A stretch of 46,069 nucleotides of DNA from a virus. Positions within the stretch are counted from its first letter, which is position 1. Each line of letters begins with the position of its first letter. Below the pieces are notes generated by a model, which saw nothing but the letters and a program-made list of their open reading frames with translations, had not been told where the DNA came from and ran no database searches. The translations under genes and the position numbers were made by a program. Below, piece after piece: positions 1 through 46,069 of the stretch. Location: the IMG/VR virus record IMGVR_UViG_3300035691_000010, positions 1 to 46,069 of that record. One strand, 5' to 3'.

Positions 1-692
<692 letters not shown>

Positions 693-695
693 CGC

Positions 696-944
696 TCACT
701 TCACCTTCTCGCCCCGCAGTTGCTGGAAGCGACGGACGAAGCATGTCGCGCTATGTGGCAGACCGCCGCAGTTGGAACAGCCGTCGCGCTGCGTGTAGTA
801 AGCGATGAACTCGTCGGCGATCACCGCGAGAGCTTCGTAATCGCTCAAGCCGACAAATTCGGAGACCTCAGATTCGCGTACCACGACACACTCGTAGCTG
901 CCTGGATCGATCAGCGCGCCCTTGAAAATCTGTGTGTTACTCAT
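696..944 (-). CDS. Small hypothetical protein, early operon
   Basis: 82 residues, with a CSNCGG motif near the C-terminus and a later Cys that may help bind a metal. I do not recognise the family. It starts 3 nt after the stop of the excisionase-like gene and ends 3 nt before the repeat-protein ATG, so the three genes form one leftward operon. A 17-bp direct repeat (703-719 and 955-971) brackets it, which gives this gene and the upstream gene the same C-terminal LRGEKV. Confidence 0.75.
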   Translation of the reverse strand: MSNTQIFKGALIDPGSYECVVVRESEVSEFVGLSDYEALAVIADEFIAYYTQRDGCSNCGGLPHSATCFVRRFQQLRGEKVK

Positions 945-947
945 GGT

Positions 948-1202
948 TCACCGGACCTTCTCGCCCCGCAGATAGGCGGCGACCTTCACGCCGCTCCACT
1001 TCTTCCGCTTCGACAACTGCGGTTTGAACTCGAGATCCTTGAAGCGACCGAGCTTGTTCAACTTGTAGAAGTAAGACCGGCTGACACGGAACGCCCGCAG
1101 CATGTCGGGCACGTTCATCACGGTTGGGAGATCGATCGGCTGGACCACTGGGGCGTCGGGAACGGTCGCGACCATCGGAGCGGCCACGTCTGTAGGACTC
1201 AT
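948..1202 (-). CDS. Excisionase/Cro-like DNA-binding protein
   Basis: 84 residues. After a Pro/Val-rich N-terminus, residues from about 33 resemble an excisionase or MerR-like winged helix: MLRAFRVSRSYFYKLNKLGR, then LSKRKKWSGVKVAAYLRGEK. It is divergent from the repressor gene and first in the leftward operon, as expected for a Cro or Xis regulator. A TTGACA-N17-TATATT promoter ends 8 nt before the ATG, so the transcript is probably leaderless; there is no Shine-Dalgarno. Whether it acts as Cro, Xis or both cannot be told. Confidence 0.7.
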   Translation of the reverse strand: MSPTDVAAPMVATVPDAPVVQPIDLPTVMNVPDMLRAFRVSRSYFYKLNKLGRFKDLEFKPQLSKRKKWSGVKVAAYLRGEKVR

Positions 1203-1210
1203 AGCGCAAG

Positions 1211-1239
1211 AATATAGGATTGACTGACACGAATGTCAA
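1211..1239 (-). promoter_or_regulatory. Leftward early promoter
   Basis: On the minus strand: TTGACA (1239-1234), a 17-bp spacer, TATATT (1216-1211), close to sigma-70 consensus. The predicted start of transcription is near 1204, essentially at the ATG of the gene starting at 1202, so the message would have almost no leader. Confidence 0.75.
1225..1238. promoter_or_regulatory. Candidate operator overlapping the -35 box
   Basis: Inverted repeat TGACA-CGAA-TGTCA, extended outward with one unpaired base (GACT and AAGTC arms). It overlaps the -35 box of the leftward promoter and lies between the divergent repressor and Cro/Xis-like genes. By analogy with lambdoid switches I infer binding by the repressor at 1321-1881. 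Confidence 0.6.
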
Positions 1240-1320
1240 GTCGAAAGTGTTGTTTTGGAGACGATTTCGCTATCGGACTCAGCGCAACGGACTTAGGGCT
1301 GATCTAGACTCGCCGCCACG

Positions 1321-1881
1321 ATGGATTGGATCGGTGTGCGCCGTCGTCTCAGTCAACTGCGACTTGCGCAACGCCGTGCGCGGGATGGGCGATCGTGGAG
1401 TCTCGATGATTTGGCGAAAGCGAGCGGGATTGATAAGTCCGCGATTCACCGGACCGAAAACACCAAGCGGTATCCGCACTACCGTCCAGATTTGGACACG
1501 ATCGAACGCTGGGTGAAGGCGACGACCGGCAAACATTTGTCTGCCTTTTTCGCGTCTTTCGAATCCGACTCGTCGGAGGTGACAAAAAATAGTATGTCTA
1601 GCATCAATTTGCCGTTGAATTCTGGCGACACTCCGTTACACAATCCGCCGTCGACGATCAACCACAACGCAGAGGCGGCGGCGCATGGTGCTCTCCTTCC
1701 CACGACGACCATTGCCCTCCTTGAAAGTGTCGTCCTCACCTCTGTCGAGCGGGTCGTCACCGCCCTTGACCGGCTTGGCGATCGACTGGCAACGCGTGAC
1801 GAACAAGTTGCAGGTCGTCGCCCTGAGACGCCCCATCATCGCCGGCGTGATCGTGTCCAGCATGGAAAAACTGCTCGATAA
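1321..1881 (+). CDS. XRE-family repressor (CI-like)
   Basis: 186 residues. The N-terminal helix-turn-helix (about residues 8-65) includes SLDDLAKASGIDKSAIHR and ends in DTIERWVKATTGK, typical of XRE/Cro-CI proteins. The middle is Asn/Ser/Pro-rich, followed by a helical segment from about residue 130; there is no S24 autoprotease motif, so SOS-type self-cleavage is not supported. It is divergent from the early operon and directly upstream of the integrase, so it is the likely lysogeny repressor. A TAGACT box lies 10 nt before the ATG with no Shine-Dalgarno. The last about 20 residues are His/Arg-rich and unlike folded protein. Confidence 0.75.
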   Translation: MDWIGVRRRLSQLRLAQRRARDGRSWSLDDLAKASGIDKSAIHRTENTKRYPHYRPDLDTIERWVKATTGKHLSAFFASFESDSSEVTKNSMSSINLPLNSGDTPLHNPPSTINHNAEAAAHGALLPTTTIALLESVVLTSVERVVTALDRLGDRLATRDEQVAGRRPETPHHRRRDRVQHGKTAR

Positions 1882-1890
1882 CCTCCTCCA

Positions 1891-3033
1891 GTGAGACGCG
1901 GCACTCGAGAGACGATCGAACGCGGCATCTACAAGGATGTCGGCGGCTATGAAGTGGTCGCTCGGGCCGGGACGTTGCGCCGAAGCCAACGATTCCCGTT
2001 GCGCACCAGCCTACAGACGTTGCGTGGCTGGCGCGACCTGACCACCTCAGACTTACGAGACGAGCGCCAGCCGACCGCCGATGCCTCCACGCTGGCCGGC
2101 GCGATCGACTCGTTCATCGCGAAGACCAAGCTGCCGAGACGTGCGGGAATTCGCCCGAGTCTCCACGCGTGGGCGCGCGAATACGGCGAGCGGCCGCGAC
2201 GGAAGATCACCGCGGCGCTCTGCCAGCAAGCGCTCGAACGCTGGCGCCATGCCGGCTACTCGCCGCAGTCGTTGTACTACCGGCGCTTGGCGCTCTATCG
2301 CCTCTGGAAAACACTGGATGGCCCGACTGTCAAGACGCCTGTTGATGACATTCACATCGCCCGCCCGCGCGTGCAGCGGCCGACGTGGGTGCCTGACGAC
2401 GTGATTCTCAGCGTACTGATGGAACTCCGGCGGAAGGAACTGGCGGGCGGGAAGCTGAGACGATCCGCGAAGACGCGCGCGCGGTTCCTGGTGCTCGCGA
2501 CGACGGGCCAACGGCCGGCGCAGCTCAAACGCGCGCAGCGGTCAGACGTGGATCTCGAGCGCGGCATCTGGTGGGTCCGGCCGGCGAAAGGCGGGCACGC
2601 CGTGCCGCTCCACCTCAACTCCGAAATGCTCGACGCGTGGAAGGCGTTCGTCGCCGCTGACGCGTGGAGCCACTACGATACGCGCAGCTTCGCCCGCACG
2701 CTCCGCGCCTGCGGTTGGCCGAAAGGGATCCGTCCCTACAATTTGAGGCACGCCGCCGGCTTGACACTCAGCGCGCGCGGGGCCGATCTCGGGGACATCC
2801 AGATGCACATGGGGCACACGTCGATCGCGACGACGCGGCAATTCTACGTGCCTGGGCTCGATGAACGGATGAAGGCGACGAGTGCCGCGCTGGAGGGACG
2901 ATTCCGCGACCGTGCCACGCACCCGGTGCCACGATCGGCAGGAGACACCATCAGATTTCCCGGGAACCAGCGGGTTGATTCGAAGCACATTCTTGTCGCG
3001 GCCGACAAGCCGCAGAAGCGACGCGGCGCCTAG
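1891..3033 (+). CDS. int: Tyrosine-family phage integrase
   Basis: 380 residues. The catalytic set is visible: Arg208 in TGQRPAQL, Lys233 in AKGGHAVPL, Arg286 in NLRHAAG (Asn in place of the first His), His309 in MGHTS and the nucleophile Tyr319 in QFYVP. Residues about 60-160 form the helical core-binding domain. It catalyses site-specific recombination between attP and the host attB. The GTG start overlaps an out-of-frame TGA and lacks a clear Shine-Dalgarno, so the exact start is uncertain. The attP core begins about 37 nt after its stop, the standard arrangement for tRNA-integrating phages. Confidence 0.93.
   Translation: MRRGTRETIERGIYKDVGGYEVVARAGTLRRSQRFPLRTSLQTLRGWRDLTTSDLRDERQPTADASTLAGAIDSFIAKTKLPRRAGIRPSLHAWAREYGERPRRKITAALCQQALERWRHAGYSPQSLYYRRLALYRLWKTLDGPTVKTPVDDIHIARPRVQRPTWVPDDVILSVLMELRRKELAGGKLRRSAKTRARFLVLATTGQRPAQLKRAQRSDVDLERGIWWVRPAKGGHAVPLHLNSEMLDAWKAFVAADAWSHYDTRSFARTLRACGWPKGIRPYNLRHAAGLTLSARGADLGDIQMHMGHTSIATTRQFYVPGLDERMKATSAALEGRFRDRATHPVPRSAGDTIRFPGNQRVDSKHILVAADKPQKRRGA
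2912..2937 (+). repeat. Left arm-type repeat pair, candidate integrase site
   Basis: GTGCCACG, 6 nt, then GTGCCACGATCG, inside the 3' end of the integrase gene. The same paired motif with a 5-nt gap is at 3142-3166 on the other side of the tRNA-like core. Direct repeats flanking the core are what arm-type integrase or excisionase sites look like. Confidence 0.55.
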
Positions 3034-3069
3034 AATCAACCACTTGCGACGTTGCGTGTGATCCGAGGA

Positions 3070-3121
3070 CACCTGATTCGTAATCAGCAGGTCATCGGTT
3101 CAAGTCCGATCGCCGGCTCCA
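3070..3121 (+). other. attP core: 3' half of a tRNA-Thr(CGT) gene
   Basis: It contains an anticodon loop TTCGTAA (anticodon CGT at 3079-3081) with a CTGA/TCAG stem, a variable loop, a T-arm ATCGG-TTCAAGT-CCGAT and an acceptor 3' strand CGCCGGC-T-CCA ending at 3121. The 5' acceptor strand and D-arm are absent, so it is not a complete tRNA. A 3' tRNA half just downstream of an integrase is the classic attP identity segment that restores the host tRNA after integration. Confidence 0.85.
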
Positions 3122-3141
3122 GAAAACGCGAGTTTCCAAGC

Positions 3142-3166
3142 GTGCCACGATCTGGTGCCACGATCG
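3142..3166 (+). repeat. Right arm-type repeat pair, candidate integrase site
   Basis: GTGCCACG, 5 nt, then GTGCCACGATCG, matching the pair at 2912-2937. With the core at 3070-3121 it gives a symmetric attP layout. The stretch 3122-3240 otherwise holds no gene that I can support. Confidence 0.55.
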
Positions 3167-3240
3167 AACAGGGTCAGGCGGCACCGCCCATCCCGATGTC
3201 GGGGCGACACCGGGTCCCAGTCGGCCCGCCTGAGCCCCGC

Positions 3241-3444
3241 TCAGCTCGCTGGACCGAGTCTCGCAATGGCCTCAGCTTCAAAGAGCCGCCACTCGGTGAG
3301 CAGTCCTGGACACGGCGCACCAGCCGCGCCGCAGTCATCGTGCTCCCACGGTTGATCCGGATGTGCCTCGCACACCCAGCCGTCGCGGCAGTCCGGACAT
3401 GAATGCACGACGTTCCACGGTGCGGTGTGATACTTCTCGGTCAT
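3241..3444 (-). CDS. Small Cys-rich zinc-binding-like protein
   Basis: 67 residues with CPDC, then GWVCEAHPDQPWEHDDCG and a final APCPG. The spacing of Cys and His suggests a zinc ribbon. I recall short bacterial and phage proteins with this WVCEAHPDxPWEHDxCG core; no function is established. The start at 3444 is chosen because the conserved region begins there; upstream codons are antisense to the moron at 3481. A 14-bp direct repeat (3229-3242 and 3445-3458) brackets the gene, one copy being its ribosome-binding region. Confidence 0.7.
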   Translation of the reverse strand: MTEKYHTAPWNVVHSCPDCRDGWVCEAHPDQPWEHDDCGAAGAPCPGLLTEWRLFEAEAIARLGPAS

Positions 3445-3462
3445 CCTGAGCCCCGCTCTACT

Positions 3463-3480
3463 CTGTGCTAGACTGCGCGC
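3463..3480 (+). promoter_or_regulatory. Extended -10 promoter of a leaderless gene; direct-repeat copy 1
   Basis: TGCTAGACT fits an extended -10 element (TGn plus TAGACT at 3469-3474). Transcription would start near 3481, the A of the ATG. The 17 bases at 3463-3479 recur exactly at 3748-3764, so the promoter brackets its gene. No -35 consensus is visible. Confidence 0.55.
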
Positions 3481-3744
3481 ATGAACAGGCGCGGATTCTT
3501 CGGCACACTCGCGGCGTGCCTCATTGTGAAGCGCGTGGCTCCCACCACTCCGCAGATCAACTTCCGCCTTGACGGCGCTGACTTGGTATCGCCGGAAGTC
3601 CGCACGATCATCGAAGGCAAGCCTGGCCACCGAATCTACTTCCTGTCGAACGACGGCCCATACGTCATCGGCGGTAGCCCGAACCACGTCGAGAAAATCT
3701 CACTCGACACTTTTGCCGCGCCTACCGTTCCACCTTCCCACTGA
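3481..3744 (+). CDS. Rightward moron with possible TAT-like signal
   Basis: 87 residues starting MNRRGFFGTLAACLIVKR: a twin-Arg, a Phe pair and a short hydrophobic stretch, resembling a TAT-type signal, though the hydrophobic part is short. The rest contains RTIIEGKPGHRIYFLSNDG and YVIGGS, small beta-rich segments. The family is not recognised. It runs opposite to its neighbours, has its own promoter and no Shine-Dalgarno, and is bracketed by a 17-bp direct repeat, which together mark an accessory insertion that could be expressed in the lysogen. Confidence 0.65.
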   Translation: MNRRGFFGTLAACLIVKRVAPTTPQINFRLDGADLVSPEVRTIIEGKPGHRIYFLSNDGPYVIGGSPNHVEKISLDTFAAPTVPPSH

Positions 3745-3747
3745 GCG

Positions 3748-3764
3748 CTGTGCTAGACTGCGCG
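3748..3764 (+). repeat. Direct-repeat copy 2 of the moron promoter
   Basis: Exact 17-bp copy of 3463-3479, placed 4 nt after the moron stop. Removing one repeat plus the moron would join the leftward small reading frame at 3805 to a TAG just ahead of the ribosome-binding region of the gene at 3444, so the insertion probably landed at the end of a small leftward gene. Confidence 0.7.
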
Positions 3765-3801
3765 TGCTGGCCGCGTCGCTGCGGAACAGACCGCAAGGCG
3801 C

Positions 3802-3882
3802 TCACGGGCTCGTGGTGGCTCCGCCGTTCGACTCGGTAGGGCGGCGCTTTCTGAAACCGACGCGGACAGCCTTCTTCCTCAC
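3802..3882 (-). CDS. Possible 26-residue basic peptide
   Basis: The GTG start overlaps the stop of the beta-helix gene (GTGA). The peptide is Arg/Lys-rich (MRKKAVRVGFRKRRP) and its stop in turn overlaps another GTG at 3805 that opens a 27-codon frame ending at 3722 inside the moron. The stop-start overlaps match the style of this genome, but length and composition are weak evidence. Confidence 0.35.
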   Translation of the reverse strand: MRKKAVRVGFRKRRPTESNGGATTSP

Positions 3883-5666
3883 CGACGAAAGCGGTGCTTG
3901 CCGCCAGCCGCCGAGATCGTGATGCCCGTGAGCGTGGTCGCCGTGGCGAGGAGCACCGCGCTGATGTTCGCCCCGATGTCGGCTCCGTCGGTCCCCGTGT
4001 TCTGGTAGGCGCTTCCGTTCGCAATGGCAAAGTTCGCCCCCACGCCATCGACGGCATACGTGGTGAACTGCGCTTCCCACGTTGCATCATCCGGATAGAA
4101 GTTGTTCGCGGGATACGAGCCTGACGAGACATTCGAGAGCGCGTTTTTCAGGAAGCTGTAGCCGGGTGCAGCCGCCGCAAGCCCCGCACTGCCTTGCCCG
4201 CCTGAGCAGATGATCCCGTAGGTTTCTCCGCGCACCAGATTGTTCGTGAAGACGAAGCCCGACAGGACCGCGACCTGATCATCGAGCTGCAACGCGCCCC
4301 CAGCGGTCCCCTGCGTCACATGCACGATGGTGTTGTGGTCAATCGTCGCGTTGACGACGCCTTCGGTCGCGACGATCGCGAAGACCTGACTCCCCTGTCG
4401 CCATGGATCGGTCCCCGAGTCGTACACGAGATTGTTCCGGACGGTGACATTCGTCAGCGGTCCAGGCCGGCCGCCGTTCTCGGCTTCAATCCCGTGCAGC
4501 TCGAGGAACCCGCAGCAGTGCCGAATGATGTTCTTCTCGAAGACGATGTTCTTGGTCTGGATGTAGGGGGCCGTCCCTTCTTGATCGACGGTTTTCAACC
4601 ACACCGCATAGCCCTGGTCGGCACCAGGCCAGCAGTATTCGAAGATGTTGGAGTCGATCTGTGCGTTGACGCAGGCTTTCAGCTCGAACAGATTCTTGAT
4701 CGCCCACGATTCATTGATCCAGGCCGGATCGTTCCGCACGTAGTTGTAGCGGAACGTCAGGCCGTCGAGAATACATCCCGCCTTGATCGTGTTCGTGCCG
4801 ACGTCTGGCGCGGCGCTCAGCGCGGTAAAGCCAATCGTGCCCGACGCGCCGTTCCCGCTCTTGCTCGTGAGCGTCGTCTGCTTCCACACCCCGCCCACCA
4901 GACACGCGATCGTCTGCCCGACGGCAATCTCGGCCAGCGCATGACTCGCCTCCGAACACGCCACCGTGGCTGATGTCGTCGTCGGACTGCCGGATACGGT
5001 CAGGTAGGTGCGGATATTCGGGTCTGCGCCACCGAGCAGGAAGGGTTCGGTGCCTGCGCTGAGGTAGTTGTTCGTGACCGTCAGTGGACCATGACCATTC
5101 CATCCCGCGATGCACTGACTGTCGCCTTCCCCGGCACCAGTCGACTTGATGTCTGAGATGTAGTTGTTCGTGATGACGATCCGCTTCCCCGCCGTGTGAA
5201 TCGCCCGCTTCTGCCCCAGCGTCGCGCTGCCGTGGATGTAACACTGGTCAATCGTGATGTCCGTGGGTTCAAGCGTCTCGAAGGCTTGCGACGAATCCGC
5301 GTACCCGATGGAGATAATTGTATTGATGCCGCCAGGTACCTCGGGACAGTGAATATGTCGGAACGTGTAGTGATTCGACCCAGTGGCGAACTGGACCGCT
5401 GGCGCCCCGCTTCCCGGCGATTGAATCGTCGGCATGAACGCCGCGTACGCCGGACTCGTTCGCTGTCCAGCCGTGGGAAGACTGAACGCGCTGGCATCCG
5501 ACGTGATAAGAATCCCGACGGTCATCACGCCCTTGTCTGGACACGTCACCGTCTCCGTGAAGGTCTGCCCTGCCTTGCAGACAATCGTGTCCCCGTCCAC
5601 CGCGGCATTGACCGCGGCTTGAACCGTGCTGTAGGTGTAGCCCGTGCCTACTGTCCGCGTCGCCAT
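3879..5666 (-). CDS. Parallel beta-helix tailspike-like protein
   Basis: 595 residues. The N-terminus (TYSTVQAAVNAAVDGDTIVC) and repeated short strands with Asn ladders (VITNNYISD, LTVTNNYLS, VTVRNNLVY, ATIDHNTIV, FVFTNNLVR) are typical of right-handed parallel beta-helices of the pectate-lyase or tailspike type. Such phage proteins bind or cleave surface polysaccharide. No catalytic residues can be assigned. It lies at the distal end of the structural and lysis operon, consistent with a receptor-binding or depolymerase role, but a host-modifying secreted enzyme is also possible. Confidence 0.75.
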   Translation of the reverse strand: MATRTVGTGYTYSTVQAAVNAAVDGDTIVCKAGQTFTETVTCPDKGVMTVGILITSDASAFSLPTAGQRTSPAYAAFMPTIQSPGSGAPAVQFATGSNHYTFRHIHCPEVPGGINTIISIGYADSSQAFETLEPTDITIDQCYIHGSATLGQKRAIHTAGKRIVITNNYISDIKSTGAGEGDSQCIAGWNGHGPLTVTNNYLSAGTEPFLLGGADPNIRTYLTVSGSPTTTSATVACSEASHALAEIAVGQTIACLVGGVWKQTTLTSKSGNGASGTIGFTALSAAPDVGTNTIKAGCILDGLTFRYNYVRNDPAWINESWAIKNLFELKACVNAQIDSNIFEYCWPGADQGYAVWLKTVDQEGTAPYIQTKNIVFEKNIIRHCCGFLELHGIEAENGGRPGPLTNVTVRNNLVYDSGTDPWRQGSQVFAIVATEGVVNATIDHNTIVHVTQGTAGGALQLDDQVAVLSGFVFTNNLVRGETYGIICSGGQGSAGLAAAAPGYSFLKNALSNVSSGSYPANNFYPDDATWEAQFTTYAVDGVGANFAIANGSAYQNTGTDGADIGANISAVLLATATTLTGITISAAGGKHRFRR

Positions 5667-5674
5667 CGCCCTAC

Positions 5675-5821
5675 TTACTTCGCCTCGATGACGACGACGT
5701 GGCGGGCCTCATCCACGCGTACGTCCTTCACGGGACCAGTCCCGTCATAGTTCGCCTCGACCCAGACATCAGCGTCCTGTGGCAATCCACGCAACCGTTC
5801 GATCAGCTCTGCGGCGGTCAT
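5675..5821 (-). CDS. Small hypothetical protein
   Basis: 48 residues, MTAAELIERLRGLPQDADVW followed by VEANYDGTGPVKDV, an acidic helix then strands. Similar short proteins starting with xELIERLxxLPxDAxV are common in phages; the function is unknown. The ATG at 5821 follows AAAAGGAT; upstream codons in frame look non-coding. Confidence 0.7.
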   Translation of the reverse strand: MTAAELIERLRGLPQDADVWVEANYDGTGPVKDVRVDEARHVVVIEAK

Positions 5822-5858
5822 ATCCTTTTCTGCCTCAACTAACCAACCAGACGACGGC

Positions 5859-6065
5859 TCATCGGATTCTCGGGATCTGCGGATCGTGGCCGAACAGCCC
5901 GATGGCACTTGCCAGCGCCCACAGAATCATGACCACCGCCAACGCCCAGAAGCCCTTGTCAATCACCTTCGGATGATCAGGTGACATGTAGTTGATGATC
6001 CACACGGTCGCAGCCACCGCGAGGACCACCACGACAGCGAACAATAAGAATTCAAAGAGCCCCAT
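5859..6065 (-). CDS. Small two-TM membrane protein, holin-like
   Basis: 68 residues with two hydrophobic segments (about 4-25 and 41-62) and a C-terminus LFGHDPQIPRIR. The TAATG overlap with the stop of the gene upstream fixes the start at 6065. Size and topology fit a holin or other phage inner-membrane protein; a second two-TM holin candidate lies at 8439, so the role is open. Confidence 0.7.
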   Translation of the reverse strand: MGLFEFLLFAVVVVLAVAATVWIINYMSPDHPKVIDKGFWALAVVMILWALASAIGLFGHDPQIPRIR

Positions 6066-6988
6066 TAGCCATTCCCCCATGTGCAAGTGATGCCGTGCGC
6101 GTGACAGAGTTCCTGTGCGCGCAGCCGCAATCGCAGGCCGTCCGCTTCCGAGCAGTTCCCGTGGCTGTAGTCGTAGGCGATGCTCTCGAAAAAGTTCAGT
6201 GGCACCTGACGCCAGCCGCGCGCGCCGACTCCAAGACGTGTGACAATTTCTAACCATCGGTCTTCCCATCCGTCTCCGTCGAGCAACTTCGCCCCGTGTG
6301 GCGTTTGGTACAAGAACACGTCCACGAACTCGCCGCCGTGAGACCACCAGAACCCAGCTTCATCACCGTGCCACGGATCGTCAGGTTCCACAGGATGACT
6401 GGCACCGGTCGCGCGTTCCGGTTGCAGATGCACCGCAAGAATGGCAGTGGGAAGTGCTGCGTGAATCACGAGCAAGCCGCGTGAGAGTTCCGCAGAGGTC
6501 CAGCCGCCACCTGGACCGACGAGCTCGAACCCTGGACATACGATCAGCCGCGCCGGGTCGCGGATATAGGCCAGCAGCGATGCGAACAGGCCCGGCCAGA
6601 ATTCGTTGATGTCGGCTGCGGTCCCACCGTCGCCGCTTGTCAGCATGACAACCGGCACGAAGCCCTCATCGACCACGTCCGCAACGAAGGACGCGAACAG
6701 GTCCGGCTGCGTCCGCACATCGGCCGACGGAATCTCCATAATCGTCGGGTAGTTCGCCACCGGACAGACGACCAGGTGTGTCAATCCCGCTTGGCGCTTT
6801 TGCTCCAACCACGCGTCGAACTTAGCGTCATCGGTGAGCCAAAGCGACAGCAGGTACGGATCGAACATGACGATCCCGTCGGCATCGCGCATCCCGCAGA
6901 AGTTCGCGCGGATGTCGTGGACATTCGGCGCTAGCGTCGCCGGCTGCGAACGATTGGCCGCGGCAACGATCGCGGCGACGCTAGCCAT
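6065..6988 (-). CDS. TIM-barrel glycoside-hydrolase-like phage protein
   Basis: 307 residues. It has an alternating strand-helix pattern and motifs FDPYLLSLW, VPVVMLTSGDGG, VCPGFELVGPGGGWTS, LAVHLQPERATGASHP and DVFLYQTPHG. I recognise this as a conserved phage family that looks like a (beta/alpha)8 glycoside hydrolase; acidic residues at the strand ends (GFE in particular) could be catalytic, but this is inference. It lies between membrane-protein and secreted-protein genes near the lysis block and probably acts on a host glycan or is part of the tail tip. Confidence 0.6.
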   Translation of the reverse strand: MASVAAIVAAANRSQPATLAPNVHDIRANFCGMRDADGIVMFDPYLLSLWLTDDAKFDAWLEQKRQAGLTHLVVCPVANYPTIMEIPSADVRTQPDLFASFVADVVDEGFVPVVMLTSGDGGTAADINEFWPGLFASLLAYIRDPARLIVCPGFELVGPGGGWTSAELSRGLLVIHAALPTAILAVHLQPERATGASHPVEPDDPWHGDEAGFWWSHGGEFVDVFLYQTPHGAKLLDGDGWEDRWLEIVTRLGVGARGWRQVPLNFFESIAYDYSHGNCSEADGLRLRLRAQELCHAHGITCTWGNG

Positions 6989-7253
6989 TCGGCAACCGAT
7001 TGATCAGCAAGAACGAGAGCGCCTTTGCGCTCGGTCGAAACGTCACGATGTTCCCTTCCACTGTGCATTTCTCCCACGGACCGTCTGTCCCTTTCGGTCG
7101 CGTTCCCCAACTGCCAAACGAGCCGTCTGCGGTCGGCTGGCAGCTCAGGACTTCATCGTCCTGGAGAACAATCACGAATTCCGTATCGCTGACCTTGAGC
7201 AAGCTCTTCGCGGTCTGCAACGGGGCGAGTGGTGAACTGCCGAACGCAATCAT
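6981..7253 (-). CDS. Small hypothetical protein
   Basis: 90 residues, LLKVSDTEFVIVLQDDEVLS then FGSWGTRPKGTDGPWEKC, a compact all-beta pattern. Family not named; similar small proteins accompany the TIM-barrel-like gene in phages as far as I recall. The ATG at 7253 has GAGGAG 6 nt upstream; the longer in-frame start would read through antisense sequence. Its stop overlaps the next gene by 8 nt. Confidence 0.7.
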   Translation of the reverse strand: MIAFGSSPLAPLQTAKSLLKVSDTEFVIVLQDDEVLSCQPTADGSFGSWGTRPKGTDGPWEKCTVEGNIVTFRPSAKALSFLLINRLPNG

Positions 7254-7255
7254 GG

Positions 7256-7741
7256 TTACTCCTCGCACCGAATCAATTGACCGATCAGCTCCGCGCTGGC
7301 CCCGAGGAAGACGCCCGCGATCCGTTGTTTCCCGGTATGTCGGTTCGCGAAATCTTCCCCGCGTAATTCCTGCGTCGCCCACGCGAACGACAATCCGAGC
7401 TGCCAATGTCGTGCGCCCGTTGGTCCGCGCGACAACAATCCCTCCATACCGCGTGCAGAATGACCACTTGGCATCCCATGCAAGTCACAACCAGCGCACG
7501 GGCGAGGCGAGAAGATGAAGTGTTTCATCGTCAGTTCGGTCGTCGTGATGAGGCCCTCTGTTAAAGCCAAGCGACCGAGATTGCACCAGGGACGCTTGGA
7601 TCGTGCGGCATCGACCGCGGACCACGTCGGATTCACCGCAGCCGTGCCGTAGCTGGCCCAATCGGCCCAACGGTTGACGGGTTGCTGGGCGTGGACGGGT
7701 ACGGCAAATAGCAGGAACGCGATCACGAGCCACTTCGTCAC
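7256..7741 (-). CDS. Secreted PAP2-like (acid phosphatase fold) protein
   Basis: 161 residues. Signal peptide MTKWLVIAFLLFAVPVHAQQ with a predicted cut after HA. Residues 78-94 read FSPRP then MPSGHSA, the second PAP2 motif (PSGH, His94), and residues 134-142 RHTGKQRIAG align with the third motif with His135 kept but its Asp replaced by Gln139. This suggests an exported lipid- or isoprenoid-phosphate phosphatase relative, possibly altered in activity. The GTG start has GAGGAG 11 nt upstream. It could modify the envelope during lysogeny or lysis. Confidence 0.6.
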   Translation of the reverse strand: MTKWLVIAFLLFAVPVHAQQPVNRWADWASYGTAAVNPTWSAVDAARSKRPWCNLGRLALTEGLITTTELTMKHFIFSPRPCAGCDLHGMPSGHSARGMEGLLSRGPTGARHWQLGLSFAWATQELRGEDFANRHTGKQRIAGVFLGASAELIGQLIRCEE

Positions 7742-7756
7742 TGTGTTACCATCTCC

Positions 7757-7902
7757 TCAAGGCGTCGGTGCGGCGTGGAGAGAACACGCTAAGGACAACG
7801 CGAGATCCAGCGCGTAATCGTGGTCATTGACCGTTGTCTGAGCCGGTCGCGCACCCGGCGAACTGCAGCCGCCAAGCGCGGTCACCGACGCCCCCAACCT
7901 GC
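7757..7902 (-). pseudogene. 3' remnant of a leftward gene split by the moron at 7919
   Basis: Leftward frame FYSRLGASVTALGGC, continuing to a TGA at 7757 that leads straight into the GAGGAG of the next gene. The FYxRLGA segment is encoded by the direct repeat and matches, in the same phase, GWRRFYRRLGA at the end of the 5' remnant (8226-8421). Removing the moron plus one repeat makes one continuous frame. Confidence 0.45.
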
Positions 7903-7910
7903 TGTAGAAT
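7885..7910 (+). promoter_or_regulatory. Moron promoter; direct-repeat copy 1
   Basis: The TAGAAT at 7905-7910 stands 8 nt before the ATG at 7919, so transcription would start at the start codon. The 26 bases recur at 8222-8247 with 3 mismatches. There is no -35 consensus. Confidence 0.5.
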
Positions 7911-7918
7911 TCCCAGCC

Positions 7919-8212
7919 ATGACGCTGAAAGAAGCGCGCGCACTTCGCGACTACATCCACTCGAAGAACAGCATCAACTGCACCGTGCCGCTCGGTCACG
8001 GTCCTGACGGCTACTTCCCGCGGTCGGACATGGGCGCCGCTGGCCCACGCGACTGGAAGTCGAAGCAGGAGTTTCGCGATTGGCACGCGCAATATCTTCG
8101 TCGGCAGCGCAAGATCATGCGCGAATACCACGCGATGCTGGCGCGGCAGTCGATGCGCCGCGCTCGCAGCCCTATCGAGCTGATGGTCGATCGAGCCTGC
8201 GGGCTGATCTAA
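7919..8212 (+). CDS. Rightward moron, small basic protein
   Basis: 97 residues: MTLKEARALRDYIHSKNS, then an aromatic/Gly segment, then a helical Arg-rich part (YLRRQRKIMREYHAMLARQS). Family not recognised. It is opposite to its neighbours, has a -10-like box 8 nt upstream and no Shine-Dalgarno, and is bracketed by a 26-bp direct repeat. It appears to interrupt a leftward gene. An in-frame start 99 nt upstream exists but would include non-protein-like sequence and the promoter. Confidence 0.7.
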   Translation: MTLKEARALRDYIHSKNSINCTVPLGHGPDGYFPRSDMGAAGPRDWKSKQEFRDWHAQYLRRQRKIMREYHAMLARQSMRRARSPIELMVDRACGLI

Positions 8213-8221
8213 CCGTTCCAT

Positions 8222-8247
8222 CCGCCGCCCCCAACCTGCGATAGAAT
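8222..8247 (+). repeat. Direct-repeat copy 2 bracketing the moron
   Basis: Matches 7885-7910 at 23 of 26 positions, including CGCCCCCAACCTGC and TAGAAT. No rightward start codon follows closely, so as a promoter it would have no gene; on the minus strand it encodes RFYRRLGA of the split gene. Confidence 0.7.
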
Positions 8248-8421
8248 CGGCGCCAACCCGGTTCGATGGTGCATGCCGAATAGCCGAATAAGGCATGACG
8301 TAGCACTTCTTTGGTGCGCGATTCCAGGGCATCCATCGAGCCGGTGAACCATTTTCGTGAGGCCACGAAAATGAACGCGAGTTTCCATTCTTTCCAGTCA
8401 TCACACTACCGGTAGCCTCAC
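8226..8421 (-). pseudogene. 5' remnant of a leftward gene after the holin
   Basis: GGAGGAG (8436-8430) stands 8 nt before a GTG at 8421, which opens only 6 codons to a TGA at 8401. One base later, in the +1 frame, a protein-like stretch runs DWKEWKLAFIFVASRKW and on to EPGWRRFYRRLGA at the direct repeat, where the sequence matches the 3' remnant at 7902. I read this as a small operon gene damaged by a frameshift and by insertion of the moron. Programmed +1 frameshifting at TGA or a sequencing error cannot be excluded. A 10-bp perfect hairpin lies at 8350-8373 within it. Confidence 0.4.
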
Positions 8422-8438
8422 GCGCGCTTCTCCTCCGC

Positions 8439-8732
8439 TCACCGACTATCTCCCTGGATCGATCCGCCAATACCGCCTTGTCGCGCGTGATTGGTGCGGC
8501 CAAAATAGAACCCGACCACGAGAAAGAACGCATTCGAGAGCAGTAAGAACGCCGCTGTTTGCCCCTGATCCTTCAACGCGAGTTGCGCGGCCACATACAA
8601 CGTCGACCCTGTCACGGCCAGCGCAATCACGGCCTGCGTCACTTCCCAAATGACATTGATCCGCCGCTGCCCTGCGGTTTTGCGATCCTGCTCGCTCGTC
8701 GTCGTGGACGCGATCACGTCGAGATCGGTCAC
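8439..8732 (-). CDS. Holin-like two-TM protein
   Basis: 97 residues: a polar N-terminus, then two hydrophobic helices (about 30-52 and 58-78) joined by QLALKDQGQ, then a charged tail GFYFGRTNH. Size, topology and the GTGA overlap with the endolysin stop make it the best holin candidate. It would permeabilise the inner membrane so that the endolysin gains access to the wall. Confidence 0.75.
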   Translation of the reverse strand: MTDLDVIASTTTSEQDRKTAGQRRINVIWEVTQAVIALAVTGSTLYVAAQLALKDQGQTAAFLLLSNAFFLVVGFYFGRTNHARQGGIGGSIQGDSR

Positions 8733-9148
8733 GCCTTTTTGCCTTCCTCGACCGGATGGAGCTCCAGTTCCGCGTGCGGTTGATCGAAGAACTTGTACCG
8801 GCCGCCCCACGTCAGCCCGCGCTGCTCAAGGGCTTGTCCGAACCGTTCCCACGGATGCGTCTGCGCGAAGGGGTTGCCATCGACAAACGCACAATCCACG
8901 GCGTACCCGTAGCCGTCCTCATGCGGCTGATGGTGGCTCTTGTGCGTCACGCCGTCTTTGTAGGTCACAATCGGTCCCTTCGTGGTCCGACCTTGCGCGT
9001 AGAGCGCCACTTGCCGCTCTTGCGTGCGGACGCCTTCAACCACGAACATCGGGTGTCCCCACTCCGACATTTCCTGGAACACGTCGACGATCGCTTCCAC
9101 CAGCGCCGGATGAACCCCCGTGAGCCGCGCATAATCCCGGTCGGTCAT
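8729..9148 (-). CDS. Endolysin, M15-type peptidoglycan peptidase
   Basis: 139 residues. The VanY/M15 core is visible: SHHQPHEDGYGYAVD (zinc ligand His in 72-76, Asp85) and His125 in QPHAELE, with VVEGVRTQERQVALYAQGRT upstream as in L-Ala-D-Glu or D-Ala-D-Ala peptidases. It cleaves cross-link or stem peptides in the murein. The ATG at 9148 overlaps the previous stop (ATGA). It is followed by the holin gene, giving a lysis cassette. Confidence 0.88.
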   Translation of the reverse strand: MTDRDYARLTGVHPALVEAIVDVFQEMSEWGHPMFVVEGVRTQERQVALYAQGRTTKGPIVTYKDGVTHKSHHQPHEDGYGYAVDCAFVDGNPFAQTHPWERFGQALEQRGLTWGGRYKFFDQPHAELELHPVEEGKKA

Positions 9149-9381
9149 CGCGCAGCCTTCTGCGCTTGGAGCACCTGATCGATCTTCTGTTCCACCAGGG
9201 AAATCCGTTTGTCGAGTGCGGCATATGCCAGTACCACGCTGACCACGACGGTCAACACCGACAACGACAACTGAAACCAGACGGGCCACTTGTCTCCAGA
9301 CCGTTGATGCCGGTATTCAGCACGGTCCTCGTCCATCGCCCGACGTACCGCGTCGCGTACCGTGTCATACGTCCCCACCAT
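9145..9381 (-). CDS. One-TM coiled-coil protein of the lysis cassette
   Basis: 78 residues from ATG 9381 (a GTG at 9411 would add 10). A charged N-terminal helix, one TM segment (QLSLSVLTVVVSVVLAYAAL) and a C-terminal coiled coil (SLVEQKIDQVLQAQ). Position before the endolysin suggests an antiholin, spanin-like or holin-associated role; none is proven. The start at 9381 follows GCAGG; the longer form is possible. Confidence 0.65.
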   Translation of the reverse strand: MVGTYDTVRDAVRRAMDEDRAEYRHQRSGDKWPVWFQLSLSVLTVVVSVVLAYAALDKRISLVEQKIDQVLQAQKAAR

Positions 9382-9413
9382 GTCGGCCCTGCGCCTTTCC
9401 TTCGTGTCCACCG

Positions 9414-9438
9414 TTTTTCCGTGCAGGGAACGGAAAAA
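9414..9438. repeat. Perfect inverted repeat (9-bp arms) between divergent genes
   Basis: TTTTTCCGT, a 7-nt loop, ACGGAAAAA. There is no T-run beyond the stem on either strand, so it is not a standard intrinsic terminator. It lies between the leftward lysis gene and the rightward lipoprotein gene and could be an operator or an mRNA end structure. The stretch 9439-9566 shows no other gene. Confidence 0.5.
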
Positions 9439-9566
9439 TCCTGGTCTACAGTCTGCGTAGCCGGATACCCTTCAGCCCTGCGTTGAAGGGGTTCGGTTAG
9501 AGGTGCCGCGTATGCCTGTCCGCTGCGCGGCGCCTCGCTTCGGTTCCGTCCGTTTAGGAGGTTGTG

Positions 9567-9899
9567 ATGCGTCGCCTCTGGATCGTCCTCCCGCTCCTGT
9601 TCGCGGCGTGTTCTTCCACACCGGTCGCGCCAGCGCCAGTCGTTCCCGTCTGCCAACAACAAAACACTGCGGAGTTGACCTTGCGCAACACGTCACCGAA
9701 TAATCTGACCTTCGACGTGCTGATCGACAACGTGCTCCGTGGCACGATGGCTGTCGGCCAAACGGTCGGCCCTGTCACGGTGACGGCTGGCGTGAGCCAC
9801 ACGGTCGTCTCGCGCGTCACCAACACATCGGTCATCGCGTGTACATCCTCGCCATCGTTCGCGCAGTGCTCGACGCAAACTCTGACGTGCAGTTATTGA
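9567..9899 (+). CDS. Lipoprotein moron
   Basis: 110 residues from the ATG at 9567, with an AGGAGG 6 nt upstream. N-terminus MRRLWIVLPLLFAACSS has an Arg pair, a hydrophobic core and the lipobox FAAC, so the mature protein is a lipid-anchored one starting at Cys15. The rest is Thr/Val/Asn-rich, a small beta-sandwich-like domain with four further Cys. It is rightward within leftward structural genes and meets the next gene tail-to-tail. Phage lipoproteins in such positions can block superinfection; that role is inference. Confidence 0.75.
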   Translation: MRRLWIVLPLLFAACSSTPVAPAPVVPVCQQQNTAELTLRNTSPNNLTFDVLIDNVLRGTMAVGQTVGPVTVTAGVSHTVVSRVTNTSVIACTSSPSFAQCSTQTLTCSY

Positions 9900-9902
9900 G
9901 TC

Positions 9903-10838
9903 TCACTCGTCGTCTCGTGGTGGCTGTGACTTCCCTCGGAAACCTTTGGGGAAACGTTTTTGCGCCGCCGTCGGCGTCGGCAACCCCAAGCGATCCTTCA
10001 ACGCGCGCGCTTGCTCAATCGCGACCTGTGCCTCCTGATCGGTCTTCCCCATCGCGCGCAGCCGCAGATACACCAGCGTCTCTTGCGCGTCCATCGTCGG
10101 CTTCTGGGGACTTGGCGTCTGAGCGGGAGTCTGACCTTGCCGTGCCTGATACTCCGCCCGCCGACGCGCTAGCGCCTCCTCATTCAACAACTGCTGCGGA
10201 CTCTTTCCCTTCTCAGCCGCCTTCGCCCGCGCAATCGCCTCCTCGTACGGAGCCAATGGAGCGCCCTGACTGGCTGACACCGGAACTTCAGAAGGATGGG
10301 GACCGCTTGGAGGCGGCGTACCACCGGAAACGCTTTCGGCGGGTGAAGTAGCTTCCTCAGACGGCCCTACCGCCTTGCGTGCCCGTTGAGCGATACGAAC
10401 CGCATTCGCCAAGCGCGGGCTGAGCAACCCGACGAGATCAGGATTCACATCCAGCGCCGCGCCACCGACAGCCTTACCAGCCCGCCCAACAGCGCCAGCC
10501 GCTTCCGGCACCGCCGCGCCCGCCGCTTGCGTGGTTGGCACCAGGAACGGCATCAACCGATCCGCCAGTTCCGCGAGGCGTCCGAGCGGTTGGAGTTCTG
10601 GCACGATCTGCGGGCGTTCAGGATTCGCCAGCGAGACACGACTCGCCAGTTGTTGCAGGCGTTGAATCAACGGCTCTTGGCCGCTCTCAAAGACTGGCGA
10701 GAGCGACGGACGTAGAGGGGCCGTCGATGTTTCCGGCGCGGTCTTGTAGGACCGAATGACCGAGGCGATATTCTCTTCGGGCTCGCCCGCGTCGATCATC
10801 CGCTGGACGATCGTTCTGAGCTGCGGATCAGCGGCCAT
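9903..10838 (-). CDS. Presumed internal virion protein (Ala/Pro-rich)
   Basis: 311 residues, rich in Ala, Pro, Arg and Gln, with an Ala/Gly segment (about 105-135) and a helical C-terminal part (ETLVYLRLRAMGKTDQEAQ). No enzymatic motif is seen. It is last of three large, low-complexity, overlapping genes distal to the tail genes, the position of ejected internal proteins in podoviruses. The function is inferred from position and composition only. Confidence 0.7.
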   Translation of the reverse strand: MAADPQLRTIVQRMIDAGEPEENIASVIRSYKTAPETSTAPLRPSLSPVFESGQEPLIQRLQQLASRVSLANPERPQIVPELQPLGRLAELADRLMPFLVPTTQAAGAAVPEAAGAVGRAGKAVGGAALDVNPDLVGLLSPRLANAVRIAQRARKAVGPSEEATSPAESVSGGTPPPSGPHPSEVPVSASQGAPLAPYEEAIARAKAAEKGKSPQQLLNEEALARRRAEYQARQGQTPAQTPSPQKPTMDAQETLVYLRLRAMGKTDQEAQVAIEQARALKDRLGLPTPTAAQKRFPKGFRGKSQPPRDDE

Positions 10839-12333
10839 ACTTCTTGATCAATTCATCCGCACTCAATGGTGTCGTCGAGCTGCTCGGCTGACCGCCCATC
10901 CGCGTGGTGATGTGATCGATCGTCGCGCCGTAGCCCTGCACGGTCAGGCGCATCTCTCGCCGCATCAAATTCAACGTATCAGCGAGCGTGCCCTTGTTCA
11001 TGCCGGCATTCAGCAGTCGAGACGCGGCGCGGCGTGCGCTATCCGACGATCCAGCCGCAGACCCGGTAGCGCCTTCGATGATCTTCGCGTATTCCGCGGT
11101 GAACGTTTCGATCGCGTTCGCGAGCTGTTGCGCGTTGCTGTCTCCGAGCAACTTCGTCCGACCAGCCTGCAGGGCGTTGTTGATGAGCGGATACTGCGTG
11201 CGATCCACTTTCTTCGATAGCCCATCGATGAGATCGGCCTGCTGTAACGCTTTGTTCTCGAACGACTCCGCGGAGGCTGATGCCGCCTGCATGCGCTTGA
11301 GCGCGTTCGCGTCGCCTTTGTAGGCCGCTTGCCGCTGAATCGCCACCGCTGGCGTCTGTCCGAGAGCTTTCGCTTGCTGCGCGGCAGCGTTCACGACGGC
11401 CGCTCGATCTTCATTACTCCGCTGTCCGAGTGCCGGCATGACGTTCGTCACGCGATACAGCGTGGCCGCGTAGTCCAAGCCTTCCGGAGAGAGCTTCGCC
11501 GCGTTATCCGCCAACGGCTTGTCATTGACGGCGTTCGCCTGCTTCCGGAGGACCGTCCGCACGTTGGCCGGCGGCTCCTGTCCCGGATGCGCCTGCTTCC
11601 AGATGTCGACCAGATCGTTGAACTGGGCGTCCACACCTCCCGGTGAGAGCCGCTGATCCGGTCGCCCCGACTCCCTGAACTGCTTCCGAGCCTGCAGTTC
11701 TTCGGCGGCCGTCAGGTCCGTGAACTTCTTCCCCTGATCCTTCGCCCATTTCTGAACGAAGCGCTCCTCTTCGGTGCTCGCGGTCGTGTCGGCTTTCTGT
11801 GGCTTGGCAACCGGTTGTCCAACCGCATCTAATGGACGTGCGCGCGTCAGATCGAGCGCAGTTTTGACCGGCACTTGCGATCCGTCCTTCAGCGCGAGCA
11901 CCGCTCCTGCATTCGACAAATCATCCAGGTTGTAGCCGTTCTTCTCGTACGTCCCGAGCTGGTCAGTCAACTCCTGAAGCCGAAGCTTCGCAATCTTCGA
12001 TGGTGGGATCGTGATCCGGCCTTTCAAGTCTCCAGGCTTGATGTAGCCCGCCTTGGTGCCGGCATCTTCAGCCAGGGACAGAAACTGATCGAGCGCGACC
12101 GGATCGTCGAAGTTCTGTGCGTGATCCGCGATGCGCATCAGATACTCCGCGCCCTGCTGATTCTGAACGTGCGTCTGCTGGACCTTCTGGTCCTGCTCTT
12201 GTTTGGCGAGATCAGCTCCGTGCATCCAGCCCTGCTGAAAGCCGGCCTGTCCACCGCTGCCAGGCGCAGCGAGACCGCCAAGGACGGGTCCGACCATCTT
12301 CAAGAGGGCGCCGAGATCGAAGCCGTCAGCCAT
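10828..12333 (-). CDS. Presumed internal virion/ejection protein
   Basis: 501 residues, largely helical, Gln/Ala-rich. It starts MADGFDLGALLKMVGPVLGG and has long amphipathic helices in the second half (AVVNAAAQQAKALGQ, ANAIETFTAEYAKIIEGATG). There is no transglycosylase motif. Overlap with both neighbours (11 and 8 nt) shows translational coupling. By position it is an ejection or internal core protein; a structural adaptor is an alternative. Confidence 0.7.
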   Translation of the reverse strand: MADGFDLGALLKMVGPVLGGLAAPGSGGQAGFQQGWMHGADLAKQEQDQKVQQTHVQNQQGAEYLMRIADHAQNFDDPVALDQFLSLAEDAGTKAGYIKPGDLKGRITIPPSKIAKLRLQELTDQLGTYEKNGYNLDDLSNAGAVLALKDGSQVPVKTALDLTRARPLDAVGQPVAKPQKADTTASTEEERFVQKWAKDQGKKFTDLTAAEELQARKQFRESGRPDQRLSPGGVDAQFNDLVDIWKQAHPGQEPPANVRTVLRKQANAVNDKPLADNAAKLSPEGLDYAATLYRVTNVMPALGQRSNEDRAAVVNAAAQQAKALGQTPAVAIQRQAAYKGDANALKRMQAASASAESFENKALQQADLIDGLSKKVDRTQYPLINNALQAGRTKLLGDSNAQQLANAIETFTAEYAKIIEGATGSAAGSSDSARRAASRLLNAGMNKGTLADTLNLMRREMRLTVQGYGATIDHITTRMGGQPSSSTTPLSADELIKKYGR

Positions 12334-13558
12334 TCATGTGTCCGAAGAGATAGCCGAGAATCTGTCCCCACGCCGCCGCGTTGTTCTGACTCTGTCCGTA
12401 GGCACTATTGGAGGCGTTCAGGTTCAAGTTGCCGAGTCCTGTCAAGCCGCTGAGCACCGATGACGGAGAAGATGCACCTTCGCCGGACGCCGCCAACAGA
12501 TCCATCATCCGCTGCCGATCGAAGTTCGGAAACACTTGCGCGGTGTTGACCACCGATTGACCGAGTGCGTTCGATCGATCCTGCGACTGCTGACTCACGC
12601 CGAGCAACTGCGTCAGAATCGCCAACTGTTCCATCTGCCGGCGCTGCTGTTCGTTGATCGCTTGGATCGCGGTGTCGTTCGCAGCAGCCCCCACCGCTTT
12701 CTCATACCCCTGCTGCGTGCCTCGGTTCAACACATCGAGCATGCCCGAGGACGGCAACATGCCGCGTGCGCCGATCCGTTCCTTGTTCATCTGGAGCGCT
12801 TGATCGCGTGCCTGCGTCAACGGTTCGAGATAGCGCGCGCGCAGTGCCGCATCCTGTCCAGACGTGTAGGGCGCGCCGCTCAGGTTGTTGACCTGATTCA
12901 GCCCGTAGAGTTGCAGCAACGCTTCGTACGGATTCTGCTGGTTCTGCTGACTCTTCAGTCGATTGAGGTAGTCCATCACCTCATTCAGAAAGAGCACGGA
13001 GGACGGATCATCGTAGCCACCTGGATTTGGTCCGAGATACGAACCCGGCGCGTTCGTCGGCGGTCCGCCGAACTGCTCGCCCGTGTGTGGGTTGTTGTTC
13101 GGATTCTCCAGGAAGCGCCCGTGCCAGTAGTCGGCATTCGCGAGTCCACCGCCTGCGTTGATCTTGTCGACCCAGTACTGTGCGTCCTGATGGCCCCACG
13201 GGTTGTTACCAGTCATCCAACTGTTGACGAGATCGGAAACGGAGTTCGCCGTGCCGCCACTGGACGTACCAGACGACATCTGTGGACCAACCGGCGGCGC
13301 CGTGGCAGCAGTCGGATTCAGCGCTTGAAACAGCGAGTAGTACGGATCCTGCGGCTGCGCCGGATTGAGCGGATCGCCCCATCCGGCACCCGTGTTGTAG
13401 GGTTGCGATGGCACGCCGGCTATCGGCCGTTCAATGGTTGATGGCGTCGTGGTGGACGGGTTCTGCGCAGGCGCTTTCCCGCCCGTCTCCCCACCACCTC
13501 CGAAGTCAATCCAGTCGGGCGGTTGGTAGTCGCCGCTATCAAAGCTCACGCGCGCCAT
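12326..13558 (-). CDS. Presumed internal virion protein (Gly/Asn/Pro/Gln-rich)
   Basis: 410 residues. N-terminal half disordered (Gly, Pro, Ser, Thr) with MTGNNPWGHQDAQYWVDKI and YWHGRFLENPNNNPHTGEQF; C-terminal half helical and Gln-rich (ARDQALQMNKERIGARGML and a long Gln/Leu helix). I recall similar proteins in podovirus-like metagenomic phages as uncharacterised virion proteins. The role is assigned from context. Confidence 0.7.
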   Translation of the reverse strand: MARVSFDSGDYQPPDWIDFGGGGETGGKAPAQNPSTTTPSTIERPIAGVPSQPYNTGAGWGDPLNPAQPQDPYYSLFQALNPTAATAPPVGPQMSSGTSSGGTANSVSDLVNSWMTGNNPWGHQDAQYWVDKINAGGGLANADYWHGRFLENPNNNPHTGEQFGGPPTNAPGSYLGPNPGGYDDPSSVLFLNEVMDYLNRLKSQQNQQNPYEALLQLYGLNQVNNLSGAPYTSGQDAALRARYLEPLTQARDQALQMNKERIGARGMLPSSGMLDVLNRGTQQGYEKAVGAAANDTAIQAINEQQRRQMEQLAILTQLLGVSQQSQDRSNALGQSVVNTAQVFPNFDRQRMMDLLAASGEGASSPSSVLSGLTGLGNLNLNASNSAYGQSQNNAAAWGQILGYLFGHMNG

Positions 13559-14136
13559 TAGTAGGCGGGCTCCCGGCCGCCACCGTTCTCTTGCTGTCCG
13601 CTCCCCGGCATCCCGCCACCGAAAAACGCGCCGAAGGGATTGCCGAAGAACAGGCGCCGCATCTCATCAGAGATCGGCGAGCCAATATCCGGTCCCGTCG
13701 GATGGTGGTAGGGATTCGGGTCTTCCGGTCCAGTCACGGGCGTCGCGCTCGCGCCGGGAATCCGGTAACCCAGATCACCCATGTAGGTCACGCCTTGCGG
13801 GGTAAACAGCGAGTTCCCTGCACTGTTGTAGTTGATCCCGCCGCCGTTCATCAGCGCGGCTAAGGCTTGCGCCACGGGTGTGGTGCCGCCACCGGATGAT
13901 GTCGGCGAGGCAGTCATCGCATTGCGCGCATAGGCCGGCGCGAGCCGTGTGGCCATCGCCATCGCCGCTTGATGAATCGGTTCGACCCGACCCAAGCGTC
14001 GCGTCTGATACCCCATGAGGTCCGCCATCTGCTGCTGGAGCTGCGGCGGGAGGGCGCTCTGGGTGTTCGAGGATCCGCTGCCATGAAACAGACCAAACAG
14101 TCCCGCAATCGCCGCCGCAATGGTCGCCGGATCCAT
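13558..14136 (-). CDS. Structural protein, hydrophobic N-terminus
   Basis: 192 residues. It starts with an Ala/Ile/Gly-rich hydrophobic segment (TIAAAIAGLFGLFHG), then a Gln-rich helix, Thr/Gly linkers and a Gly-rich C-terminus. The last base of its stop is the first base of the next coding segment, so the genes are coupled. It may be membrane-active during DNA ejection; this is inference. Confidence 0.65.
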   Translation of the reverse strand: MDPATIAAAIAGLFGLFHGSGSSNTQSALPPQLQQQMADLMGYQTRRLGRVEPIHQAAMAMATRLAPAYARNAMTASPTSSGGGTTPVAQALAALMNGGGINYNSAGNSLFTPQGVTYMGDLGYRIPGASATPVTGPEDPNPYHHPTGPDIGSPISDEMRRLFFGNPFGAFFGGGMPGSGQQENGGGREPAY

Positions 14137-14142
14137 GAAGCC

Positions 14143-14514
14143 CTACCCTTCCACGTACAACGAAAACGCCTTCGCCGACTCGGTACTGGTCACGTAGATC
14201 CGCTTGTCATCCGAGACTCGACTCACCGTCAGCGGCACCAACGTTGACCCGACGGCATCCAAGCGCAACACGCCGTGCGCGAGGTACGGCACGCGCCCGA
14301 AGCCATGTGCCATCGCGAGTTCGTCACCAGGCGTCGTCGGCGTCGTGCCATGCAGAAACGCCCCGCCGAAGTTCAACGTCGGATCCTTCGCCGAGCCGTT
14401 CGGATGCCCGAACCGAAGCTGTGTCAAGAGTTCCGTGAAGATGTCCAGCATCGGTTTCCGCAACGCGATCGGAAGCGCGTTGATCTTCGTCGTGATGTCG
14501 CCAATCGACGCCAC
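14143..14514 (-). CDS. Tail-fibre-associated small structural protein
   Basis: 123 residues: a helical N-terminus (DITTKINALPIALRKPMLDI) then a beta-rich C-terminus (VSRVSDDKRIYVTSTESAKA). The GTG at 14514 shares a base with the TAG of the upstream fibre gene, which fixes the start; the longer frame upstream is antisense-like. Probably a fibre or baseplate-like accessory protein. Confidence 0.65.
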   Translation of the reverse strand: MASIGDITTKINALPIALRKPMLDIFTELLTQLRFGHPNGSAKDPTLNFGGAFLHGTTPTTPGDELAMAHGFGRVPYLAHGVLRLDAVGSTLVPLTVSRVSDDKRIYVTSTESAKAFSLYVEG

Positions 14515-15506
14515 TACTGCCCTGCCTTCCGATGGACACTCCACGTAAATTTGCCCGTGCCGCCGGCCGTAATCCCACCGTGCCGCAGCGCCAACGTCCA
14601 CGATCCGGTCCAAGCCGTCGTGAGCGACACGTTCGCCGCTTCCGAGATGCCGCCGCCAGTCGATGCGCCTGACACAAATGAGGCGTACTTCGTGTTCGCC
14701 GACTGGGCCTGAGAGATCGTCACCGTCGCAACCACGGTGGCGCCAGACGCCACCGATCCACCGAGCGACAATCGTGAAATGACCGTATTCGAATCCGTCG
14801 ACGACACCAGATCGATCCGTGCCACCGCCTGCGTGACTTGTTCCCACGTCACTTCGACGATCAGCCGATCCTTCGCCGTCAGACCTGAGATCGCGATTGA
14901 ATCCACATTCGCGGCTGAAGCATTCGTATCTGTTGACGAATTCGCGTAGAGCAACGTCAGCGAATTCGCGACCGCTGGCACTGAGCGGGCGATCTCGCGC
15001 CAGTTGGTCCCGTCGTACTTCAGCGTGATCGTGCGATCCGTCGCACTCAGCGCACAGTCGCCGTTTAAGAGGAGATTGCCGGTGCCATCCTTGAACGTGA
15101 CCACGCGCGCCACATTGGCCGCTTGAAACGTCGCGATGAAACCTTCCGCGACGCCCGTGCCAGCCGTCAGCGTGTCGAGATCATCGGAGGCGGCTGCGCC
15201 TTCAGTGTCGACCGCGTGATTTGAGCGCGTGACGGTCACCACGCCAGAGGCGATCGTGAGCGTCGTCGTCGCAGCCAGATGTAGCCCGCGCGTCCGCACA
15301 ATGCCCCACGGGAGCGATGACGTGCCGAGATCCTGCCCGCCGGCCGCCGTTGGCTTCAAACCATGCGCCAACCCGTTGAGTAAGGCATCGCCGATCGCGA
15401 CGATTTCATCCTGCGGTTGATTCACATAGGATGCGAAAATCGTGTTCCCTGGGCCATCCAGTTTTGTCGTGAAGCTAGGAACAGAGTTGGGATAGTTCGC
15501 AGCCAT
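14514..15506 (-). CDS. Tail fibre protein
   Basis: 330 residues. The N-terminal motif YPNSVPSFTTK plus NTIFASYVNQPQDEIVAIGD is a recurrent virion-anchoring start of phage tail fibres. The middle is Thr/Ala/Val-rich beta structure (TFKDGTGNLLLNG, TITLKYDGTNWREIAR) as in trimeric fibre shafts. It sits between the large tail protein and the internal protein genes and likely contacts the host surface. Confidence 0.75.
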   Translation of the reverse strand: MAANYPNSVPSFTTKLDGPGNTIFASYVNQPQDEIVAIGDALLNGLAHGLKPTAAGGQDLGTSSLPWGIVRTRGLHLAATTTLTIASGVVTVTRSNHAVDTEGAAASDDLDTLTAGTGVAEGFIATFQAANVARVVTFKDGTGNLLLNGDCALSATDRTITLKYDGTNWREIARSVPAVANSLTLLYANSSTDTNASAANVDSIAISGLTAKDRLIVEVTWEQVTQAVARIDLVSSTDSNTVISRLSLGGSVASGATVVATVTISQAQSANTKYASFVSGASTGGGISEAANVSLTTAWTGSWTLALRHGGITAGGTGKFTWSVHRKAGQ

Positions 15507-17416
15507 CAGAGCCCGCTCGGAATCGCCTCAGGCGAAATACCTAAGGTGTAGTTGAACCACCGGAACGCTTCCTTCCCGCGATAGGTTCCGGTCACGAATG
15601 CTGTGAGCCCCTCGGCTTCCAACGGAAAGTCCAGCGGTTGCCTGAGGCGTCCAGCTCCGCCAAAACTGTCGACGCCGAATTCAGCCATTCCAAACACCGC
15701 TGTCGTGCCGCTGATGTCCACGCTCTGTGAGCCAAAGCTCTGGTTGTCGACACCGAGTTCAATGCTGAACGTTCCCCCGTGCGGTTCGAACTCCATCGCT
15801 CCATCCACGACTGAGGCGACACGCCCGCCCATCGAGAACGTCGGCCCGGTGTAGATCGCGACCATGTCGGCTCCGTCTGCGGTCGTGCCCGTCCGTTCCT
15901 CGAACAGCTTCCCAATCGTTTGCGACCAGGAGAACAACCGCCCGTGGTTCCCGACACCGGGTTCATTGCCGTCCCACTTGATGTAGCCGCCAATCGATCG
16001 GCTCGTCGCGGTCCACGCCGGGACTTCCTGCAATCGCGTTCGGTTCAAGTCCAGAATCATTTCGCCAGACGTGCCGAACGGATAGAGGTTGGTTACTGCA
16101 ATCGCCACTTCCTTCGCCGCTTGGTGGTAGCAGACGGCGGTCTTCGACAAGTCCGCCGCACTCGCGCTCGTGATGTACTTCCGCCAGCCGATCGCCGTCG
16201 GCGCAAAGCCGTCCACGTCATACGACAGCAACCGATCGGTCGCGCCGTCAAAGAGGTAAATCCCATCGGCCGAGGCGTGGATCACACCTTCCTCGAGCGC
16301 ATCCACGGCGCGCGCACCCAACGCGCCAGCCTGCGCGGCTCCTGACGGTCGGACTTCGAAGTCCAACGACGTTTGTCCGATGACGAGAAACGGCTTGCTC
16401 TGCCCCCACACGGTCAAGGTATCGCCTTGGGGCAAGAGCGCCGCGATGTCGTCGCCGCGTTCAAAGGGAATGTCGATGAAGAAATCCCCCGGCCAGGACT
16501 GCGGCTCGAAGATTTGCGTGAAGCGCAGGCGGTTCTTCACCACGGCATCGCGCGCCCACATACGATTCTTCCAGAACACGCCAAACGACAGAATCTCCGG
16601 GACATCATGATCCGACGGCGCTTCCACGCCGCTGCCCCAGTTATTCGTCGTCACATCAAAGGTCGTCGTCGCGCCTCCAGGATTCGCCACCGTGCCGATG
16701 CGGCGTCGGACTTGTTCTCCGGCCGTCTCGTCTCGCCCGTAGATCACCAGCGTGTCGACTTGCGTGTCGGGATGCTTCGTGAGTGTCAATCGCACCGAGA
16801 GATTGCCGCCGGAGGGCACATGCGTGACGCGCGGACTCTCGTTGCTCTCGGCTAGAAGTTCGTCATCGCGTCCGGAGTAGCTGAATTCATACGTGTTCCC
16901 GCTGACGAGTGACCCGCCGGCTAGATTCGCGTCCGTCGGTGCTCCGGCCGGCGCCGCGATCCCGAACGCTGTCCACGTCGTGCCGTCCACCGATTTCTTC
17001 GCCGCGGTCGCGCCGTCGAGAATCGCGACCACATCGCGGTTGTAGAGAAAGAAGATTTCGTTCGCGCTCGACCAGCCCGTCGAGACGGCCGAGCCCCACA
17101 CGCCGGCATCGCTCGGTTTGTAGACACTCCCATTCCACGCCGCGAGCGTGAACGGACTCACGAGTCCGAGATAGATCCGTTGGCCACCTTGCGGCCGACC
17201 GGAACCAAGTGACGCGGTCGAGAACGACAGGAATCCCGGCCACACGATCAGCGTGCCCGCTTCGCGCAAGCTCCAATCACGGAGCACCCGCGAGCGATTC
17301 GCCGCGAGTAACGTCGCGGCTTTCCGCTGATCCAACCCGCCCGACAAATCCTCGACCGGCACCTCGAAATAGGCGCCACGTTGGGGGACGCGCCGAGCCT
17401 TGAGACTGGTCGCCAT
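15506..17416 (-). CDS. Large tail protein (tubular/stabilisation type)
   Basis: 636 residues, mostly beta-strands with repeated blocks (GVWGSAVSTGWSSANEIFFL, GDTLTVWGQSKPFLVIG, ASADGIYLFDGATDRLLSYD) that look like beta-propeller blades. The N-terminus YFEVPVEDLSGGLDQRKAAT resembles podovirus tail proteins that bind the connector and close the tail. It is the largest tail protein here. The exact equivalent (T7 gp12-like or P22 gp10-like) cannot be decided by eye. Confidence 0.7.
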   Translation of the reverse strand: MATSLKARRVPQRGAYFEVPVEDLSGGLDQRKAATLLAANRSRVLRDWSLREAGTLIVWPGFLSFSTASLGSGRPQGGQRIYLGLVSPFTLAAWNGSVYKPSDAGVWGSAVSTGWSSANEIFFLYNRDVVAILDGATAAKKSVDGTTWTAFGIAAPAGAPTDANLAGGSLVSGNTYEFSYSGRDDELLAESNESPRVTHVPSGGNLSVRLTLTKHPDTQVDTLVIYGRDETAGEQVRRRIGTVANPGGATTTFDVTTNNWGSGVEAPSDHDVPEILSFGVFWKNRMWARDAVVKNRLRFTQIFEPQSWPGDFFIDIPFERGDDIAALLPQGDTLTVWGQSKPFLVIGQTSLDFEVRPSGAAQAGALGARAVDALEEGVIHASADGIYLFDGATDRLLSYDVDGFAPTAIGWRKYITSASAADLSKTAVCYHQAAKEVAIAVTNLYPFGTSGEMILDLNRTRLQEVPAWTATSRSIGGYIKWDGNEPGVGNHGRLFSWSQTIGKLFEERTGTTADGADMVAIYTGPTFSMGGRVASVVDGAMEFEPHGGTFSIELGVDNQSFGSQSVDISGTTAVFGMAEFGVDSFGGAGRLRQPLDFPLEAEGLTAFVTGTYRGKEAFRWFNYTLGISPEAIPSGL

Positions 17417-17929
17417 CTAGGCCAATCGGTTGCGTCCACGCGACTCAAACGGTCCGGTCAGCGGCGCTGAAGGAGTCGCCGCCGAGACGTTGTCCCACGG
17501 CATCGCCGCGCGGATGGGATCCTGCGAGCCTGGATTCACGCGCGGCACGGGCGGCTGACCGATCGGCCCCGTTGGAAACGACGGCGCACTCTGGGCGACA
17601 TCAGGAAAGAGTCGACCATCGCTTCGCCCCGGATCGGGTGTCGACATCCCACCGCCACCTCCACCGCCCATCGCCTGCAACAGGGCTTGAATCACCGCCG
17701 CTTGCGGATTGAAGCCGCTCGGCAACGCGGTTGATCCTGGGCTCGTCAGCAACCGTTTCGGGGCGAGGGCCTGTGCCCCGAGAAACTGCGGCAGATGCAG
17801 ACTGAGCACCTTGAACGCTTGCGCGAGATCGGATCCGCCGGCGCCTTCAAGGCCTGCTTGCCGTGGTCCCATCGCCTGATTGTCCGCACTCGGGATGAAC
17901 GTCATCCCAATCGGTTGGTTCATGGCCAT
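17417..17929 (-). CDS. Structural linker-rich protein
   Basis: 170 residues, Pro/Gly/Ala-rich with a seven-Gly run (MGGGGGGGMS) at about residue 90. Only the segment LAQAFKVLSLHLPQFLGAQA looks helical. It is packed without gaps between tail genes, so probably a virion protein; function unknown. Confidence 0.6.
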   Translation of the reverse strand: MAMNQPIGMTFIPSADNQAMGPRQAGLEGAGGSDLAQAFKVLSLHLPQFLGAQALAPKRLLTSPGSTALPSGFNPQAAVIQALLQAMGGGGGGGMSTPDPGRSDGRLFPDVAQSAPSFPTGPIGQPPVPRVNPGSQDPIRAAMPWDNVSAATPSAPLTGPFESRGRNRLA

Positions 17930-18132
17930 TAGCTGTTCCTTCCGAGCGGCCCGACATAGGCCGGTAAGTCTTCGGTCTGCACCAACGGTCCCGTGGCCGT
18001 TCCACGAATCCGCGGCTTCGGCATGTTCAGCACGCGGACGATCACCTGCAGTTCATGCGTCGGACAGATCGGCGAGCGTTTCTCGTCAAAGGGAATCACG
18101 CAGCCGCAGTGCAAGAGCAGGGACGGCGTCAC
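17929..18132 (-). CDS. Small structural-region protein with Cys/His
   Basis: 67 residues; the N-terminal half has LLLHCGCVIPF and PICPTHELQV, a possible metal site, and a strand LQVIVRVLNM. It overlaps the adaptor gene by 4 nt. Not recognised. Confidence 0.6.
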   Translation of the reverse strand: MTPSLLLHCGCVIPFDEKRSPICPTHELQVIVRVLNMPKPRIRGTATGPLVQTEDLPAYVGPLGRNS

Positions 18133-18887
18133 GGCGTACTCCGCGGATCGAAACGGCGAACGGGTACGTTCAGCTTGCGGCGATAGTTCTGCGCGAACTG
18201 CACTTGATCGCCCGACTTTGGCTTTTCCGCCCCGAGATACCTCGTCACTTCCGCTTCGAACAACTGAAACATCGCCTGTTCACGCGCCGTGTCTTTCCTG
18301 AGCTTCTCCAAGTCAAACGCGGCGTAGTAGACCAGGGCCCGATGCCACGGCCGTTGTGTCTTCAGGGCATTGCCGCTGATCGTGAATGGCTCGTCCGAGT
18401 CCGCACTCATGTCCGCCGGGACGATCACGTAGTCGACGAGTGCCGTCCACGTATCCGATCCGGTGATGTGCGGCTTCGGATGCAGGCCGAGAAAAAACGC
18501 TCCGCCATCACGTCTGGTGTAGTACTTCGCGGGAATCGCCGCCGCGACCGCGCGCCAGTTCGGTTCGTCGATATTCAGCCGTTCCACACTCGTCGATGTG
18601 AAGCTCTTGCCTTCGAGATATCGTGTGCTGGAACCGGACACGATCCGAATGGACACGCCACGGCGTGAAATCTGGGCGAAGTCCGTAATCGTTTCCAGGT
18701 CATACTCTTGCGTGTCATCGACCAGCGAGACCGACGCGAGCCGCGTGACACACTCCGTCCGCTTGTTCCACTCCAATTGCGCGGCATTGATCGCGGCTTT
18801 CCGGCGCGCAGTCGTGAAGCGCTGCGTCCGATCGGCCGTCCCGAGCTCGCGGTCCAGTTCCGTGCCATAGAGCGTGACGAAGTCCAT
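18129..18887 (-). CDS. Head-to-tail adaptor-like protein
   Basis: 252 residues. N-terminal helices (LGTADRTQRFTTARRKAAIN and AAQLEWNKRTECVTR) followed by a beta domain (DDTQEYDLETITDF) and a C-terminal helix bundle (ALVYYAAFDLEKLRKD). This LGTxDxxxxFTxxRRKxAINxAQ start is common in podovirus-like adaptor or connector proteins in my memory. It is the first tail gene after the capsid and spike block. Confidence 0.6.
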   Translation of the reverse strand: MDFVTLYGTELDRELGTADRTQRFTTARRKAAINAAQLEWNKRTECVTRLASVSLVDDTQEYDLETITDFAQISRRGVSIRIVSGSSTRYLEGKSFTSTSVERLNIDEPNWRAVAAAIPAKYYTRRDGGAFFLGLHPKPHITGSDTWTALVDYVIVPADMSADSDEPFTISGNALKTQRPWHRALVYYAAFDLEKLRKDTAREQAMFQLFEAEVTRYLGAEKPKSGDQVQFAQNYRRKLNVPVRRFDPRSTP

Positions 18888-18900
18888 GTCTCCCCTGTCG

Positions 18901-18930
18901 TTGACGCCTCGCCTGCGTTCGGGCTAGGCT
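18901..18930 (+). promoter_or_regulatory. Promoter of the 42-residue moron
   Basis: TTGACG (18901-18906), an 18-bp spacer and TAGGCT (18925-18930), ending 6 nt before the ATG at 18937. Transcription would begin at or next to the start codon. Confidence 0.5.
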
Positions 18931-18936
18931 GTCCCC

Positions 18937-19065
18937 ATGCGTTTACTTCATGCCCTTGCCACCGCTCTGCGATCCCTGTTCACGCGTCGGACACCGAAGC
19001 GGCCGATTCCCTCGTTCGGCGGCCCGTCGTACGATCCGCGCGTGGATCGGCACTACTACGACTAG
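18937..19065 (+). CDS. Rightward 42-residue moron
   Basis: MRLLHALATALRSLFTRRTP starts an amphipathic, basic helix; the rest is Pro/Tyr-rich and ends VDRHYYD. It is the only rightward gene between two leftward structural genes and overlaps the end of one by 4 nt. It has its own promoter and no Shine-Dalgarno. Function unknown; the helix could bind membrane. Confidence 0.55.
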   Translation: MRLLHALATALRSLFTRRTPKRPIPSFGGPSYDPRVDRHYYD

Positions 19066-19661
19066 CCCACGAACAAGAGTCCCAAACGACCAACTGAACT
19101 CGGTGGCGGTGACCCGCCGCTCACGTTGTCTGCGGACCAATCGTCGAGTTCGAACGCCGTCAACCCGCTATAGCCCCACAAGCCCGCGGCGCCGCCGGTA
19201 TAGGTCGCGTCATTCGCCGTCCCACCAGACGGTGTCGAGCCGTTCACGAACGCCGTCAAATCCGCGCCGGACACTTCAAGCCGCAACACATCACCGACCG
19301 TCGGAGTTCCCGTCACGGTTGATAAGTTCGTGAGCGCGCCAGCATCCATGCGACTGATCTTGTAGGTGCCAGCATGATCGCCGAACACGTAACAGGCTTG
19401 ACCACTCGCCTGAATCCGTACCGCCACGCCCCCGTACGCCGTGGTCAGTCCCGTGCCGTTCAGCGTCGCTTGTGACTTGTGATCCGATCCGAAACTGTCA
19501 GCGTTCCAGTACATCAACTGAAACGTCGAGCCGCCCTGTCCCACAAGAAAATGACTGGAGAGCAGGAACTTGCTAAAGTCGACGCCGTCCGGCGCCGTCC
19601 AATTGCCGCCGAGCGGATTCTCGTCGGGTCGGTTGAAGTTGTCGGAAGCTGGGAGCGCCAT
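19062..19661 (-). CDS. Concanavalin/LamG-like virion protein
   Basis: 199 residues starting LPASDNFNRPDENPLGGNWT, the typical start of jelly-roll (LamG or glucanase-like) domains in phage proteins, then VAVRIQASGQACYVFGDHAG and LRLEVSGADLTAFVNGS, and a C-terminal GLTAFELDDWSADNV. Such domains bind carbohydrate. Probably a surface decoration or adhesin. Confidence 0.7.
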   Translation of the reverse strand: MALPASDNFNRPDENPLGGNWTAPDGVDFSKFLLSSHFLVGQGGSTFQLMYWNADSFGSDHKSQATLNGTGLTTAYGGVAVRIQASGQACYVFGDHAGTYKISRMDAGALTNLSTVTGTPTVGDVLRLEVSGADLTAFVNGSTPSGGTANDATYTGGAAGLWGYSGLTAFELDDWSADNVSGGSPPPSSVGRLGLLFVG

Positions 19662-21365
19662 TTACGTCAGCCTCCAGCAATGAATCAGCGGTTCTGTAAT
19701 GCCAGGCGCCGACGTGCCATCGCGGTTTGCTTCCATGATGTAGAGCCGATCGGTCGCCTCATCGAACCACGCGCCGCCGACCTTCCCTGCTTGATGACTC
19801 ACGACCGTTTCGAACGCGGAAATGTCGCTTAGGCGCGTGAAGTCCACCGGCGTCACTTGATCGATCGTCTTGCTGCCGCCGAGGAGCGCCACGAGGTCGT
19901 CGAAGGAATGCAACCACGCGTGCGGCACGATCGTCTTGGATGCCGGACCCGTCGACTGGAAGAACGGCGAGGTCTGTCCATGTGGACATGTGCCGTGCCC
20001 GCCGTAGAAGACATGATCGACGGTGTCCGTTCCGTAGTCTTCGCCCGCGATCGTGTCGCAGAGCGTCCCCACAAACAGGAGTCCCGATTTATTCGTCGAG
20101 GTCGTGATCATGCACATGCCGTTGCAGTAGTCGAAGTACGACCCGACATCCGTCGCAAAGGGACCAGTGGCTGACCGCGGTCCCCAGATGGGCGCGGAGT
20201 CGTACGCGGTTCCCCCGCGTCCGTTGTCGTACTTCGCCAGCAGCACAAACGTGCCGCTCGAGGCACTGTTGGGAATCGAACCGAGCCCAGACGCCGGAAT
20301 CCCAGTCAGATTGCCAGGACCAGACGTGGTACTCCGCGCCGCATAGGAAAACTGCATCGTCGAGCCGTCGGTGATCGTCGGTCCGATGTAGCCGCCGTAG
20401 ATGCCCTCGACTAGCGAGCCCACCAGCGAGGTTGGTTGCGCAAACAACGACGTATCAGCGACTGGAATCGAGGTCGCTCCAGCCGAGATGTTGGCGGTCA
20501 ACGCGCTGTGATTCCCAGGGTCGTTCCAAAAGCAATTCTTGCGGACGAGCGTCGGAAGTGGCATTGCATGATCGCGCGAATACAGCAGCACTTCGGTGCC
20601 AGAGAACGCCACGTCTGATTGGTTGGCGTAGGCACTCGGAGCGATTGATCCGGTCGGGACCGTGAACGCGTAGAGCGCCCCACCATAGGGCGAACTGTTC
20701 ACGCCAGATTGTGCGGTCGCGCCCATGCCGAACGTCTTGCCGCCGAGATGCGCGTCAGCGAATGCCTGCGGAATCTTCGTGAAGAATCCCGCGACTTTCT
20801 TCGACGTGTTCCCAATCCGCCACGGTCCGTAAATCGCGCTGATCTGCCCACTCCCAGGCGAGGCGTCGTTCAAGACGGACGCGCCCAAGCAGCGGTCGTT
20901 GAAATCCGCCGTGTTGTAGGAGTAGAAGAACGACCAGTACAGCGCCCCATTCTGGTAGTGACAGGCGGTGATGATGTCGCAGACGTTCCCGCCAGAGTTC
21001 AGCAGGTAGTCCGACGGCGCCCCGTTGTAGATGTTTCCCCAGTCGGTCACGATCGAAAACCGGCCGCCCGATCCAGCCGAAATCGCCGCCGCTGCCGTCG
21101 CTTGGAATGACGCCGGTGGTGCGACTTCCACGACTTTGTAGCCGTTGCCGTTATTGCCCATGACGAACAGTCGCGTTTGCCCAGCGACACGGCGGCCACT
21201 CATCTGCCCGCGCGCACCCGAATAGTCGGTCACGACACCAGAGACCGGCAAGCACGCACAGCCCAGATATGTGAAGTCGGCGAACGTGAGGTCCGATGGA
21301 TTCCCGCCACCGCCTCCTCCACCGCCACCACTGCGGTTCTTGATGCGAAGACGCGGAGCCCCCAC
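19662..21365 (-). CDS. Surface protein with poly-Gly linker, receptor-binding candidate
   Basis: 567 residues. Residues 1-12 are basic (MGAPRLRIKNRS), then nine glycines in a row, then a large beta-rich domain with repeated strand-turn units (RFSIVTDWGNIYNG, GALYWSFFYSYNTADFNDRC, PYGGALYAFTVPTGS, GLLFVGTLCDTIAGE) suggestive of a beta-propeller. A short anchor plus Gly linker plus globular head suits a spike or receptor-binding protein. The Gly tract is a codon repeat prone to slippage. Confidence 0.6.
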   Translation of the reverse strand: MGAPRLRIKNRSGGGGGGGGGNPSDLTFADFTYLGCACLPVSGVVTDYSGARGQMSGRRVAGQTRLFVMGNNGNGYKVVEVAPPASFQATAAAAISAGSGGRFSIVTDWGNIYNGAPSDYLLNSGGNVCDIITACHYQNGALYWSFFYSYNTADFNDRCLGASVLNDASPGSGQISAIYGPWRIGNTSKKVAGFFTKIPQAFADAHLGGKTFGMGATAQSGVNSSPYGGALYAFTVPTGSIAPSAYANQSDVAFSGTEVLLYSRDHAMPLPTLVRKNCFWNDPGNHSALTANISAGATSIPVADTSLFAQPTSLVGSLVEGIYGGYIGPTITDGSTMQFSYAARSTTSGPGNLTGIPASGLGSIPNSASSGTFVLLAKYDNGRGGTAYDSAPIWGPRSATGPFATDVGSYFDYCNGMCMITTSTNKSGLLFVGTLCDTIAGEDYGTDTVDHVFYGGHGTCPHGQTSPFFQSTGPASKTIVPHAWLHSFDDLVALLGGSKTIDQVTPVDFTRLSDISAFETVVSHQAGKVGGAWFDEATDRLYIMEANRDGTSAPGITEPLIHCWRLT

Positions 21366-22456
21366 TACACCTCGACGTAGACGAGCTCGCCACCAATCGC
21401 CACGGCACCACTCAGGTTCACGTTCAGGAGAGTCGTGGCCGACGTTTCGAACCAGCCGACCGGATTGAACGGCGCACAGATGCCCATGTTCGCGACGCAG
21501 TACTTGAGCCCGGTCAAATCCGTGCCGCTCGCGCCGTCTTGGAACTTTGCGTTGACGGTCCCGTTGGAGATGAAGTTGTAAGCCAGGACGCGAATCTTCT
21601 TCGACGAGACGGCCGCGACGAGTGTGTTGTTGCCAGAACTTGACGCCGCGATCTTTGCGAACTTCGGCGTCAGCGCCGTCAGATCGTTCATGATCACGTC
21701 GGTCTGCAACGCGCAGCCAATGTTGTCGGTCGTGTTATCGACGGCGGTCGCGACGGCAGTGCCGTCCGACTTCACCTGCATCACCTTGACGGCATGCGCG
21801 GTCGTGTCGGTAATCTCAGTGCCGCCAGAATCGACCATGCCATATGGCTTGGTCCACAACTGGCCGCCGCCTGCGACCTGCAACGGTTCGTAGTCGCCGT
21901 TGGTGTTTCCTGACGACAAATCAACCGGTGTTGATTCACGAACGGCGAGCAACATCACGCCGGTATCGCCCGACGAATGCGAGTTGTCTTCGGCTTTCCC
22001 GAGATGCGTGGCGCCCGTCCCAGGCACCACGGACGTGCTGATCGACGCGAGCACGCCAGTTGAGTCGTTCGCCAGCGTGACGCGCTGCGTGCCAGTGTTC
22101 GTCGCGCCGTTCCCAGCCGCCGTCGCGTTGGCGCCGATCTGCGTGAGCGAGACCTGGACGGGCGTCATCGACGCGACGCCCTGGATCGTGATCACGTCAG
22201 CTGACGCAGTCCCGGCCGTGCCCAGCGCCGGTTGCTTCGCGGACGTGGACGCACCTGTCGGCAAGACACTCGTCTTGACGTTGACGAAGAGTCCATTCGT
22301 GGCGTCGCCTGGAATGACGGCGGTGTCATCCGCCGTTCCAGACATGATCTTGATGTGCTGGACGTGCGCGCCGCTTCCGAGCTGGTCCGTTGAGAAGACG
22401 GTGCTATTCGGAATCGTCGCCGCGGTCGCCGTCTGAAAGGTGACGTTGTCGCTCAA
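21365..22456 (-). CDS. Virion surface/head-fibre-like protein
   Basis: 363 residues, Thr/Ala/Val/Gly-rich beta repeats (ISTSVVPGTGATHLGKAEDN, VMQVKSDGTAVATAVDN) and a compact C-terminal domain (KIRVLAYNFISNGTVNAKFQ). This C-domain with KIRVLAYNF is common in phage head-fibre or tail-fibre proteins as I recall. The start codon is TTG. It lies in the capsid-proximal block. Confidence 0.65.
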   Translation of the reverse strand: MSDNVTFQTATAATIPNSTVFSTDQLGSGAHVQHIKIMSGTADDTAVIPGDATNGLFVNVKTSVLPTGASTSAKQPALGTAGTASADVITIQGVASMTPVQVSLTQIGANATAAGNGATNTGTQRVTLANDSTGVLASISTSVVPGTGATHLGKAEDNSHSSGDTGVMLLAVRESTPVDLSSGNTNGDYEPLQVAGGGQLWTKPYGMVDSGGTEITDTTAHAVKVMQVKSDGTAVATAVDNTTDNIGCALQTDVIMNDLTALTPKFAKIAASSSGNNTLVAAVSSKKIRVLAYNFISNGTVNAKFQDGASGTDLTGLKYCVANMGICAPFNPVGWFETSATTLLNVNLSGAVAIGGELVYVEV

Positions 22457-22459
22457 TGG

Positions 22460-22558
22460 TCAGCGCCCTCGACCGCGCGTGCGATTCTGTTTCGTGTAGA
22501 CCGTCGTGGTGGTCCCGCCGCTGACGGTCGCATTCCCGACGATCACGAGCAGTGGCAT
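22460..22558 (-). CDS. Tiny structural-region protein
   Basis: 32 residues: MPLLVIVGNATVSGGTTTTV then a basic tail YTKQNRTRGRGR. It fills the gap between two virion genes (4 and 3 nt spacing). The hydrophobic strand start plus basic tail is a recurrent miniature protein in phage head operons. Weak Shine-Dalgarno. Confidence 0.55.
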   Translation of the reverse strand: MPLLVIVGNATVSGGTTTTVYTKQNRTRGRGR

Positions 22559-22562
22559 TGGA

Positions 22563-22847
22563 TTAGTCCACGAACAACGTCAGCACGCAGGTGCCAGACG
22601 GGAAGTCTTCGATGAGCACCGAGTCGTAGAACTGCGGTCCACGACCCGCCCACAGGTCCGCGTTGTCCGTCGCGGCCATCACGAGATAGTCAGCAATGAC
22701 CGATCCGCCACTGTCAGTCACGCGCAACCGATCGCCGGCACTCCCACCGGCAACCTGCATCGTGAGTCCGGCCACGAAGACCGGCGTGGCGTAGGTATCC
22801 GCATCGGCGGTGAACGTGATCGATTTGCCTTTGCGAGAAACGGACAT
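22563..22847 (-). CDS. Small virion protein
   Basis: 94 residues, beta-rich (GKSITFTADADTYATPVFV, LRVTDSGGSVIADYLVMAAT). By composition and place next to the beta-helix head protein it is probably a capsid decoration or stabilising protein. Confidence 0.65.
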   Translation of the reverse strand: MSVSRKGKSITFTADADTYATPVFVAGLTMQVAGGSAGDRLRVTDSGGSVIADYLVMAATDNADLWAGRGPQFYDSVLIEDFPSGTCVLTLFVD

Positions 22848-22850
22848 CGC

Positions 22851-23762
22851 TTACACCAACGTGCCGTTGGTCGCCACAGCGGCGGCCGACCAGTTGCCCG
22901 CCCACCAGCCCGCATCCATCGTGATCGGCGCCGCGCCAGACCCGATGCCAAACCGGTTGTTCATCACCAGTCCCGTGGAGGCCGTCAGGCACACGATGCA
23001 CTTGGTGGCCGACGCGGTCAGATTCACGATCACGTTGTCGCGGAAGACCGCGTTGACCATCGCCACCGTGATGTTGTTGAAGAACCCCAGCGAAGTCGTG
23101 AACGCTCCGATTACCGAGTTGCCCTGGAGCAGAAAGTCCTTCTGGTTCCCCGCCGAGCCGACGCACTGAATGAAGTTCGTGCAGCCGGCATCCGCGGTGC
23201 CGTGGACGTGATTGCCGATGAAGCGAAAGCGATTGACACCCGTCACGGTGATCCCGAGCGCCACCTGATTCGTTGCGTTGGCGATGTCGAATTCGCAGTT
23301 GAAGAACTCGCAGTCATCGCCCGTGACGGCAAACATCGTGACGACGGCGTCCACACCCGTGCCGACGAACACGCAGTTCTGAATCGACACGTTCGCCGCG
23401 GTGACGGTCCACGTCGCCGTAGTGAGCGTTGACCAGGTGAACACCGGACGCTTGCGCCCGTTGCCCAAGCCGATGATGCTGAAGCCTGAGGTTCCGCACG
23501 CGACCGAGGCAGCGGCGACGATCGATTCCGCGTGGCCCTCCATGACGAAGATCACGTCGTCGTTGTCGGCTGTGACCTGCGTGATGGCTTTGGCGAGTGT
23601 CGCGAACGGCTGTGACGGACTCTGCCCGTTGTTGCCATCCGATCCGTTGGCGTTGGTGCGGTTACAAACGAAGTACACCTGCCCCGTGCGCGGACGTGCG
23701 GCACCAGGGAGCACGGGCATGCCGAAGCTCGAAATCCCGAAAGGAAATGGAGTGATCGGCAT
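22851..23762 (-). CDS. Beta-helix capsid-associated protein
   Basis: 303 residues. Starts PFPFGISSFGMPVLPG then the strands of a pectate-lyase-like helix: QPFATLAKAITQVTADNDDV, then NVSIQNCVFVG, FFNCEFDIA, RFRFIGNHVHG and AVFRDNVIVN rungs. Directly follows the capsid gene, so it is probably a head spike or decoration rather than an enzyme. Confidence 0.75.
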   Translation of the reverse strand: MPITPFPFGISSFGMPVLPGAARPRTGQVYFVCNRTNANGSDGNNGQSPSQPFATLAKAITQVTADNDDVIFVMEGHAESIVAAASVACGTSGFSIIGLGNGRKRPVFTWSTLTTATWTVTAANVSIQNCVFVGTGVDAVVTMFAVTGDDCEFFNCEFDIANATNQVALGITVTGVNRFRFIGNHVHGTADAGCTNFIQCVGSAGNQKDFLLQGNSVIGAFTTSLGFFNNITVAMVNAVFRDNVIVNLTASATKCIVCLTASTGLVMNNRFGIGSGAAPITMDAGWWAGNWSAAAVATNGTLV

Positions 23763-23764
23763 GG

Positions 23765-24682
23765 TTATGCTCCCGGATTGCCGTAGTTGTTACGCCAATC
23801 CACCGAGTCCCAGCACATGCGCGCACGCAGCTTGTACAGCCGGTTGCCCGTGCGGGGATCGGTCATCGGCGGCGGCTGGTAGATCGCCTTCCGCTCCAGA
23901 TACAAGAGGCCGTTGGCCATCTTGTCCTTCGGCACCAGGAACCACGCATCGGTGTCCGTCAGGAACGGGTTGACCTTGATGGTGATGTCGAGATCGGAAA
24001 TCGGGTTGATCGAGTGGTTCGCCGACTCCGGATCCATCACCGACTTGACGATGCGCGCGGCGTTGAACCGATTGGCCGGCGCGACCAACAGGTAGAACCC
24101 GGTCGCAGGTGCCACGAGTTGGCCCGACTCAATCTTGGTGTCCGTGTCCAGGTCGATGAACGCCTGCGCCAGTGACGTGACCGAGAGGTCCGCTGCGCTG
24201 GACGCGGTGTTCTTCGCGGTGCCGCCGCGCTTTAGGGTGTGCGCGGTGGAGTAGAGCGCCACGCCATCGGCTGTGGTCTGCGTGCTGAAGCCGTTGTTGA
24301 AGATCGCCGCGGCCTGTTTCTCGGCCACCTGGCCCATCGAGAACGTGAGGAACTTGCCGTGCTGGGACAGGATGTTTTCGAGATCGTCCTCTTCTGCGGT
24401 CTCGGTGATCTCGGCCATCAGCCCCCACTCGAGCGGCGTCACGTCTTTCGTGTTCGCCTGCTGAATGAGGTCCGTGGCGTACTCTTCGCCTTCCGGCTTC
24501 TGCGGCACGTCGCCGTAGGGCGCCACGGTGACGATGCGCTCGAACTTCTTGCCGGTCGTCTGCTTCTTGAACAGCTGCGGGTAGATCGATTTCAGCTCGC
24601 TGACGTTCTTGTCCAGGAGCGCCGTCATCAGCTTGTCGACGTTGTCGATATTGGCTGGGATTTGAGATCGAAGCTGGGCCAT
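23765..24682 (-). CDS. Major capsid protein
   Basis: 305 residues. Helical start DNVDKLMTALLDKNVSELKS, then YGDVPQKPEGEEYATDLIQQ, a loop GVALYSTAHTLKRGG and a C-terminal DTDAWFLVPKDKMANGLLYL, QPPPMTDPRTGN. These are features of the Mu gpT-like branch of HK97-fold head proteins. It follows a scaffold-like gene, a promoter and a leader in the order expected for the most abundant virion protein. Confidence 0.82.
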   Translation of the reverse strand: MAQLRSQIPANIDNVDKLMTALLDKNVSELKSIYPQLFKKQTTGKKFERIVTVAPYGDVPQKPEGEEYATDLIQQANTKDVTPLEWGLMAEITETAEEDDLENILSQHGKFLTFSMGQVAEKQAAAIFNNGFSTQTTADGVALYSTAHTLKRGGTAKNTASSAADLSVTSLAQAFIDLDTDTKIESGQLVAPATGFYLLVAPANRFNAARIVKSVMDPESANHSINPISDLDITIKVNPFLTDTDAWFLVPKDKMANGLLYLERKAIYQPPPMTDPRTGNRLYKLRARMCWDSVDWRNNYGNPGA

Positions 24683-24736
24683 CTACACTCCTCCGACCGC
24701 GCACGGGACCAGTCGGATGAAAACCAAGTCCTCTGG

Positions 24737-25264
24737 TTACGTGCCCGCGCCGAAGATGGTCGCCTTCGGATCGAAGTGGAAGACCACGTTCGCTTCGAAG
24801 TCGCCTTCGGTCGTCTGCAACGTCTGGTTGTCGGGGTTGATGAACTTCTCGCACACGACCGAGTCGTTGCTGGAGTCGCTGATGTCCACGACCCAGATGC
24901 TCAGGGAGGCGTGGGCTTCGAGCGCCTTGCAGACGCCGGTCATGGTGAAGTCAACGGCGGTGCCGGCAATGGTGCGCGCGACGAACTGATACTCCGGCTT
25001 CGCGAGCCAGACCGGGCACATCGCGCCGAGCGTGGTACCGTCGGAGTTCGCGACAGCGGATGCGTCACACGCAGCGACGCCGACGAGCGCGGCAACAGGG
25101 TCATTGCCGGCGACGCGAATCTGGTTCTCGACGCCCGCGCCACCCTGAATGATCGGGTAGCCTTTCTTGAACGTCTGCGAGGCCGCCATCGGGTAGTGCT
25201 GAACCTTGCAGCGGCCGTACGGGCGAATCCCGTCACCGTTGCCAGGGACAAACGTGGTCGCCAT
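24737..25264 (-). CDS. Capsid-region structural protein
   Basis: 175 residues, all-beta pattern (FKKGYPIIQGGAGVENQIRV, AALVGVAACDASAVANSDG, CPVWLAKPEYQFVARTIAG). Such proteins just upstream of Mu-like capsid genes are head decoration or stabilising proteins. GAGGAG lies 4 nt before the ATG. First gene after the late leader. Confidence 0.7.
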   Translation of the reverse strand: MATTFVPGNGDGIRPYGRCKVQHYPMAASQTFKKGYPIIQGGAGVENQIRVAGNDPVAALVGVAACDASAVANSDGTTLGAMCPVWLAKPEYQFVARTIAGTAVDFTMTGVCKALEAHASLSIWVVDISDSSNDSVVCEKFINPDNQTLQTTEGDFEANVVFHFDPKATIFGAGT

Positions 25265-25534
25265 GTCTCCTCCAGTTCGTGCTGGTAGACCTTCGGCCTG
25301 TCAGTCACGAACAGTTCTAGTGTTGGAGGTTGAAACGTGATGTCGCCGTCCGCTTTCAACCGAAGCGGACCGCGCAACACCCGCGCATGGCGTGGCGGGC
25401 TAACGCAACTCGTACGGTTCGATCAGCGAACCGCGTCTGCTCTCAGGATGGGCGGCTGAGAGGCCCGCGAAGCGGACAGGATTACGGTTCCTGCAAACCG
25501 CTCTCGTTCACGAACGCGACGAGAGGACGCGCTA
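25265..25534 (-). ncRNA. Structured 5' leader of the capsid transcript
   Basis: About 270 nt between the promoter and the first gene with no supported gene. It folds into several perfect stems, read on the minus strand: CGGTT-TGCAGG-AACCG, CGGTTCG-CTGAT-CGAACCG and GTCCGCTT-CGGTTG-AAAGCGGAC. A GTG at 25380 opens a protein-like 39-codon stretch (LRLKADGDITFQPPTLELFV) that runs out of frame into the next gene. It may be a regulatory leader, a stable RNA or a gene remnant. Confidence 0.4.
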
Positions 25535-25540
25535 GAGCCG

Positions 25541-25569
25541 AGTATGGGAACTCAGCGAGTCACTGTCAA
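25541..25569 (-). promoter_or_regulatory. Capsid-operon promoter
   Basis: On the minus strand: TTGACA (25569-25564), 17-bp spacer, CATACT (25546-25541). The -35 is perfect and the -10 differs at two positions from consensus. Predicted start near 25534. It stands between the metallopeptidase gene and the capsid block. Confidence 0.7.
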
Positions 25570-25574
25570 GCTAG

Positions 25575-25961
25575 CTAAGGTCGCAACGTCGCCCATTTCT
25601 TCGCCTCAAGCACGCGCCTGAGGAGGTCTTCGACGGTGTAGGTGTAGGCTTCCTCAGATTCGCGCGAGTGTTTCAGTCCGCGCGCTTCGAACATGCCGAA
25701 CACTGCGTGCATGATCTCGTGAACAAGTGATGGCACATCACGGACGCTCTGCACCCAGACGACGACAGGAGATCCGAGACGCACCCAGCAGTGGCCCATA
25801 GCGCCGTCTTGCATCGACACGTCGCCGTCCCAGCCTTGTTCCTGTACGTATTTCGTGACCTGCGCTTCGGTGCCGCCCTGAATGAAACAGACCTCCCACT
25901 TCCAAGGATTCGCGCGCGCGATCACCTCTCGGAGTGGTTCGGCTCGCCTTCGTCGCGCCAT
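25575..25961 (-). CDS. HExxH metallopeptidase-like protein
   Basis: 128 residues. His81-Glu82 and His85 in LVHEIMHAVFGMF form a zincin motif, and Glu103/Glu104 in ESEEAYTYTVE is a plausible third zinc ligand 18-20 residues later. No pro-domain or signal peptide. Its place beside scaffold and capsid genes could mean a role in head maturation, but phage proteins of this kind are uncharacterised and could act elsewhere. Confidence 0.6.
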   Translation of the reverse strand: MARRRRAEPLREVIARANPWKWEVCFIQGGTEAQVTKYVQEQGWDGDVSMQDGAMGHCWVRLGSPVVVWVQSVRDVPSLVHEIMHAVFGMFEARGLKHSRESEEAYTYTVEDLLRRVLEAKKWATLRP

Positions 25962-26674
25962 CAGTCCGTTCCAGCTTCCGCGCCGAGCGTCGTCCGCTCA
26001 TGCTTCATCGTCTCGATCGAAATTCCACCAGAATGCACCATCTGCGCCGCTTGGTCCCGTTCGGCGCCAAGTTCGGCGTTCGCATGGATGGATTCGGCCA
26101 AGTCCTCGCGCTGCGCCCGCTTGCTCTTGCTCCGCCGAATCCGTTCGTCGAGCTTCTGCTTGTTGATGTAGTTGTAGGCGTGGATCGGGATCTTCATCGT
26201 GATTTCCTTGCCCCGATCCCCGCGTCTGACGTACATCGTGCCGTTGTCTTCCTTCTGTCGGACGAGATCGGATACGTCTTCGGTGTCCTGCAGCTCCTCA
26301 ACAAGCACGGGGATGTAGCCCTTGGACTTCATTTGCGCCCAGCGGCCTTCGATCGCCGTGTTACAGGTGTGGATGTGCCACTTCCGCGCCGGTTTACCGC
26401 AGCGCTTGCCCGTTTCGGCGTCTCTGCCGCGGCACTGCGTCGCCCCCATCGGCAGATCCCGCTGATGGTCCGAGTTCATGCAGCAGCCTTGCGCTTCATC
26501 TTTCAGCAGAATCGGCAACGAGCCAGGATCGTGCGGATCGGTGAGGCGCCGTTTCAGGACATCGACGGCTGGATAGTCCTTCAGCAACTCCGTCAGGAAT
26601 TCTTTGGTCTCAGCCGCGCCCACGGGAAGCGCTTTCGCGACTGCTGCCGCGTCTTTCTTCGGTCTCGCCATCAC
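25961..26674 (-). CDS. Hypothetical protein with Cys/His cluster, head operon
   Basis: 237 residues. The central part has CRGRDAETGKRCGKPARKWH and HTCNTAIE, a possible zinc site; then KSKGYIPVLVEELQDTEDVS and a basic coiled coil (NYINKQKLDERIRRSKSKRA). It overlaps its neighbours by 1-4 nt. It may be an assembly factor; the family is not recognised. Confidence 0.65.
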   Translation of the reverse strand: MMARPKKDAAAVAKALPVGAAETKEFLTELLKDYPAVDVLKRRLTDPHDPGSLPILLKDEAQGCCMNSDHQRDLPMGATQCRGRDAETGKRCGKPARKWHIHTCNTAIEGRWAQMKSKGYIPVLVEELQDTEDVSDLVRQKEDNGTMYVRRGDRGKEITMKIPIHAYNYINKQKLDERIRRSKSKRAQREDLAESIHANAELGAERDQAAQMVHSGGISIETMKHERTTLGAEAGTD

Positions 26675-27552
26675 TTCACTCCTAGCGCGATGCCTTTACG
26701 GCCCACGGCGCCATCTTCGAGTCGTTTCACGGCCGCCGCGCCGCGTTTCGGGTCGATCCCTTGACGCTCGAACATCGCGGCCAGCTCAGGATCCACGGCT
26801 GACTCGCGTCGACCACCACCAGAACCCGCCCGATCGAGGTACAACGGCTCATCTGGCGCTTTCGGCGTGCGTTTGTTGCGCCGATCCAGCCCGATCGCGC
26901 TGTTCAGGACCAGATCGACCACATCCGGACTGGAGAGCAGGTGCGCCGGCAGCTTGGACGCGACTTCTTTGATGCTCTGCTCAGTCGCCAGCGGCACCCC
27001 GTCGTCATCGGTCATCGCGGCAGCGGCTCTCAGATTCGCTTCCGCGCGCTGATTGAGCGCCAATCCCGCAAACGGCTTGATCCGCTCGTCGGTGTTCCTG
27101 GCATTCCGCTTGTCCATCACGCCGAGCAGACGCCTGGCCTTGACCAGATCGGGTGTTGAGCCATCCGCGAGCACAAACCCGAGTTCCGTGGCGATTTCCG
27201 CCGCTTCCGGGTCATCCTGCTCGGTGGGCTGATCGACCCGCTCCGAGGTCGGCTTGCCCTGTGCGATCCGAAACGCTTCGGCGCGCAGTTTGGGGTCGGT
27301 CACGACCGCGTTGATGATGGGCTGGACGGCGTCGAGCTGCTTTTTGAGGGTCGCATGATCAGCGGCAACGGGTTCTAGTTCTTTCATGCGCCGATTCGCG
27401 GCTCGCAACTCGCGTTTCGTCGCGATCAGCGCCGCTTCGACTTTGTCTTTCGCCGTCGGCGGATCAGCGGCCAGTTGCTTGACCTCTGCAACAATCGCTT
27501 CATCGTCCGGATCGGGCTCACTCGGAGTGTCAACAACAACTTCGTCGCTCAT
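26671..27552 (-). CDS. Scaffold-like protein
   Basis: 293 residues, strongly charged and helical: an acidic N-terminus (TPSEPDPDDEAIVAEVKQLA), a coiled coil (about 40-80) and a basic C-terminus with GIDPKRGAAAVKRLEDG. Size, charge pattern and position between portal and capsid genes fit a head scaffold. No protease domain is fused. Confidence 0.65.
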   Translation of the reverse strand: MSDEVVVDTPSEPDPDDEAIVAEVKQLAADPPTAKDKVEAALIATKRELRAANRRMKELEPVAADHATLKKQLDAVQPIINAVVTDPKLRAEAFRIAQGKPTSERVDQPTEQDDPEAAEIATELGFVLADGSTPDLVKARRLLGVMDKRNARNTDERIKPFAGLALNQRAEANLRAAAAMTDDDGVPLATEQSIKEVASKLPAHLLSSPDVVDLVLNSAIGLDRRNKRTPKAPDEPLYLDRAGSGGGRRESAVDPELAAMFERQGIDPKRGAAAVKRLEDGAVGRKGIALGVK

Positions 27553-27986
27553 GCCGCCTCACTCTTCGGTTCTAGGATGGCGAGGATCTCAGCCTCGCGG
27601 AGAATCACGTACCGCACCTCGTGCAATTCGAACTCGTCGCCAGCATCGAAGGGAAACAGCACCACATCGCCGACTTGCACATCGAATGGTGCTGGGCGCC
27701 TCGCCATTAAGAAGAGGTCCAAATCCTTGCAGATTTCCGGAACGACATCGCACATCCGGCCAGCGTCTGTCAGATTGCCAATATGACTTTGGCGATACTC
27801 ATCGAGTTCGGCCATGATGGTGTCGAGATCCACGGCGCCAGACTTCTCACCGAGTTGCATCACGACGCCGCGGGTCTGAATCTTTCGATCCGGATTGCGC
27901 ACTAGGACCAGTCCGTTTGCTGTCTGGGTCTCCGCCTCTTTCGGTGGCAAGGCCACGAGGACACGATCACCAAGGACGCGGATCAT
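27549..27986 (-). CDS. GroES-like co-chaperonin
   Basis: 145 residues. Start IRVLGDRVLVALPPKE and NGLVLVRNPDRKIQTRGVVM, end VQVGDVVLFPFDAGDEFEL and YVILREAEILAILE, match the two halves of the Cpn10 beta-barrel. An insertion of about 50 residues containing DLDTIMAELDEYRQS replaces the usual centre, so it is longer than cellular GroES (about 95). Phage co-chaperonins (T4 gp31 type) help host GroEL fold the capsid protein; the head-operon place supports that. Confidence 0.75.
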   Translation of the reverse strand: MIRVLGDRVLVALPPKEAETQTANGLVLVRNPDRKIQTRGVVMQLGEKSGAVDLDTIMAELDEYRQSHIGNLTDAGRMCDVVPEICKDLDLFLMARRPAPFDVQVGDVVLFPFDAGDEFELHEVRYVILREAEILAILEPKSEAA

Positions 27987-28231
27987 ACGGTCGGTTGCTC
28001 GGGATAGTCGATCGTCTGCTTGACGATCGACGGTTGCCAGATACACTCGGCGCCCATTTCCAACTCGGCTCGGCGAATCGCGTCAAGCAGACTGAAGTAC
28101 GGGCCGACACCATCGTGGAAGCCCAACGCCACGGACGCCCAACCTCGCGACGGCACATGGAAAATCCGAATGATGCGCTTATCGCTCGCGCGCTCACCGT
28201 CGATCGCGTGAAGGAAAGTGCTGACCGTCAT
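27983..28231 (-). CDS. Small hypothetical protein
   Basis: 82 residues, alternating strands and a helix (RIIRIFHVPSRGWASVALGF, LLDAIRRAELEMGAECIW). ATGA overlaps on both sides. Function unknown. Confidence 0.65.
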   Translation of the reverse strand: MTVSTFLHAIDGERASDKRIIRIFHVPSRGWASVALGFHDGVGPYFSLLDAIRRAELEMGAECIWQPSIVKQTIDYPEQPTV

Positions 28232-28554
28232 CGGCTCCTCCGCAACGCGGCGAATGGTCGCCGATCCACTCGCGGATCACTCAGCGCCCGAATTTGCTCC
28301 TCGGGCCACTTCACCAGATCGTTCACCGCTTTGGCCGTCATCTGCACGCGCTTCACCGCATCCGCAATCTCGTAGGCGTTCTCCTGACCTGGAGGAATCG
28401 CGGCTGTCACGCGCTGGACCTCACGGCCGAAGCCTGCCGGACCCCATTCGTGCTCCAGCTGCGCCACGAACAGCTTCCAGCCGTCGCTCTGGATCAAGTC
28501 CTTGAGCGCGGCCACGATGTTCGCGGGCGAGCGATCGTCGTCGAGTTCGGTCAC
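28228..28554 (-). CDS. Small helical protein, head operon
   Basis: 108 residues, helical (NIVAALKDLIQSDGWKLFVA, NAYEIADAVKRVQMTAKAVN). The GTG at 28554 overlaps the previous stop (GTGA); the longer frame upstream is antisense to the small basic gene. Possibly an assembly cofactor. Confidence 0.65.
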   Translation of the reverse strand: MTELDDDRSPANIVAALKDLIQSDGWKLFVAQLEHEWGPAGFGREVQRVTAAIPPGQENAYEIADAVKRVQMTAKAVNDLVKWPEEQIRALSDPRVDRRPFAALRRSR

Positions 28555-28733
28555 ATCTTCACGCGGTTGAGTCGCGGATTGGTCGCCTTCGCCGCCGGAC
28601 TCGCCTTTCGCGTTGCGGCTGCCAGCACCGCGCCAGGATTCCGAATCCCAGACTGTCGGCCAATCTTCGCCGCGACGGCTCGGAATCCCGGATGCGCGGC
28701 CGTGTGACGGGTGTTTGTGTGTCGTGTCGTCAT
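28551..28733 (-). CDS. Small basic phage protein
   Basis: 60 residues: HPGFRAVAAKIGRQSGIRNP, then AVLAAATRKASPAAKATNPR. This HPGF...AKI....G....AGAILAAASRxASxxAKxxNPxLxRV pattern is a very common small phage protein near the portal gene, role unknown. GGAG 5 nt upstream of the ATG. Confidence 0.75.
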   Translation of the reverse strand: MTTRHTNTRHTAAHPGFRAVAAKIGRQSGIRNPGAVLAAATRKASPAAKATNPRLNRVKM

Positions 28734-28741
28734 CGTGACTC

Positions 28742-30766
28742 CTATCCGACGTTGGGGGCACCGAGACTCGTCAGCGCGCCTCCACCGCCCATGTGCGCCA
28801 GAATCGCGGCGAGTGCTGGATTCATCGGTGGCTGACCCATTGGCATTCCAGGCGGTTCCGTGGGCGCTCCAGGCTGCAACTGCGGACTCGCGGCAGCGGG
28901 CATTTGTGGCGCCTGTAAGGCACCAAGGAACGGCTGTCGATCCCGAATGTTGTACGACCGCAGCAGTTGTTCCAGAATGGCCTTCCCGACCTCTTGGCTC
29001 ATCAGGAGCGGCTGCAGTGCAGGGACCGCCTGCGCCAGTTTGGTGATCGCGAGGAAGAACCCATCGGAATCCTGCCGCTGCTTCAGCGTGTCGGCGGTCT
29101 CATCCGACCCGTAGGGCTCGAACTGGAAGTCTCCGCGCAACATGTCGAGCGTGAACTCTCCATTGAAGTCCGGGACGCGCGCTTGAACCATCTGCTGTAC
29201 CGACGCTGGCGCCGCCATCGGCTTGCCTTCCGCTTCCAAGGTCTCCAACCAGATGGCATGGGTCAGCTTCATGACCCGCGCCAGGGCGAGATGGAGATGG
29301 CCGATGACTTCATCGACCCGCACCGCCGACCCGCCGGCCACGAGTCGATTCTCACCCAGCGTGCGTCGTTCGCTCGAGAGCACGCCCACGGCTGAATCGG
29401 ACATCCCGCGGACGCGTTCGTTCGCATTCGCCAGGGCGTGCTCCTGCTCCACAATCGAGACCGGCACGTCCGCCACCTCCATCTGCTTCAATTCGTTGTG
29501 GTCACGGACCGTGATGACGCGACCGACGCCAAACGGTTGCGCTTGCGCGTCCCACAGCCCGCCCGCAATCTGCTGAATCGGGGCGTTCGTGGCGAGGGCT
29601 CCCCGATCGGCCTTCATGTTCCGCAGCGAGGTGTGTTCCTCGGCCAACGTCATGATCTTGTTGAACGTAAAGGAGTAGCCGTACACCGAATCACGCCGCG
29701 GGAACAGGATGAATGGCACACACCGCGGCATGCCAACTTTCTGGACGAACGTGTCGAGCTTCAACCGGAGGAGCACGCGCTGCCGACACGACACCGTTGC
29801 CAAGTACCACTCTTCGCGGCCATCCCCGTCTAGATCGCGCTTCAGCGTGACCTGCCAGAGTTCTTTCTCGACGGCGTCGCCTTCCTGTGACGCCACGGTG
29901 TCAACGGTTGTTGGAGCAGGGGCGTTCTCCCGGTCGCTATTGTCGCCCAGCAATTCGACGGCATCCTTGTCGTAGATACCGTCTTTCGCCTTTTCGCGAA
30001 TCTCCGGCATCCGCGGCCAGAACCGATAGGCGTAGCCGTAGGTCTGCTTCTGACTCTTGGCGTGCCCTGGCAAGAACACAAAGTCTTTCAGCGAGATGGC
30101 GTCGTACTGCGGGCCGAGCCGCTTAGCTTTCGTCGTCGTCTGCTCAACCGTGGCTTTCGGCTGGCCTTCCTGCGCCTTCATCGGCTCGCCGGTTGCCGGA
30201 TCGACCTGGAACTTCGGCTGCCCGTCTGGCCCAAGGATCGGGCCGCCGGTGTCCGGGTGGAGTTCCAACGCCAAGTCCATCTGTTCGGTGCGCTTCATCG
30301 TCTCGACGCGCTCCGACACTTCCAGGATGTAGCCGTCTTCGATCAGCGCCCCGTGAATGGTCTTGCACAGCTCCGTCTTGCACTCGGATTCCGGCTTGCG
30401 CACCTGCCAGTCCAGGAAGCCTTCGACGTACGGCGCTTTCTTCGCGTCGGCGCCCCAGCCTTCGACGAAGGCGAATGGCCGCACGCCGAAGATGGCTTTC
30501 ATCAGGCGCGAGCGCATCGCGTCGACGTCTTCGGTGACGTAGTAGGACGTGAGATCCGCCGCGCCGGGAAATGGTAGATCGTCGGCTGGGGTGCGTCCCT
30601 GTTCGTAGAACCAGTCGGCGTAGTCGATCAGCCCGCCGTCGGCGATGACGGATTGGCGGGCGTTGAGGGCGTTTTCGATGTCTCGGATGAGATCGTCTTG
30701 GAACACCTTCCGTTCCTGCTCGTCCATCTGGACATCGAACGCCTTGGGCTTCTTGGACTTAGCCAC
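28742..30766 (-). CDS. Portal protein (podovirus type)
   Basis: 674 residues. Residues 50-130 (DWFYEQGRTPADDLPFPGAA, MRSRLMKAIFGVRPFAFVEG) and later WYLATVSCRQRVLLRLKLD, RCVPFILFPRRDSVYGYSFT and SSERRTLGENRLVAG match the head-to-tail connector family of podoviruses. The C-terminus is Pro/Gly/Met-rich. It forms the dodecameric ring at the unique vertex through which DNA is packaged. It follows the terminase block. Confidence 0.85.
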   Translation of the reverse strand: MAKSKKPKAFDVQMDEQERKVFQDDLIRDIENALNARQSVIADGGLIDYADWFYEQGRTPADDLPFPGAADLTSYYVTEDVDAMRSRLMKAIFGVRPFAFVEGWGADAKKAPYVEGFLDWQVRKPESECKTELCKTIHGALIEDGYILEVSERVETMKRTEQMDLALELHPDTGGPILGPDGQPKFQVDPATGEPMKAQEGQPKATVEQTTTKAKRLGPQYDAISLKDFVFLPGHAKSQKQTYGYAYRFWPRMPEIREKAKDGIYDKDAVELLGDNSDRENAPAPTTVDTVASQEGDAVEKELWQVTLKRDLDGDGREEWYLATVSCRQRVLLRLKLDTFVQKVGMPRCVPFILFPRRDSVYGYSFTFNKIMTLAEEHTSLRNMKADRGALATNAPIQQIAGGLWDAQAQPFGVGRVITVRDHNELKQMEVADVPVSIVEQEHALANANERVRGMSDSAVGVLSSERRTLGENRLVAGGSAVRVDEVIGHLHLALARVMKLTHAIWLETLEAEGKPMAAPASVQQMVQARVPDFNGEFTLDMLRGDFQFEPYGSDETADTLKQRQDSDGFFLAITKLAQAVPALQPLLMSQEVGKAILEQLLRSYNIRDRQPFLGALQAPQMPAAASPQLQPGAPTEPPGMPMGQPPMNPALAAILAHMGGGGALTSLGAPNVG

Positions 30767-30956
30767 GGTCCTGGTTCATCAAGGCGTGGTTGTTGCGATG
30801 TTTCCACGCAAACCGTTCATTGACCCAGCCACAGACCGAGCACCATAGAAATCGGATCGTGAACGTTTCGCCAATGCGACCGACGGATATCATCGTCATC
30901 GTGTCGCGACTGTCGTCGTAGGCTTCGCGCGTCCGTTCTAGTCGTGCGAGCGGCAT
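30759..30956 (-). CDS. Small CxxC protein
   Basis: 65 residues, FTIRFLWCSVCGWVNERFAW then KHRNNHALMNQ: a CxxC plus two His, so a zinc-finger-like fold is likely. The TGATG overlap fixes the start at 30956. Confidence 0.65.
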   Translation of the reverse strand: MPLARLERTREAYDDSRDTMTMISVGRIGETFTIRFLWCSVCGWVNERFAWKHRNNHALMNQDRG

Positions 30957-31144
30957 CAGACCTTCTCCAGCAGCCGTCCGTCGAGCTTGTCCACGACACG
31001 CTGCGCGATGCGCTCGATCAGTTCGTCGACGTAGACGGCAGGCGGATACGGCGTCTCGTCCGTCGGCTCCGAGCACAGCACCGCATACGCACAATTGAAC
31101 TGGTTGCGCAGGAAATCAAGGCGGACTGGCTCGTCGTCGCTCAC
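30956..31144 (-). CDS. Small hypothetical protein
   Basis: 62 residues; acidic start, then YPPAVYVDELIERIAQRVVD, a coiled-coil-like C-terminus. The GTG start overlaps the stop of the 24-residue peptide (GTGA). Not recognised. Confidence 0.65.
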   Translation of the reverse strand: MSDDEPVRLDFLRNQFNCAYAVLCSEPTDETPYPPAVYVDELIERIAQRVVDKLDGRLLEKV

Positions 31145-31215
31145 CGTTTCTTGCCCTTCTTCGGCGTCTTCCGCAACGGTGTGATATTTGCCGGCAACTG
31201 TGTAGAAATCTGCAC
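31141..31215 (-). CDS. 24-residue basic peptide
   Basis: MQISTQLPANITPLRKTPKK and four more residues. GAGG stands 7 nt before the GTG at 31215, and the stop overlaps the next start. It fills the gap between two real genes, so I accept it with reserve. Confidence 0.45.
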   Translation of the reverse strand: MQISTQLPANITPLRKTPKKGKKR

Positions 31216-31217
31216 GG

Positions 31218-31430
31218 CTACACCTCGCTTGCTGGATCGTTGAACACGACGGCCTTGATCGCCCACATGGCCGCCGTCTCCAGTTCAGTTGTCGCCACTG
31301 AGCGATGCCGCGACGCTGGGCACACTTCGTCGATGACGCGCTGGAGCGAGGAGAACGCGTCGCGCAGGCGCGTGATGCGATTCAAGCCGTCCTCGCTCGG
31401 CTTGTGGTAGGCGAAAGGTTTGTCGATCAT
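31218..31430 (-). CDS. Acb2/Tad1-family cyclic nucleotide sponge (anti-CBASS/anti-Thoeris)
   Basis: 70 residues. The pattern FAYHKPSEDGLNRITRLRDA then ..VCPASRHRSVATTELETAAM WAIKA matches the helical hairpin of Acb2/Tad1-domain proteins (F.YH.P, I..LR, CP.SRE.SLA.TKLEEA.MWA). Known members form hexamers that bind and sequester the cyclic oligonucleotide or gcADPR signals of CBASS and Thoeris defence, and so protect the phage. The lengths agree with small family members. It lies between terminase and portal genes, a common place for this family. Ligand preference cannot be told. Confidence 0.82.
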   Translation of the reverse strand: MIDKPFAYHKPSEDGLNRITRLRDAFSSLQRVIDEVCPASRHRSVATTELETAAMWAIKAVVFNDPASEV

Positions 31431-31433
31431 GGC

Positions 31434-31763
31434 CTACGGTGTCGGCGGAGCCGGGTTCAGTGCTGCCAAGATGCTGTCGGCCTTCGCGTCGAGATCGTCA
31501 AGCTGTGCCTGACTGACTGGCGATCCCGCCGCGATCTGTGCCTGCAACTCGGCAATCTTGGCGATCTGCTCAGCGGCGGTCGCCTTCACCGAGTCCACTG
31601 CCGTCTTGATTGCATCCAGTTCGTCGGAGAGTTCCTGTACCGTCGCCATAATTTTGCCTCCCTGAAAGATGAGCATGGTGAGTTTCTCAAGTACGGTATC
31701 GAGTTTCGGATCTGAGACCGGCACGCCGTGATGGTAAACGTCGATGCGAACACCATCACTCAC
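31434..31763 (-). CDS. Coiled-coil protein with two possible in-frame starts
   Basis: From the GTG at 31763 (GTGA overlap with the upstream stop) the product is 109 residues; from ATG 31649, which has a strong GGGAGG 7 nt upstream, 71 residues. The first part (VRIDVYHHGVPVSDPKLDTV) looks real, and the second part is a long heptad coiled coil (VQELSDELDAIKTAVDSVKA, AEQIAKIAELQAQIA). Two isoforms are likely. The function is unknown. Confidence 0.6.
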   Translation of the reverse strand: MSDGVRIDVYHHGVPVSDPKLDTVLEKLTMLIFQGGKIMATVQELSDELDAIKTAVDSVKATAAEQIAKIAELQAQIAAGSPVSQAQLDDLDAKADSILAALNPAPPTP

Positions 31764-32164
31764 GGCTTCGCCTCTGTGCTGAGCTGAATCCGCTCGAATC
31801 GTCGTTCCCCGCGTTCCGGACACTTCCGCAGCATCTCCAGCAACGACTGTTCGTACCGCGTGTCGAAGAGAATCGCGCGGTCGATGGTGAAGCTGATCGT
31901 CTGAGTGTTCCAGTCGAAGACATCCACGAAGCCGACGTGGAGTGTCTTGACAGGCTCAGCAACCTTCTGCCGCTCGCTGAACTCAATCCGATCATCGAGA
32001 CCGAGAGGCGGAGGCACCCAGCTCTTACGGAGCGGTGGATTCTCTAGAGTAGTCGCGTCACGCAAGCGCTCTGCTGCCGCCTTCAACCGAGCAGCGACCG
32101 TGAACGGCGGTACGGCCACTGTTGGCGGCTTGTGGACAGCGATGCCTTTCGTGCGCTTCGCCAT
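31760..32164 (-). CDS. Hypothetical protein after terminase
   Basis: 134 residues: basic start, a helix RLKAAAERLRDATTLE, then WVPPPLGLDDRIEFSERQ and a strand-rich part (VKTLHVGFVDVFDWNTQTIS). TGATG overlap with the large terminase. Role unknown. Confidence 0.65.
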   Translation of the reverse strand: MAKRTKGIAVHKPPTVAVPPFTVAARLKAAAERLRDATTLENPPLRKSWVPPPLGLDDRIEFSERQKVAEPVKTLHVGFVDVFDWNTQTISFTIDRAILFDTRYEQSLLEMLRKCPERGERRFERIQLSTEAKP

Positions 32165-33714
32165 CAGTAGCCGCCTCTCCGCCCCGATCGCGCGAACCGT
32201 CGTCCCCCGCCCAACTGAATCCGATCGTCCGGATCATGATCGATCTGCGCCCGCTTCAAGATCTCGCGCTCAATCTTCTGCTCGTCCTTCTGCGTCGGCA
32301 GCACTGGCCCGAAGTTCGCAATCAGGTACTCGCAGTCGTTCTGACAGTGGTCGTAATAGCCATCTTTCTTCGGGACTTGGATCGGCTTCCCACCAGCTGT
32401 CCGAACCACGCGATCGTCCCAGACGTAGCCAGCTTCGAACCCATCCGGCCCAAAGGCGTCTGTTCGTGCCTGGTCCTGCCCGATGACGCGCCAGTGCGTT
32501 TGGTCGATCTGGAAGGCTTCCCCGCCCTTGATGGCCCGTCTCCGCATGTAGGACGCGAGCGTTTGGATTGCCACGCTCCGAATCTCAGGCGTGTTGCTGG
32601 TGCTCACCGACCGCGGCGCGTAGCCGAGGAGTTCTTGGAGGGCCTTGACGCCTGTCACCGAACTGCCGAGGCTGTTCTTGTTCGCGCCAGCCGGATCGCA
32701 GCATGCCTGAATGTCGTACGGCGTCCCAAACCACTGTGCTCGCTGCTGAATGACCAACGGCACGAAGTCTTCGAGGAAAATGTCTTCGCCCATGATGCCG
32801 CCCAGAATATGCAGCGCGCCCCACGGCGTGAACTGCGCCCAGGTCACACACGGCCGGCTGGTCCCAAAGTCCCACGCTTCGTAGAGCGGCAGCGCGGGAT
32901 TCATCGTCAGCGGAACACAGTGGCGCTTGGCGTCGTAGTAGCCGCCGTAGACCGCTTTGCCCGTCACCGAGAGTCCGCGCTTGCCTTCGATGAAACGGCG
33001 CCGTAACGCGCTGCCTTCCGGGTACTTAGCCTCCAACGACTCGATGTAGCCAGCAGGGAGATTCTGCCGGTTGTCATAAACCGAGGTCCAGATGTAATGG
33101 TGGTGTGGGTGTCCATCGAGTTCGGGGAACCACGACGCATCGGCGAGCCAATGCCCGTGACCTGGTGGATTGGGGGTGAACCACGCCTCAAGCGGATAGC
33201 CCACCTGAGACAGTCGACCAGGCACATAAGCCTCGACCACATCGCGCTCAGCCTCCTCCGGCTGGTCGATCCACAACACCGCGAGGGTTAACCCGGCCAG
33301 CTTGCCGTAGCGCATCGTCTCTTCGCTGGCCTTGAGCGCACGGAGATAGATGCGCGACCCGTAGGGCTGAACTTCGTCGTATTCCTCGTCCGGATGCCAC
33401 TTCAGCGACAGCCCCATCTTGGCGGCCGTATCTCGCCACAGCGGCTTGACTTGCGCGTCCAATCCGTCTTGTGTCCACCGCGTCGCCGCCATGTGGATGC
33501 CGGGATGTTCGACGGCGTAGGTTCCGAGCTTCGCAGCCGGCGCCGTGGACTTCCCAGCTCGGATCGCGCCCTCTAGGTCGATGTACTCGATTGCGCCACC
33601 GACGACGGCCCGAATCAGAAGGAACTTCGATTGCGGTTTGTTCCAAAAGAAGTCCACGACCCGCGGCTTGGTCGCAGGCATCAGCAGCGAGAGCGCGAGG
33701 AGAAGGACATTCAC
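32164..33714 (-). CDS. terL: Terminase large subunit
   Basis: 516 residues. Walker A GAIRAGKST (49-57), Walker B LAVLWIDQPEE with Asp150 and Glu153, and nuclease acidic residues Asp282 (AWDFGTS), Asp340 (CCDPAGA) and Asp455 (YYDHCQND). It is the ATP-driven packaging motor and headful or site-specific nuclease. The GTG start overlaps the small-terminase stop. The first 18 residues (MNVLLLALSLLMPATKPR) look out of place, so an internal Met12 may be the true start. Confidence 0.88.
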   Translation of the reverse strand: MNVLLLALSLLMPATKPRVVDFFWNKPQSKFLLIRAVVGGAIEYIDLEGAIRAGKSTAPAAKLGTYAVEHPGIHMAATRWTQDGLDAQVKPLWRDTAAKMGLSLKWHPDEEYDEVQPYGSRIYLRALKASEETMRYGKLAGLTLAVLWIDQPEEAERDVVEAYVPGRLSQVGYPLEAWFTPNPPGHGHWLADASWFPELDGHPHHHYIWTSVYDNRQNLPAGYIESLEAKYPEGSALRRRFIEGKRGLSVTGKAVYGGYYDAKRHCVPLTMNPALPLYEAWDFGTSRPCVTWAQFTPWGALHILGGIMGEDIFLEDFVPLVIQQRAQWFGTPYDIQACCDPAGANKNSLGSSVTGVKALQELLGYAPRSVSTSNTPEIRSVAIQTLASYMRRRAIKGGEAFQIDQTHWRVIGQDQARTDAFGPDGFEAGYVWDDRVVRTAGGKPIQVPKKDGYYDHCQNDCEYLIANFGPVLPTQKDEQKIEREILKRAQIDHDPDDRIQLGGGRRFARSGRRGGY

Positions 33715-33989
33715 GCGGCGTAATTGTGGTTGATCTGGACGGGCCCACCGTCAGCGCCGGTCACTTCCAGCCGCTCGGTGGGCTTGCCCCACAGGTACGG
33801 CGCGATGATAGCCAGTGCCTTGATGCGAACGTGCGGATCGTCGTGCGGAGCCGTGGCGAGGGTATGCAGCTGCGCGGCGTAGTCCCGTCCATCCGGCCCG
33901 CCTAGCTTCGCGAACAGGTCACGCGCTTCCTTGCCGCGCTTGTTCGGCGTGCCAGCGGTTCTACCGCCTGTCTTCCACCCCTTCGCCAT
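33711..33989 (-). CDS. Terminase small subunit-like protein
   Basis: 92 residues: MAKGWKTGGRTAGTPNKRGK, a basic start seen in small-terminase-like phage proteins, then a helical part (HVRIKALAIIAPYLWGKPTE) and RLEVTGADGGPVQ. It directly precedes and overlaps the large terminase, which supports a DNA-recognition subunit role. Confidence 0.7.
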   Translation of the reverse strand: MAKGWKTGGRTAGTPNKRGKEARDLFAKLGGPDGRDYAAQLHTLATAPHDDPHVRIKALAIIAPYLWGKPTERLEVTGADGGPVQINHNYAA

Positions 33990-34036
33990 CTATTTCCGTC
34001 TACTTTCGACGGGTTGATGGTTGGATTACAAGAGGC

Positions 34037-34309
34037 TCAGCCTTGCTTGCAAGGTGGGGGTGTGAATTTCTTTTGGCGGGCGGCGTGACTGGCGAGGTAA
34101 GCGATCTGGCGGCGACGTTCAGCGGACAGGTTGTGCGCTCGAGTAAGACCGCCTAAGCGTCCCCTGGCCTGCACAGAGGACACGGTCCGGTGGAGTTCGT
34201 CCAAGCGATCAGCGGCTTCTTGGCAGGTCCAAGCGAGGGTATCGCGGTGCTGAGCGAGCGCGGCAGTCGCGAGGTGACGGAGCCTCAAGATGAGGTCTGG
34301 GGTCGTCAT
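34037..34309 (-). CDS. Small hypothetical protein
   Basis: 90 residues; helices LILRLRHLATAALAQ and TCQEAADRLDELHRTVSSV, then GLTRAHNLSAERRRQIAYLA, an AHNLSxERRxxIA motif found in many phage and plasmid small proteins. TGATG overlap with the gene upstream. Possibly DNA-binding. Confidence 0.65.
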   Translation of the reverse strand: MTTPDLILRLRHLATAALAQHRDTLAWTCQEAADRLDELHRTVSSVQARGRLGGLTRAHNLSAERRRQIAYLASHAARQKKFTPPPCKQG

Positions 34310-34545
34310 CACGTCTCCTGCTCGGGCTGCGGGGCAGGAACTCGTTGAGCCTGTTTGATTTCTCGTTCTTCGTAGGCGTGAACGAAATGCTTTAAGCACG
34401 TGATCGAGCACGCGACGTAGTAGGCGCCGCGATCCTCGATGCTGAACCAACCGTTCGGCATGTCGCCGTCGTACTCTGGCTCAAACTGCTGGACCTTCAA
34501 ACATTCGCCGCACGTCCACGGCACCATCTCTCGCTTCTCAGGCAT
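34309..34545 (-). CDS. Small Cys-containing protein
   Basis: 78 residues: TCGECLKVQQ, then CSITCLKHFVHAYEE: four Cys as two CxxxC/CxxC-like pairs, a possible zinc ribbon. GAGGAG precedes the ATG. The 15-bp translation-start sequence (34543-34557) is repeated at the start of the DUF1643-like gene. Confidence 0.7.
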   Translation of the reverse strand: MPEKREMVPWTCGECLKVQQFEPEYDGDMPNGWFSIEDRGAYYVACSITCLKHFVHAYEEREIKQAQRVPAPQPEQET

Positions 34546-34562
34546 CTCGGCTACTCCTCGAG

Positions 34563-35186
34563 CTATGGTCTCGTCCAAGGAATGGGCTTCCTGTCGTCGG
34601 GGATTCGCATTTTGCCGCGCGCCATCGGATGCAGCGGTTGCCATGCGTTGTTGACGCCGAGGCAATAGAACTGTTCGTCCGCATCCGCGCGATCGGCAGG
34701 CTGGCCGAATGCCTCTAGGCATTGCTCCAACCACACCTCGTCGTGGTAGACGGGCGCCGCGCCGAATGCAACAAATCGAATGACTGCGGCACGCGCAGCC
34801 GCTTCAATGTCTCCGAGATTAGCCTGCAGATCGTCGCGCACGTCCCATGCCGGCCCGTGCGCTTGCCAATTCGCCCAACGCCACATCGCGGCAGGCTGAC
34901 TCGCTATGAACGGATAGAGGTTGACGCCGATCCAGCCATCGCAACCAGCTGCTTTCGTGAAGTGCGTCACGCGGAGCGCCGTTGGGTCGTTGCGATCCTT
35001 TGCCGCGAGGCTTGGATTCAACATCAGCCACGCCGCCCAGCGCTGAGGATTCTTCACCCACCAGCGGCGAATCTCGTTCCTCAGCGTGCCATCGCGGGCG
35101 AAGCGCGCACTGCCTTTGAGCAGCGGCGGATCCCAGTCCAACCCGCTCAGTTCCTCATTGATCGACGTGAGATCGACTTGGTCCAT
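34563..35186 (-). CDS. DUF1643-family protein
   Basis: 207 residues. WAAWLMLNPSLAAKDRNDPT and GWIGVNLYPFIASQP, then VYHDEVWLEQC and a C-terminal CLGVNNAWQPLHPMA are hallmarks of DUF1643 (LMLNPSxADxxxxDPT). The biochemical role is unknown. GGAG 8 nt upstream defines the ATG at 35186; the longer frame is unlike protein. It is bracketed by a 15-bp direct repeat. Confidence 0.8.
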   Translation of the reverse strand: MDQVDLTSINEELSGLDWDPPLLKGSARFARDGTLRNEIRRWWVKNPQRWAAWLMLNPSLAAKDRNDPTALRVTHFTKAAGCDGWIGVNLYPFIASQPAAMWRWANWQAHGPAWDVRDDLQANLGDIEAAARAAVIRFVAFGAAPVYHDEVWLEQCLEAFGQPADRADADEQFYCLGVNNAWQPLHPMARGKMRIPDDRKPIPWTRP

Positions 35187-35226
35187 CTCGGCTACTCCGT
35201 CGGATCGGGAGGGGCGGCCACGTCCT

Positions 35227-35418
35227 TCACGGCAGTTCAAGTAGATCGCGGTCCATCGCGGTTGAGCCACAACGCGAACAACAGACAGAGCCTCCGGTAA
35301 ATCGGCCTGTGTCTTCGTCCACGAAATACTTGAAGTCCAGATCGTCGTGTGGCTTACCGTCACGACACAACTTCGTGCCGCAGACGTGCAACGTGATTTC
35401 TTTCGGCGCTTCGTTCAT
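35227..35418 (-). CDS. Small Cys-rich protein
   Basis: 63 residues: LHVCGTKLCRDGKPHDD then GGSVCCSRCGSTAMDRDLL, with Cys pairs typical of a zinc ribbon. Unknown role. Confidence 0.65.
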   Translation of the reverse strand: MNEAPKEITLHVCGTKLCRDGKPHDDLDFKYFVDEDTGRFTGGSVCCSRCGSTAMDRDLLELP

Positions 35419-35419
35419 C

Positions 35420-35629
35420 TCACTCCTCCTTCGGGCGGGATCGACTCGGAGGGACGGTCATTCCATGCACATGTGCAAGACGGGCCACGATGAGACGCGC
35501 TGTGGTCTCAGGATCGTCGCCGAGACTATGATTGCAGATCAATCGCGTCACCTCAGCGACCGCCTCGAGAAATTCCTTAGAGCTGTTCGATCGGCCAGTC
35601 TCGTCGGCCGTCCAATCCTTGTCCTTCAT
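35420..35629 (-). CDS. Small hypothetical protein
   Basis: 69 residues, a helical core EFLEAVAEVTRLICNHSLGD then ETTARLIVARLAHVHG. Overlaps the previous stop by 4 nt. Not recognised. Confidence 0.65.
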   Translation of the reverse strand: MKDKDWTADETGRSNSSKEFLEAVAEVTRLICNHSLGDDPETTARLIVARLAHVHGMTVPPSRSRPKEE

Positions 35630-36036
35630 TGCGGCTCCTCCGGCGCGGTCGGCTCCTGAGAGGGCCTAGGCAACATCGCCAGCAACTTCTCGGCCTCGTC
35701 CACGCGGATCGGAGCGTTAGCGCTCTGCGGCAACCATGCGATCAGCGTTCCGAGCGTCTGCTTAAGCGCGTTGACCTCACGACGGAGCTGCGCGATTTCT
35801 TTGTCTTTCGTCGGCATGTTCCTCACTCCATCCGCAGGCGGCTTCTGAGATTCGACCCAGGATTTCCACAGCTTCAAGGTCAACGCGCGAATGCTGACAC
35901 CATCACGCTTCGCTTTAGCACGCAGGGAGATGGCGAGAGCCGGCGGCACACGATCAACTTCGATCTTGACGCGCCGGCTGGTGGCGATTGGAAAGTCGCG
36001 AGAGTAGCCGCGCTTAGCAACGACCGAGCGCCGCAC
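35626..36036 (-). CDS. Ribbon-helix-helix-like protein joined in frame to a coiled coil
   Basis: 136 residues from the GTG at 36036 (inferred). The first 65 (VKIEVDRVPPALAISLRAKA, GVSIRALTLKLWKSWVESQ) look like an Arc/RHH DNA-binding protein. After about 70 residues an internal ATG at 35817 with GTGAGG just upstream starts DKEIAQLRREVNALKQTLGT, a coiled coil. One fusion or two nested products are both possible. Confidence 0.6.
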   Translation of the reverse strand: MRRSVVAKRGYSRDFPIATSRRVKIEVDRVPPALAISLRAKAKRDGVSIRALTLKLWKSWVESQKPPADGVRNMPTKDKEIAQLRREVNALKQTLGTLIAWLPQSANAPIRVDEAEKLLAMLPRPSQEPTAPEEPQ

Positions 36037-36187
36037 CGTTCTCGCGCCGATTCCCGTCCGCAATCTCGCGCCGCAGCCGGTCCGCCATCGCCTCTGGTTC
36101 AGTCTCAAACCGCGCGATCGTGCCACAGTCCCTTGTATCGACCACGATCCAGGCCCCGCGCTCGAACCAAACTGTGTATCTATCCAT
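36014..36187 (-). CDS. Small protein under the strong leftward promoter
   Basis: 57 residues from ATG 36187: YTVWFERGAWIVVDTRDCGT, then FETEPEAMADRLRREIAD, a beta-beta-alpha pattern. AGAGG is 8 nt before this ATG, better spaced than the upstream ATG at 36193. First gene after the palindromic promoter-operator, so probably early or repressor-controlled. Confidence 0.7.
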   Translation of the reverse strand: MDRYTVWFERGAWIVVDTRDCGTIARFETEPEAMADRLRREIADGNRRENGAALGRC

Positions 36188-36207
36188 GTCCATCACCTCT
36201 GGGACAC

Positions 36208-36236
36208 AGTATAGGCAACAATACCGGTATTGTCAA
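36208..36236 (-). promoter_or_regulatory. Strong leftward promoter
   Basis: On the minus strand: TTGACA (36236-36231), exactly 17 bp, TATACT (36213-36208). Predicted start near 36201, at the Shine-Dalgarno of the next gene, so the leader is only about 14 nt. Confidence 0.85.
36218..36233. promoter_or_regulatory. Perfect 16-bp palindromic operator
   Basis: ACAATACC-GGTATTGT, a perfect palindrome that fills the spacer and overlaps the -35 box by three bases. A repressor dimer bound here would block RNA polymerase. The sequence differs from the palindromes at 1225 and 45686, so a different regulator is likely. Confidence 0.75.
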
Positions 36237-36243
36237 GTCCCAT

Positions 36244-37092
36244 CTAACGTCTTCGCTCCCCACCCAGCGGGAGGGCGAGGAGGGCTGTCGCGGATTCGCG
36301 TGCTTCGGCAACGAGAGCCTTCGTGTTCATCCAGCCATCGGTCGCAGGCCCGCGGGGAATCTCAGGCTCAATGAATTGCTCGGCAGCTTCCAACGCTTCT
36401 AGAAGTCGCTCCACCACCTGCCGGAGCGCTCCCTCGGTGGCCTTCTGCTCGTCCACGAGTTCTTCCAGATCGCGATGCGCTGATACGAGTTTCTGATTCG
36501 CCTCTGACGCTTCTTTCTTGAAGGCTTCAGCCTGCGCTTTCCAGTAGCCTGCGATGTCGTCTGGCGCTCCCTCGGTGGCCTCGCGTTGCGACTCGAACTT
36601 CTCTGCGGCTTCCAAGCGATTCGCAATGCCGCGCAAGTATTGCGCCTCGCAGATGGCGTAATAGCGCTCGATCGTGTCCGCCAGTTCTCGCATCCGCGCA
36701 GGCTCCCAGAGACACGCGGCGTCTAGCGCACGGATAGCGTAGTTCTCTTGTGGCGCTCCCTCGGTGGAGGCGTGGAGCGCCCGCAGGCGTTCGACTTCGG
36801 CGATCAATGAGTCGTAGCGTGCCCCAATCTCAGCGATGTCGCGCTCCTTACTCGGCGTGATCTGTAAGCTAGCCGACAAACGAATCTCAGCTACATCGCG
36901 CCGACACTCCTTCAGGTCCAGCACGGGCGAGTCGGACGCCGGGATGGGCGCAGGGGTGGGCCGTTGAATCTTCTCCGGATGCTGATTCCGCACATGCTCC
37001 ATCAATGCTGCATCGCTTCCTGTCCAGAATTCGCAGAAGGCGCAGAACAGTTGGGTGTCACAGAACGTTGGATAGCCTTCTTCGGTACTCAT
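36244..37092 (-). CDS. Modular early protein with EGA(P) linkers
   Basis: 282 residues. An N-terminal C2H2-like finger (CAFCEFWTGSDAALMEHVRN) is followed by helical modules separated by STEGAPQ, ATEGAPD and ATEGALR. The linkers are encoded by a near-identical DNA block present three times (around 36427, 36566 and 36752). Each module is a different helix-rich piece, as if swapped in by recombination at the linker. Such mosaic proteins occur in some phage accessory regions; function unknown. Confidence 0.7.
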   Translation of the reverse strand: MSTEEGYPTFCDTQLFCAFCEFWTGSDAALMEHVRNQHPEKIQRPTPAPIPASDSPVLDLKECRRDVAEIRLSASLQITPSKERDIAEIGARYDSLIAEVERLRALHASTEGAPQENYAIRALDAACLWEPARMRELADTIERYYAICEAQYLRGIANRLEAAEKFESQREATEGAPDDIAGYWKAQAEAFKKEASEANQKLVSAHRDLEELVDEQKATEGALRQVVERLLEALEAAEQFIEPEIPRGPATDGWMNTKALVAEARESATALLALPLGGERRR

Positions 37093-37123
37093 CGCGTCGG
37101 CTCCGGGGAGTCAGGAAGAGCGG

Positions 37124-37336
37124 TCACTGCAAGCGCTCGCAATCAGGATCGTCGTTGGTGACGCCTGAATAGCGCGGGTTGCCGGTCAGCACTTCGATAT
37201 GTGCTCCGATCGCCCAGCCGCGCAACGATGGCGAACCTTCAGGCACCATTGCATTGCGGTAGTCGGTCAGAATCTCGCCGCACCGTTCGCAGCGCTGCAC
37301 GCCTTCGCGGTCCAGTTCTCCTGCTACGTGAATCAT
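37124..37336 (-). CDS. Small Cys-pair protein
   Basis: 70 residues: VQRCERCGEILTDYRNAMVP, with a CxxC, then WAIGAHIEVLTGNPRYSG. ATGA overlap with the gene upstream. Zinc-ribbon-like; not named. Confidence 0.65.
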   Translation of the reverse strand: MIHVAGELDREGVQRCERCGEILTDYRNAMVPEGSPSLRGWAIGAHIEVLTGNPRYSGVTNDDPDCERLQ

Positions 37337-38268
37337 GGCCTCTCCTGTGTCGATGGCGGAACCGCGCCGGCTGGCAGCGTCGCGCGTCGATCGAACCGCG
37401 TCAAATCCTGCCCGTATTCGCGTGCTGCCCGCTGCGGTGCGTAGAACCACTGCGGGAACGGCCTGAGCGAGCAATTGCCACGCACGCAGCCGCGCTGCAC
37501 CTGTTCAACCAGCGACCAGCCGCAGATTGCACACCGCGTCTCATCGTCCGGCGGCAAATCGGCTCCTGGGGGAGCGGGCAGCGCCGCCAACGCTTCTTTC
37601 GCCGCGGCGATAGCGTTCCGCACGGCGTCAGCCGCTTCCGGCCGAAGATCGTGACCGCGAGCCCGCGACAAGTTCACGTAGGATTCCGCCTGCCTGACGA
37701 GTTCAGCGAACGCGGGCGGCCAGCCCTGCGGCTCCCGGCCGGCCCCTGGAGCGGCCCGCAAGGCTGCCAACCGTTCCCGTAGTTGCTTCATCAACGCTCG
37801 CCATTCGTCACGGCTGTCGCGTGGCAGCGCCCAGATGGCACTGGCGATTTCTTTGCAGAGTTCTTCATCCTCCTCCAGCGGCGGCGAGGCGGGCGCGGCC
37901 CGTAGGCGCGACACGATTATGGCTGCGATGCTATGGCCACTCGTCCATAGGCCGTGCTCGCGGACTTCCGCGTCCCATTCGCTCAGGAGTTGTTCTAAGT
38001 TCATGACATCGCGGGGGGCTGGCGCGGCCTGGATGGCGTCCCCGGATCGCACCAGCACGCAATCTGGATGGACGCAGTTCTCAAAGAACAGATACGAGTC
38101 GTCGTCTGGCTCCTGCGGCCAGTCCTCGCCAGCGTGATGCTCCCAATGCGCCTTAGAGAACATCGGCGATGAAGCAATCGCCCGCTCATGGACTTCCTTC
38201 TGTAGCCTTTGCGCCAATTCCAGCACCCGCTCGGCGCCGCGCGGGGCGGCGGGAGGCTTATCAGTCAT
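37333..38268 (-). CDS. Mosaic accessory protein with RAAP-type linkers
   Basis: 311 residues made of unrelated modules joined by Ala/Pro linkers (IQAAPAPRD, LRAAPASPP, LRAAPGAGREPQG, LPAPPGAD). Modules: an N-terminal helix with HWEHHAGEDWPQEPDDDSYL, a helical ELCKEIASAIWALPRDSR, a RQAESYVNLSR module, and a C-terminal Cys/His part (CAICGWSL, CVRGNC) plausibly zinc-binding. Resembles its neighbour at 36244 in design. Probably a recombination-built accessory protein. Confidence 0.65.
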   Translation of the reverse strand: MTDKPPAAPRGAERVLELAQRLQKEVHERAIASSPMFSKAHWEHHAGEDWPQEPDDDSYLFFENCVHPDCVLVRSGDAIQAAPAPRDVMNLEQLLSEWDAEVREHGLWTSGHSIAAIIVSRLRAAPASPPLEEDEELCKEIASAIWALPRDSRDEWRALMKQLRERLAALRAAPGAGREPQGWPPAFAELVRQAESYVNLSRARGHDLRPEAADAVRNAIAAAKEALAALPAPPGADLPPDDETRCAICGWSLVEQVQRGCVRGNCSLRPFPQWFYAPQRAAREYGQDLTRFDRRATLPAGAVPPSTQERP

Positions 38269-38491
38269 TGGTCACCAGCGTGGTCTCTGGACGTGGCGCG
38301 TGATCGATGGCGTAGGCGATATTTGTCAGGATGTCCTCTGCCATCAGCACCTTGCTACCGACGATCAACAATAGCGGCACGCCATTGGACTCTTTGATGA
38401 ATTGATCGCGCCACGATCGGACGATTTGCGCCGCTCGCGCCTGGTCGTCGTAGATATGGAACTGCGGGGCGGCGGGAGGATCAGTCTTCAT
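38261..38491 (-). CDS. Small hypothetical protein
   Basis: 76 residues: QARAAQIVRSWRDQFIKESN, then VPLLLIVGSKVLMAEDILTN, an alpha-beta pattern. Overlaps both neighbours. Not recognised. Confidence 0.65.
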   Translation of the reverse strand: MKTDPPAAPQFHIYDDQARAAQIVRSWRDQFIKESNGVPLLLIVGSKVLMAEDILTNIAYAIDHAPRPETTLVTND

Positions 38492-38732
38492 GACCAGCCT
38501 TCAGTTCTGGCGCGAGGTAGACATCGCCATTCAAGAGACCGTCGCAGTGGGCCAGCGCGCATGCCAGAGCGCCATCAGGATCGGGATCGATCGGCGCTTC
38601 ATGCGGCTTGCGGACGTTCTCGTTCCACGACGCGCAATCGGTGAAGATTTGCCGAATATCGCGCGCGATGCGATCAGCTTCAGCGAGAATGGCAGCACGC
38701 GTCTTCGGTTGGGCGGCGGGTTCGGCGCTCAT
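38481..38732 (-). CDS. Small hypothetical protein
   Basis: 83 residues from the ATG at 38732 (ATGA overlap): RAAILAEADRIARDIRQIFT, then PDGALACALAHCDGLLNGDV. Helical; role unknown. Confidence 0.65.
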   Translation of the reverse strand: MSAEPAAQPKTRAAILAEADRIARDIRQIFTDCASWNENVRKPHEAPIDPDPDGALACALAHCDGLLNGDVYLAPELKAGHED

Positions 38733-38944
38733 GAGGAGGACTCCGAATCCAGCAGCGGCGCAGAAACTGGCTCCAGCCACCATCCAACGCCTGCGCGCTC
38801 GTCCTCGAAATAACGCCGCTGAATGTAGCTAAGGCGTCGAGTCTTCACATTCCGCACGCCGATACGCCTCCCTACAGTGGTCACTACTCGCAGCAAGCGG
38901 CCGTCAGACGCCTTCCAAATCGAATTGATGTTGATCGTTCTCAT
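38729..38944 (-). CDS. Small basic beta-rich protein
   Basis: 71 residues: INSIWKASDGRLLRVVTTVG, then RIGVRNVKTRRLSYIQRRYF, an SH3- or OB-like strand pattern with many Arg; may bind nucleic acid. Confidence 0.65.
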   Translation of the reverse strand: MRTININSIWKASDGRLLRVVTTVGRRIGVRNVKTRRLSYIQRRYFEDERAGVGWWLEPVSAPLLDSESSS

Positions 38945-38976
38945 CCTGGCTCACCCGTCTCCTGGCACGACGAGGG

Positions 38977-39192
38977 TTAGTCGCCGTCCAAGTCGAACAA
39001 CGGCAATTCGCCTTCATCGCGCGCCGCTTCGCGCAGTCGCATCAGCACGCCTTCGCGCGATTCGGTGAGTTCTTTCAGATGGTCCTTGCACTGCGCGATC
39101 TCGTTCGTTTTGATCGCCAGTTGCCGCTCGAGCACGGCGATCTGGTGAAACCGCCGCGCCGCACGTTCTTCGGTGATGTTCTTCACGCTCAT
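38977..39192 (-). CDS. Coiled-coil early protein
   Basis: 71 residues from ATG 39192 (ATGA overlap): RFHQIAVLERQLAIKTNEIA then CKDHLKELTESREGVLMRLR, a long coiled coil, and an acidic ending ELPLFDLDGD (a DLD-type tail seen in phage proteins that contact clamp or SSB partners; inference). Confidence 0.7.
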   Translation of the reverse strand: MSVKNITEERAARRFHQIAVLERQLAIKTNEIAQCKDHLKELTESREGVLMRLREAARDEGELPLFDLDGD

Positions 39193-39452
39193 CGTGTCGC
39201 TCCAATCGCCTGTAAGGCTTCTTCGAGACTCCGTACCACCGCCGCCGTGCCCTGCCAGCCCGCCAGAAACGTCTTCTGTGAGGCGCGGAGCTGCCCCCGC
39301 GCCGTCTTCACTTCCAAGAGGTAGTTCTTGCCCCTGAAGCCCACCAGTAGGTCCAGCGGCCCCTTCTCGCACACACTCGCCCCGACTCGCCGCAGACCGT
39401 CCGCGATCGTGTGGTGATTCCCGTCGAGCCGGTGATACGCATACTTCGCCAT
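39189..39452 (-). CDS. VRR-NUC-like endonuclease
   Basis: 87 residues. The PD-(D/E)xK core is visible: Asp34 in PLDLLVG and ExK (Glu47, Lys49) in YLLEVKTARG, followed by QLRASQKTFLAGWQG as in VRR-NUC and Holliday-junction-type nucleases. It likely cuts branched or flap DNA in recombination or packaging. It lies in the recombination-gene region. Confidence 0.75.
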   Translation of the reverse strand: MAKYAYHRLDGNHHTIADGLRRVGASVCEKGPLDLLVGFRGKNYLLEVKTARGQLRASQKTFLAGWQGTAAVVRSLEEALQAIGATR

Positions 39453-39454
39453 CG

Positions 39455-39799
39455 CTAGCCTCTCGGATGCGTGTCAAATAGGAGTCGTTCGCGAGGAATG
39501 CGCGGATCAGGACCAAGCGGCTTCGCGGGTCGCTCAAGATAGGCCCACAGCTTTTTGCCGCGATGCACGATGCCGTCATCGCTGCGGTAGTTCGTCCACA
39601 TCGATACGAGATTCAACCCGTCCGCTTTCAGTTCGCTGATGCGCGTCCGCACGGCGCCAATGTCCGCACCGCAGCATTCTGCCAATGTTTCCTGCGTCCA
39701 ATACGTCTCCGGATGGGCGAGGAAGTAGGCGCGAAGCTGCTCGCGCTGCACCTTGCGGTCAGCGAGTCGTTGCGGCACGGATGGTTCAGGATTGGACAC
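39455..39799 (-). CDS. Winged-helix-like DNA-binding protein
   Basis: 114 residues. YWTQETLAECCGADIGAVRT then RISELKADGLNLVSMWTNYR reads as a helix-turn-helix with a following wing; the tail is Pro/Arg-rich. The GTG start is 4 nt after the stop of the 28-codon frame upstream. Possibly a replication initiator-like or regulatory protein. Confidence 0.7.
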   Translation of the reverse strand: MSNPEPSVPQRLADRKVQREQLRAYFLAHPETYWTQETLAECCGADIGAVRTRISELKADGLNLVSMWTNYRSDDGIVHRGKKLWAYLERPAKPLGPDPRIPRERLLFDTHPRG

Positions 39800-39803
39800 G
39801 GCG

Positions 39804-39890
39804 TCAGTTCTCGAATCTGCCGACCCGGAATTGGGCCGTCGCTGACCCCGCGCCGCTCGCGGCTGCCGCCGTGTCCAAAGTCATACTCAT
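39804..39890 (-). CDS. 28-residue small protein
   Basis: MSMTLDTAAAASGAG, then ATAQFRVGRFEN. The ATG overlaps the stop of the gene upstream (ATGA) and the stop lies 4 nt before the next start. The operon spacing is the main evidence. Confidence 0.45.
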   Translation of the reverse strand: MSMTLDTAAAASGAGSATAQFRVGRFEN

Positions 39891-40111
39891 CGTCCAAAAT
39901 CCAACCGCCGCTGGGGCATCTTGCCGAGGTCGTGCCAGGCGTAGCGACAGCGCCGTGAGTAGAAGTTCCGTCGACGATTCAGGCGCCGATCAAAGCGCGA
40001 CCCGCAGTTCATGCAGCGCTTCACGGCGCGTTCCGGAGGCGCGCAAACTCCAGGCCCAGCGCACAACCGGCGCGCGAACTCCCAGATCGGATCAACCGTT
40101 GGCTCGCTCAT
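39887..40111 (-). CDS. Small Cys/Arg-rich protein
   Basis: 74 residues from ATG 40111: IWEFARRLCAGPGVC, then VKRCMNCGSRFDRRLNRRRN and YSRRCRYAW. CxxC plus Cys and many Arg suggest a zinc-finger nucleic-acid binder. GGAG upstream. Confidence 0.65.
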   Translation of the reverse strand: MSEPTVDPIWEFARRLCAGPGVCAPPERAVKRCMNCGSRFDRRLNRRRNFYSRRCRYAWHDLGKMPQRRLDFGR

Positions 40112-40118
40112 GGCGCGT

Positions 40119-40280
40119 TCACTCCGTCGCTCTGAGATATGCCAACAGCAGCGCTGAACGCCACTCCCGCAGATCCGCAAGCGCCAATGCCATCGGCTGA
40201 TCGGGCAGGATAGTCGTCTCGGCCCAATGGAGCAGCGCTATCAAAATCTCGGCTTCGCTACGCTTCAATTCGACTGTCAT
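40119..40280 (-). CDS. Small helical protein
   Basis: 53 residues: EAEILIALLHWAETTILPDQ, then ADLREWRSALLLAYLRATE. GTGAGG stands 3 nt before the ATG at 40280. Helical; not recognised. Confidence 0.55.
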   Translation of the reverse strand: MTVELKRSEAEILIALLHWAETTILPDQPMALALADLREWRSALLLAYLRATE

Positions 40281-40319
40281 GCGCCTCACCGACTCCGTTG
40301 ATGCTGACTCGGCCCCGCG

Positions 40320-40505
40320 TTACTTGGCGTCTTCAGCGCGCCGAGCGAGTGCGGCCGCCAGTTCGTCGGCGATCCGCTGCAAGCTGTCGCGTTCCAAGCC
40401 ATGCACGAGCACGTTGACGATCGCTTCCGGCTTGCCGCGCATCGTCAGTTCCAAGTCGTCGCCGAGTCCATTGCCGATCTGCACATCGATCTCTTTCGTT
40501 GCCAT
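40320..40505 (-). CDS. Small hypothetical protein
   Basis: 61 residues: MATKEIDVQIGNGLGDDLEL then LERDSLQRIADELAAALARR; strands then a helix. It starts one base after the stop of the small membrane protein. Confidence 0.6.
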   Translation of the reverse strand: MATKEIDVQIGNGLGDDLELTMRGKPEAIVNVLVHGLERDSLQRIADELAAALARRAEDAK

Positions 40506-40640
40506 TTACGCTCTCCTCTTCAAGTCGCGGAGATCATCCACGACGAATCGCGGCGGTTTCCCGAATCCTAGAAACTTCAGCGCCCAGCCCAGCAGGCTCA
40601 CGAGGGACGCGCCGATCACCAGACTGACCAGCAGCCTCAT
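40506..40640 (-). CDS. 44-residue one-TM protein
   Basis: MRLLVSLVIGASLVSLLGWA is a clear TM segment, followed by a basic cytoplasmic tail (KPPRFVVDDLRDLKRRA). ATGA overlap with the gene upstream. Too short for typical length cut-offs. Confidence 0.6.
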   Translation of the reverse strand: MRLLVSLVIGASLVSLLGWALKFLGFGKPPRFVVDDLRDLKRRA

Positions 40641-40849
40641 GATGCGATTGCGCGCTTCAGCACGTCATCGCAGCGCTTCCCGAAGCCGTCTTCGATTCCA
40701 AGCCGCTGCAATTCGTCGGTGAACTTCGGCATCAAGCGGGGCGCATTACTCGCATTCGCCAGCACGCGCATCGCTGCGCAGCAGGCTTCTCGATACTGCC
40801 GCGCGCCTTCAACCACTTCTTCATACGACGGCTTCGTGGCGGTGCTCAT
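40637..40849 (-). CDS. Small helical protein
   Basis: 70 residues: YEEVVEGARQYREACCAAMR and KFTDELQRLGIEDGFGKRCD. AGGAG is 9 nt before the ATG. Function unknown. A small inverted repeat AAGAA-CAAA-TTCTT lies between it and the gene at 40892. Confidence 0.65.
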   Translation of the reverse strand: MSTATKPSYEEVVEGARQYREACCAAMRVLANASNAPRLMPKFTDELQRLGIEDGFGKRCDDVLKRAIAS

Positions 40850-40891
40850 GCGGGCGTGCTCCTGCGCTCAGAAATTCAAGAACAAATTCTT

Positions 40892-41233
40892 TTAGCGCGA
40901 ATGGTCAACTGTGACCCTCTCGTCAGTCGACTTACCGCGTCCACCGTCAGCGGTAATCCGCTGCTGTTCGTCGCGCGCGGCTTCTTCCACTTCCGCTCGT
41001 TCCGCCGCATTCTCGAAGACCTCAGAAGCTTCTCTGAGTTGGCGCGCCGACATCTTGAATTCGACATACGGGCCGCTCATCGTAGCCTTGCCGCTCTTGC
41101 GACTCACGCCGTCCCAGCGTCCGCAGCATTTCGACGCTGTCAGCCTAATACCGCCTGATTCATCGTTCAAACACACGCTCCAGAAGTCTGGGTGCGACCC
41201 ACACCGCATCACACTCAATCGATAATCCTTCAT
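40892..41233 (-). CDS. Hypothetical protein with Cys-rich start
   Basis: 113 residues: YRLSVMRCGSHPDFWSVCLN and SKCCGRWDGVSRKSGKATMS, then a helix (SARQLREASEVFENAAERAE). Preceded by GGAGGAG. Unknown role. Confidence 0.65.
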   Translation of the reverse strand: MKDYRLSVMRCGSHPDFWSVCLNDESGGIRLTASKCCGRWDGVSRKSGKATMSGPYVEFKMSARQLREASEVFENAAERAEVEEAARDEQQRITADGGRGKSTDERVTVDHSR

Positions 41234-41266
41234 GGCGGCGGCTCCTCCGTCTCTCCCCTATCGCAG

Positions 41267-41782
41267 TTAGTAGACAGGCTGCACGCCGAGTCGTTTTTCG
41301 ATCCATGCGCGCGTTTCCGAGTGCAGCTTCATGCGGTCGCGATTCTTTTGATACCAGATCGCCGTTTCGTTTCGGCCCGTGATGGCGCGTCCGGCGCCGA
41401 TCCAATCGGCCAGCATTTCGCGCCGGTAGCGGTCAGGAATCGCTAGCGGAAACGTTTCGCCGCTGTCCATCGTAATGAGCCAGTATTGCCAGTGGTGCTT
41501 GTTTCGCTTTTGATGGTGATTCCACGCGACGTTGAAACGGTCGCCGACAAAGAAGCCGAACGGCGCGAGTTCCGCGCAGCCATACAGCCCGATTGCGTCC
41601 AGTGCTTCGATGGACTTCCGCGTGCCGTAGAAATACTCAGCATAGGGCAACCACTCAGACGGCAGAAACTTCGACCAATCGTGAACGATACCGGCGAACG
41701 GAATCCCATAGCGACAGCACGCGAGGAACACGAACCACTTGTGCCGCGCGAGATAGCTCAGATACTTCAGATGCTTCGTCAT
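41267..41782 (-). CDS. DUF5662-family protein
   Basis: 171 residues. HKWFVFLACCRYGIPFAGIV, HDWSKFLPSEWLPYAEYFYG, NHHQKRNKHHWQYW and YRREMLADWIGAGRA are the hallmark blocks of the DUF5662 phage family. The His/Asp pattern (HD..K, NHH, HHW) suggests an HD-like metal site; activity unknown. ATGA overlap with the small gene upstream. Confidence 0.8.
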   Translation of the reverse strand: MTKHLKYLSYLARHKWFVFLACCRYGIPFAGIVHDWSKFLPSEWLPYAEYFYGTRKSIEALDAIGLYGCAELAPFGFFVGDRFNVAWNHHQKRNKHHWQYWLITMDSGETFPLAIPDRYRREMLADWIGAGRAITGRNETAIWYQKNRDRMKLHSETRAWIEKRLGVQPVY

Positions 41783-41916
41783 GGCTCGCTCACCGTCTCC
41801 GCGATCTCGTGCATGACCGGCGATTCCTGAGTCCGCTTGCGCCGTTTCAGCTTCGCCTCGCGGACAGGCCTCTGCGCGTTCCGTCGACAGAAGTCATCAA
41901 AATCCAACAGGGCCAT
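41779..41916 (-). CDS. 45-residue basic protein
   Basis: MALLDFDDFCRRNAQRPVRE, then KLKRRKRTQESP. The stop overlaps the DUF5662 start and the start lies within the end of the gene upstream. Weak Shine-Dalgarno; accepted on operon structure. Confidence 0.5.
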   Translation of the reverse strand: MALLDFDDFCRRNAQRPVREAKLKRRKRTQESPVMHEIAETVSEP

Positions 41917-42082
41917 CGCCGAGACTCGCACCGAGTGGGGAACGATCCCAGCAGCCCAAATCGCGGCAATCGTCCTCGTTTAAGCATTGGATCCAGAACT
42001 CGGTCTCCAAATCCGCCTCGATGACCGGCTTGGTGTAGTTCGCGCCCGGACACGCACTGCCGATCGCCGCGTCTTTTGCCAT
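41897..42082 (-). CDS. Small Cys-containing protein
   Basis: 61 residues: ACPGANYTKPVIEADLETEF, then WIQCLNEDDCRDLGCWDRSP. TGATG overlap with the HNH-like gene. Unknown role. Confidence 0.6.
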   Translation of the reverse strand: MAKDAAIGSACPGANYTKPVIEADLETEFWIQCLNEDDCRDLGCWDRSPLGASLGDGPVGF

Positions 42083-42495
42083 CAGCCTTCTCGGTACTCC
42101 TGCGTCTCGGTATACACGCGAACCGGCCCATCGGCGCCTCGAGGAGTCAAGTACTCAATCTGCCAGTCGCGCGCGTCGTAGGCGGTGTGATGACCGTCAC
42201 ACAGCATCCCGCTGCCGGCCGTGGTATGACGGTGTTCTGGCGCTTGCCCGCGCGTATGCGCTCGGCGATGCGCTTCCCAATGCGACCACTGAGAGAATCC
42301 CGAGCACGGTCCCACGATGGCCAGGAGTGCCGGATCGTCTGACTGGACCCGACAGTACCCGTCCCGATCCACACACTCGGCTCGGACGTGTTTCTTGACG
42401 AGCGCTTCACGGCGATCCTCGCGAGCCTTCTCCTTCTCAGTCGGTTCCGACTTCTTAAAGGGGACCGTCTGGTAGTACTCACTCAGGCGCATCAC
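42082..42495 (-). CDS. HNH-like zinc protein (phage recombination type)
   Basis: 137 residues. A basic N-terminus, then RAECVDRDGYCRV, AIVGPCSGFSQWSHWEAHRR, THTTAG-like HRHTTAGSGMLCDGHHTAYD and TPRGADGPVRV. The Cys/His order (C..C..C..H..C..HH..D) with LCxxHHxxYDA is the HNH fold of a conserved phage family. It probably acts on DNA in recombination or packaging. It is encoded among annealing and nuclease genes. Confidence 0.72.
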   Translation of the reverse strand: MMRLSEYYQTVPFKKSEPTEKEKAREDRREALVKKHVRAECVDRDGYCRVQSDDPALLAIVGPCSGFSQWSHWEAHRRAHTRGQAPEHRHTTAGSGMLCDGHHTAYDARDWQIEYLTPRGADGPVRVYTETQEYREG

Positions 42496-42722
42496 AGCTC
42501 ACTCTTGAACAGGCTGGGCGTGACCGGTGCCGGCAGTTCCCCTTTGTAGACTCGACTCGCCGGCGTCATCGGCACCCCGACTTTCTTCAGAAACCGCTCC
42601 ACGGACTCCCGAGTGAACATCCCGCGCGTGACCATGTCTTCCCAGAGCGTCCGTTGCCCGCACTTCATGCGGGAGGCGGTGACCGGACATGGCGGCTGGT
42701 GGGGACAATCGGTCAGTGGCAT
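42492..42722 (-). CDS. Small Cys/His protein
   Basis: 76 residues from ATG 42722: LTDCPHQPPCPVTASRMKCG, then TRGMFTRESVERFLKKVGVP. The start overlaps the end of the zinc-finger gene; a longer frame (108 residues from 42818) is less likely because that stretch is coding in another frame. Confidence 0.55.
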   Translation of the reverse strand: MPLTDCPHQPPCPVTASRMKCGQRTLWEDMVTRGMFTRESVERFLKKVGVPMTPASRVYKGELPAPVTPSLFKSEL

Positions 42723-42859
42723 GATGCGAAATAATGCCGCATCCAACACCGCATGCAGCGCTTCAGTCCATCGCGCATCGAAATCGCCGACCACTCCTTC
42801 AGTCCGCACGCCTGACACCGTCGTCGTCGCTCCCGACTACGTTGCTCCTGTGTCGTCAT
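42713..42859 (-). CDS. 48-residue zinc-finger protein
   Basis: CQACGLKEWSAISMRDGLKR then CMRCWMRHYF: CxxC-N16-CxxC, an ideal zinc ribbon. The ATG at 42859 has GAGGAGG 7 nt upstream, one of the best Shine-Dalgarno sites of the window. Confidence 0.75.
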   Translation of the reverse strand: MTTQEQRSRERRRRCQACGLKEWSAISMRDGLKRCMRCWMRHYFASCH

Positions 42860-43184
42860 GTCCGACCTCCTCGAGTGTTCCCTTGAAGACACAACGGCCT
42901 TTCCTGACTCAGTCAGAGTCGCCGCTGTGTCGCATCCTCGCCCTCCAAGAATGGACTCTCAGTTCGCCTCTGGGGTGTTAGCGCCTCATTGGTACGGGCG
43001 GTCCTGCCGTTGTTCAGAACTCGCGTCTTACGCCACACCAAGGGACCGGGTCAGGATGTCAGGTGTCCCGGCTGCCCCCTTCGGACCAGAGGGTGTCAGA
43101 ATCCGTTCAGCCTTCTGACGGGCTGCCAGCTTTCCGGCGCGAAGCTGGAACCGCTCACTGATCCGCTCAGCGAGTCAAGCGGTG
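42860..43184 (-). other. 325-bp stretch without a confident gene
   Basis: Two protein-like leftward frames lie here: one running LAERISERFQLRAGKLAARQ and on to SLGVA, which has no acceptable start codon, and a 42-codon frame from a GTG (VWRKTRVLNNGRTARTNEAL). A 13-bp palindrome CTGACTCAGTCAG is at 42905-42917. It may be a decayed gene or contain a regulatory site. Confidence 0.3.
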
Positions 43185-43382
43185 TTACCGTCGTCGTTCC
43201 ACGAAGACATTCGCCAAATTGGTTTCTTCCTTGCGCTTCCGTTCGTGCTCAACCAAGCAGTTCGTGCAATACGATTCGAAGTCGGGAAAGGTCACCCAGT
43301 GCTCACAGCCGCGCGTGGCGCACTTCTGGCCGCGGGCCCACGGCTCGTCAGGTTCGGTGGTCTTCCAGTCGTCGTAGGACAT
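43185..43382 (-). CDS. Small zinc-finger-like protein
   Basis: 65 residues: GQKCATRGCEHWVTF then YCTNCLVEHERKRKEE, CxxxxC and CxxC. ATGA overlap with the ERF stop, so it is coupled to it. Confidence 0.7.
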   Translation of the reverse strand: MSYDDWKTTEPDEPWARGQKCATRGCEHWVTFPDFESYCTNCLVEHERKRKEETNLANVFVERRR

Positions 43383-44164
43383 CAGAAAATCTTCCCGGCT
43401 TCCTTCGCCAGAATCTCGCGATCGATGTCCGCGTCACTGGCGTCGACTGTCGATGTGCGACGGATCTTCGTAACGTATTGCCGACCACCATCAGACGTGC
43501 GGATTTCCAACAGGATGGACTCTTTCGCTTGAACGATTTGCTCGGCGAGGCTCCGCATCTGCGCTTCGTAGAATGGATAACTCTTGCCGTCGGCGGTGAC
43601 GATGGCTCCCTGCGCGGCGCCAGTCTTCGCCGTCACGCGCTGCAGGGTCGTCGGGCCGATCGTCATCAGTGTCGGTTTCGCTTCGACTGGCGCTTCAACC
43701 GTCAATCCACCGTTACGGTTGCGTCCTTCCGCCGCTTCGCCGTCATCATCCTCAGGTGCGATCCCGACGAGTGCCATTAGGCCGTAGCGCCGGCCGTAGG
43801 TGATCGCGGAGCCAATCCCCTGCGGCGTGTTCTGCTGCGCCGTCAAGGTCAATGCCTCCCCGATGTATTCGCCGCTCTCGTGCGTCAGGAGCGTCGTGAT
43901 CGTCACCTGTGGCCCTTCAGCTCTTGGGAGCTGGAGCACAGCCAGCCCGTGCTTGGTAAGCGGTTGCCGACAGGCGTCCCACGCGGCGGCGAGGTCCGCA
44001 TAGCGTGACTTGAAATGGGGATTAACCGAGTCCTTCATCGCGCCTTCCATCTCGGCCTGCGCCTTCGAGAGCGCTTTTGCGAGCTCGGCGATCGTGGCTG
44101 AGCGCAACATGGACGCTGGCGGTGTTAAGCCGGCATCAACGAAGGCGTCAGGGATTTCCCTCAT
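43382..44164 (-). CDS. erf: ERF-family single-strand annealing protein
   Basis: 260 residues. AELAKALSKAQAEMEGAMKD, NPHFKSRYADLAAAWDACRQ, PLTKHGLAVLQL, then QQNTPQGIGSAITYGRRYGL and GIAPEDDDGEAAEG are the ERF signature. It promotes annealing and recombination of phage ends, for example circularisation after infection. The C-terminal part (about 165-260) is variable. Its neighbours include HNH-like and VRR-NUC-like genes. Confidence 0.9.
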   Translation of the reverse strand: MREIPDAFVDAGLTPPASMLRSATIAELAKALSKAQAEMEGAMKDSVNPHFKSRYADLAAAWDACRQPLTKHGLAVLQLPRAEGPQVTITTLLTHESGEYIGEALTLTAQQNTPQGIGSAITYGRRYGLMALVGIAPEDDDGEAAEGRNRNGGLTVEAPVEAKPTLMTIGPTTLQRVTAKTGAAQGAIVTADGKSYPFYEAQMRSLAEQIVQAKESILLEIRTSDGGRQYVTKIRRTSTVDASDADIDREILAKEAGKIF

Positions 44165-44487
44165 CGATTGGTCTCCGCATCAATCTGACAGATCGGATCC
44201 GCACAGTAGGTCTCACCAGACCGGATATAGCGGCCACAGCCCATCAGACACTTCGCCGGAGCGTCCTCGCGCAACCGGTCTGCCGCACGCTTGATCCACG
44301 CCTGTTTCTCGACTCCTGGTAGGTCCGCCCAGTGCTGGACATCGTTCGGGAAATAGAACTGCTGGTAATGACAGAACTCGGTGACGGCTAGCAGGGCGGC
44401 GTGATAGTTCAACCGCAGATTTGGCGTTTCGGGTTGCACGCTCGGTTGCTGTAGTTCCGCTTTGGCCATCACGAGTTTCAGCGTCAT
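44161..44487 (-). CDS. Hypothetical protein with C-terminal zinc site
   Basis: 108 residues: LNYHAALLAVTEFCHYQQFY, PGVEKQAWIKRAADRLRED, then CLMGCGRYIRSGETYCADPI with C...C...C...C. It sits just before ERF with ATGA-type overlap. Not recognised. Confidence 0.65.
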   Translation of the reverse strand: MTLKLVMAKAELQQPSVQPETPNLRLNYHAALLAVTEFCHYQQFYFPNDVQHWADLPGVEKQAWIKRAADRLREDAPAKCLMGCGRYIRSGETYCADPICQIDAETNR

Positions 44488-44723
44488 GACTGTTTCTCGC
44501 GCTCGCGGAGCATCGCGTCAGCGTGCAGATACGACTCTCGCGCAAGATTTTCTGGACTTAGGTGACCTCCAGGCACACCGCCAAGCGCACCAGACATCGC
44601 TTGGATCGCGATATAGTCGCGCAGCGACATGCCGCAGTTCTCGTCCTGAGGGTGCTCGAAGGCACCATCGCGCGTTTCGATCAATGGTTGCGGAAACGCC
44701 GGTCCACCGTTATTCATGCTCAC
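44484..44723 (-). CDS. Conserved small phage protein
   Basis: 79 residues with the common phage pattern NNGGPAFPQP...GMSLRDYIAIQAM...ADAMLRERE. Family widespread in temperate phages, function unknown. Overlaps both neighbours. Confidence 0.8.
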   Translation of the reverse strand: MSMNNGGPAFPQPLIETRDGAFEHPQDENCGMSLRDYIAIQAMSGALGGVPGGHLSPENLARESYLHADAMLREREKQS

Positions 44724-44938
44724 GGCTGTGTCCTCACCAACGCCAGCACGGAATCGACAATCTTGCCCGCCGCATCCCGTCGGTCTTGCTCAGAGACTTC
44801 ACTGTGTCGCACGCACACGGCGTAGTACTCCAGATGCTCGGCCACCAGCCGTTTCGCATCGGCGATTTCCGATACGCGTCGATTCGTCGATCGGGTCAAC
44901 CAGATGTTCGGTTGATGCACACCAGGGATAGGCAGCAT
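44720..44938 (-). CDS. Small hypothetical protein
   Basis: 72 residues from ATG 44938, with GAGG 5 nt upstream: EIADAKRLVAEHLEYYAVCV then DRRDAAGKIVDSVLALVRTQ. The longer frame (from 44989) is unlikely. Helical; role unknown. Confidence 0.65.
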   Translation of the reverse strand: MLPIPGVHQPNIWLTRSTNRRVSEIADAKRLVAEHLEYYAVCVRHSEVSEQDRRDAAGKIVDSVLALVRTQP

Positions 44939-44945
44939 GGGAACC

Positions 44946-45179
44946 TCAGTGCGTGATGACGACGGTTTCCGGTGACTCCCACATGTCATTGGTCGGCAGC
45001 GGCAATGCGAGCGGTCGCGGATAGATCGCGCGGATCGCTGGCGCGCAGTAGAAGTAGCAGGGCAACGTCCAACAGAAGTTGTTGCAGTCGATCACTTGTG
45101 CCTGACTGCGGTGGGAGCTGTCGACGCTCATTACCCCAACCAGCATCACGAGGCCGCTCAGTAGTCGTCGTCGTCGCAT
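44946..45179 (-). CDS. Small exported Cys-rich protein
   Basis: 77 residues. A Arg-rich start plus a hydrophobic stretch (LLSGLVMLVGVMSV) is a signal peptide; the mature part CNNFCWTLPCYFYCAPAIRA has four Cys and aromatic residues. GGAGAG precedes the ATG. It could act in the envelope (exclusion or lysis); function unknown. Confidence 0.65.
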   Translation of the reverse strand: MRRRRLLSGLVMLVGVMSVDSSHRSQAQVIDCNNFCWTLPCYFYCAPAIRAIYPRPLALPLPTNDMWESPETVVITH

Positions 45180-45301
45180 GCGTCTCTCCGTTTGTAAGCC
45201 ACTAGCCCAATGAACCCCACACCGAGCCCGACGCAGATCACCGCGAGAAAGACAAGGGCACAGACGGCCACGAGCGTCCCCGTCGCGAGTCGTGCGAGCA
45301 C
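45158..45301 (-). CDS. 47-residue one-TM protein
   Basis: ATGTLVAVCALVFLAVICVG is a TM helix, followed by a basic then acidic tail (KRRDACDDDDY). The GTG directly follows the TAA of the HTH gene and overlaps the next gene. GGAG stands 7 nt upstream. Confidence 0.6.
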   Translation of the reverse strand: MLARLATGTLVAVCALVFLAVICVGLGVGFIGLVAYKRRDACDDDDY

Positions 45302-45658
45302 TTACGCTCTCCGTCGAATCGCCAAGTCCTCACCGATTTCTGCCAGATGTTTGCGTAGCACGAGCGAGATCAACACGGGCGTGAACGCTAGCCAGAAGGA
45401 CAACGGCAAGCGGAACAAGCGCGTCAACGAAATCGGGTAGCGGTCATCCCCGTTCAATTGCCGGCCGAGCGTGGACGGGTCAATCCCCATGATCGCCGCC
45501 GCTTGCTTCATCTCCAGGTGGACGATCCAAATCGTGGTCGCCACGGCCGCCCGGAGCTCCGCTTCCAACGTCGAGAGGTCGGCCGCGCTCACGCGCAGCA
45601 CAAAGAGAAAAAGAAAAATGGCGAGATTCCCGAGCACTGACGAACCGTGGATGATCAT
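45302..45658 (-). CDS. HTH regulator-like protein with membrane-like ends
   Basis: 118 residues from ATG 45658. AGGAGA stands 5 nt upstream of this ATG, while an in-frame GTG at 45673 has none, so I choose 45658. A hydrophobic N-terminus (NLAIFLFLFVLRVSAADL), then MKQAAAIMGIDPSTLGRQLN, a helix-turn-helix, then a hydrophobic C-terminus. Similar phage HTH proteins exist (CII-like). Its place before the early leftward genes suggests a regulator. Confidence 0.6.
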   Translation of the reverse strand: MIIHGSSVLGNLAIFLFLFVLRVSAADLSTLEAELRAAVATTIWIVHLEMKQAAAIMGIDPSTLGRQLNGDDRYPISLTRLFRLPLSFWLAFTPVLISLVLRKHLAEIGEDLAIRRRA

Positions 45659-45685
45659 GTCGGTCTCCTGCACCGATTAATTGCG

Positions 45686-45711
45686 TAGGCACAATGCCTA
45701 GATCGCTCTAG
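45686..45711. promoter_or_regulatory. Two overlapping palindromes between divergent genes
   Basis: TAGGCA-CAA-TGCCTA (45686-45700) and CTAGA-TCGC-TCTAG (45698-45711) sit between the leftward HTH-like gene and the rightward gene at 45723. They look like operators. A TAGAGT -10-like box for the rightward gene overlaps the second. Confidence 0.45.
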
Positions 45712-45722
45712 AGTCGCCTGTC

Positions 45723-45905
45723 ATGGAACACATCCGACGGACGGCCGACGACATCTTGAAAGAGTCCCTGGATTCCTTCCGGTTCAAGCACCAGCCCGAA
45801 CCGCGTCAAGAAGTCCGACTGGCTGCTCTGATCTGCCATCTCGCCGTGGAACTGTCGCGGCTCCAAGATCGCGTCCACCAGCTCGAACAGGCGCGTGAAG
45901 CGTGA
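45723..45905 (+). CDS. Rightward small coiled-coil protein
   Basis: 60 residues: RRTADDILKESLDSFRFKHQ, then VRLAALICHLAVELSRLQDR, VHQLEQ; helical with a coiled-coil end. TAGAGT (45709-45714) stands 8 nt before the ATG and there is no Shine-Dalgarno, the same pattern as the other single rightward genes. An antisense 80-codon frame exists but is less protein-like. Confidence 0.5.
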   Translation: MEHIRRTADDILKESLDSFRFKHQPEPRQEVRLAALICHLAVELSRLQDRVHQLEQAREA

Positions 45906-45910
45906 GGGCA

Positions 45911-46069
45911 TCAGCGACTCCCAATTGGCACCAGATCCAGCCATGCACATCCGGGTGCCTGCAGGTCGATCAGGATTTCAACGACCCATTCCGCATACTC
46001 TGCGAGCACGCGGTCACGCGTGCGAGCGGCGGCGGCGGCGGCGTCGGCGGCGTAGGCGTCGGCGGCGGC
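45911..46069 (-). CDS. Ala/Asp/Tyr-repeat protein, C-terminal part (enters from the window end)
   Basis: Read leftward from the last base, 52 codons precede a TGA at 45911-45913. The first 15 are the Ala tract with Asp and Tyr, then a 37-residue C-terminal segment containing RVLAEYAEWVVEILIDLQAP and GCAWLDL. It uses the same GCC/GAC/TAC codons and order as the tract at 1-213, so I take both as one gene cut by the contig ends. A direct join of base 46069 to base 1 is off by one base from in-frame; one missing base or an unresolved number of triplets would restore it. Confidence 0.8.
   Translation of the reverse strand, partial: AAADAYAADAAAAAARTRDRVLAEYAEWVVEILIDLQAPGCAWLDLVPIGSR
46027..46069. 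repeat. Same triplet repeat at the right window end
   Basis: The same GGC/GTC/GTA triplets as at 1-213, in the reading frame of the C-terminal part of the repeat protein. This is the main evidence that the two window ends are neighbours in the real molecule. Confidence 0.9.

Follow-up and report, generated by a model that had tools for sequence, protein, structure and literature searches.

Short shared edge sequences suggest exchange of single genes and gene pieces between related phages

Morons are single accessory genes that carry their own promoter. The promoter/stem-loop (PeSL) modules of T4-type phages, reportedly described by Arbiol in 2010 and Comeau in 2014, are regulatory intergenic sequences said to be proposed mediators of gene shuffling. 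Whether phage mosaicism arises by homologous recombination at conserved boundaries or by random joining and selection has long been disputed (PMC3233612, PMC3945230). For lambdoid phages, a boundary-sequence (linker) model has been put forward (Susskind and Botstein 1978; Clark et al. 2001, HK620; as cited in PMC3233612). Cluster K mycobacteriophages carry SAS/ESAS, short conserved DNA just 5′ of the starts of small genes, often with different families downstream (PMC3203893). In E. coli phages, ~30% of the recent mosaics were flanked by traces of homology, and Rad52-like recombinases of temperate phages, Erf included, act on short stretches of homology (PMC3945230).

The sequence studied here ("the window") is the whole 46,069-nt stretch of IMG/VR virus record IMGVR_UViG_3300035691_000010, a temperate phage of Acidobacteria from soil. 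It was compared with a relative, IMG/VR contig 3300044983_000133 (G1), with which it has the block at 960–3242 in common (88% identity). As far as sequence can tell, the comparison suggests that phages of this kind may swap single genes, and even gene pieces, via recombination at short common edges; all evidence for this pattern rests on two genomes so far. The sole integrase found in the window matches PHROG phage integrases and adjoins a tRNA-type attP. In this and the following lists, features without a sign have no strand assigned.

3070–3122, +: probable attP core, the 3′ part of a tRNA with anticodon CGT (Thr), taken by reading the sequence; matches Acidobacteria tRNA genes

Direct repeats around single genes

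An initial annotation had placed five genes between short direct repeats, and all five pairs were located where it put them: pair 1 at 703–719/955–971 (17/17 identical), pair 2 at 3229–3242/3445–3458 (14/14), pair 3 at 3463–3479/3748–3764 (17/17), pair 4 at 7885–7910/8222–8247 (23/26, or 88%, with an exact core of 14 bp), and pair 5 at 34543–34557/35184–35198 (15/15). The window holds nine exact direct repeats of at least 14 bp spaced 100 to 1000 bp apart; dinucleotide shuffles gave a mean of 0.43 and a maximum of 2 (60 runs), and codon shuffles a mean of 0.48 and a maximum of 3. A pair was counted as bracketing when each end of a single called ORF had a repeat copy no more than 30 nt away. 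Six of the nine exact pairs met this definition, namely, the five above and 38241/38464 around ORF 38261–38491, while the other three all lie inside a single gene (36244–37092). Random placement of the same nine pairs predicts 0.19 brackets and produced six in 0 of 5000 trials, so the chance origin that the annotation had named as a possible refutation falls far short of what is observed.

The repeats had been described as different in each cassette and as falling at gene starts, and both descriptions hold. Repeat families are mostly pairs, distinct per cassette; pairs 1, 2, and 5 are stop/Shine-Dalgarno/start junctions, and pairs 3 and 4 hold a −10–like TAGACT or TAGAAT just 5′ of an ATG. The first four cassettes comprise the following features.

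703–719, −: edge repeat 1, downstream copy, exact; C-terminal codons RGEKV and the Shine-Dalgarno region before the start at 692
696–944, −: cassette 1 gene, 82 aa, no family match; in G1 an unrelated 109-aa gene (11607–11936) instead
955–971, −: edge repeat 1, upstream copy; C-terminus LRGEKV of gene 948–1202 and edge of the 960–3242 block
3229–3242: edge repeat 2, left copy, CCTGAGCCCCGCTC; single copy in G1, 14219–14232 region
3242–3444, −: cassette 2, small ORF rich in Cys and His ("zinc"); its site in G1 is cleanly empty
3445–3458: edge repeat 2, right copy, immediately 5′ of the zinc gene ATG
3463–3479, +: edge repeat 3, copy 1; −10–like TGTGCTAGACT just 5′ of the ATG at 3481; kept in G1 before a different gene
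3481–3744, +: cassette 3 gene, 87 aa; in G1 an unrelated 68-aa gene (14259–14465) instead
3722–3747: slot 3 3′ edge, 96% identical to G1 14494–14519
3748–3764, +: edge repeat 3, copy 2, promoter-like, after the gene; missing from G1
7885–7910, +: edge repeat 4, copy 1, holding −10–like TAGAAT
7919–8212, +: cassette 4 gene, 97 aa; absent from G1
8222–8247, +: edge repeat 4, copy 2, 88% to copy 1

Comparison with a relative, which could have revealed repeats without any change between them, instead showed gene gain, loss, or replacement at all five sites. At the zinc gene, G1 has a clean empty site: the 14-bp edge is present once in G1 and twice in the window, the outer flanks match, and window segments 960–3242 and 3437–3477 map to overlapping G1 segments (11949–14232 and 14211–14251). 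The reciprocal case is also observed. A 323-bp insert in G1 is bracketed by an 18-bp repeat (5370/5693), and the window is empty there, with one copy and matching outer flanks. The gene at 7919 is absent from G1 (no tblastn match to its protein), where a single repeat copy is present; an island at 7867–7902 matches G1 19762–19798 at 92%, and the right flank aligns weakly (2% of shuffles were equally good). At 696, 3481, and 34563, G1 carries unrelated genes in place of those in the window. At cassette 1, the repeat also encodes the C-terminal tail LRGEKV common to two adjacent proteins, and island 685–717 is 94% identical to G1 11596–11628. At slot 3, the 3′ edge consists mostly of coding sequence in the window but of non-coding sequence in G1. 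An Rfam search of the window gave no match, and the second promoter copies therefore have no recognised RNA behind them.

In cassette 5, different genes lie between the same repeats in the two phages. Among the cassette genes, its DUF1643 gene alone has an informative family match.

34529–34557: slot edge with edge repeat 5 copy 1 (34543–34557), GGAGTAGCCGAGATG on the minus strand; 97% to G1 46831–46859
34563–35186, −: cassette 5 gene, DUF1643, 207 aa; in G1 an unrelated 75-aa gene (46866–47093)
35184–35221: slot edge with edge repeat 5 copy 2 (35184–35198); 97% to G1 47091–47128
38261–38491, −: sixth gene bracketed by a repeat (38241/38464); G1 lacks it

Slots and edges in the right arm

The larger pattern, ~20 further right-arm edges, some of them intragenic, was absent from the initial annotation. 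Between 34.0 and 41.8 kb, 22 short islands are collinear in the window and G1. Most are >90% identical, a figure biased upward since the islands were found by similarity, and many are 28 to 45 bp long at 95 to 100% identity, far longer than a Shine-Dalgarno sequence. When the 21 inter-island slots were compared between the window and G1 by tblastx, 18 had no match at E 1e-3. A start codon is contained in or touched by 12 of 21 islands (2.7 expected). Outside this array, the terminase slot also has an edge on its downstream side, and for most of their length the two terminases are not related to each other.

31760–31810: edge downstream of the terminase slot; 84% to G1 44470–44520
33943–34009: first, weakest island of the array; 76% to G1 46325–46390
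34306–34350: slot edge; 89% to G1 46650–46694
35416–35456: slot edge (Shine-Dalgarno and start); 95% to G1 47435–47475
35609–35663: slot edge (Shine-Dalgarno and start); 89% to G1 69–124
38213–38268, −: edge at the start of modular gene 37333–38268; 86% to G1 2384–2436
38703–38745: slot edge, 43/43 identical (100%) to G1 2582–2624
39446–39471: slot edge; 96% to G1 3135–3160
40095–40127: slot edge; 97% to G1 3705–3737
40282–40315: slot edge; 97% to G1 4040–4073
40501–40643, −: long edge with a 44-aa ORF; 96.5% to G1 4435–4577
40832–40968: long edge; 88% to G1 4781–4911
41228–41264: slot edge; 97% to G1 5099–5135
41779–41810, −: single-copy edge, duplicated in G1 (5370/5693, 18 bp)

Other edges lie within genes.

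36247–36287, −: common C-terminus LLALPLGGER of a modular gene; 98% to G1 845–886
36406–36443, −: intragenic edge (ATEGALRQVVER); 97% to G1 993–1030, fourfold sites 9/9
36760–36806, −: intragenic edge (ERLRALHASTE); 91% to G1 1413–1459, fourfold sites 8/8
36913–36941, −: intragenic edge (ASDSPVLDL); 100% to G1 1548–1576
37741–37768, −: intragenic edge (ALRAAPGA); 100% to G1 1888–1915
37870–37899, −: intragenic edge (AAPASPPLEE); 93% to G1 2011–2040
38017–38050, −: intragenic edge (SGDAIQAAPA); 91% to G1 2236–2269

In the coding islands of the two modular genes, 63 of 66 fourfold sites are identical, compared to 452 of 767 in six genes common to both phages and 21 of 42 in an arm gene within one slot. 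Protein constraint therefore does not explain the coding islands. A further-reaching reading, which we offer only tentatively, is that the slots of the accessory region, interchangeable and each with its own edges, form a permanent array that is maintained for the sake of recombination. The array would reach inside genes, where modules of ~30 to 60 residues would be swapped between short in-frame edges that show no synonymous drift.

Recombination at edges and its alternatives

We consider it likely that single genes are exchanged or inserted through homology between short edges, with annealing recombination as the probable mechanism. Parts of the phage, the right arm above all, would form an ordered row of slots, usually of one small gene each, separated by short slot-specific edges that are usually a stop/Shine-Dalgarno/start junction or a −10 element. 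Genes would be gained, lost, and swapped via recombination within edges: insertion at one edge would leave a copy on either side, that is, a direct repeat; recombination between both copies would remove the gene; and recombination at two adjacent edges would swap it. The repeats, one empty site in each phage, and different genes within common edges are observed directly. That the edges are crossover sites, that the agent is annealing recombination of the kind carried out by ERF proteins, and which way each gene was gained or lost are inferred. The window encodes a candidate recombinase:

43382–44164, −: ERF-family single-strand annealing protein (Pfam ERF, 8.9e-23; PHROG Erf-like, 2.2e-38)

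No recognised ERF was found in G1, where the matching place holds a protein of PHROG 6706, whose function is unknown, and the recombinase is thus unproved.

Since many edges contain translation or promoter signals, selection could preserve part of them. Under illegitimate recombination followed by selection, breakpoints would be random, survivors would be those that spare a ribosome-binding site, promoter, or start, and edges would be kept as regulatory sequence. The islands at start codons and the promoter-like pairs 3 and 4 are in line with this view, which has been published as a leading model (PMC3233612). However, it does not predict duplicated edges around extra genes or clean empty sites, and six intragenic islands with almost no synonymous change, a slot 3 edge that is non-coding in one phage and coding in the other, and the length of many islands, well beyond a Shine-Dalgarno sequence, all speak against it. 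We regard it as improbable, although it remains the most serious competitor.

The initial annotation had left a choice between exchange or insertion by short boundary homology and an insertion that duplicates its target; the first fits better and the second worse. The zinc gene and the G1 insert each have a clean empty site with a single copy, as would be expected if each cassette were one insertion of an unknown small mobile element with target-site duplication. Yet the repeats have no fixed length (14, 15, 17, and 18 bp exact; up to 26 bp imperfect), the inserts are small ORFs only, without a transposase match, and two inserts compared by eye have no common ends. Moreover, pair 5 repeats persist around different genes in both phages, most slots are swapped rather than empty versus filled, and most edges are common to both phages, not duplicated within one. 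These observations favor exchange at boundary homology and make target duplication very unlikely.

Marginally weaker still is the idea that a junction or small gene was duplicated in tandem and then diverged rapidly, in which case the bracketed gene would be a former copy of its neighbor: tails common to neighboring proteins (LRGEKV in the window, EIAET in G1) are compatible with it, but the likeness ends at the edge, and the contents of 18 of 21 slots are not diverged copies between the phages at the tblastx level. Integron gene cassettes, which would each carry an attC-type site with a GTTRRRY core and be accompanied by an IntI integrase, were rejected, as the repeats differ per cassette and have no GTTRRRY core (read from sequence, without attC folding) and the only integrase found matches phage integrases.

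Relatives and comparison with known systems

No third phage with the same arms was found in searches of IMG/VR, known phages, and Acidobacteria genomes. Known phages gave no match by DNA (near search with the window, distant search with the arm) or by portal or cassette 4 protein. In IMG/VR, the cassette 4 edge used as a DNA pattern had no match, and both one right-arm edge used as a pattern and profiles of the integrase and arm genes retrieved only G1. Searches of 193 Acidobacteria genomes of one class with capsid, integrase, and arm DNA yielded no edge-sharing relative, only single weak arm-DNA matches (best 5.2e-7), and a capsid search of 396 genomes across the phylum yielded none either. 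Two other candidates were rejected: a 39% terminase relative (L002) has no common edges, and a third contig (L011) matches the structural region only.

The pair offers an unusually clear layout for testing models of mosaicism: ~20 slots lie side by side, the lengths of their edges are measured, each phage has an empty site relative to the other, and some edges are intragenic, which regulatory selection is unlikely to account for. Should the pattern prove general, such edges would be a simple means of recognizing accessory genes open to exchange in uncultured phages.

Cassettes 3 and 4 may be moron-like, being opposite-strand small genes that, from sequence alone, have their own −10–like element (TAGACT/TAGAAT, just before the ATG; there are no expression data), but they differ in that their insertion edges are visible, since the relative has the site either empty or filled by another gene. 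PeSL modules are likewise regulatory intergenic sequences proposed as sites of shuffling, whereas most window edges are Shine-Dalgarno junctions that differ by slot. Like SAS, many of the window edges sit at start codons (12 of 21 islands); unlike SAS, one consensus repeated many times per genome, they are slot-specific and occupy the same slot in both phages. Relaxed homologous recombination by Rad52-like annealing recombinases on short, diverged homology is a plausible machinery (PMC3945230), but in the window nearly every gene of an arm lies between conserved edges, and there is no assay. The pattern is a modified form of the boundary-sequence model. That model has short conserved gene-boundary sequences as proposed crossover sites with different genes between them, and the same is seen here in the conserved boundaries (22 islands) and the unrelated genes between them (18 of 21 slots; cassettes 1, 3, and 5). 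The window differs in its ~20 consecutive slots of single small genes, in edges duplicated around extra genes, and in edges that lie inside genes.

A temperate phage and its relative

The IMG/VR virus record of 46,069 bases is a temperate tailed phage with the following landmarks.

1891-3033, tyrosine integrase
23765-24682, capsid
28742-30727, portal (weak PHROG match)
43382-44164, ERF protein

Adjoining the integrase, the 3′ part of a tRNA (anticodon as read: CGT, Thr) occupies positions 3070-3122 and is likely the attP. An exact copy of a 49-base stretch from this tRNA part occurs in three Acidobacteria genomes; by this match, the most likely host is a member of the Acidobacteriota. A GGC-rich low-complexity tract at 1-240, which reaches the end of the record, codes for the Ala/Asp/Tyr-rich tail of a protein starting at 692.

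A portal search of IMG/VR detected a 47,739-bp relative, contig 3300044983_000133 (G1), whose portal protein is 72% identical. Since its first and last ~127 bases are the same sequence, G1 is probably complete. Structural and integration genes common to the two phages share 67-88% DNA identity (Blast). The main limit of the entire comparison is that it involves only these two genomes.

Direct repeats around single genes

The initial annotation had described five one-gene cassettes bracketed by short direct repeats, and all five pairs are present where it placed them. When the low-complexity first 250 bases were excluded, the window contained nine exact direct repeats of at least 14 bp spaced 100 to 1000 bp apart, compared to means of 0.43 in dinucleotide shuffles and 0.48 in gene-wise codon shuffles. 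Six of the nine pairs, those of the five cassettes and one around the open reading frame (ORF) 38261-38491, enclose a single called ORF, and neither copy is more than 30 nt from its ends. Random placement of the pairs predicts 0.19 such brackets and reached six in 0 of 5000 trials. Gene-bracketing repeats are thus far rarer in shuffled controls than observed. Among other loci used as controls, repeats of this kind were absent from L002, L009, and L014; L015 had one and L003 two.

As the cassette reading predicts for a relative, sites in G1 are empty or hold other genes. Cassette 2 (zinc ORF, 3242) is a 216-bp insert in the window with a clean empty site in G1, where CCTGAGCCCCGCTC is single and lies between the window's left and right flanks. 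The cassette 4 gene (7919) is clearly absent from G1, which retains its left edge in one copy; the right flank aligns weakly (equalled by 2% of shuffles), and the exact joint is not clear. The other three genes are replaced. Within the edges of cassette 1 (696), G1 carries an unrelated 109-amino acid (aa) gene; the tail is encoded by the edge, which gives the two proteins the same ending, RGEKVK. At cassette 3 (3481), the same −10-like element precedes a different 68-aa gene in G1; a 26-bp 3′ edge is kept in both phages but belongs to coding sequence only in the window, and the second promoter-like copy is missing from G1. The CATCTCGGCTACTCC repeats of cassette 5 (34563, DUF1643) enclose a different 75-aa gene in G1. 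Reciprocally, G1 copies of CCGTCTCCGCGATCTCGT at 5370 and 5693 enclose an insert of 323 bp that contains a 74-aa ORF, while this sequence is single in the window and both outer flanks match.

The −10-like elements TAGACT/TAGAAT at 1305, 3469, 7905, and 8242 lie ~6-20 nt upstream of ATG, which suggests leaderless or near-leaderless transcripts in the phage and its host. No called gene follows the second promoter-like copies (8222-8440 and 3748-3878) on the same strand, which leaves room for a small RNA or a lost gene; an Rfam search of the window returned nothing.

An array of edges and slots in the right arm

Between 34.0 and 41.8 kb of the window, 22 islands (short edges shared by both phages) are collinear with G1. 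Most are 26-60 bp long (two are 137-143 bp) and more than 90% identical (lowest, 76%). Of the slots separating neighboring islands, 18 of 21 have no tblastx similarity (E 1e-3), and their lengths vary freely between the phages, e.g., 626 versus 231 bp. A 143-bp stretch at 40501-40643, containing a 44-aa ORF, is 96.5% identical, and the adjoining slots share nothing. The large terminases (32164-33714 in the window, 44765-46057 in G1) are unlike despite the shared portal (72%) and capsid (90%): that of G1 matches Terminase_6N, and that of the window matched no Pfam family. Weaker edges (76-84%) border this slot.

Called start codons are held or touched by 12 of 21 islands (2.7 expected from random placement). 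Edges at gene starts can be accounted for by random joining, with selection then sparing products whose genes and signals are intact (PMC3233612). This explanation, however, does not cover the edges inside genes, the slot-3 edge, which codes for protein in only one phage, or the duplication of edges at sites that are empty in the other phage. Two long ORFs (36244-37092 and 37333-38268) together contain six islands whose reading frame is common to the two phages, and the protein stretches between these islands have no tblastx match between the window and G1. The eight coding islands of these ORFs (the six intragenic ones and two at the ORF ends) agree at 63 of 66 fourfold-degenerate sites, whereas six genes that the phages share agree at 452 of 767 and an arm gene within a slot at 21 of 42. 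Picking the islands by similarity biases this contrast upward; near-identical edges alternate with unrelated content regardless of that bias.

The two long ORFs of each phage (552-1598 and 1591-2457 in G1) look modular. Short linkers (HASTE/ATEGA, AAPASPPLEE, and ALRAAPGA) are common to both, with order and frame kept, and separate apparently unrelated modules of 30-60 residues. Linker DNA recurs inside the window gene at 36426, 36564, and 36753.

Proposed recombination within edges

Target-site duplication by insertion, also raised in the initial annotation, is consistent with two sites but lacks a transposase and fits neither the varying repeat lengths nor the same repeats around different genes. 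Recombination within the edges is the simplest account. Joining of a single edge by a circle that carries one edge, or by a donor gene with edge sequence on either side, would leave two copies; crossover between two copies would delete the gene, and crossover at two neighboring edges would swap it. The edge length, 14-45 bp, is near the working length of annealing recombinases: the Red-beta minimum is taken as about 30 bp, and Rad52-like recombinases, including an Erf, use short homology (PMC3945230). The window encodes such a candidate, its ERF protein. No ERF was recognized in G1, where the corresponding place (8826-9551) encodes a protein of PHROG 6706, whose function is unknown; therefore, the enzyme step is only an inference. 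Any difference at a site may be a gain in one phage or a loss in the other.

That crossovers take place at short conserved boundaries was proposed long ago and, as cited in PMC3233612, has some support from lambdoid phages. Start-associated sequences of cluster K mycobacteriophages (PMC3203893) are placed like the edges described here but represent one consensus repeated within a genome, whereas our edges are slot-specific. The features that appear to be new are the density of the array, with about 20 consecutive slots; slot-specific edges that are duplicated around additional genes, each phage showing an empty site for an insert of the other; and the occurrence of edges within genes.
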